35,693 bases of DNA from Enterobacteriaceae bacterium (lineage in GTDB: Bacteria; Pseudomonadota; Gammaproteobacteria; Enterobacterales; Enterobacteriaceae): the NCBI GenBank assembly GCA_031253755.1, contig JAIRVT010000107.1:1-35693 (forward strand). Reading direction: 5' to 3'. Shown here piece after piece: positions 1 through 35,693 of this stretch (position 1 is its first letter; each line of letters begins with the position of its first letter). The translations under genes were made by a program, and so were the position numbers. Below the pieces are notes generated by a model that saw only the letters and a program-made list of their open reading frames with translations, was not told the DNA's origin and did not search any database.

Positions 1-10
1 CCTTGCAAAT

Positions 11-47
11 ATCACTCTATTAGGGTACTGATAGAGTGATTTTTTTT
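11..47 (+). terminator. Intrinsic terminator, or leader hairpin, upstream of thiD
   Basis: A perfect 10-bp inverted repeat (ATCACTCTAT and ATAGAGTGAT) with a 10-nt loop is followed by seven T residues. This is a classic Rho-independent terminator for a gene lying left of the window. The T tract abuts the first base of the thiamine riboswitch. Either thiD has a promoter hidden in this hairpin or its transcript reads through it. Confidence 0.85.
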
Positions 48-120
48 GACTCGGGGCGTTCTTGATTGAACTGAGAAGTACCCGCAATACCTGATCTGGA
101 TAATGCCAGCGTAGGGAAGG
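48..120 (+). promoter_or_regulatory. TPP riboswitch (THI element)
   Basis: The conserved blocks of the thiamine pyrophosphate aptamer occur in order: GACTCGGGG at 48-56, a short GTTC/GAAC P3 helix at 58-72, CTGAGA at 71-76, ACCC at 80-83, and CTGATCTGGATAATGCCAGC at 91-110 followed by GTAGGGAAGG. The element ends nine bases before the thiD start, and the purine run at 114-125 doubles as ribosome-binding site. Control is therefore probably translational, with TPP binding sequestering the Shine-Dalgarno region as in E. coli thiM. P1 could be extended by pairing the upstream T tract (41-47) with AAAAA at 121-125. Confidence 0.95.
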
Positions 121-128
121 AAAAATAC

Positions 129-926
129 ATGGGAATTAATTCATTAACCATTGCAGGAACAGATCCTAGCGGTGGTGCTGGCATTCAAGCCGATTTAAAA
201 ACATTTTCTGCGCTGGGTGTCTATGGAACAACCGTAATAACCGCGCTGGTTGCCCAAAACACCACGGGCGTGCAAAAAGTCTATGATATTGACGCTGGTT
301 TTATTGCGGCTCAACTTGAGTCGGTACTTTCTGATGTCAGGATTGACAGCATTAAAATTGGCATGTTGTCCAATGCGGCCAACGTGCATATTGTCGCAGA
401 AGCGCTTCATCGTTATTCGGTTCCCTATATCGTGTTAGATACCGTGATGCTGGCAAAGAGTGGTGACCCTTTATTATCGCCGGAAGCGGTTGTCGCGATG
501 ACCGAATTATTATTGCCGGCGGTCTCGTTAATTACGCCAAATTTACCGGAAGCCGCAGCGCTATTGAAATGCTCACCTGCTGAGACAGAACAGGAAATGT
601 TGCAGCAGGGAAGTGAATTATTATCTATGGGATGTCAGGCAGTGTTAATGAAAGGCGGGCATCTGGCAGATGGAGAAAGCCCCGACTGGCTGCTGACACC
701 AGAGGGAAAATGGCGTTTTACTTCACCCAGAGTAAATACCCGCCATACACACGGCACCGGCTGCACATTGTCTGCCGCACTTGCCGCGCTGCGCCCGCGT
801 TATGCTGACTGGCAGAGTACGATACCCGTGGCAAAGGCTTATTTGCAGAAGGCGTTGATGCAGGCAGATACGCTGGATGTCGGGAAAGGCATCGGGCCGG
901 TGCATCATTTTCATCAGTGGTGGTAG
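129..926 (+). CDS. thiD: Hydroxymethylpyrimidine kinase / phosphomethylpyrimidine kinase
   Basis: ThiD phosphorylates 4-amino-5-hydroxymethyl-2-methylpyrimidine twice to give HMP-PP, one of the two halves joined to make thiamine phosphate in the cytoplasm. The 265-aa product has the usual ThiD length and ribokinase-like fold signatures: an N-terminal SLTIAGTDPSGGAGIQADLK substrate-binding segment (5-24), TPNLPEA near 136-142, and the HTHGTGC anion-hole and catalytic motif at 206-212. The ATG at 129 follows the purine-rich 3' edge of the TPP riboswitch directly, so the start is well fixed. In E. coli the riboswitch precedes thiM-thiD. Here thiD stands alone behind it and no thiM is visible. 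It is convergent with fbaB. Confidence 0.97.
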   Translation: MGINSLTIAGTDPSGGAGIQADLKTFSALGVYGTTVITALVAQNTTGVQKVYDIDAGFIAAQLESVLSDVRIDSIKIGMLSNAANVHIVAEALHRYSVPYIVLDTVMLAKSGDPLLSPEAVVAMTELLLPAVSLITPNLPEAAALLKCSPAETEQEMLQQGSELLSMGCQAVLMKGGHLADGESPDWLLTPEGKWRFTSPRVNTRHTHGTGCTLSAALAALRPRYADWQSTIPVAKAYLQKALMQADTLDVGKGIGPVHHFHQWW

Positions 927-958
927 CTAAATTTCAATCCGCAATACGGCGCTAAGCC

Positions 959-989
959 TTATATTTCCCCGCACAGCGGGGAAATATAA
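959..989. terminator. Hairpin between convergent thiD and fbaB
   Basis: A perfect 14-bp inverted repeat (TTATATTTCCCCGC and its complement) with a 3-nt ACA loop lies 33 bp after the thiD stop. It lacks a strong T tract on either side. It probably ends transcription or protects 3' ends from both directions, but it is not a textbook intrinsic terminator. Confidence 0.6.
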
Positions 990-1025
990 CACGCATTTTG
1001 AAGCCGGACTGGTCTAAGAAATGTC

Positions 1026-1081
1026 AAATGTATTAAACGAAATGTATTAAACGAAAAGCAGTAAACGAAAAAGATTAAGCG
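1026..1081. repeat. Four-unit 14-bp tandem repeat at the fbaB 3' end
   Basis: Two identical units AAATGTATTAAACG (1026-1039, 1040-1053) are followed by two diverged units, AAAAGCAGTAAACG (1054-1067) and AAAAAGATTAAGCG (1068-1081). The last unit covers the fbaB stop codon (1075-1077). The array may have grown from the end of the gene by slippage, with the most distal copies being youngest. It is non-coding apart from the overlap with the last codons of fbaB. Confidence 0.8.
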
Positions 1082-2124
1082 ATGGTGACTTTCTTATCGA
1101 GATACACATCCTGAACGGAATGGATCAGCGCAACGCCTTCTTTCATTGATTTCTTAAACGCCTTACGACCAAGGATCAACCCCATACCGCCCGCACGTTT
1201 ATTAATCACGGCAGTACGGACAGAATCACTCAGATCGTTAGCGCCGGAAGCACCACCAGAATTAATCAGCCCGGCTCGTCCCATATAACAGTTAGCCAGT
1301 TGATAGCGAACCAAATCGATAGGGTGATCAGTGGTGAGATCCGTGTAAACACGCTTATCCGTGTGTCCGAAACCAATTGTCGTAAATCCGCCATTGGTTT
1401 CTGCCATTTTTTGCTTAACGATATCTGCGCCGATAGTGGCGGCCAAATGGTTTGCCTGACCGGTTAAATCGGCACTGGTATGGTAATCTACGCCATCTTT
1501 CTTGAACGCAGAATTGCGCAAATAAGCCCATAACACCGTGACCATACCGAGTTCATGAGCGCGTTCGAAAGCGGCAGAAATTTCCTCTATCTGGCGGCGG
1601 GATTCCGGTGAGCCATAATAAATCGTCGCACCAACCGCAACCGCGCCCATATTAAAGGCTTGCTCAACACTGGCATACAGCGTTTGGTCATATTGAGCCG
1701 GATAGGTTAATGTTTCATTGTGATTCAGTTTTACCAGAAACGGGATTTTATGCGCATAGCGGCGAGAAACGGACGCCAGAACGCCGTACGTTGAAGCAAC
1801 ACAGTTACAGCCGGCTTCAATGGCTAATTCAACAATATTCTTCGGATCGAAATAGAGTGGGTTAGCGGCGAAAGAAGCACTGGCTGAATGTTCAACGCCC
1901 TGATCTACCGGCAAAATGGAAAGATACCCTGTTCCTGCCAGACGTCCGTGATTAAATAAAGTTTGCATTGAGCGCAATACGGTATTTGGCCGGTTGTTTT
2001 CGATCATCACACGATCAACGAAATCCGGCCCAGGAAGGTGAAGATTTGCCTGCGGAATGGTCGTGCATTGATGTTGCAATAAACTTTCTGCGTCTTTTTC
2101 CAGCAACTTCACAATATCAGTCAT
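1075..2124 (-). CDS. fbaB: Class I fructose-bisphosphate aldolase
   Basis: FbaB reversibly cleaves fructose 1,6-bisphosphate to dihydroxyacetone phosphate and glyceraldehyde 3-phosphate through a lysine Schiff base. It belongs to the DhnA-type class I aldolases, used in E. coli mainly during gluconeogenic growth. The 349-aa product matches E. coli FbaB in length. The Schiff-base lysine is visible as Lys237 in GADIVKQK, with [10 protein letters not shown] near 71-80. The ATG at 2124 is preceded by GGGAGCTCAAC, a reasonable ribosome-binding site. The gene is monocistronic and convergent with thiD. A Cra-like site lies about 110-120 bp upstream of the start. Confidence 0.96.
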
Positions 2125-2480
2125 GTTGAGCTCCCAAATTTAACTTACATTCAAATAATAAGCACAAAAGGCGCTACTGATTGTTGGTTATATTTGTGCC
2201 AAGCACAAGGTAAGCAGAAAGAGAAACCGTAGTGGATCGCTTCAGTTATCCCCGTCACCCGTAAAGTTGCTTTTTTGTTGAAAAATCAGTTTCTGAAAAT
2301 TCCTTCAGCGCTTTGAAGAAATATAAATGATAATTATCTGTAATGTTTCTTTTTTACAGTACCGTTCGTAACGGATTGTTGGCGTAATATCCGGCATAAT
2401 AATTCCAGATAATATTAATTAAATTAATGATTTTTTATCAAGGATATGATAGGTAATACGTTGAATTTAAGCAGGTTGAT
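2125..2480. other. Intergenic region with the fbaB promoter; no gene seen
   Basis: About 355 bp of AT-rich sequence with no convincing ORF. On the minus strand TATAAC can be placed as a -10 for fbaB near 2180-2190, next to a short palindrome (TTGTGC, 3-nt loop, GCACAA, 2192-2206). A GATAATTATC palindrome at about 2327-2336 has a Fur-box flavour but is too short to assign. Nothing else is supported. Confidence 0.5.
2233..2246 (-). promoter_or_regulatory. Possible Cra (FruR) operator upstream of fbaB
   Basis: On the minus strand ACTGAAGCGATCCA matches the Cra consensus RSTGAAWCSNTHHW at 13 of 14 positions. Cra controls glycolytic and gluconeogenic genes, which fits an aldolase target. The call is motif-based only. 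No promoter hexamers were placed with confidence relative to it. Confidence 0.35.
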
Positions 2481-2517
2481 AAAAGAAAAGGCTAACCCAA
2501 GGGAGATTGGGTTAGCC
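2481..2517 (-). terminator. CyaR terminator stem
   Basis: On the minus strand GGCTAACCCAA, loop TCTCCC and TTGGGTTAGCC form a perfect 11-bp stem followed by TTTTCTTTT. It forms the 3' end of the CyaR sRNA and can also terminate transcripts leaving trhP. The TCTCCC loop is the same as in E. coli CyaR. Confidence 0.93.
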
Positions 2518-2570
2518 AAGGAGGTGGTTCCTAGTCTTACAATGAAACTTTTTTAGTTCTTCATTTTTCG
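2482..2570 (-). ncRNA. cyaR: CyaR (RyeE) Hfq-dependent small RNA
   Basis: CyaR is a trans-acting, Hfq-binding sRNA that represses targets such as ompX, luxS and nadE in E. coli and is activated by cAMP-CRP. On the minus strand the segment AGGAACCACCTCCTTGGC holds the conserved anti-Shine-Dalgarno seed (CACCTCCTT), followed by a TCTCCCTT-containing terminator as in E. coli. The locus is also the E. coli one, immediately downstream of yegQ on the same strand. Placing +1 from the -10 box gives a length of about 88 nt, against 87 nt in E. coli. Upstream of the seed the 5' part is diverged. No protein-coding ORF covers it. Confidence 0.93.
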
Positions 2571-2576
2571 GAAAGG

Positions 2577-2619
2577 ATGATACGAAAAATAAAATAGCAT
2601 TGATGTGATCTGTTTCTAA
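2577..2619 (-). promoter_or_regulatory. cyaR promoter with class II CRP site
   Basis: The -10 hexamer TATCAT occupies 2582-2577 (minus), putting +1 near 2570. A CRP-like site occupies 2604-2619: plus strand TGTGA, six bases, TCTAA, so one half-site is perfect and the other weak. Its centre lies at about -41.5, the classic class II CRP position. This matches the known CRP dependence of E. coli cyaR. Confidence 0.82.
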
Positions 2620-2643
2620 AAAAACAGAACTATTTCCTTAAAT

Positions 2644-4080
2644 TTATCTTTGCAGGTTTGTACTTACATGCGGCGTTCTGGTATTGCCTTCTTTCAGATT
2701 GCGGATAAGCAGGGCAAATTTCAGCTCGATTTCCTCAGGAACAGGAAAATAAACGATATGTCCATCACCCGGCGCGGTTTCAATTGCCTGACCTTTTTTG
2801 TTTGCCATTGATTCCAGCGTGAAACTGATGTTACCCGATGGCGTCATCAGTTCCAGGCTATCACCCACGAGAAATTTGTTTTTCACAGCGACTTCTGCCA
2901 GACCATTAACCCGGTTTCCCGTAAATTCGCCGACAAACTGCTGTGTTTCTGACACAGAGTGACCATATTCATAAGTCTGGTAAGCGTCATGAGTATGGCG
3001 GCGCAAAAAGCCTTCGGTGTAACCGCGATGCGCTAAGCCTGCCAGCGTACTCATTAAAGTCGGGTCAAACGGTTTGCCTGCAACGGCATCATCGATGGCG
3101 CGGCGATATACCTGAGCGGTACGGGCACAATAATAGAAAGATTTCGTCCGGCCTTCTATTTTTAACGAATGAACGCCCATACGGGTCAGCCGTTCCACAT
3201 GTTCGATCGCCCGCAGATCTTTGGAATTCATGATATAAGTGCCGTGCTCATCTTCAAAGGCGCTCATATATTCGCCGGGACGTTTGGTTTCTTCAATCAT
3301 GAAGACTTTATCTGTCGGCGCACCTTGTCCCAGCGTCGGCTCGACATTTTTAACCGGAATCGGCTCATAAGTATGCACGATATTTCCGGTATCATCTTCC
3401 TTACCTTCCTGCACCTTGTATTCCCAGCGGCAGGCATTGGTACAGGTTCCCTGATTAGGGTCACGTTTGTTGATATAACCGGATAACAGGCATCGCCCGG
3501 AATAAGCCATGCAGAGTGCGCCATGAACGAAAATCTCCAGCTCCATATCAGGCACCTGCTGACGGATTTCGGCAATCTCGTCCAATGAAAGCTCACGGGA
3601 GAGAATGACGCGGGTCAGCCCCATTTGTTTCCAGAATTTCACTGTTGCCCAGTTCACCGCATTTGCCTGTACGGAAAGGTGAATATCGATGTCTGGAAAA
3701 GCTTCACGAACCATCATGATTAAACCGGGATCGGACATGATCAGCGCATCCGGTTTCATTTCAACGACAGGCTGCAAATCACGAATAAACGTTTTCAGCT
3801 TTGCATTATGTGGCGCAATATTGACGACAACGTAAAAACGTTTGCCCAATTCATGGGCTTCTTTAATGCCTTGGGCCAGTGTTTCGTGATCGAATTCATT
3901 ATTTCGCACGCGCAGGCTGTAACGCGGCTGACCGGCATAAATCGCATCTGCGCCATAGGCGAACGCGTAGCGCATGTTTTTCAGGGAGCCAGCGGGAGAC
4001 AGCAGTTCAGGTGTAAACAGTTCGGGAGTAGACAGTTTGGGAATAGATAGTTCTGGAATAGATCGTTCTGGTGTAAACAT
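2644..4080 (-). CDS. trhP: tRNA 5-hydroxyuridine synthesis protein, U32 peptidase family
   Basis: TrhP (formerly YegQ) is needed for prephenate-dependent hydroxylation of U34 in tRNA. The 478-aa product aligns from LLSPAG (res 27-32) onward with E. coli YegQ (453 aa). It keeps the cysteine-rich GALCMAYSGRCLLSG and the CTNACRWEY segment (putative iron-sulfur ligands) and the U32 C-terminal domain. Most of the extra length is an N-terminal array of 5-residue units resembling SIPEL/STPEL (res 2-26), encoded by a 15-bp tandem repeat. The ATG at 4080 has only a weak ribosome-binding site (GAGAAC). An internal start is unlikely, because MFTPE resembles the normal MFKPE start. It is downstream of yegP and upstream of cyaR, as in E. 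coli. Confidence 0.95.
   Translation of the reverse strand: MFTPERSIPELSIPKLSTPELFTPELLSPAGSLKNMRYAFAYGADAIYAGQPRYSLRVRNNEFDHETLAQGIKEAHELGKRFYVVVNIAPHNAKLKTFIRDLQPVVEMKPDALIMSDPGLIMMVREAFPDIDIHLSVQANAVNWATVKFWKQMGLTRVILSRELSLDEIAEIRQQVPDMELEIFVHGALCMAYSGRCLLSGYINKRDPNQGTCTNACRWEYKVQEGKEDDTGNIVHTYEPIPVKNVEPTLGQGAPTDKVFMIEETKRPGEYMSAFEDEHGTYIMNSKDLRAIEHVERLTRMGVHSLKIEGRTKSFYYCARTAQVYRRAIDDAVAGKPFDPTLMSTLAGLAHRGYTEGFLRRHTHDAYQTYEYGHSVSETQQFVGEFTGNRVNGLAEVAVKNKFLVGDSLELMTPSGNISFTLESMANKKGQAIETAPGDGHIVYFPVPEEIELKFALLIRNLKEGNTRTPHVSTNLQR
4003..4077. repeat. 15-bp tandem array in the trhP 5' end (5 units)
   Basis: Five contiguous 15-bp units, plus strand: CAGTTCAGGTGTAAA, CAGTTCGGGAGTAGA, CAGTTTGGGAATAGA, TAGTTCTGGAATAGA, TCGTTCTGGTGTAAA. 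They encode FTPER, SIPEL, SIPKL, STPEL and FTPEL at residues 2-26 of TrhP, where E. coli has a single FKPEL. The unit shares a GATCGTTC-like core with the mdtC and phnW arrays. Confidence 0.95.
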
Positions 4081-4115
4081 ATTAATCGCGTTCTCAGTCT
4101 GAGTTCAGGTCAGAT

Positions 4116-4198
4116 CTTACCCGTCTGGATATCCTTTCTAAGAATAAGGGTAAGATTAAAAGAAGGGAATTTTAGCGCTTATACGGCGGATGGCACAA
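4116..4198 (-). promoter_or_regulatory. trhP promoter and leader hairpin
   Basis: On the minus strand TTGTGC (4198-4193), an 18-bp spacer and TAAAAT (4174-4169) form a plausible sigma-70 promoter. The leader would contain a long-loop hairpin with CTTACCC/GGGTAAG arms (4148-4154 and 4116-4122). The function of the hairpin is unknown. Confidence 0.5.
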
Positions 4199-4261
4199 AT
4201 TTATTGGTCGCTGACAAAGAAACAACGGGCAAGAAGGTGGAGGGAAACAGGTGAGAAGAAA

Positions 4262-4281
4262 CGCGCCGCCAAAGCGGCGCG
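4262..4281 (-). terminator. Terminator after yegP
   Basis: An 8-bp GC stem (CGCGCCGC and GCGGCGCG) with a 4-nt loop lies just downstream of the yegP stop and is followed on the minus strand by TTTCTTCT. It separates the yegP transcript from trhP. Confidence 0.8.
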
Positions 4282-4286
4282 ATTAA

Positions 4287-4631
4287 TTAATTATCTTTGG
4301 TTAAATCCCGGACCTTTTCAGTGCTCCCGACTTTCATGACAGACTGCATACCTTGCTTCACTGCATTTTCATTGCCATAAGATTCACTGATACCAATAAT
4401 CTGGTGATTCCGGGCCTTCAGGACAAAGTAAGTTTTACCGGACTTGTTTTTCCTCACTTCATGGCGGGATTTGTCCGGGGAATTGACTTGTACTGAGTGA
4501 ATACCTTTATTCGCGGCCGCTTTCGTGGTGTACATCTCACTGCTGAGAATGACATCACCGTTGGCCGCGATCAGATGAAAATAAAATTGCCCGTTCTTTG
4601 CTTTCTTAAGATCAAAATGCCCAGTAGCCAT
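4287..4631 (-). CDS. yegP: YegP-like DUF1508 tandem-domain protein
   Basis: Small soluble protein of 114 aa from the ATG at 4631, built of two DUF1508 repeats. The first is roughly residues 4-50 (FDLKKAKNGQFYFHLIAANG). The second is roughly residues 55-100 (EVRKNKSGKTYFVLKARNHQ). Each is followed by the SE-YTTKAAANKGIHSV / SYGNENAVKQGMQSV type helix. E. coli YegP (110 aa) has the same layout and an unknown biochemical role. This start follows AGGAG at 8-nt spacing, whereas an upstream in-frame start would add ten unrelated residues. In E. coli, yegP follows baeR. Here it directly follows mdtC, so mdtD-baeS-baeR are missing. Confidence 0.92.
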   Translation of the reverse strand: MATGHFDLKKAKNGQFYFHLIAANGDVILSSEMYTTKAAANKGIHSVQVNSPDKSRHEVRKNKSGKTYFVLKARNHQIIGISESYGNENAVKQGMQSVMKVGSTEKVRDLTKDN

Positions 4632-4698
4632 AAGAAATTCTCCTGATTGGGTAATTATCAACCTAAGTTTAGCTTAAATTTTGTACAGGTGAATTTTT

Positions 4699-7600
4699 TT
4701 ACTCACGTGTTTTGACTCTTTCCATTCGCTGAAATTTTGCCCTACGGCGCTGGCGCCATTTCTCACGCAGCCGATCAAACGACAGATAGACCGCAGGTGT
4801 GGTATAGAGTGTAAGCAACTGACTCATGACCAGACCGCCAACAATCGTGATCCCCAGCGGATGACGCAGCTCAGCACCGGTGCCATTATTGAGCACCAGA
4901 GGCAGGGCACCGAACAATGCGGCAAGTGTTGTCATCATAATGGGCCGAAATCTTAACAAACTGGCCTGAAATATCGCTTCCCGCGCACTGAGCCGGCCAT
5001 TTCTCTGCGCTTCAAGCGCGAAATCCACCATAATGATGGCATTTTTCTTCACAATACCAATCAGAAGCATAATGCCAATCATGGCAACCAGACTAAATGG
5101 CGTCTTGAATAATTCCAGTGCCAGCAAGGCACCAACACCCGCAGAAGGCAGTGTGGAAAGAATAGTCAGCGGATGCATATAACTTTCATAAAGCACACCC
5201 AGCACCAGATAAACCGTCACAATGGCGGCAAGCAGCACCAATAATTGGGAATCCTGACTTTTCTGGAAGTTTTCAATATCACCGGTGAAAGAGCCGCGAA
5301 CAGAAGACGGCATACCGAGTTCCGTTATTGTGCGCTCGATAACCCGGACAGCATCAGACATCGTATAACCTTCCGCAATATCAAAATTGATGGTCGAAAC
5401 CGCAGAAAGCCCCCGATGCTCGACATCCAGCGGCGCATTTGCCGGGCGCCAGCTGGCAAAGTAAGAGAGGGGAATACGTTTCCCTTCCTTATTAATGACA
5501 AAAAGTTTATCCAGTGCGCTGGGATCTTGGTTATATTCAGGCGCGACTTCCATCACCACTTTATATTGATTCAGCGGTTCATAAATGGTTGAAATTTGTT
5601 GTTGCCCGAAAGCATTACCGAGCAGGCTGTTCGCTTGGGCTACGCTGATGCCCAGACGTGCCATAAGATCGCGATCATAAGTGATGGTCAGTTCGGAACC
5701 TTTATCCTCATCATTGGCATTAATGCCCGTCAGCTGAGGTAATTGCGTCAGCGCTTTTCGGATGATGGGCGTCCACTTGCGCAGTTCATGAGCGTCATCC
5801 GATAACAAATCAAATTGATAACTGGATTTTTCATTCCCACCGCCACCGCCCCCGCCACCGAATCCGAGGTCTTGGATCGGATTCAGATACAATTCTGCTC
5901 CCGGCTCATTAGCGAGTTTTTTCCTGAGTTTCTCCATCACTTTCTGGATGTGGATTTTGCGCTCACTGATTGGCTTTAACGAGATAAACATGATGCCAAC
6001 ACTGATATTATCCCCATCGATAAAACCGGTCACACTTTCAACGGTGGGATCGTCATTAATGACCTGTATGACATGGGTCAGTTTTTTGTGCATCGCCTGA
6101 AATGAAATACTTTGATCAGCAACGATAAAACCCAGCATTTGCCCCGTATCCTGTCTGGGTAAAAACGTTTTCGGAATGCTGATATAAAGCCAGATATTCA
6201 GCACGATAACGCCAAATAACACCAACAACACCCAGCGGGTATGGTTAAGAACCCATGCCAGTGAACGCCCGTAATATTGCTGAATTCTCAGAAAAACTTT
6301 ACCGAAGCCGCGAATTTTCTTCATCGAATGTTCGTGAAAAGATCGCTCGTGAAAAGATCGCTCGTGAGAAGATCGCCCGCGGGAGGATTTCAGCAGATGC
6401 GCGCACATCATCGGGGTTAATGTCAGGGAAACCAGCAGTGAAATACCTATTGCGGTGGTGAGTGTCACGGCAAAATCAAGCAATAGCCTGCCCAGTAACT
6501 CGTCTATCAATACCAGTGGAATAAAAACGGCAACCAGTGAAACGCTCATGGCAAGCACGGTGAACCCGACTTCCCTGACGCCTTTAAGTGCGGCCTGTGC
6601 CGGTTTTAACCCTGACTCCAGATGACGGGAGATATTTTCCAGCACCACAATGGCATCATCGACAACAAATCCGGTGGCAATAGTCAGTGCCATTAAAGAG
6701 AAATTGTTCAGGCTGAAGCCACACAAGTACATGGCAGTAAATGTACCAATCAGCGACACCGGAACCGCAATCGCCGGGATCAGTGTGGCGCGTCCTGAAC
6801 GCAGGAAAAGAAAAACCACCAGAATAACCAGAGCGACAGCCACAACCAATGCCTGTTCTACTTCATGCAGCGAAGTCCGAATCGTCGGGGAGCGATCCAT
6901 CATCACATTCAGTTTAATATTGGCAGGCATCGAGGCTTGCAGGGCAGGCAATTCCGTCCGAATCCGATTAACCGTGGCAATAATATTCGCATTGGATTCC
7001 CGCCGGATGATTAACAAAACTGCGGGTTTAGTGCCGGACATCGCCACGGCTCGGGTATTTTCGACGGAATCTTTCACCGTTGCGACATCTTTTAAACGAA
7101 CCGGCGAGCCATCACGGTAATTGATGATAATATCGCCATAACCGCTCGCTTCCCTGATTTCATCATTCGTTTGTACCTGCCAGTTTTGCTTATCTGCATC
7201 AATATGCCCGGTCGGGCGTCTGGCATTGGCACTGTTAATCACATCGCTGACATCATCCAGTGAAATCCCTTGGTTAAATAGCACGTTCGGGTTCAATTCA
7301 ACGCGGACTGCGGGTAATGAACTCCCTGCTACCGTGACCCGACTGACACCTTCCAGTTGTGAAATTTTCTGACTCAGCTGTGTAGAGGCAATATCGTACA
7401 ACTGCCCTGCACTATAACTATCTGATGTCAGAGTTAAAATCATGATTGGGGAAGAGGAAAGATTCGCCTTATGGTAAGAAGGACGGCTCGGCATTCCTGA
7501 GGGTAACAGGCTTTCTGCGGCATTAATCGCCGCCTGAACATCCCGTGCAGCGCCATTGATATCCCGGTCGAGGTTAAATTTCAGAAAGATAAAAGAAGAG

Positions 7601-7860
7601 CCCAATGAGCTGGTGGAGCTCATCTCTTTCACCCCGGCAATTCTGCCCAGTGATCGCTCTAACGGAGTCGTGACGGAAGAGGCCATCGTTTCCGGTGATG
7701 CACCGGGCAAAGAAGCGGTCACCGTAATCACCGGAAAATCAACCTGCGGCAGCGGTGATACCGGCAGTAAGGTAAAACTGAGCGCCCCTAACAGGGTAAT
7801 CGCCACGCTTAACAGTGTCGATGCGACCGGTCGCTGAATGAATAGGGCGAAAAATTTCAC
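4699..7860 (-). CDS. mdtC: RND multidrug efflux permease subunit MdtC
   Basis: MdtC is an inner-membrane proton/drug antiporter that assembles with MdtB into a heterotrimer, coupled by MdtA to TolC. It exports bile salts, novobiocin and deoxycholate in E. coli. The 1053-aa product has the RND layout: TM1 at the N-terminus, two large periplasmic loops, and [16 protein letters not shown] with the Asp pair of the proton relay in TM4. It is about 28 aa longer than E. coli MdtC. Two inserts are obvious: a histidine/arginine-rich repeat [17 protein letters not shown] (around res 492-512, cytoplasmic side between the two halves) from a 15-bp array, and an eight-glycine run in the second periplasmic loop. 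The start overlaps the mdtB stop by 4 bp, so translation is coupled. Confidence 0.96.
6326..6385. repeat. 15-bp tandem array inside mdtC (4 units)
   Basis: Plus-strand units GAATGTTCGTGAAAA, GATCGCTCGTGAAAA, GATCGCTCGTGAGAA and GATCGCCCGCGGGAG are contiguous. They encode serine/histidine/glutamate/arginine pentapeptides (SFHER type) in a loop that is shorter in E. coli MdtC. Units 2-4 each carry a GATC at 6341, 6356 and 6371, exactly 15 bp apart. Confidence 0.95.
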
Positions 7861-10800
7861 AGCGGCTCCTGCTGTTCAGTAGAAGAAGACGTTAATTTTG
7901 CCTGATTATTTTGACGTCGGTTTTTATATGGGTATTTGTTTTTATAATGCCGTCCTAATCGGTCAAAGAGCAGATAAATCACCGGCGTGGTAAATAACGT
8001 CAGGATTTGGCTCATAATTAACCCACCCACCATACTCACACCGAGTGGATGCCGTAATTCAGCACCAATACCGCTACTGATCATTAAAGGCAGAGCGCCC
8101 AGTAATGCTGCCATTGTTGTCATCAATATCGGCCGGAAACGCAGGAGGCAGGCCTGAAAAATCGCATCGTAGGGAGACATGCCTTGTTCACGCTCAGCGG
8201 CCAAGGCGAAATCGATCATCATGATGGCGTTTTTCTTCACAATGCCGATCAACAGAATAATCCCGATAATGGCAATAATATCCAGCTCATAACCGCCTAT
8301 CATCAGCGCCAGTAATGCACCGACACCGGCGGTAGGCAGTGTGGACAGAATCGTCACCGGATGGATAAAACTTTCATACAGAATGCCAAGCACAATATAC
8401 ATCGCCACAACCGCAGCCAATATCAGCAACAAGGTATTACTGAGGGTATCCTGAAATGCCAGCGTTGCTCCCTGAAATTGGGTGTTGATATCTTTGGGCA
8501 GATTAATCGCACGTTCGGTTTCCTTCACGGCGTTAACGGCGGATTCCAGCGACGTATCCGGGGCAACATTGAATGAAAACGTTGCCGCAGGGAATTGCTG
8601 TAAATGGTTGATGGATAAATAGCCCAATCGCTGCTCAATCGAGGCAATAGCCGTCAGTGGAACTATCTTGCCATCTGAACTCAAAAGACGGACGTCATTG
8701 AATGCCTCAAGGTTGGGAGAATGTTGGGTATCCTGTTCAAATACCACTCTGTATTGATTGGCTTGTGTATAAATGGTTGAAATAAGCCGTTGACCGAACG
8801 CACTGTACAGCGCATTGTCAATTGCTGCCATAGAGATACCCAGACGGCTCGCCATATCACGGTTGACGTTGATATAAGCCACTAACCCGTGGTTCTGCCA
8901 GTCGTGACTGATGTCGGCCAACTCAGGTCGTTTTTCCAATGCCTGCTGTAACTTGGGTATCCAGACGCTCAGCTCATCAAGGGAAGTGGCCTGCAACGTA
9001 AATTGATATTGCGTGCGGGAAACCTGCGTATCGATGGTCAGGTCCTGAGCCGGTTGCAGGTATAAAGTCACATCGGGAACTTTAGCCACCCGCGCTTGCA
9101 GGCGGGGAATAATTTTCTCAATGCTGTCTGTTGCTCCACTGCCTGTTTCTTCGCTGCCTGTTTTTCCAAGGCTCGCTTTACGCTGATCAAAAGGTTTGAG
9201 CGTAATTTGCAGGCGTCCGTTATTCAGGGTGGCATTATTGCCATCAACACCGATAAACGTCGTCACATTTTCCACCGCCGGGTCTTGCAGCAACAGTGCG
9301 GTGACCTGACGCTGTTTATCTGCCATCGCATTGAAAGAGATAGACTGCGGCGCTTCCAGTGTTCCCTGAATCAGGCCGTTATCCTGTAAAGGGAAAAAGC
9401 CTTTGGGAATAAAAACATAGAGCAGGATAGTCAGCGCCAGCGTACTGAGTGTCACACCAAGCGTCATCCAAGGATGATTCAGGATACGTTTAAGCCAGAC
9501 GCCATAGATGGCAATCATCCACTCAAAGAAACGTTCGCAAGCGTGTTCAAACCGATTGTGTTTAATGTCAGCTTCAGCTTTCAGCATTCTTGCACACATC
9601 ATTGGCGTTAGTGTCAGCGATACCACGGCTGAAATTAAAATCGCCACTGCCAGTGTCACGGCAAACTCCCGGAATAAGCGACCGACAATATCCCCCATAA
9701 AGAGCAGCGGGATCAAAACGGCGATTAACGAAAACGTCAGTGAGATAATGGTAAAACCGATTTCCCCCGCACCTTTTAAGGCCGCCGCCAGCGGTTTTTC
9801 TCCCCGCTCAATGTAACGGGAAATATTTTCGATAACGACAATGGCATCATCCACCACAAATCCGGTTGCAATGGTTAATGCCATCAAGGTCAGATTATTG
9901 ACGGAGAAACCACAAAAATACATCACGGCAAATGTGCCAATCAGGGAAAGCGGAACTGCAATGCCGGGGATCAGGGTCGCCATGCCGTTGCGTAAAAAAA
10001 GATAAATCACCATGACAACCAGGGCGATTGCCAGCAATAACTCAAATTGGACATCTTTCACGGAGGCGCGGATCGTGACAGTACGATCGGTCAGAACTTC
10101 AACTTTGACCGATTTGGGCAGGCTACGGATCAATTCCGGCAACATGGCCCGGATGTTATCCGTCGCTTCAATCACGTTCGCTCCCGGCTGCCGCTGAACA
10201 TTGATCACAATGGCGGGCTTTTCATTTGCCCATGCACCCAGTTTGTTATTCTCCGCACCATATTCAATCGTGGCGACATCCCGCAGGCGAACCGGTGCAT
10301 CGTTTTTATAGGCCACAATCAAATTACGGTACTCATCAACGGATTTCATCTGATCGTTGGCCGATAACGTGATCGAGCGGGTAGGGCCATCAAAGCTGCC
10401 TATGGCTGAATTGACGTTCGCATTCATGATGGCATTACGAACTGTGTTACTGTCCAGCCCCTGAGCGGCGAGTGCCTGCGCATTCAATTTCACGCGTACC
10501 GCCGGACGTTGCCCGCCTGCCAGCGTGACCAGCCCGACACCACTGACCTGCGAAATACGCTGGGCAACGCGGGTTTCCACCATATCCTGAACGTCTGTCA
10601 TCGGTATGGCATCAGAAGTGACTGCCAGAGTTAAGATCGGCGGGTCAGCCGGATTGACCTTGCTGTAAATGGGCGGATAGGGCAAATCGCGGGGTAACAG
10701 ATTGATACTTGAATTGATTGCGGCCTGTACATCCTGTTCTGCCACATCCAATGGCAGGGAAAGCTGAAATACCAGCGTGATCACCGAAGCGCCGCCGGAG

Positions 10801-11078
10801 CTTTGCGATGCCATCTGTTTCAGGCCGGATATTTTGCCGAAATTGCGTTCCAGTGGTGCGGTGATGGCGGAGGTCATCACATCCGGGTTAGCGCCGGGGT
10901 AGAGCGTCACAACCTGAATCGTCGGGTAATCCACTTGCGGCAGTGCAGAAACCGGTAGCATCCGGTAACCAAGAAGGCCAGAAAGCAGTATGGCAACCAT
11001 AAACAGGATGGTCGCAACCGGACGCAGGATAAATAAGCGGGACGGGCCGCCACCGGCTATTGGAGAATCAGGCAGCAT
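7857..11078 (-). CDS. mdtB: RND multidrug efflux permease subunit MdtB
   Basis: Partner RND permease of the MdtABC-TolC efflux system in the inner membrane. The 1073-aa product begins with [20 protein letters not shown] like E. coli MdtB (1040 aa). It contains [20 protein letters not shown] with the TM4 aspartate pair, and the conserved [20 protein letters not shown] docking-domain segment. About 20 extra residues lie at 630-655 in the second periplasmic loop, including [15 protein letters not shown] (638-652), a triple 5-residue repeat from a 15-bp array. Its start overlaps the mdtA stop by one base and its end overlaps mdtC by four, so the three genes form one operon. Confidence 0.97.
9123..9167. 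repeat. 15-bp tandem array inside mdtB (3 units)
   Basis: Plus-strand units GCTGTCTGTTGCTCC, ACTGCCTGTTTCTTC and GCTGCCTGTTTTTCC encode GATDS, EETGS and GKTGS. The period is the same 15 bp as in the other arrays, but the unit sequence is unrelated to the GATCG-type core. The repeats fall in a loop that is shorter in E. coli MdtB. Confidence 0.9.
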
Positions 11079-12313
11079 TAAGTATTCTCCGCTTTACTGT
11101 TTGACTTAGCCGGTTTATTACCCGTGCTGCTATCTGATTCCAGTTTCAGGGGTTTCACCACTTCGACAGCCGCACCTTCTGTCAAGTTTTCCGTGCCATC
11201 GGTAACCACCCGATCACCGACTGACAGCCCTTTATCAATTACCGTCAGATTGGGGGTTTGCAGCCCGATAGTTATCTGCTGTTTTTTGGCTTTATTATCT
11301 TTACCCACTAACCAGACATAGTGGCCGTCATTGCTCATTTGTAATGCGGCATCGGGGATCACAATAGCATTATTCAGCGTATTCACTTTAATTTGAATAT
11401 TGACAAACTGATTGGGAAACAGCACGTTATCCTTGTTATCAAACCGGGCTTTCAGTTTGATTGTCGCGGTTGCAACATCAATCTGGTTATCAATGCTGAG
11501 TAATTTCCCCTGTGCTAGCTGTCGCTGGTTATTGCGATCCCAAGCCGTGACAACCGGTTCTTGGCTGTTTTTCTGTGCTTTCAATATGGTGTTGAGATCG
11601 TTTTCAGGCAGGGAAAACAGGACATCGATAGGATTGATACGCGTAATAACCACAATCGGATTTTGCCCCCCGCCGCCAGAGACATAGTTACCCACATCGA
11701 TCTGTTTCAGGCCGACGCGGCCGGAAATAGGCGCGGTAATGCGGCTGTAGGTCAATTGCAGTTTTTGTTCATCGATATCGGCCTGATCGGTTTTTAAACT
11801 GGCCTGATACTGGCGCACTAAGGCAAATTGTTTATCCAAATCCTGTTGCGAAATTAATTTACTTTTTGCCAATTGTTGGTAGCGGGCTAAATCCTGTTGA
11901 GCATTAGCCAGCATCGCCTGATCTTTGACATATTGCCCTTGTGCTTTTTCCAGCCTGACCTGAAAAGGGCGAGGGTCAATTTCCGCCAGTAAATCCCCTT
12001 TGTTGACCTGCTGACCTTCAGTAAAATGCAGGGCAATTAATTGGCCGCTGACAAGGCTGGTGACTTTTACGGTATCGGCAGCCTGCGCTGTTCCGAGCCC
12101 GCCCAGATAGTGAGGAACTGACTGTATATGCGCTGTTGCAACCTGAACGGGCACAGACGGAACTGTTGATGAGTTAGGTTGATTTGACTTCTGAGCGGTT
12201 TTTCCTGACGGCGAGATAGGCGCTTTGAAGTGATTCCATGTAAAAAAAGCGGCTGCGGCAACAATGACTAATGCAGCAAGTAAGAAAAAGTAGGTACGAC
12301 GTTTATTGCTCAT
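11078..12313 (-). CDS. mdtA: Membrane fusion protein MdtA of the MdtABC efflux pump
   Basis: Periplasmic adaptor of the HlyD/AcrA type that bridges the MdtBC permease to TolC. The 411-aa product has an N-terminal membrane anchor (about res 8-25, hydrophobic after MSNKRR), a lipoyl half-motif around [20 protein letters not shown], a coiled-coil hairpin (about 115-175, rich in Q, K, A and L), the second lipoyl half [21 protein letters not shown], a beta-barrel domain, and a charged low-complexity C-terminal tail ([17 protein letters not shown]). It leads the mdtABC operon. The E. coli operon is activated by BaeR. No baeSR follow here and I could not identify a BaeR box upstream. Confidence 0.95.
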
Positions 12314-12924
12314 ATATTAGACATTCTCTCAATATTTGTGTCATTAACCAGAACCCGTCGGGCGCATATTATGCCAAATTAGTGTAAATATATAGGTAAT
12401 TAGTATGTTCGTAGAGAAGTTATTAAATAAGTATTCATAATAGTAAACCAGTAAAACTGCTGAGAACTTGACTTTCCGCTGTGGGGGAGTCAAGCAATAC
12501 TGATCATGTTGACAATCTATTTAATCATGGTGAAAAAACAAAATTATGCCAATAATAACGAGTTGTTCATAGCTAATAACCTGATTTTTGACAACATCGC
12601 ATTGTTGGATGAAATTTTTGGTGCAATGAAATAGTGGCAATAAGAATCGAAAACAAGGCATTTAAGTTAATAGCGAAATTTGATGAATAAATTTTTATCT
12701 AATGGGGGGAATTATGATAGATTATGTGTTATTTTCATCGGATTAAAAATTTATTGTGATGTTACTTAATTAAAGAATAGCTGGTATATTGTAGGGATTA
12801 AATGTGGAGTAGGGTGTGACCTATTTAATTATTTAAGATAATACTATTATTAGTTATATGTGCTTAGCATTCATTTCTTGATCGCTTTTTATGTTAATAA
12901 CAAAAATGATAAGGTAAGAAAACT
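12314..12924. other. Long AT-rich intergenic region between mdtA and the hcp locus
   Basis: About 610 bp between divergent mdtA and the small ORF upstream of hcp. It holds the mdtA promoter (a CATAAT-type -10 near 12368-12375 on the minus strand is possible). It also holds a 28-bp palindrome with CTTGACT/AGTCAAG arms at 12467-12494. An ATG-started 35-codon frame at 12527-12634 has no ribosome-binding site and is not called. The composition is markedly more AT-rich than the flanking operons. No other feature is supported. Confidence 0.5.
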
Positions 12925-13095
12925 ATGTTTGAACCAAAACAGGGTTTGTTAACTTTTAGGGCAATCATTGAATTGCGAGAATCTTGGGATAATACAAGTT
13001 ATAAAAAATGTCAGCTTGAGACTATTGAATCTTGTGGTACTGATGCAGAAATAGCAGAATTTAACACAGGTTTATCAAAAAATTATACCGATTAA
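12925..13095 (+). CDS. Small hypothetical protein (56 aa) upstream of hcp
   Basis: An ATG-to-TAA frame of 56 codons, preceded by AAGG about 10 nt upstream of the ATG. The protein begins MFEPKQGLLTFRAIIELRES and ends in SKNYTD. It is soluble, carries two cysteines (res 29 and 37) and has no membrane segment or signal peptide. I do not recognise a family. It lies 138 bp before hcp on the same strand in AT-rich DNA, so it could be a remnant or a small companion of the hcp locus. The coding potential is plausible but unproven. Confidence 0.4.
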   Translation: MFEPKQGLLTFRAIIELRESWDNTSYKKCQLETIESCGTDAEIAEFNTGLSKNYTD

Positions 13096-13233
13096 ATTGA
13101 ATATTTTAGTAATATGCTTCCATAATTGATATTATTAAGGTGAAGTTGGTATTTGATAAATTTATTTTAATAACATTTTATTTTTAAATAAATGTTAAAA
13201 TGTTTTATTTGTAAACTACAAAAGGAAGTAAAA

Positions 13234-13713
13234 ATGGCAAATATGATCTATTTAACCTTGCAAGGAGACAAGCAAGGGTTGATTTCACAAGGTTGTTCTT
13301 CCATTGAATCTATCGGTAATAAATATCAGGCTGGCCATGAAGATGAAATATTTATATTAAATTTGCATCATTCTATTCACAGAGAACAAAATGTTAACCA
13401 TAGCCCAATTGAATTTGTAAAACCCCATGATAAATCATCACCATTATTAATAATGGCAATTTCGAATAATGAAAATTTAAACCTGAAATTTGATTTTTAT
13501 CGCACAGCACAATTAGGCTCTCAGGAGCTTTATTATTCGATTGAATGCCGTGGTGCGACGATTATTAAACTGTCACCTAACTATCCGCACAGTATTAACC
13601 ATGCGGAATCACAACCAGAAGAAACTATCTTTGTTAAATATAAAGATATTATCTGTCGCCACCATATGGCGGGTACATCTGGTTATAGCGTTTGGGACGA
13701 CAGAGTCTACTGA
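13234..13713 (+). CDS. hcp: Hcp-family type VI secretion tube protein (orphan)
   Basis: Hcp hexamers stack into the inner tube of the type VI secretion system and are expelled into target cells. The 159-aa product has the hallmarks of the enterobacterial Hcp1 group: MANMIYLTLQGDKQGLI at the start, CSSIESIGNKYQAGHEDEIF, REQNVNHSPIEFVKP, and the C-terminal HHMAGTSGYSVWDDRVY. It has standard length with no C-terminal effector extension. The ATG at 13234 follows AAAGGAAG, and the longer in-frame start at 13192 would add 14 non-family residues. No tss genes surround it, so it is an orphan that presumably works with a T6SS encoded elsewhere. It is closed by a terminator at 13723-13751. Confidence 0.93.
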   Translation: MANMIYLTLQGDKQGLISQGCSSIESIGNKYQAGHEDEIFILNLHHSIHREQNVNHSPIEFVKPHDKSSPLLIMAISNNENLNLKFDFYRTAQLGSQELYYSIECRGATIIKLSPNYPHSINHAESQPEETIFVKYKDIICRHHMAGTSGYSVWDDRVY

Positions 13714-13722
13714 TCATTTGTA

Positions 13723-13751
13723 AAAACGCCGGTTAAAATTATCGGCGTTTT
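13723..13751. terminator. Terminator after hcp (bidirectional)
   Basis: AAAACGCCG, an 11-nt loop and CGGCGTTTT form a 9-bp stem ending in TTTTATTAATTT on the plus strand. On the minus strand the stem also ends in a short T run, so it may serve yfgG from the other side. Confidence 0.85.
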
Positions 13752-13814
13752 ATTAATTTCATGCTATTGCTTACAAAAAATTCATAAAAATCCATTCTGC
13801 CCGGAGTAATAACC

Positions 13815-13979
13815 TTATTTACCAGCAGGAACATTCATCTGTTCTGTCACGCTTTGTTGCTTTTGCAGATGGTGATCCAGTGCTGCAATGGATGAATAGA
13901 TAAAGCGCCCAAATAAAATCAAAAAACTAATCAGCAGGACTAATTTTGTTATCTGAGCGGTTTTATTTTTCTTCTTCAT
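13815..13979 (-). CDS. yfgG: YfgG-like DUF2633 small membrane protein
   Basis: A 54-aa frame from ATG 13979 to TAA. It has a basic N-terminus (MKKKNKTAQITK), one membrane segment (LVLLISFLILFGRFIYSS, about res 13-30) and a polar tail. E. coli YfgG has the same LVLLISF-FFGRFIYSS core and also lies next to ppx. The E. coli protein is small, inner-membrane and of poorly defined role. Here it starts 12 bp after the ppx stop on the same strand, so it probably ends the ppk-ppx transcript. Confidence 0.85.
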   Translation of the reverse strand: MKKKNKTAQITKLVLLISFLILFGRFIYSSIAALDHHLQKQQSVTEQMNVPAGK

Positions 13980-13991
13980 AATAGGCTATCG

Positions 13992-15524
13992 TTAAGCCAA
14001 TTCCTCTTGGATATGTAAGTGCCAACCTGTTTCATCACTCCAGTAAGCCTGCTCTTTTTCTAAATCTAGCTGCATCAACGCATTCTGACTTAAATAATGT
14101 TTGGGCAGGTACAGTGTCCAGTGACCATAATCTGTTTCTAACCTCAGCGATTCAGGTGTCGTTGTAGACTGACGTTGATTATTCAGCAATGTCGCTAACC
14201 GCAATATCTGGAGCAGAGGGAGATATTGCTTTTTCTTAAACAGATAGAAACGCGGATGTTCATGAACCTTGATAGCTTTGCGATGATAACGAACCAATGT
14301 GGCTAATAATTGTTGCTGTTCCTGATTAAAGCCGGGTAAGTCAGTATGTTGCAAAATATAAGCGGAATGCCGTTGCAGGCCACTTAAGTTGATACTGAGA
14401 CCCACTTCGTGCAGCATGGCAGCCCAGAGCAGAATCGCTTCCAGTTGTGGCTGTACCCGCTTCGGGTTTTGCTCAGCCCACTGATCATACAGTGTCTTTG
14501 CCGTGCTCCAGACACGGCTTGCCTGTTCGCGGTCGATATTATAGTGCTCTGCAAGACATTTTGCGGTTCGTTGGCGAATATCCTGATGGCGGAAGCGATC
14601 TTCCATTTCATAAAGCACACCTTCCCGTAATGCGCCATCAGATAAACGCAGTGCCTCAATATGCAGGGCATCAAAGATGCCGCACAGAATTGCCAGACCG
14701 GGGACAAACGTGTGTTTGCGCTCCTCGGATATGCCGGGTAAGCCCAGTGATGTGAAGTTCTTGTATTTCAGCACCTGCTTGACCAGCATATGCAGGCGTT
14801 GAGGTGTAATCAGGCCATCTTTTTCACCCAAGGCGACCAGCGATTCATGGATGGATTTAATCGTTCCCGATGCGCCCAGCGCAAAATCCCAGCCTTTTGC
14901 CCGGAACTGCCAGATCAGGTTTTCAATCTTCTGTTCTGCTTTCAGTTTTGCTTTGCGGAAATTATGTTCGTTTATGGTCCCGCCGGGAAAAAACTGGCGG
15001 GAAAAACTGAGGCATCCCATACGGCGGCTTTCAATTAATATCGGTTCGAAATTTTCGCCAATCACCAGTTCCGTGGAACCGCCACCGATATCAATCACCA
15101 ATTTGCGGCCTTTTTCGGGCTGGGTATGTTCTACACCCATGAAGATCAAACGCGCCTCTTCGTGACCGGGGATAATTTCAATCGGATAGGGAATAACGTC
15201 TTTGGCGCGTTTGATAAATTCTTCCGCATTGATGGCTTCCCGCAGACTATGCGTCCCGACCAGACAGACATTCTCAGCAGAAAAACCCTGCAACCGTTCA
15301 GCGAATAACGCAAGACAATCAAGGCCGCGATTGATGGCTTCTTCATTTAATTCGTTTTTCTCATTAAGCCCGTCAACAAGATAAACCCGTTTTTTTAGCC
15401 GCCCGATAACTTGCAATGCGCCGTTCACAATCCGGGCGATAATCATGTGAAAACTATTGGAACCAAGGTCAATGGTCGCTATTTCCAGCGGCTTAGGCGT
15501 TTGTATATCGTGTTTCAACGGCAT
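13992..15524 (-). CDS. ppx: Exopolyphosphatase
   Basis: Ppx releases orthophosphate from the ends of long-chain polyphosphate and can hydrolyse pppGpp. The 510-aa product matches E. coli Ppx (513 aa). It has the actin-like ATPase-fold motif [16 protein letters not shown] near the N-terminus, [14 protein letters not shown] around res 143-156, and a C-terminal HD-like helical domain including [11 protein letters not shown]. It starts 3 bp after the ppk stop, so the two are translationally coupled, as in E. coli. Opposing enzymes of polyphosphate turnover are thus co-expressed. Confidence 0.97.
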
Positions 15525-15527
15525 AAA

Positions 15528-17597
15528 TTAGACTCTTGATTCAGGCTGTTCCAGATTTTTCAGGTAATCGTAAATGGCACTTTGGGCGCGGATTTTACGT
15601 TTATTTCCCCGCGGAACATACCGATTACTCAATTCTTTATCAATATAACGCGCTTTAACGGTGTCATTAAATTGCAACTCTAAGATATCCAAGACACGTT
15701 GTTTCAGCTTGGGATCCAACAGACAAACGGCAACTTCAATCCGGTAATCAATGTTGCGGGTCATCCAGTCGGCGGAGGAAAGGAAGACTTTTTCCTCTCC
15801 TTTATTGGTGAAAACATACACCCGGTCATGCTCAAGGAAACGATCGACAATACTGGTGACCTGAATATTCTCACTAAAACCGGGCTGGTTGGGCACCAGC
15901 GAGCACATTCCGCGTATCAGAAGGCGTATTTTGACACCGGCATCAGAAGCATTGTAGAGGCGATCGACTAACTCCCGATCTACCAGATTATTGATTTTCA
16001 GGGTAATGCCAGCGAGTTCTCCTGCCTTGGCATTGGCAATTTCCTGATCGATCAATTGATTGAGCATGGCGCGTGAGTTTTGTGGTGAAACCATCAAGTT
16101 CTCAAATGTGACAGGACGATAAGGATTTTCAATAAAGTTAAATACCCGGCGGACTTCGTTGGTCACTTCGGGTTTGGCGGTGATCAGGGAATAATCAGTA
16201 TATAAACGGGCCGTTTTTTCATTGAAATTACCGGTGCCGATATGGGCGTAACGGATAATTTCATTCCCTTCAAGGCGTGAAATGATAAACAGCTTGGCAT
16301 GAATTTTCAGGCCCGGCGCAGAGAAAATAACATGTACACCCGCTTCTGTCAGGCGTTTCGCCCAGTGAATATTGGCCTCTTCATCAAACCGGGCCTGTAA
16401 TTCCACGACGACAGTGACCTTTTTGCCGTTATGGGCCGCGTGGATCATCGACTCAACAATGCGTGAGTCTTTAGCCACGCGATAGATGTTGATTTTTATG
16501 GATAAAACACTCGGATCAAATGATGCCTGCCGCAGCAATTCCAGCACATGCTCGAAAGTGTGATAAGGATAATAGAGCAAAACGTCCTGTTCCCGGATGG
16601 CATCAAAGCCGTTGCGGAAATGGTCAAACCAGGTATGACGCAAGCGTGGCATCGGCTTATTCAGCAACGTCCGGCTGCCTTCATTGGGGAATTTGATGAA
16701 ATCTTTGAAATTGTGGTAGCGGCCGCCTGCAATCACCGAGTCATCATTTGACAGCCCCAGTTTGCTGCGCAGTAATTCCACCATTTCATCCGGCATATCT
16801 CGTTGATAAACAAAACGGACAGGCTCAGCGGTTAGCCGTTGTTTTAACGTTGAAGACATAAGTTCTAATAAGCTGGATTCCATTTCGGTGGCTAAATCGT
16901 ATTCAGAATCACGGGTCATTTTCATGGAATAGACGCTGAGAGTATCGTAATCAAAAAATCCCTTGAAAATTTCATCCAGCGTGTAACGCAGAATGTTATC
17001 AAGCAAAATCATTGACTTGCGTCTTCTTGGCATCTCCGGAGGCAAATTGACAAAACGTGGCACTTTATCTGATGGAATTTCCAGCAGGGCATATTTTGTC
17101 TCCTGTCCGCGAATAATTTCTACCGCCAGATAGGTATAATCATCCTTTAAAAATTCAACCAAATTGGTTTCCGGGTTAATGACAATCGGTGTGATATGCG
17201 GGCGCAGATACTGGCGGAAATATTGCCGTAGCCAAATTTGCTGATTGGGTGAGATTTGCCGTTCATTGATCAGAAAAATCTGGTTACGTGCCATTTCCAG
17301 CAGCAAATCGTTATAGAGTTCATCAAACTCCTGATCAATTTTTGCGACTTTAGATTGGATCTTTTTTAATAATTGCCGGGCGCCGGTTGCAGAACCGCGC
17401 TCTTCGCTAATCAGAATCCGCCGTTTTACATCCGCGAAACGAACTTTATAAAATTCATCCAGATTATTGGAGTAAATCCCTAAAAACCTCATTCTTTCAA
17501 TCAGCGGATTGCTTTTATCAGCCGCTTCCTGAAGTACACGTTCATTGAAAGAGAGCCAACTGAGTTCTTTATCTGTATAGAGGCGGTCGTGGGACAT
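15528..17597 (-). CDS. ppk: Polyphosphate kinase
   Basis: Ppk (PPK1 family) transfers the gamma phosphate of ATP to growing polyphosphate chains at the inner membrane. The 689-aa product matches E. coli Ppk (688 aa). It starts with [20 protein letters not shown], carries the two phospholipase-D-like catalytic domains, and includes [13 protein letters not shown], whose histidine corresponds to the autophosphorylated residue, followed by [20 protein letters not shown]. The start codon ATG at 17597 lacks a strong ribosome-binding site (TAGTA upstream). It is the first gene of ppk-ppx-yfgG. Confidence 0.97.
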
Positions 17598-17629
17598 TAC
17601 TACTCCATTTGATCCATTTGGTTAACGGT

Positions 17630-17664
17630 CTTTCTTTACTTTCTTTCTTTATCTATCTATCGTC
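17630..17664. repeat. Tetranucleotide-like microsatellite upstream of ppk
   Basis: TTTC-type units run from about 17631 and pass into CTAT units (ATCTATCTATCG), then TCTTTCGG twice. This simple-sequence tract lies 35-70 bp upstream of the ppk start, probably in its leader, and could vary in length. Confidence 0.6.
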
Positions 17665-17773
17665 TTTCGGTCATCTTTCGGCTGCCGGTCAGACAGCTGT
17701 TTTGTCGGCAGTACGATTTTTGGCAATGACTTTTTAGCAATATTAGCCGCCATCGTACTGCATAGTGAAATTT

Positions 17774-18352
17774 CTATATCGTGAAATTCACAGGAGATTG
17801 CGTTTTGTTCTGGGCGTTACGGATTTTGTCAGCAAAATAGTGATGTTGAAAAGTACACATCCGAATAGCCGTATGATAAGAGCCGTTGACAAAAAATTCA
17901 TCGATTAATTCACCTTCAATATAGAACCCTAATTTATTGTATATATGAATAGCTTTTTCATTTTCTTTATCAACAACTAAATAGATTTTATAAAGATTGA
18001 GTACAGAGAATGCGTACTCCATCGCAAGTTTAGCTGCCTGAGTTGCATAACCTTGCCCCTGATAAGCGGGAGCAATAATGATCTGAAATTCGGCGCGCCG
18101 ATGGATATAGTCAATTTCCACCAATTCAACCAATCCGACTTTGGCATTCATGCTTTCAATAATAAAGCGCCGTTCGCTTTGGTCATGAATGTGTTTGTCA
18201 TAAAGATCGCATAATTCGACATACGCCTCATAAGGCTCTTCAAACCAGTAACGCATTACACTGGCGTTGTTATCTAGCTGGTGGATGAAAGGAAGATCTT
18301 CTCGTTCAAGAGGGCGTAAACTTACAGGGGGATTTTCAGAACCACTGGACAT
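17774..18352 (-). CDS. speG: Spermidine N1-acetyltransferase
   Basis: SpeG acetylates spermidine and spermine using acetyl-CoA, relieving polyamine toxicity. The 192-aa product is a single GNAT domain closely resembling E. coli SpeG (186 aa): [20 protein letters not shown] at the start, [20 protein letters not shown] for the polyamine and allosteric region, and the acetyl-CoA loop [11 protein letters not shown], then [21 protein letters not shown] place the start at ATG 18352, seven bases after GAGG. A longer in-frame ORF would prepend 27 hydrophobic residues not seen in the family. It is monocistronic, downstream of purN on the same strand with a 177-bp gap. Confidence 0.95.
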
Positions 18353-18529
18353 TGGATACCTCAATTTAAGATAAGGTCTGTTTCGTGATGCTATTCGGTA
18401 GTTAATTATTACCAGATAAATAATTATTGCCAATCAATCTTTCTTCAATCAATGATTAACCGCTTTGCCCGATATATGAATATGTATCCTGTCATTGATT
18501 TTATTGGCATTGAAAGTTGACCAAGGCAA

Positions 18530-19177
18530 TCATTCTGACGCATACCCTTGTGGTGGCAGCACTTTTCCATCCATGATGGCACTATTTCCGTCCATGACTA
18601 AACGCCCGGCCAGAAACCAGTTAATCACCAGCGGGTAAATATTATGCTCCTGCGTCTGTACCCGGCTGATAATATCTTCTTCTTGATCTTCGGCAAAAAT
18701 AGGCACTTTCGCCTGTAAAATAATCGGGCCACCATCCAACTCTTCGGTAACAAAATGAACAGAAGTGCCGTGTTCCTGATCGCCGTTTTCCATTGCCTTA
18801 CGATGCGTGTGCAGGCCGGGATATTTTGGTAGCAAAGAGGGATGAATATTGAGCAAACGCCCGCGATAATGCTGCACAAACCCGCCGGAGAGGATCCGCA
18901 TATAACCCGCCAGAACCACTAAATCAGGCTGATATTGGTCGATGGCAGTGAGCAGGGAAAAATCAAAATCCATCCGATCCGAATACGCCGCAGGATTAAC
19001 AAAATGGGCAGGAATGCCTGCCTGTTCTGCGCGCAACAGGCCATAAGCACTGGCATTATTGCTGAATACTGCACAGACCTGTCCATTGATCCGATTTTGC
19101 TGGCAGGCATCAATGATGGATTGTAAGTTGCTGCCATTACCGGAAATGAGTACCGCAATTTTTTTCATCATCTTCAT
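18530..19177 (-). CDS. purN: Phosphoribosylglycinamide formyltransferase
   Basis: PurN transfers a formyl group from 10-formyl-THF to GAR, the third step of de novo purine synthesis. The 215-aa product has VLISGNGSNLQSIIDACQ near the N-terminus (phosphate binding), the catalytic NIHPSLLPKYPGLHTH with Asn and His, and ELDGGPIILQAKVP with the catalytic aspartate. The start is ambiguous: ATG 19177 gives MKMMKK, while ATG 19168 would give MKKIAVL, closer to E. coli MNIVVL. Neither has a clear ribosome-binding site. It follows purM in the same operon, but the spacer is 87 bp and filled by a degenerate 15-bp repeat. Confidence 0.95.
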   Translation of the reverse strand: MKMMKKIAVLISGNGSNLQSIIDACQQNRINGQVCAVFSNNASAYGLLRAEQAGIPAHFVNPAAYSDRMDFDFSLLTAIDQYQPDLVVLAGYMRILSGGFVQHYRGRLLNIHPSLLPKYPGLHTHRKAMENGDQEHGTSVHFVTEELDGGPIILQAKVPIFAEDQEEDIISRVQTQEHNIYPLVINWFLAGRLVMDGNSAIMDGKVLPPQGYASE

Positions 19178-19205
19178 AGAATGATTGGCTATTGACTGGT
19201 TTTCT

Positions 19206-19264
19206 AGTGATCGGCTGTTGAGTGATCGATGATTCGTTGCTCGCTCGTTGAGTCGCTGCTGGTT
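19206..19264. repeat. Degenerate 15-bp tandem array in the purM-purN spacer
   Basis: Plus-strand units AGTGATCGGCTGTTG, AGTGATCGATGATTC, GTTGCTCGCTCGTTG and AGTCGCTGCTGGTTT are contiguous, with a weaker preceding unit at 19191-19205. Two GATC sites lie 15 bp apart (19209, 19224). The array fills most of the gap between the purM stop and the purN start, a junction that is short in E. coli. Confidence 0.7.
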
Positions 19265-20320
19265 TTATTCGTTGATAACGACGGCTTGCTCGCCGTGATG
19301 ACGTTCAGCAATGCAGCCGATTTGCCAGGCATATTCACCCGCCGAATTCAGCCACTCAATGGCCTGTTGCACCTGAGATTGTGGCAAAGCAATGACCATA
19401 CCGACGCCGCAGTTAAATGTCCGGTACATTTCGTGTTCACTGACATTACCCGCTTGTTGTAACCATTTGAACACTGCCGGCCATTGCCAGCTCTTACCCT
19501 CAATTCTGGCTTGTCTGTTTTCTGGCAGCACGCGTGGAATATTTTCCCAGAAACCACCTCCGGTCAGATGGGAAATAGCGTGAATTTCAACTTTTTCAAT
19601 CAGTTCAAGCAGTGGTTTGACGTAAATCCGGGTCGGAGCAAGCAGGTGTTCAGCCAGTGGTTTGCCTTCCAGCTCAGTAGTTTCTGGATTGGCCTGACTG
19701 ACTTCAAGGATTTTACGGATCAACGAATAGCCATTAGAATGCGGTCCACTGGATGCCAGCGCGATCAGGGCATCACCCGGCTGAACCTGACTTCCGTCAA
19801 TGATGTCTGATTTTTCAACGACACCGACACAAAAACCCGCGATGTCATAATCTTCACCATGATACATACCGGGCATTTCGGCGGTTTCTCCGCCAACCAG
19901 CGCACAGCCTGCTTGTTTACAACCTTCGGCAATGCCGGTAATCACACTTGATGCGGTATCAACATCAAGCTTACCTGTCGCATAATAATCAAGGAAAAAC
20001 AGCGGCTCAGCGCCCTGAACAACCAAATCATTGACACACATGGCGACCAAATCAATGCCGATAGTGTCGTGACGTTTCAGATCCATCGCCAGACGCAACT
20101 TAGTGCCAACGCCGTCCGTACCAGAAACTAAAATAGGCTCACGATATTTTTGTGGCAGGGCACATAACGCGCCGAATCCGCCCAATCCGCCCATCACTTC
20201 AGGGCGCCGGGTCTGTTTCACGACACTTTTGATACGATTAACTAAGGCATTACCAGCGTCAATATCGACACCAGCATCTTTATAGCTAAGGTTATGGCTG
20301 CTCGAAGTTTTGTTGGTCAC
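19265..20320 (-). CDS. purM: Phosphoribosylformylglycinamidine cyclo-ligase (AIR synthetase)
   Basis: PurM closes the imidazole ring of FGAM with ATP to give aminoimidazole ribonucleotide, step five of purine synthesis. The 351-aa product (E. coli 345) has [20 protein letters not shown], the nucleotide-binding [14 protein letters not shown] and the signature [11 protein letters not shown]. The ATG at 20320 follows GGGAG about 8 nt upstream. It is divergent from upp. A PurR operator lies 67-82 bp upstream of the start codon, so purine repression of purM-purN is expected. Confidence 0.97.
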
Positions 20321-20386
20321 TGCATCGCTCCCAGGCGGCTGAATTTGAATGAGTAGAAAAAGAACGGAAATGATTCTAACAGTCTA

Positions 20387-20402
20387 AGCAAACGTTTGCG
20401 AT
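20387..20402 (-). promoter_or_regulatory. PurR operator of purMN
   Basis: AGCAAACGTTTGCGAT contains the perfect palindrome GCAAACGTTTGC and matches the PurR consensus ACGCAAACGTTTTCNT well. On the minus strand it sits just upstream of TGTTAGAAT, an extended -10-like sequence, so bound PurR would overlap the -35 region of purM. E. coli purMN has a PurR box in the same position. Confidence 0.9.
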
Positions 20403-20457
20403 AGCTTTATGCCGATTTATACCAATCACCTTTCAAGGTGCGTTTTATCTTCTCGCG

Positions 20458-20486
20458 TAGCGGATATAAAAAAAAGGCGGTATAAT
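20458..20486 (+). promoter_or_regulatory. Putative upp promoter
   Basis: A perfect TATAAT at 20481-20486 lies 46 bp upstream of the upp start, embedded in a small GCGG/CCGC inverted repeat. The -35 position (about 20458-20463) is poor. The GTGACTAAATAGAGTAGGAG leader then supplies the upp ribosome-binding site. Confidence 0.6.
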
Positions 20487-20531
20487 TCCGCGATTTTTTT
20501 ATCTGGTGACTAAATAGAGTAGGAGAAGTTC

Positions 20532-21158
20532 ATGAAGATCGTTGAGGTTAAGCACCCGCTTGTTAAACATAAATTGGGACTGATGCGGGATCATGACATC
20601 AGCACCAAGCGTTTTCGTGAACTGGCCTCAGAGGTAGGAAGCCTTCTGACCTATGAAGCAACTGCTGATTTAGAAACCGAAAAAGTGACCATTGATGGCT
20701 GGTGTGGTCCGGTAGAAATTGACCAGATAAAAGGCAAGAAAATCACAGTCGTGCCTATCCTGCGCGCGGGTTTAGGGATGATGGATGGTGTGTTGGAAAA
20801 CATTCCGAGTGCCCGTATTAGTGTTGTCGGTGTTTACCGTGATGAAGAAACACTTGAGCCTGTGCCGTATTTTCAGAAACTGGTTTCCGATATCCATGAG
20901 CGGATGGCATTAGTTGTCGATCCGATGCTGGCAACCGGTGGTTCTATGATCGCGACGATTGATCTGCTGAAAAAAGCAGGCTGCCGGACCATTAAGGTCT
21001 TGGTGCTGGTGGCTGCGCCAGAAGGTGTTGCTGCGTTGGAAAAAGCGCACCCGGATGTTGAATTATATACCGCATCGATTGATGAGCGTCTCAATGACGA
21101 CGGGTACATTGTTCCGGGCCTGGGAGATGCAGGCGATAAGATATTTGGAACAAAATAA
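20532..21158 (+). CDS. upp: Uracil phosphoribosyltransferase
   Basis: Upp salvages uracil with PRPP to give UMP in the cytoplasm. The 208-aa product has the exact E. coli length and the PRPP-binding loop [15 protein letters not shown]. It begins [20 protein letters not shown] and ends with the uracil-binding [17 protein letters not shown]. The ribosome-binding site TAGGAGAAG precedes the ATG. In E. coli upp is followed by uraA, the uracil permease. Here a terminator follows after 7 bp and uraA is absent. Confidence 0.98.
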
Positions 21159-21165
21159 ACATATT

Positions 21166-21193
21166 AGCCGACTAAGTAGTCGGCTTTTTTTTT
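21166..21193 (+). terminator. upp terminator
   Basis: AGCCGACT, a 4-nt loop and AGTCGGCT form an 8-bp stem followed by nine T residues. It is a strong Rho-independent terminator seven bases after the upp stop. Confidence 0.96.
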
Positions 21194-21361
21194 GGTGCGC
21201 CGGGCATGGCGCGCAGCGCCATAACACAGGAAGCGGCTTAGGCGGCACAGCGCTGTCTCTTAATCTGTATTAGCTCCAACTCAACTGACTTGGACATCAA
21301 GTAACGGTTGTCGCGCTGTTCCATACTCCTGATCTGATAAAAAATGACTGGCAGATTGTGA

Positions 21362-21769
21362 TCCCGAAAACGGAACTCGACCCGTGCAGGGCTGGCGTTT
21401 TTATCCCCGATCTGGCCGCAGGAATATGGCTTCGTACTAGTTCATCAGACGAAAACCCTGTGGCCACAGGCACCGTTGACTGCGGCGTTATCGGAACAGT
21501 GGCAGAAACAAATAACCATCAATGCGGCATCGTTGGAGAGCTTGGCGCATTGGCATTCCGGCATGGCGCAATTAGCCGATCTGACCCACAAATTGAACTG
21601 GCTGGACGAAAAGCGCGGGCGCTATATGGCCGTTTCTGAATTAAAGCCCGCCGTATTTAACCTGACACAAACGTTCAATAAAAATCCGCGGCAAAATCAA
21701 GCTCCTTCTGATGAAAGAAAACTGAATGATTCCGATATTGGAGATTATTTATGTCAGGTTATACATTAG
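21362..21769 (+). pseudogene. Remnant of a T6SS VasL/TssA-like protein, C-terminal part
   Basis: From about 21431 to 21690 the frame ending at 21769 reads FVLVHQTKTLWPQ, then QWQKQITINAASLESLAHWH, GMAQLADLTHKLNWLDEKRG, RYMAVSELKPAVFNLTQTFN. This resembles the C-terminal domain of VasL (ImpA-related) proteins of enterobacterial type VI secretion clusters, including the LDEKRGRYM-VSELK signature. There is no start codon in a sensible place, an in-frame TGA at 21359 blocks extension, and the N-terminal two thirds are missing. The tail after PSDERKL also departs from the family. Upstream, 21194-21361 has only broken frames. It is best read as a decayed T6SS gene fragment. Confidence 0.65.
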
Positions 21770-21906
21770 ATAATTCTTATAAACAGGCCAGTTATCGCTT
21801 ATTTAGGCATTCGGCGAAGGAAATATTGCTGTTATAAATCGACGGATCGGTAAATGTACTCTAATTTTAAATAACATATTTAAATTTTTCAGGACAAACC
21901 TAATTT

Positions 21907-24900
21907 ATGAAAATATACAAAAAATCAGCATTATCGCTGGCCATCAAAACGGCGTTATTGTTCTCAGGAATATCGTTTTCAGGAATAAGTGTGAATGCCA
22001 TTGCGGCTGGTTCAAAATGCGACACGCCGAAAGATGATACAACCATTTCTGATAATAGAACAGCAACCTGTAATTTGGCAAACGGTGAAAGTCTTATTAT
22101 CGAGAATGGAGGCTCGATTGATGTCAGCGGTGATACTACTTCAGAGACGGTTATTGCTATTAATATTGATCCATCTATTGATGTTGGTGGGATTACGGTT
22201 AAGCAGGGTGGAAAATTAGTTGCTGGCGGTGGCGGCATTTACGACGATGGAGGAAAGGAGAGGTCCGGGATATTTAATGCAGGCAATATTACTAAAGGTA
22301 TTGATAATTCAGGCACAATTTCTGGTAAGGCTGGAATTACTAGTGTTGGAGGAAATGTCAGTATTAAGATCATTAATAATCAGTCCATGATACAAGGAGG
22401 GACTTCCGGATTAAATATTTCCAGTAATGTTACAGATGGTATTTATAATTCAGGTACAATTTATGGTAAATATAGTGTTTTTGGTAATCAAACGGGGGTT
22501 ATCAAGACCATTAAGAATCAAGCCAACGCTCTAATACAAGGAAAGACATCCGATAGGGGAGTTGGGATACATATTTCCAATCATATTTCTGATAGTATCG
22601 ATAATTCAGGTAAAATTATTGGTGACCGAGGAATTAATATTGAAAAAGCAGGGGTTGTCAACCGTATTATTAATCAGAAATCCGGTGTGATAACAGGAAT
22701 GGAATCCGGGATACAGGTTTTCGGTGAAATTACGAATGATATTGATAATTCAGGTACAATTACTGCTAATCAGGCAATCCGTACTGAAGAGAGCAGTAAA
22801 ATTAAGAGTATTATTAATAATGACGACGGTATAATTAAAGGTAAAAATTTCTCGATAGTTAATCACAATGTTATTGGCGATATTAAAAATTCAGGCACCA
22901 TAACTGGCCCTATGCTTAATCAGGGTGATATTACCGATAATATTCAAAATTCCAATGAAATAAATGGTAGTATAATTAATGTTGGCTTTGTTAATAGTAT
23001 TCAGAATTTAAAAGATTTTAATGGTGATATATCTAACAGACATATGCAAGATACAGAGGAATATGGTAGCACGGAATATATTGGCATCATAAATAAGATT
23101 CAAAATTCAGGCACCATTGCCGGTAATATAGAAAATACCAGTATTATTAAGGAAGGTATCCACAATTCAGGCACCATTAAGGGCAAAATAAATAATACTC
23201 ATAAACTGGATGCCGTTAGTAATAAGGAACGCATCGGTACTATCAATGGAGGTATTTACAATTCAGGCACCATTAGTGGAGGTATTTACAATTCAGGTAC
23301 TATTAATGGAGATGTGGCGCTTGGCAACGCAAATCTTTATCTGTCTGGCTCAAACACTACCCTGAATGGCGCTATTAGTGGTACGAAAGAGACCATTGTT
23401 ACCATCAGTGATGGCATGTCCATGCTGACAGGCCAGAGCACTCAATTTGACGGAATAACTAATGTCGCGGGGGGTATTTTAGCCCTTAAAGGAACACTCG
23501 GTTCACCAAATTCAACGCTCACCGTGAAAAGCGGTGGCTCGGTGAGTGGTAAAGATCTAACCGGTGGCACCATTGGTGGCGCAACAACAATTGAAAATGG
23601 CGGTCATCTTACCAACCAGTATGGCGGATTGACATTTAACCGTAACCTGTTCCTTAATCCAGAAGCCAATGTCGATATTTTTCTGGGGACAGAAGGAGAA
23701 TCCGCCCCGGCATCGTTTGATGTGAATGGCGATCTGATTCTGGCGGGCAGCCTGAATATCAAAAATGCGGAACAACAGACCGTGGCGGGTGAATACGATA
23801 TATTCAACTATGGCGGTAAATTAACCTATTACAACCCAATGACACTCACGGGCGGCATCCCCGGTGCATTCGTTCTCCATACGGATATCGACAAAAAGAT
23901 CACGCTTATCCACGCAAGCGATATCACCCTGAACTATTGGAATGGGGGAGATGGTATTTGGCAGGTGGGTAACATGCATGACTGGACATCGAAAAATGGG
24001 GATATCCATTATCACTGGGATGACACGGATAAGTTTGTCATTTTCAATAAAAACGGCGGTACTGTTCAGGTCGATAACAGCGGTGGGAATGTCAAAGTTC
24101 ATGGGATGCAGTTCATCACCAATGGCTATACGATTGCCGGGCAACCGTTGACTCTAGTCAATGATAAGAACGGCAGCGCTAAAATCCGTGTTGGCGCAGA
24201 TATCAATAAATCCGTAAATACGCTTGCTACCATTGCAACGGACCTGACAGGCGATGCCGTGCTGGAGAAAATGGACGGCGGTACGTTAGTGATAACCAGC
24301 AATAACAATAGTTACAAAGGTGGTACGAAAATTACGGGAGGCACTCTCCAGCTGGGAAACAATACCACCACAGGGAATCTTCCCGGCACTGTATCCATCG
24401 GCACTCAAGGTGCACTCGCTTTTAATCACTCAGATAACTTCACATTTGGCAACCCAATCACCGGTCAGGGTAATCTGGTGAAAAAAGGCGCCAATGCGCT
24501 GACACTCACGGGTGCGAGCAGTTATAGCGGTGTGACCGATATTCAACAGGGAACGCTTTTGCAGGGCAAAACCGGCGCGTTCAGTGTAAAGTCGAACTTT
24601 ATCACCAGACCGGGCAGTATGCTCAATCTGGGCGGAGATAATACAACACTTGCCGGGCTGGATAACGGTGGCACCGTGTTATTCGGCGGCGATAAAAATG
24701 CGGTCGGGCGGACACTGACCGTCAACGGTGATTACACTGGTAATAATGGTGTTGTGGAATTATCGACAGTGCTGGGAGGGGATAATTCAGCCACGGATAA
24801 ACTCGTGATAAACGGCAACGCTACCGGGAAGACACTGCTTGACATCAGCAATGCCGGTGGAAAAGGTGCGCTCACGCATAAAGGCATCGAAGTGGTGCAT

Positions 24901-26115
24901 GTGAACGGTACATCGGATGCAACATTCGGCTTGCGTTCTGACTATCATCACGAAGGCGTGCCTGTTGTTGTTATCGGTGCCTATGCTTACCACCTTGAGA
25001 AAGATACCGCTTTTGACAAAGCAACAGCGTCTGGGAAAACTGAAAAAGCCACAGAAAAAACCGGTGAGAGCTGGGCTCTGACTTCAGCATGGAAAGACAA
25101 GAATCGCCTACAGGCGGGCGTGAGTGTTTATGAATCTTACGGCCGGATTTTGCAGACGATAAATGCCCCTGTCTCGTTGAGTAACCGGATTGCCGCGTAT
25201 CAAGGCAATCTGCGAGACGCCACGGGCTTTGCACCAATGGTAGGTGACAAGAACGCTGTTCGGTTACCTAACGGCGTTTGGGGGCAAATAACCGGTTCTT
25301 ATGGCAAGTTATCGCCCCGTGTGAGCAGTTCAGGTGTGGATAATATCACCTATAAGATGGGACGCGCTCAAGTGGGTGCCGAACGCCCCCTGTATGAAAA
25401 TGGTCAGGGTTCCGTGGTTGGCGGTGTTTTCGCGCAATTTTCGCGGATTGATGCCGATGTCGATGCTGAACACGGTGATGGCAATATTCAGGCGAACGGC
25501 TACACCGTAGGCGGAACCGGTACGTGGCTTGGCAATAATGGCGTCTATCTGGATGGTCTGGCGCAGATCACCTATTTTGATAATGAGCTTGAGTCAAAAG
25601 CTGCTGGCAAAAAATTGGGCGAGGGTAAAGGTGCTTTCGGTTATGCCTTGAGTGTGGAAGCCGGCAAACAGCTTGACCTGACACCGGCATGGTCACTGAC
25701 GCCGCAGGCGCAGCTGACTTACTCTGCCATCAACATGGATAATTTTAATGACAGCTTTGGCACTCAGGTTAAATTTAACCAAAGCCGCAGCGCGAAGTTA
25801 CGCGTCGGCACGACGCTGAATTACGGTCAAAAATGGCGCGATGAGCAGAGCAAGAAAGAAAAGGCCGCGAATTTCTACGGTCTTGTCAACGTTCGTCAGG
25901 AGTTGTTGGCGCGCAAAGATTCCGTTGATGTTGCGGGCACTTCCTTTCATGGCAGCAATGACCGCACATGGGGAGAAGTCGGTGCTGGCGGTTCTTACAG
26001 CTGGAATGAAGGTAAATATCTCGTCTACAGCCAAGCCACAGCCAATACCAGCCTGAATAGTTTTGCTGATAATTATGAGTTGGGAGGGAAGATTGGGTTG
26101 CGGGTGGCTTGGTAA
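21907..26115 (+). CDS. Large type Va autotransporter with NSGTI-repeat passenger
   Basis: A 1402-aa surface protein. Residues 1-34 form a signal peptide (basic MKIYKKSALSLAIKTAL, hydrophobic core, NAIA-AGS cleavage-like site). Residues of about 125-470 are built of rungs ending in NSGTI-G motifs (for example GIDNSGTISGK, GIYNSGTIYGK), predicting a beta-helix. Residues of about 480-1090 resemble AidA/pertactin-type passengers (GGTLVITSNNNSYKGGTKIT, TLTGASSYSGVTDIQQGTLL). Residues of about 1120-1402 are the autotransporter barrel (GVWGQITGSYGKLSPRVSS), ending in GLRVAW with a terminal aromatic. No protease triad or cell-adhesion motif was recognised, so adhesin is only the default guess. The ATG at 21907 has a weak AGGA 12 nt upstream. 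The neighbouring DNA contains only gene remnants, which suggests an acquired island. Confidence 0.92.
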   Translation: MKIYKKSALSLAIKTALLFSGISFSGISVNAIAAGSKCDTPKDDTTISDNRTATCNLANGESLIIENGGSIDVSGDTTSETVIAINIDPSIDVGGITVKQGGKLVAGGGGIYDDGGKERSGIFNAGNITKGIDNSGTISGKAGITSVGGNVSIKIINNQSMIQGGTSGLNISSNVTDGIYNSGTIYGKYSVFGNQTGVIKTIKNQANALIQGKTSDRGVGIHISNHISDSIDNSGKIIGDRGINIEKAGVVNRIINQKSGVITGMESGIQVFGEITNDIDNSGTITANQAIRTEESSKIKSIINNDDGIIKGKNFSIVNHNVIGDIKNSGTITGPMLNQGDITDNIQNSNEINGSIINVGFVNSIQNLKDFNGDISNRHMQDTEEYGSTEYIGIINKIQNSGTIAGNIENTSIIKEGIHNSGTIKGKINNTHKLDAVSNKERIGTINGGIYNSGTISGGIYNSGTINGDVALGNANLYLSGSNTTLNGAISGTKETIVTISDGMSMLTGQSTQFDGITNVAGGILALKGTLGSPNSTLTVKSGGSVSGKDLTGGTIGGATTIENGGHLTNQYGGLTFNRNLFLNPEANVDIFLGTEGESAPASFDVNGDLILAGSLNIKNAEQQTVAGEYDIFNYGGKLTYYNPMTLTGGIPGAFVLHTDIDKKITLIHASDITLNYWNGGDGIWQVGNMHDWTSKNGDIHYHWDDTDKFVIFNKNGGTVQVDNSGGNVKVHGMQFITNGYTIAGQPLTLVNDKNGSAKIRVGADINKSVNTLATIATDLTGDAVLEKMDGGTLVITSNNNSYKGGTKITGGTLQLGNNTTTGNLPGTVSIGTQGALAFNHSDNFTFGNPITGQGNLVKKGANALTLTGASSYSGVTDIQQGTLLQGKTGAFSVKSNFITRPGSMLNLGGDNTTLAGLDNGGTVLFGGDKNAVGRTLTVNGDYTGNNGVVELSTVLGGDNSATDKLVINGNATGKTLLDISNAGGKGALTHKGIEVVHVNGTSDATFGLRSDYHHEGVPVVVIGAYAYHLEKDTAFDKATASGKTEKATEKTGESWALTSAWKDKNRLQAGVSVYESYGRILQTINAPVSLSNRIAAYQGNLRDATGFAPMVGDKNAVRLPNGVWGQITGSYGKLSPRVSSSGVDNITYKMGRAQVGAERPLYENGQGSVVGGVFAQFSRIDADVDAEHGDGNIQANGYTVGGTGTWLGNNGVYLDGLAQITYFDNELESKAAGKKLGEGKGAFGYALSVEAGKQLDLTPAWSLTPQAQLTYSAINMDNFNDSFGTQVKFNQSRSAKLRVGTTLNYGQKWRDEQSKKEKAANFYGLVNVRQELLARKDSVDVAGTSFHGSNDRTWGEVGAGGSYSWNEGKYLVYSQATANTSLNSFADNYELGGKIGLRVAW
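21961..21990. repeat. 15-bp duplication in the autotransporter signal peptide
   Basis: TTCTCAGGAATATCG and TTTTCAGGAATAAGT are adjacent 15-bp copies encoding FSGIS twice within the hydrophobic core. The period matches the other 15-bp arrays, and the rotated unit (ATCGTTTTCAGGAAT) resembles the trhP unit. Confidence 0.75.
22290..23309. repeat. NSGTI-type passenger repeats of the autotransporter
   Basis: At least ten copies of a motif of the form I-x-NSGTI-x-G occur, first about 33-40 residues apart, interleaved with I-N-Q-like half-rungs, then closer together. At DNA level most copies contain AATTCAGG(C/T)AC. The last two are a nearly perfect 30-bp tandem pair starting GGAGGTATTTACAATTCAGG at 23248 and 23278, differing mainly at third positions near the end. 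The array is likely prone to copy-number change. Confidence 0.85.
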
Positions 26116-26145
26116 TTTAAGGAAAAATTCATTGCTGTGAACCAG

Positions 26146-26196
26146 AATTTGCGGTGGCACTATAAATTTGCGGTGGCACTAATAAAGGTGCCACCG
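26146..26196. repeat. Direct and inverted repeats behind the autotransporter
   Basis: AATTTGCGGTGGCACTA occurs at 26146-26162 and 26165-26181, a 19-bp period. The second copy also pairs as CGGTGGCAC (26171-26179) with GTGCCACCG (26188-26196) across an 8-nt loop. It may act as the autotransporter terminator, though no T tract follows. Confidence 0.7.
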
Positions 26197-26244
26197 TGAG
26201 TATTTGTCTGAGCCGAGTGAACTTAATGCCTGCATGATAGTGCC

Positions 26245-26466
26245 TTAAAATGTTATAAGATAACAATTAGTATGTCGGGCTTGGTGCTGCGGATCAATCA
26301 CAAAAGAGGCATTATTATCAATTGCTAATTCTAATCTTCCCGTCTTGAGGTCATCGGCAATTATCCAGTGAGGCAAATAGGCCAGCCCGGATCCAGTTAA
26401 TGTTAATTGTAGTGATAATGTTGTGTCATTAGTTCGAAGTGGACGACTTACGCCGATATTATCCAT
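26245..26466 (-). pseudogene. 3' fragment of a LysR-family regulator gene
   Basis: The 73-codon frame reads GVSRPLRTNDTTLSLQLTLT, then GSGLAYLPHWIIADDLKTGR and LELAI. This is the last third of a LysR effector-binding domain (compare the usual G-L-ALLP-W-V-DL--GRL pattern). The N-terminal helix-turn-helix and most of the effector domain are missing. The frame is closed by a TAG a few bases upstream of the ATG at 26466. It abuts an MFS 5' fragment on the same strand, so a deletion joined the two. Confidence 0.8.
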
Positions 26467-26831
26467 CTCCTACCAGCAAGAAAACGGGCTGCTAGTGTTC
26501 GCCAGTAATTGGCCGACAATGCAGTAACCAGATTGATAATGGTGAAACCTATCATCGTCAGTATTAGCAATGGACGCCGACCCCAGCTGCGTGTTGCGAT
26601 GCTTAACGGTATGGCAGCAATAAGAGAGCCGATTGCATAGGCGGTAACCGATTGTCCGGCCATCGCCCCAGATATTTTGAGGTCAGCGCTAATAGGCAAC
26701 AGCAGGCCTGCGGGAAGTGTTTCCGTCAAGGTAGTGATAAAAATCGCGGCGGCAAGCGCCAGAAGCGCCAATATAGGCAAACGTTGCAGCTCAATTTCTG
26801 AGGATAAGTGGTTCATTTCATTGGATAGCAT
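26448..26831 (-). pseudogene. 5' fragment of an MFS (DHA1-type) transporter gene
   Basis: The 127-codon frame covers the first three to four membrane helices of a 12-TM exporter: LALAAAIFITTLTETLPAGL, AGQSVTAYAIGSLIAAIPLS, and the loop 2-3 motif RSWGRRPLLI, then ALSANYWRTLAARFLAG. After ARFLAG the normal transporter sequence stops and the frame runs seven codons (RRWIISA) into LysR-derived DNA. The start ATG 26831 has TAGGTG eight bases upstream. The product would be a non-functional stub. Confidence 0.85.
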
Positions 26832-27184
26832 TTATAACACCTAGTTGAGTAACAGGAATAGGTTGCCCTCCAGATATCCGGAAAATATAGGAAATAACGT
26901 ATAACATCCAAAGTCAGTGATATGATAATGAAACGTTTCTTATAATAAGCGAGCAGCCATGTTCAATGAACAGGATTTGAGGAAATCTTGTTTTAACTGA
27001 CAGGAAACATTGGGGAATAAACAAAATCTAGTGGCTATACCCAGAGTCTCGACTGGACATGACAGCCAAGTGAATTTTTCATGATATTTATGGAAAGGTG
27101 TTGGAACTGCGGGAAATATGTACTTTGTAAGCTATCTGTTCGATAATTTGCGTATCTTTGAATTAAGCTAGAGAAAACAAAAAA
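26832..27184. other. Intergenic region with a promoter-like site, no gene
   Basis: About 350 bp between the MFS stub and the ArsR-like gene. TGAAACGTTTCT at 26929-26940, a near-perfect Cra/LacI-type palindrome, directly abuts TATAAT (26941-26946). Downstream is only a 13-codon frame (MFNEQDLRKSCFN, 26959-27000), which could be the stub of a lost regulator gene. No other feature is supported. Confidence 0.45.
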
Positions 27185-27529
27185 ATGAAACATCATCCAG
27201 AACGTCATCAAATACGGCTTGAACATGTCCTTACCGCATTAGGTAATCCCATGCGAATGACGGTTGTTCGTGTGCTGGCAGATGGCAATGAACATACCTG
27301 TGGCTCTATCCTGAAAGGCGTATCAAAATCCACTCTGACTCATCACTGGCGAGTCCTTCGTGATAGTGGTGTTATCTGGCAGAAACCTTCAGGCAGGGAA
27401 AACTTATTATCTCTTCGCAGGGCAGACTTAAACACCCGTTTTCCGGGGCTGTTAGACTCATTTCTCACGGCCACAAAAGAAGATGAACTGACTGGTTCGA
27501 CCATTAAACAATATAGTCCAGATGCCTGA
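27185..27529 (+). CDS. ArsR-like winged-helix transcriptional regulator
   Basis: A 114-aa DNA-binding protein with an ArsR-type winged helix: LTALGNPMRMTVVRVLADGN (helices 1-2), then SILKGVSKSTLTHHWRVLRD as helix-turn-helix, GVIWQKPSGRENLLSLRRAD as wing. The metal-binding ELCVC motif of ArsR/SmtB is absent, and only one cysteine remains. The signal it senses is unknown. It is convergent with the DHA2 exporter at 27571, a pairing that suggests, but does not prove, that it regulates that exporter. The ribosome-binding site is weak (AGAG, 11 nt). Confidence 0.85.
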   Translation: MKHHPERHQIRLEHVLTALGNPMRMTVVRVLADGNEHTCGSILKGVSKSTLTHHWRVLRDSGVIWQKPSGRENLLSLRRADLNTRFPGLLDSFLTATKEDELTGSTIKQYSPDA

Positions 27530-27537
27530 TAGCATTG

Positions 27538-27565
27538 TTTCTCCGGCCTGCCATGACCGGAGAAA
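27538..27565. terminator. Terminator between convergent arsR-like and MFS genes
   Basis: TTTCTCCGG and CCGGAGAAA form a 9-bp stem with a 10-nt loop in the 41-bp gap between the two stop codons. The flanking T and A runs are short, so it may serve both directions. Confidence 0.65.
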
Positions 27566-27570
27566 AGTAT

Positions 27571-28995
27571 TTATTTAGAAGCGGGAATAATCAGTGACTT
27601 TCTTCCCGGTAATATAAGCGAAATAAGTAACGCAAACACCATACCTATTGCAGCATAGAGAAAGGCATACCATGTACTTGTTGCCAGTAAAGCGGTTTCG
27701 TTTTCCGGAATATTTCGCTGTGCTACAGTTGTCGCCAGAGCAATCAGCACGGCCAGACCAATCGCATTTCCAATATTAAGCGTTGTTGACGCCATACCTG
27801 AGGCAATACCTTGTTCGCTATGGTCAATACCCGTTGCAGCAGCGATCCACATGGCTGTCCAGACAATCCCCTGACCCAGACCAGAAATAATTAAACCGGC
27901 CAGAATCGATTGATAAGACGCGGAGATTGATGCACCGGGCAGCATTAATAATGTTCCGGCAATGCCAATAATACAGCCTGCAATGATGGCATTTCTCGTT
28001 CCTATCGCATTCGTAAGACGTGCCCCTGCCTGAGTTCCGATAAAAATGGCTAAGGATGGAATAATAAACGCGAGGCCAGTTTCAAGTGCGTTGTAATGCA
28101 TCACATTCTGAAACAGGACAGTTTCGAAGTAAGGCAGTGCGCCAAACGTGCCCATATAAATAAAAGTCACGGTAACACTAGCAACCAGATTTTTATTACG
28201 GAAAAGATGTAACGGCATCAATGGATCACGGGATTTTGATTCGATTATGGTGAACATGATGAAACTGACCAGAGCGAGGAGCAGTGCATACTTAATGATC
28301 GGTTCTCCCCAACCATATTCAGGTCCCTGAACAAGCGAAAAAACCAGAAGAGTAGACGCTGCTGTGACACTCAATGCGCTAGGAAAATCGAAACTGCGTT
28401 TTTCATGCCTGACAGGATCGGCAGGAATAACGATGAAAGCCGCAATGATTACGATACCCGCTAACAGGACATTCACATAAAATACCGATGACCAACCCAG
28501 ATAATTTGTCAGAAGACCACCAGCCAGTGAGCCAATGGTTAAACCACTCGCTCCGGCTCCTCCCCAAGCGGCTAACGCTCTGTTACGCTCAGGGCCTTCA
28601 CTGAACAGTCGGTTGATAAGGGAAAGAGTGGCAGGAAAAAGGAAAGCGCCTCCGATTCCCTGAACTGCGCGAGCAGCAATAATCACCTCAGGACGCCATG
28701 CCAGTCCACCAATCAGAGATGAAATAGCATATAACCATAAGGCACCGATGAACATTCGGCGCTGACCGAGCAAGTCAGCGGCACGACCACCGAAGAGCAG
28801 GAAGCCGCCACAAAAAACGGTATAAGCACTGACAACCCACTGAAGTGTCTGATCAGAAAAAGCAAGATCTTTTCCTATTTCTGGAAGAGCAACAAATACG
28901 ATATTGATATCTAAAGAAATGATCAATTGAGCAAATGCCAGCAAGGCTAAACTTAACCCCAATTGATAGTGATGGTCACCTTGATACTGAGACAT
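27571..28995 (-). CDS. DHA2-family (14-TM) MFS multidrug exporter
   Basis: An inner-membrane drug/proton antiporter of the EmrB/QacA class. The 474-aa product from ATG 28995 has LDINIVFVALPEIGKDLAFS with the DHA2 motif D1-type pattern in TM1, WVVSAYTVFCGGFLLFGGRA in TM2, motif A GGRAADLLGQRRMF, motif C GASGLTIGSLAGGLLTNYLG in TM5, and about 14 hydrophobic spans. The start at 28995 is set by AAGGGG six bases upstream. The longer in-frame start at 29037 lies inside a palindromic promoter site. The substrate cannot be told. The convergent ArsR-like gene is a candidate regulator. Confidence 0.9.
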   Translation of the reverse strand: MSQYQGDHHYQLGLSLALLAFAQLIISLDINIVFVALPEIGKDLAFSDQTLQWVVSAYTVFCGGFLLFGGRAADLLGQRRMFIGALWLYAISSLIGGLAWRPEVIIAARAVQGIGGAFLFPATLSLINRLFSEGPERNRALAAWGGAGASGLTIGSLAGGLLTNYLGWSSVFYVNVLLAGIVIIAAFIVIPADPVRHEKRSFDFPSALSVTAASTLLVFSLVQGPEYGWGEPIIKYALLLALVSFIMFTIIESKSRDPLMPLHLFRNKNLVASVTVTFIYMGTFGALPYFETVLFQNVMHYNALETGLAFIIPSLAIFIGTQAGARLTNAIGTRNAIIAGCIIGIAGTLLMLPGASISASYQSILAGLIISGLGQGIVWTAMWIAAATGIDHSEQGIASGMASTTLNIGNAIGLAVLIALATTVAQRNIPENETALLATSTWYAFLYAAIGMVFALLISLILPGRKSLIIPASK

Positions 28996-29345
28996 AAATC
29001 CCCTTAATTGTTTTATTGTATGAGTATATACGTACAATTAAAATATAGGCATTGTAACTAACTAAATGCAAGCGTTATTTGAGGTGATCTAAGATGTTTT
29101 GCAGGGAACTTCAGGGTAAAAGCAGCTAGAAAGTATAGAAGCTAAACTTTCAACAGATGAAATACTTAATATTTATTGATGATTTAATCAAAGAGAAAGG
29201 CTGAATAAAATCTTATTGATTGATTCAGAAATCGGTCTGGTTTGCTCCATTCCGATTTCTGAACTTATTCTGGCATCCTGTTACTCTGCTACTCAAGCCG
29301 GAGGCTGTCTTCGTTATCGCAGAGGAGAGGATTCAGGAAATGATA
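28996..29345. other. Intergenic region with a 12-bp hairpin, no gene
   Basis: 350 bp between the exporter start and the cold-shock gene stop. Apart from the operator-like site it holds a perfect 12-bp inverted repeat, TTCAGAAATCGG at 29224-29235 and CCGATTTCTGAA at 29252-29263, with a 16-nt loop and no T tract. It lies about 80 bp after the cold-shock gene stop and may be its terminator or part of an unannotated RNA. No ORF is convincing. Confidence 0.5.
29015..29038 (-). promoter_or_regulatory. Palindromic operator-like site before the MFS gene
   Basis: ATTGTA and TACAAT arms flank a central GTATATAC, itself a perfect palindrome, 20-43 bp upstream of the exporter start codon. A TATACT that could be the -10 overlaps it on the minus strand. 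The arrangement suggests a repressor operator. The cognate regulator is not known. Confidence 0.5.
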
Positions 29346-29561
29346 TTACGATAAAGCCACAACATTTGCTGCTGCCGGGCCTTTAGCACCATTCTCGATG
29401 GTGAACTCGACGCTCTGGCCTTCGTTCAGAGTACGGTAGTTGTCACTCTGAATCGCAGAGAAGTGTACGAATACATCTTTGCTTCCATCGGTAGGAGAGA
29501 TAAAACCAAAACCTTTATCTGCGTTAAACCATTTTACTGAACCAGTCATTTTGTTAGACAT
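29346..29561 (-). CDS. CspA-family cold-shock protein / RNA chaperone
   Basis: A 71-aa single cold-shock domain that binds single-stranded RNA and DNA and melts RNA structure. It contains both ribonucleoprotein motifs, KGFGFI (res 16-21) and VFVHF (res 30-34), and starts [20 protein letters not shown] like CspA/CspB of Yersinia and E. coli. The start at 29561 follows AAAGGA at 8 nt. A longer frame from 29627 would run through the leader. Which csp paralogue it is cannot be settled, but the long cold-box leader marks it as a cold-inducible type rather than CspE/CspC. Confidence 0.95.
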
Positions 29562-29728
29562 GTGATATTTCCTTTGATTGAGCCTTTTTAGGCGAATATG
29601 GCCTGTATTACAGAAACTACTTAGCACTTAATGGAGGAACTCAAAAGAAAGGGATATCTGGGATAACGCCTGTGGATGAGAACTGCTTTAATAAACTGCT
29701 TTGTATGAGGTCTGTCTTTCAAACCGAC
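29562..29728 (-). promoter_or_regulatory. cspA-type 5' leader with cold box
   Basis: The untranslated leader is about 167 nt (E. coli cspA 159 nt). It opens with CGGTTTGAAAGACAGACC (29726-29709), close to the E. coli cold box CGGTTTGACGTACAGACC, and AAAGCAG follows as in E. coli. Such leaders refold at low temperature to expose the ribosome-binding site. Confidence 0.85.
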
Positions 29729-29734
29729 GTGCGC

Positions 29735-29763
29735 ATTAACGCATAATCAAAAATCTTAAGCAA
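29735..29763 (-). promoter_or_regulatory. Promoter of the cold-shock gene
   Basis: TTGCTT (29763-29758), a 17-bp spacer and GTTAAT (29740-29735) place +1 near 29728, immediately before the cold box. Upstream DNA is A/T-rich and could act as an UP element. Confidence 0.7.
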
Positions 29764-29889
29764 GCGATATTTTCATTTTTTTGCAATTATTTTTGTCTGC
29801 CGATACTTCTGGGTGGGTCAATTTCATTCCCAGATAACAGGGGTCAGCGATGTTATAAAAAGTAATACCTATTAATTACAATTCATTCG

Positions 29890-29926
29890 TTAGCTCCTGC
29901 CTATCAAATCAATAGCAGCAAGTGAT
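29890..29926 (+). promoter_or_regulatory. Putative OxyR site upstream of ahpC
   Basis: The OxyR pattern is four ATAG/CTAT elements at fixed spacing. Here the inner pair is perfect: CTAT at 29901, seven bases, ATAG at 29912. The outer left element is TTAG (29890) and the outer right is a poor TGAT (29923). It lies 58-94 bp upstream of ahpC, as expected for OxyR activation. This is a motif call only. Confidence 0.5.
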
Positions 29927-29983
29927 TGGAGAAACCGACGGCAAACCCGTAACTTAGCCAGCAACCAAACAGGAGAAACGAAA

Positions 29984-30547
29984 ATGTCTTTAATTAATAC
30001 CCAAATCAAATCATTCAAAAACCAAGCATTCAAAGACGGCCAATTTATCGAAGTCACCGAAAAAGATGTCGAAGGCAAATGGAGTGTATTTTTCTTCTAT
30101 CCAGCTGATTTTACCTTTGTCTGTCCAACCGAGTTAGGCGACGTTGCTGACCATTATGCTGAATTCCAAAAATTGGGTGTGGAAATTTACTCAGTGTCAA
30201 CAGATACCCATTTCACACACAAAGCATGGCATGCAAGTTCTGACACAATTAACAAAATCAAGTATGCCATGATCGGCGACCCCACCGGCACATTGACGCG
30301 TAACTTTGAAATCATGCGTGAAAACGAAGGCTTGGCTAACCGTGGCACTTTTGTTGTTGACCCACAAGGCATCATTCAGGCTATCGAAATTACGGCTGAA
30401 GGTATCGGCCGTGATGCGTCAGATTTGTTACGTAAAGTGAAAGCCGCTCAGTATGTTGCGAGCCATCCGGGTGAGGTTTGCCCGGCTAAATGGAAAGAAG
30501 GTGAAGCAACATTGTCTCCATCTTTGGATTTGGTCGGCAAAATCTAA
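29984..30547 (+). CDS. ahpC: Alkyl hydroperoxide reductase peroxiredoxin subunit
   Basis: AhpC reduces hydrogen peroxide, organic peroxides and peroxynitrite, and is recycled by AhpF. The 187-aa typical 2-Cys peroxiredoxin has the peroxidatic Cys47 in [10 protein letters not shown] and the resolving Cys166 in GEVCPAKW, the same positions and length as E. coli. The ATG at 29984 follows ACAGGAGAAACGAAA, a strong ribosome-binding site. It leads ahpC-ahpF with a 100-bp gap, and an OxyR-like site precedes it. Confidence 0.98.
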
Positions 30548-30647
30548 TAATACCCGCCGCCTTTTAAGTTGTGCTTTATTTCAAAAATATCCAGTCGATT
30601 GATGTTATCGGGTGCTATGCGCCCGATTTTATAACCAGGGAAATCAT

Positions 30648-32228
30648 ATGCTCGATAATAATATGCAGGCTCAATTGAAAGCCTACTTAGAAAAACTCAC
30701 TAAACCGGTAGAATTAATCGCAAATTTAGACAGCAGTACAAAATCTGTCGAAATCAAACAACTTATTACTCAGATTGCGGCGCTGTCAGACAAAATTACA
30801 GTGCGCGAAGTGAGGGATGCAGCGTTAAGAACGCCATCATTTTTGATTACTGATCCGGGCGCTGCTAACTCAGGTGTGAATAATCGTGGGGTGCGTTTTG
30901 CGGGCTCGCCGTTAGGCCATGAATTTACATCACTGGTATTGGCGTTATTACAAATGGGCGGCCATCCGTCTAAAGAAGCGCAAGAATTATTGGAGCAAGT
31001 CAAATCCCTTGAAGGGGAATTCCATTTTGAAACCTATTACTCATTATCCTGTCACAACTGCCCTGATGTTGTTCAGGCGCTGAACTTAATGGCGATATTG
31101 AATCCCAACGTGCGTCACACCGCCATTGATGGGGCAATATTCCAGAATGAAATTGAAGAACGCCATATTATGGGCGTGCCCGCTGTGTTCTTAAACGGCA
31201 AAGCGTTCGGTCAAGGGCGAATGACGCTCAGTGAAATCGTTAATAAAATCGATAACAACGCAGAAACACGGGCGGCAAAGGCATTGACAGAGCGTGATCC
31301 GTTTGAAGTCTTGATTATCGGTAGCGGGCCAGCGGGCGCTTCAGCGGCAATCTATACTGCACGAAAAGGGATCCGCACGGGAGTGATTGGTGAGCGTTTT
31401 GGTGGTCAGGTCATGGATACGGTGGATATCGAAAACTATATTTCTGTGATTAAAACCGAAGGCGCGATCTTTGCCGGTGCCCTGAAAAACCATGTGGATG
31501 ACTACAGCGTGGATGTGATTGACGGGCAATCCGTCACGAAATTGATCCCGGCAACAGCAGCAGGTGGTTTGCATCACATCGAAACGGCTTCAGGCGGTGT
31601 ATTGAAATCACGCAGCATTATCATTGCGACAGGGGCTCGCTGGCGCAATATGGGCGTGCCGGGAGAGCAAGAATATCGCACGAAAGGCGTTACATTTTGC
31701 CCGCACTGTGATGGCCCGTTGTTTAAAGGAAAACGTGTCGCGGTTATCGGCGGCGGTAATTCTGGTATCGAAGCCGCGATTGATTTGGCGGGTATCGTCG
31801 AGCATGTCACGGTTTTAGAGTTTGCGCCTGAGCTGAAAGCGGATGCGGTTTTGCAGCAAAAAGCCCGTAGCCTGAAAAATATCGATATTATTTTGAATGC
31901 ACAAACCTTAGAAGTGAAAGGTGACGGCGCCAAAATGACGAGCCTTGACTATAAAGATCGCACAGATGAAAGCGTGCATTCATTAGATGTGGCGGGCGCT
32001 TTCGTTCAGATTGGCTTGTTACCTAACACACAATGGTTAGGTGACACCGTGGCTCGCAACCGTATGGGTGAGATTGAAGTCAATATGCGTGGTGAAACGA
32101 ATGTGAAAGGGGTATTTGCTGCGGGTGACTGTACGACCGTTCCCTACAAGCAGATCATTATTTCAGCGGGAGAAGGCGCAAAAGCCGCGCTCAGCGCATT
32201 CGACTATTTGATTCGTACAAGTGCTTGA
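30648..32228 (+). CDS. ahpF: Alkyl hydroperoxide reductase flavoprotein subunit
   Basis: AhpF uses NADH and FAD to reduce AhpC disulfide. The 526-aa product (E. coli 521) has the N-terminal double thioredoxin-fold domain with CHNC at res 135-138, the FAD-binding GSGPAG (225-230), the thioredoxin-reductase-like CPHC (351-354), the NADH-binding GGGNSG (368-373) and the C-terminal FAD motif [16 protein letters not shown]. The ATG at 30648 follows CAGGGAAATC. The in-frame start at 30612 would add 12 residues foreign to the family. Confidence 0.98.
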
Positions 32229-32259
32229 TTCGCTGAATAGCCGTTAAATTTCTATCACC

Positions 32260-32296
32260 ATTTCTACCCAGCAGCGTAATGCCGCCGGGCAGAAAT
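32260..32296. terminator. Hairpin between convergent ahpF and phnX
   Basis: ATTTCT-a-CCC pairs with GGG-c-AGAAAT around a 17-nt GC-rich loop, in the 108-bp gap between two convergent stop codons. The T tract is weak. It is a probable bidirectional terminator. Confidence 0.5.
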
Positions 32297-32336
32297 ACTA
32301 TTTAGAACGGCAATTCAGAACGGCTATGCAGAAATG

Positions 32337-33146
32337 TTACGGGCGTTCGCCCTTTGCCAGACGCGAATTAATTACCGCTATGACTTTTGGCAAATCTGCC
32401 AGCGAATCGATCACATAGTGCGCGCCTGCGGCATACAGCTTACTGGCTGCGCTGTCGCGGCGAGTCGCAATGTCTTGCGCGGACATTGCCTGATATTCTT
32501 CCCACGTCGCCCCAAATTCGTTGCCGGAAACTGCCAGCCCGACGCTCCACATGCCAGCGTTGATCCCCTCTTCAATGCCCGGAGCGGAATCATCGACTTT
32601 CACGCAGTGAGAAACGGCATCAATGCCGAGTGCAATAACGTTTTGCAGCGCCATCCACGGGCCGGGACGGCCACCGGCTGCGAGATCGTCAGTGGCGACC
32701 CAGTGATCCGGCGAGTAACCGTGGCGGGCGGCCGCCGGAACCAGTTTTTCCATGACCGCACGCGGGTAACCGGAACAGGAGCCGATTTTAATGCCGTTAG
32801 CGCGAAATGCTGCAATCGTGTCGATAACTCCTGCAATGGGGGCTGAAAAATCGACAACTTTTGCAATTTGCAGTGGCATAAAGGCGGCATAGATGGCGTC
32901 GATATCCGCAGCGGTCATCGAACGGCCAAACTTAGCCTGCCAGCGGGCGTCAACGGCGGATAACTTGCCCAGCGCTTCAATATGTTGCCATTTGCCGAGG
33001 CCCATCGGCACACGTGCCTCTGCGAGCGTGATCTCGACATCAAAAGCCTGCCGGAACGCTTCGACAAAAATCTGGGTGGGCGCAAAAGAGCCAAAATCGA
33101 CGGTAGTACCTGCCCAGTCGAGAATGACGGCGTGAATGCGGTTCAT
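32337..33146 (-). CDS. phnX: Phosphonoacetaldehyde hydrolase (phosphonatase)
   Basis: PhnX cleaves the C-P bond of phosphonoacetaldehyde to acetaldehyde and phosphate, the second step of 2-aminoethylphosphonate (AEP) use. The 269-aa HAD-superfamily enzyme has the nucleophile aspartate in [13 protein letters not shown] (Asp10), the Schiff-base lysine in MGLGKWQHI (Lys52), the cap domain, [17 protein letters not shown], and the Mg-binding [13 protein letters not shown]. Its start overlaps the phnW stop by 4 bp, so the two steps are translationally coupled. The local GC content looks higher than in the purine and hcp regions. Confidence 0.97.
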
Positions 33147-34387
33147 TGTGGTTCCTTATTTGGTGCGAACTTTTCAATATGATCTTGCCAATAGATGGCA
33201 TCATTGATAGCGGCAAGCAAGGCAACAATATCGTCCTCGTATACTTCGCCAATGTTACCAATCCGAAAGCAATCGCTCTGTGACACCTTGCCGGGATAAA
33301 TCACAAAGCCTTGCGCTTTCAGACGAGTATAAAAATCCTTAAAGCGATATTGTGGATCTGTCGGCGAGTAAAACGCGGTAATGATTGGCGAGTGGAGTGC
33401 ATCATCCAGTAGGGTGCGGAAACCCAGTTCACGCATACCGGCGACCAGTTGACGTTGGTTGTTGTGATAGCGCTGGTGGCGCGCCACCACACCGCCTTCT
33501 GCGCTCAGCTCTTTCAGCGCTTGGGCGAAAGCCAGTACGGTATGCGTTGGCGAGGTAAAACGCCACTTACCGTGATGGTCCTCCATGCAACGCCATTGGG
33601 CGTAGAGATCTAACGACAGCGAGCGGGAGCGTCCTTCACAGGCGGCAAGTTTATCCGTACGGGCGATCACAAAAGCAAAGCCGGGTACGCCCTGAATACA
33701 TTTATTGGCAGAGCTAATCAAAAAATCGATACCCAATTCCGCGACATCCAACGGAATTCCCCCAAAACTGCTCATAGCATCGACGATGTAGGTTTTGCCG
33801 AATTGACGTGCCAGTTCACCCACTTCACGAATAGGGTTAAGCATACCGGTGGTGGTTTCGCAATGGACCATCGCGATATGGGTGATTGTGCTGTCAGCGT
33901 TGAGGATCGTCTCGATGGCCGCGACCTCAGGCCGGGCAATTTCACCGCAGTCGTATACGTGATGCGCGATACCCATCAGCCCGGCCATTTCTACCATCCG
34001 TGCGCCGTAAGCTCCATTGCTGACAATCAGCACTTTATTTTGCCGGCTGATATTCTGTTGGCCGATAACACTGCCGAGTACCGCTTCAACGGCATAACTG
34101 CCGCTGCCCTGCAAGAGCACGGAAGTGTAGCCAGCCGCTGAAGTGGCAAGCGAAATCAACTGTTGGCGAATCTGCTCTACCACACCAAGATTGTAGTCAT
34201 CATCCCAGGTACAGCTGTCGAAAAGCATCGCTTCTTTCACAGTGCGTGACGTGGTTAACGGGCCGGGAGTCAGGAGCAGGTAGTTATGAAGACGATCGTT
34301 GTGAGGAGGATCGGTGTGAGGAGGATCGTTGCGAAGAAAATTGCTGCGAGGATGATCGCTACAAGGCAGGTCGTTACGAAAAGTCAT
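33143..34387 (-). CDS. phnW: 2-aminoethylphosphonate--pyruvate transaminase
   Basis: PhnW is a PLP enzyme that moves the amino group of AEP to pyruvate, giving phosphonoacetaldehyde and alanine. From [18 protein letters not shown] onward it follows Salmonella PhnW, with the PLP lysine in SSANKCIQG (Lys229 here, Lys194 in Salmonella). The offset comes from two insertions: about 30 residues at the N-terminus ([20 protein letters not shown]-type pentamers) and five at 111-120 ([10 protein letters not shown]), both from 15-bp repeats. I choose ATG 34387, because AAAGGTG lies 6 nt upstream. The GTG at 34396 would overlap that ribosome-binding site. The 414-aa product may still be active since the extension precedes the fold, but this is inference. 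Confidence 0.95.
34037..34066. repeat. 15-bp duplication inside phnW
   Basis: On the minus strand ATCGGCCAACAGAAT and ATCAGCCGGCAAAAT are adjacent and match at 11 of 15 bases. They encode IGQQN and ISRQN, where Salmonella PhnW has a shorter GPQDK loop before [10 protein letters not shown]. Confidence 0.75.
34282..34386. repeat. 15-bp tandem array in the phnW 5' end (7 units)
   Basis: Plus-strand units include AGTTATGAAGACGAT, CGTTGTGAGGAGGAT, CGGTGTGAGGAGGAT, CGTTGCGAAGAAAAT, TGCTGCGAGGATGAT, CGCTACAAGGCAGGT and CGTTACGAAAAGTCA. They form the first 35 codons of phnW, where Salmonella PhnW has only MTSRNY. GATC sites fall at 34294, 34309, 34324 and 34354, spaced 15, 15 and 30 bp. Confidence 0.95.
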
Positions 34388-34418
34388 GTTATTCACCTTT
34401 GGCCGCTACCAGATTTGC

Positions 34419-34480
34419 ATACCCGTCGTCTTTCAAGTTGCCCCTTGCCGCCTCGATGCAACTTGAAATCCATGGGGTAT
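34419..34480. repeat. 62-bp palindromic repeat element (miniature, ATACCC-ended)
   Basis: ATACCCGTC at the left end and a GGGTAT right end frame a perfect 11-bp inverted repeat, TTTCAAGTTGC (34431-34441) and GCAACTTGAAA (34458-34468). The core CTTGCCGCCTCGAT recalls intergenic palindromes of Yersinia and Serratia that carry the same CAAGTTGC and GGGTAT ends around a longer centre. I read it as a short, centre-deleted member. It lies between phnW and phnS, next to the phnW promoter. Confidence 0.7.
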
Positions 34481-34539
34481 ATAATAATTGATACTTATCA
34501 TGACTATTTTTCCTGCAAAGGGTCAAAAGGAAAATGGCG

Positions 34540-34605
34540 TTGTCACAAAAAATTCATAAACATCGGTAAATTAAAACTTTCATCGTTTTGTCATAAAAGC
34601 CGTCT
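34540..34605 (+). promoter_or_regulatory. PhoB boxes upstream of phnS
   Basis: Pho boxes are CTGTCAT-like 7-mers repeated every 11 bp. Here CTTTCAT (34577), TTGTCAT (34588) and GCCGTCT (34599) are in exact 11-bp phase, with AAAA spacing the last pair. A second pair, TTGTCAC (34540) and AATTCAT (34551), lies 37 bp upstream of this set. The boxes end about 50 bp before the phnS start. Phosphate-starvation control of AEP uptake is biologically sensible, but the call rests on motif and phase only. Confidence 0.7.
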
Positions 34606-34654
34606 AATCTGGTTATGCCCTAAAACTTAAATGCACTCAATGAGGCTAGTTACG

Positions 34655-35620
34655 ATGAAACTTTCCCGACTTGCTCTGCTGTCTGTTTTCGCCCTTGCCA
34701 GCGCCCCGATATGGGCGGCTCCTGTTGTCACGGTTTACTCCATCGACGGTTTACATGACGGAGACAAAAGCTGGTATCAGGCGCAATTCAATGCGTTCAC
34801 CAAGACGACCGGCATTACCGTACGCTACGTCGAAGGGGGTGGTGGCGTGGTGGTTGAGCGTCTGCTTAAAGAGCGCACCAATCCACAGGCCGATGTGCTG
34901 GTGACCGCGCCGCCGTTCATTCAGCGCGCTGCCGCTGAAAAACTGCTGGCGAGCTTTAAATCCGACGCTGCCGCGCAAATTCCCGGCGCAACTGACTTTT
35001 ACGCGCCGCTGGTGAAAAACTATCTCAGTTTTATCTATAACGGCAAACTGCTGAAAACCGCTCCGGCAAGCTGGCAGGATCTGCTCGACAGCCGTTTCAA
35101 AAATAAATTGCAATATTCTACGCCGGGTCAGGCCGCTGACGGCACCGCAGTGATGCTACAGGTCTTTCATAGCTTTGGCGGCAAAGACAACGGTTTTGAA
35201 TATCTCGGCAAATTGCAGGCCAATAATGTCGGGCCGTCCGCGTCTACCGGCAAGCTGACCGCGCTGGTGAATAAAGGTGAGCTGTATATTGCCAACGGCG
35301 ATTTGCAGATGAATCTGGCGCAGATGGCGCGCAATCCTAACGTGAAGATCTTCTGGCCTGCCGATACGAAAGGTGAGCGCAGCGCGCTGGCTATTCCTTA
35401 CGTAGTGGGTTTGGTCAAGGGCGCACCGGAGAGTGAAAACGGTCAGAAACTGATTAATTTCCTGTTGAGCAAAGAGGCGCAAACCAGCGTCAGCGCGCTC
35501 TCATGGGGAATGCCTGTTCGCAGCGATGTGACGCCGGATGATGCTAACTACAAAACCGCAAAAGCCACCCTTGAAGGTAACACCATTCAGTTAAGGAATT
35601 GCCTAATCGGTTTCGATTGA
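34655..35620 (+). CDS. phnS: 2-aminoethylphosphonate ABC transporter binding protein, altered C-terminus
   Basis: PhnS is the periplasmic AEP-binding component of the PhnSTUV importer. The 321-aa product has a signal peptide ([21 protein letters not shown], cleavage before AP). It follows Salmonella PhnS closely through [39 protein letters not shown] and [15 protein letters not shown]. After ATLEG it leaves the family: [13 protein letters not shown] and a stop replace the usual final 25-30 residues (Salmonella about 337 aa). The start at 34655 follows GAGG at 9 nt; ATG 34631 adds eight residues before the signal peptide. A terminator follows at 35641, so phnTUV are not co-transcribed here. 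It is possibly a pseudogene. Confidence 0.88.
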
Positions 35621-35640
35621 CTGATCTTCAGGTTGATTCA

Positions 35641-35680
35641 AAATACCCTCATCACTATCAGGTTATGAGGGTATTTTTTT
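35641..35680 (+). terminator. Strong terminator after phnS
   Basis: AAATACCCTCAT and ATGAGGGTATTT form a perfect 12-bp stem with a 12-nt loop, followed by a T run to 35680. It is a textbook Rho-independent terminator 20 bp after the phnS stop. Confidence 0.96.
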
Positions 35681-35693
35681 GCTTAATCACTGG

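Follow-up and report, generated by a model that had tools for sequence, protein, structure and literature searches.

Short tandem arrays of 13–18 bp are denser in one Xenorhabdus genome than in its sampled relatives

Results

The Xenorhabdus genome considered here (G000) carries 71 tandem arrays with a period of 13–18 bp in 931,442 bases (~75 arrays per Mb), including the window, i.e., the whole stretch of 35,693 nucleotides that was analysed in detail. They probably result from raised slippage-type duplication of ~16 bp, which is biased by motif and strand and filtered by reading frame.

Arrays in the window

The preliminary description listed 7 places with period 15 in the window; they are given below together with a 14-bp array that it had overlooked.

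1026–1070, no strand: 14-bp array between the ORFs 129–926 (plus) and 1075–2124 (minus)
4003–4077, minus strand: 15-bp array of 5 copies at the start of trhP, residues 2–26 (FTPER SIPEL SIPKL STPEL FTPEL)
6326–6385, minus strand: 15-bp array in the MdtC loop, with a GATCGC core on the plus strand
9123–9167, minus strand: 15-bp array of 3 copies in the MdtB loop; the insertion as a whole spans 48 bp
19206–19264, no strand: borderline degenerate period-15 stretch in the purM–purN spacer
21956–21987, plus strand: 15-bp repeat of 2 copies in the autotransporter signal peptide (LLFSG ISFSG), reported by Tandem Repeats Finder
34037–34066, minus strand: 15-bp repeat of 2 copies inside phnW, at chance level when taken alone
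34282–34386, minus strand: 15-bp array of 7 copies in the PhnW N-terminal extension, approximately residues 4–38

The number of lag-15 matches in each of the 7 places was compared with that of the top-scoring stretch of the same length from 30 windows resampled with a Markov-1 model. According to this test, the arrays in trhP (48/60 matches, null mean maximum 29), mdtC (37/45 versus 23.6), mdtB (23/30 versus 17.8), and at the phnW N-terminus (60/90 versus 38) are clearly real, which rules out a chance origin for 4 of the 7 places. The purM–purN spacer is borderline (25/44, with a null mean of 22.9 and the largest null equal to 26), and a lag of 19 is equally good there (24/40). The autotransporter as originally placed at 21961–21990 (11/15 versus 11.0) and the second phnW site (11/15 versus 11.2) are at the level expected by chance for a 35-kb window, with the Tandem Repeats Finder pair at 21956–21987 showing 88% matches. 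At a score of 14, no arrays of period 13–18 are found in 40 resampled windows. Within the genes of the window, the arrays occupy either an N-terminus or a loop.

Comparison with orthologues

As the preliminary description supposed, the residues encoded by the arrays are missing from homologues, i.e., some ordinary enzymes have gained five-residue repeats that their relatives do not have. The mdtC loop array (+15 residues) is absent in all 29 other Xenorhabdus genomes; of the 28 with a trhP match, 27 lack the trhP array (+20 residues). The exception is G013 with 3 degenerate copies, the copy number across species being 5, 3, or 1. The mdtB array is absent in 26 of the 29 other genomes, namely in all those that could be parsed by script. 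For all 22 PhnW orthologues found in the order (E ≤ 1e-60), the local alignment does not reach the residues before ~32–38; at the second phnW site, several orthologues align over lengths from which +5 residues can be deduced within the aligned part. The stronger statement that the insertions always consist of whole 5-residue units agrees with trhP and mdtC and fails at mdtB, where 48 bp correspond to 16 residues.

Regarding the origin of the unit, a single ancestral copy is readable at trhP in 27 relatives, which identifies the unit as local sequence; a single ancestral copy is also plausible at locus L118:18437, and in mdtC it is recognisable only loosely. Local origin is thus seen at only one or two loci, with most other compared loci unreadable and the ancestors too diverged at most of them. 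Where it can be read, the unit appears to have been copied from local sequence, and judging from the alignments the arrays are best viewed as a minisatellite burst with no mobile element involved.

Density in comparison with relatives

The other 29 Xenorhabdus genomes, when pooled, contain 18 arrays of period 13–18 in 1,681,957 bases, a sample that includes 40 kb of G016 picked for known arrays as well as eight polA loci, some of the loci overlapping. At the identical threshold, the excess in G000 is approximately seven-fold (p = 3e-17, or 1e-16 without the window), and it is larger in comparison with the well-sampled relatives, since the eight best-sampled ones except G016 have 4 arrays in 1.25 Mb. 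The suggestion that such arrays are far more frequent here than in sampled relatives is therefore borne out (71 in 931 kb versus 18 in 1.68 Mb). As for the process being lineage-wide, this is true of G000 and seemingly of a second species, G016, which looks array-enriched, but not of eight other better-sampled Xenorhabdus genomes. The G016 sample comprises 120 kb, of which 40 kb were selected for already known arrays, and the remaining 80 kb contain 2 arrays of period 13–18. In addition, several Xenorhabdus polA genes have five-residue expansions in one loop, and 15- and 19-bp arrays are present in Yersinia loci too.

Array length and reading frame

Inside long ORFs, 35 arrays have period 15 and 6 have period 18, with no other periods observed, while outside ORFs all periods from 13 to 18 occur (1, 6, 6, 6, 7, and 4 arrays, respectively). 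This does not fit the originally proposed process specific to 15 bp, and the 14-bp array at 1026–1070 likewise shows that other periods occur. The sharp value of 15 reflects a reading-frame filter, 15 being the frame-compatible survivor; presumably only 15 and some 18 are found inside ORFs because purifying selection eliminates lengths that would break the frame of a gene. The filter is exaggerated in these counts, since a frame-breaking array tends to break its ORF and is then counted as lying outside. The density of period-15 arrays is 43.2 per Mb inside ORFs and 49.6 per Mb outside, and this similarity, along with peptides that differ between loci, supports the earlier proposal of a process acting on DNA and not on protein.

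Shared core

The array units have in common a degenerate GATCGTTTT-like core over 10 positions, and the remainder of the unit has no consensus. The GATCG(T)-like core noted in the window thus extends genome-wide in degenerate form, but not to the unit as a whole. The core contains 6.24 bits, whereas genomic k-mers matched for GC and given an equal number of starts reach 5.20 ± 0.10 (largest 5.42). The first version of this hard-consensus test used 60 starts for the observed set and 10 for the nulls and was redone with 60 each. An initial motif test with soft columns gave 6.40 against 4.79 ± 0.15 for column shuffles, a value barely above that of hard genomic 15-mers (6.02 ± 0.28, largest 6.62). 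On held-out contig halves, the core has z values of 2.9–5.2 in 6 of 6 splits, although its form is unstable, being CG/TG-TTTT in four of the six training halves and CGATTTT in two.

In arrays of other genomes, the core is not significant (22 distinct arrays, p = 0.18), and it may be confined to the G000 lineage. Nor is it over-represented in the genome sample taken as a whole. Neighbouring copies differ at 11–21% in the GATCGT part of the core versus 4–14% at most other positions. No full-length unit recurs at unrelated loci among the 71 consensus units, which share the degenerate core only; one pair of identical arrays lies 800 bp apart on a single contig. The pair pattern CGTTYT-N8-12-CGTTYT, chosen after twenty others had been tried on the same samples, some of them without excess, reaches 14.6 per Mb in G000, the highest value among 30 whole genomes (median of the others 5.6). 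The reversed control of this pattern, too, peaks in G000 (17.2 versus a median of 11.2), which leaves a modest specific excess (Fisher p = 0.02). The start phases of the arrays cluster as well, but mismatch-prone positions bias the phase and nothing was concluded from it.

Strand orientation

The proposed check for strand bias gave a positive result: the core is oriented against GC skew in 41 of 58 arrays (p = 0.002), a count that leaves out 12 arrays on weak-skew contigs, which show the opposite trend (8 to 4), and one of the two identical arrays. Outside ORFs alone the ratio is 18 of 24, over all 71 arrays 48 are oriented against the skew, and the compositional control gives ~50%. This orientation hints at a link to replication, the GC skew of short contigs being only a proxy for replication direction.

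Discussion

In the reading that we consider probable, a replication-linked slippage-type process would tandemly duplicate ~14–18 bp of whatever sequence is present locally, and the copies would afterwards expand and diverge, yielding many new minisatellites in this Xenorhabdus lineage. The favoured sites would be those that carry, or later gain, the GATCGTTTT-like core, for the most part on the strand where G < C, and purifying selection would then delete frame-breaking lengths from genes. Duplication would arise in replication, presumably during lagging-strand synthesis, the core would promote it, and its rate, not retention alone, would be raised. A more specific version, which seems unlikely to us, is that of a sequence-directed duplication oriented by replication strand and active in some Xenorhabdus: a core-like site on the discontinuously copied strand would trigger re-copying of 14–18 bp, copies regaining the core would be copied again, and the resulting genome-wide drive would lengthen proteins in five-residue steps.

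It is possible, though doubtful, that the arrays are the ordinary minisatellite background of bacteria, of which a tolerant lineage has retained more through drift or weak selection with no special process involved. The Yersinia arrays and the polA-loop expansions in several Xenorhabdus agree with this, as do the Y. pestis ypms VNTR loci used in MLVA typing, whose unit lengths include 15, 17, 18, and 21 bp (PMC2257963); the degenerate state of many copies would also allow gradual build-up, and relaxed selection or drift could yield an equal excess at an unchanged mutation rate. The approximately seven-fold excess over 29 pooled relatives, greater still over the well-sampled ones, speaks against such a background, however, and neither the shared core nor the strand bias would be predicted by relaxed selection alone.

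The core common to arrays at unrelated loci, together with its orientation, could alternatively indicate selected protein-binding sites or, given at least one array in a secreted protein (the autotransporter), selected peptide repeats. We regard this as very unlikely, since the peptides differ between loci, housekeeping genes are affected, period-15 density is similar in and out of ORFs, and the GATCGT part of the core varies between neighbouring copies more than most positions. The same common core might suggest a mobile or iteron-like 15-bp element inserting into genes, in line with the dispersed family of one element originally described. This explanation is disfavoured and appears highly improbable: the unit is local wherever it can be read, the trhP unit being local ancestral sequence, the lengths range from 13 to 18, the shared model covers 10 degenerate positions with no consensus beyond them, and the genome sample overall shows no over-representation of the core.

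The arrays consist of head-to-tail copies of a unit within the ~10–100 bp of minisatellites or VNTR loci, and in this they resemble the short head-to-tail ypms arrays of Y. pestis (PMC2257963). G000 differs from such loci in its far higher density than relatives, shared core, orientation bias, and lengths split by frame. Another likeness is to the prokaryotic satellites of Subirana and Messeguer (2019), tandem repeats of 10–260 nt in which multiples of three predominate and are linked to coding repeats; Xenorhabdus is absent from the main text of that paper (PMC6749651). There, only 18 of 119 bacterial species exceed 4 satellites per Mb with at least 4 copies, compared with ~24 per Mb in G000 under a looser scan (period at least 10, at least 3.8 copies). 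Among the literature matches listed, no open-licence paper describes such arrays in Xenorhabdus according to its title or the start of its abstract. Births of minisatellites in bacteria are rare and hence hard to study; the density of G000, its array-poor relatives, the non-genic lengths, the core, and the strand bias would make the mechanism of birth testable. A mutational length preference combined with a reading-frame filter can also mimic a five-residue protein element.

No causal gene was found among the repair and replication families checked in G000. Loss of MutS, a Dam-type (D12-class) methylase, or an ExoIX-like nuclease (a separate 5'-3' exonuclease) was rejected as a cause, every one of these families having a match. 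PF00476 (polA) is unmatched in G000 alone among 30 Xenorhabdus genomes. The region around polA in G025 can be matched only up to the end of contig C102, ~2 kb before polA, and the assembly is 83% complete; the missing PF00476 match therefore most likely reflects a gap in the assembly and provides no evidence for polA loss as the cause. On the downstream side of polA there is no good match, only one of 68% over ~300 bp on another contig. Mutants defective in flap processing, such as those of the E. coli polA 5' nuclease and of yeast rad27, accumulate short tandem duplications connected with lagging-strand processing. The arrays resemble these duplications, but array-bearing G016 differs from such mutants in having a full-length polA open frame of 997 codons.

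Array density in the genome under study and in its relatives

The assembly of the genome under study (G000) is 3.0 Mb in 107 contigs and 83% complete, with the window as contig C70; the nearest named matches of its PurN are from Xenorhabdus stockiae (85%) and X. innexi (84%). Its scan covers 931,442 bases, window included, namely contigs C1–C50 (at most the first 20 kb of each) and seven further stretches. The relatives' pool comprises 1,681,957 bases, unevenly sampled from 29 other Xenorhabdus genomes, and for both sets arrays are called by a single lag-score rule (score of at least 16).

According to this rule, G000 contains 103 arrays, of which 71 have a period of 13–18 bp and 41 a period of exactly 15, while the pooled relatives have 18 arrays of period 13–18 (76 vs 11 per Mb, p 3e-17). 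Eight relatives sampled at 94–434 kb each provide 4 such arrays in 1.25 Mb (2 in G007, 1 each in G013 and G025, none in G005, G010, G014, G021, and G022). G016 shows 7 distinct ones in 138 kb, with just 2 in the 80 kb not picked for known arrays, and among the remaining 20 genomes (10–18 kb each) five have one or two. In the comparison with E. coli proposed in the preliminary description, a single 50-kb stretch of K-12 has no arrays. Under a laxer score of 14, 31 loci of Yersinia, Serratia, and more distant genera (198 kb) yield two period-15 arrays, both from Yersinia, as well as one of period 18 and one of 19, and eleven Photorhabdus loci (73 kb) yield one, of period 17.

Two local patterns appear in the G000 sample. 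The first 20,000 bases of contig C21 (L152) hold nine arrays, seven of period 13–18 and five inside a single 4555-codon open frame, representing either a hot spot confined to this stretch or a protein rich in repeats. In another sampled stretch, one two-copy array of 16 bp is found in identical form at two sites some 800 bp from each other (L114:11271 and L114:12073), perhaps inside a larger duplication.

Arrays in the window and origin of their units

The genes involved are those we take to be trhP, mdtB, mdtC, purM, purN, phnW, and the neighbours of polA, named from the preliminary description and our own recognition rather than from an annotation run. Among the seven places originally listed as 15-bp arrays (trhP, mdtC, mdtB, the purM-purN spacer, the autotransporter, and phnW twice), 4 stand far above resampled sequence and the purM-purN spacer is borderline; the two two-copy places are at chance level. 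Nor are the insertions always whole units, as had been stated, since the one in mdtB is 48 bp long.

The mdtC insertion is absent from all 29 other Xenorhabdus genomes, that of mdtB from all 26 relatives parsed (of 29), and that of trhP from 27 of the 28 with a trhP match, the exception being G013 with three degenerate copies; one further genome has no trhP match. For PhnW, the alignment with 22 orthologues within the order does not start until about residue 32–38. The best-scoring match of PhnW (window:33143-34396) among the other 29 Xenorhabdus genomes has only 30% identity, and a same-family genome (G030) has an 82% match, a distribution that suggests loss elsewhere or acquisition here. Within the window, the autotransporter ORF also has a repeat of 30 bp (window:23245-23311), and an AT-rich repeat of 27 bp lies at window:13150-13215; both periods are unlike the ~15-bp class.

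In trhP, five copies in G000 correspond to one copy in 27 relatives. Four copies at L118:18437, a locus outside the window, correspond to one 15-bp counterpart in two relatives, which a gapped alignment places less cleanly, and in mdtC the flanks mostly align with a gap of 0, the ancestral copy being recognisable only loosely. For 14 sampled G000 arrays of period 13–18 outside the window, both flanks are present in a relative's sequence, and the alignments made reveal no array at the corresponding position in the relative. Several of these are too diverged to show where the unit came from. Of nine relatives' loci compared, two have a period 13–18 array elsewhere in their 20 kb, one of which (13 bp, G007) is near the compared site.

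Unit length and reading frame

Long stop-free frames make up 87% of the G000 sample. Within them only periods 15 (35 arrays) and 18 (6) occur, vs 13 (1), 14 (6), 15 (6), 16 (6), 17 (7), and 18 (4) outside. Period-15 arrays are similarly dense in both (43.2 per Mb inside, 49.6 outside), whereas periods 13, 14, 16, and 17 combined reach 0 and 165 per Mb, respectively, although a frame-breaking array can shorten its own ORF and thus be scored as outside. Most simply, duplications of ~14–18 bp would strike genes and spacers equally, with genes then losing the frame-breaking lengths.

A shared, oriented core

From the 71 consensus units, expectation-maximisation recovers the core GATCGTTTTT with 6.23–6.24 bits, vs 5.20 ± 0.10 (largest of 40, 5.42) for GC-matched genomic k-mers with an equal number of starts. 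When trained on half of the contigs and tested on the remainder, it reaches z of 2.9–5.2 in six splits. The training halves yield differing forms (CG- or TG-TTTT in four, CGATTTT in two), and the core is therefore degenerate. It is not over-represented in the G000 sample as a whole, nor is it significant in 22 distinct arrays from other genomes. The pair pattern CGTTYT-N8-12-CGTTYT, chosen after trying twenty others on the samples, has its highest whole-genome frequency among 30 genomes in G000 (14.6 per Mb, median of the others 5.6); its reversed control, however, is also highest there (17.2 vs 11.2), leaving a modest excess relative to that control (p 0.02). Copies bearing the core may be those that re-duplicate, because in trhP and mdtC its CG is missing from the relatives' sequence and present in some G000 copies.

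As for orientation, 30 of the 41 arrays inside ORFs have GATCGTTTT on the antisense strand. On stretches with absolute skew of at least 0.02, it opposes GC skew in 41 arrays out of 58 (p 0.002); this applies to 18 of the 24 that lie outside ORFs (p 0.02) and to 23 of the 34 within them (p 0.06). Random genic 15-mers selected for a match to the core are unbiased (50% and 49%), and the 12 arrays on weak-skew stretches tend to the opposite orientation. Provided that positive skew marks the leading strand, the T-rich core lies on the newly made lagging strand.

Known kind and possible mechanism

The G000 arrays are bacterial minisatellites (VNTR), unusual in their density, oriented core, and clean frame-dependent split of lengths. 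Units of 15, 17, 18, and 21 bp are given, among others, for Y. pestis typing loci (PMC2257963), and satellites in other organisms are described as favouring multiples of three (PMC6749651). Among the papers listed by the literature searches, no title or abstract opening gives an account of such arrays for Xenorhabdus. We favour slippage or flap-type re-copying in lagging-strand synthesis, raised in the G000 lineage, over the main rival, drift that retains ordinary minisatellites; pooling all 29 relatives, rather than taking the eight best sampled, shifts the balance very slightly towards the rival.

The obvious candidate for a cause would be polA. Alone among 30 Xenorhabdus genomes, G000 has no match to it, but matches to the polA neighbourhood break off where a contig ends, some 2 kb short of the gene, and the other side is unmatched; the absence is most likely an assembly gap. 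MutS, a D12-class methylase, and a separate 5'-3' exonuclease are each matched. Across the 29 other genomes, the polA open frame, taken from stop to stop, ranges between 933 and 1017 codons, and the polA loci of G016, G029, G001, and G028 (L196, L197, L198, and L199) carry five-residue tandem expansions, e.g., GESEA/GKSEA units, in a loop of DNA polymerase I.
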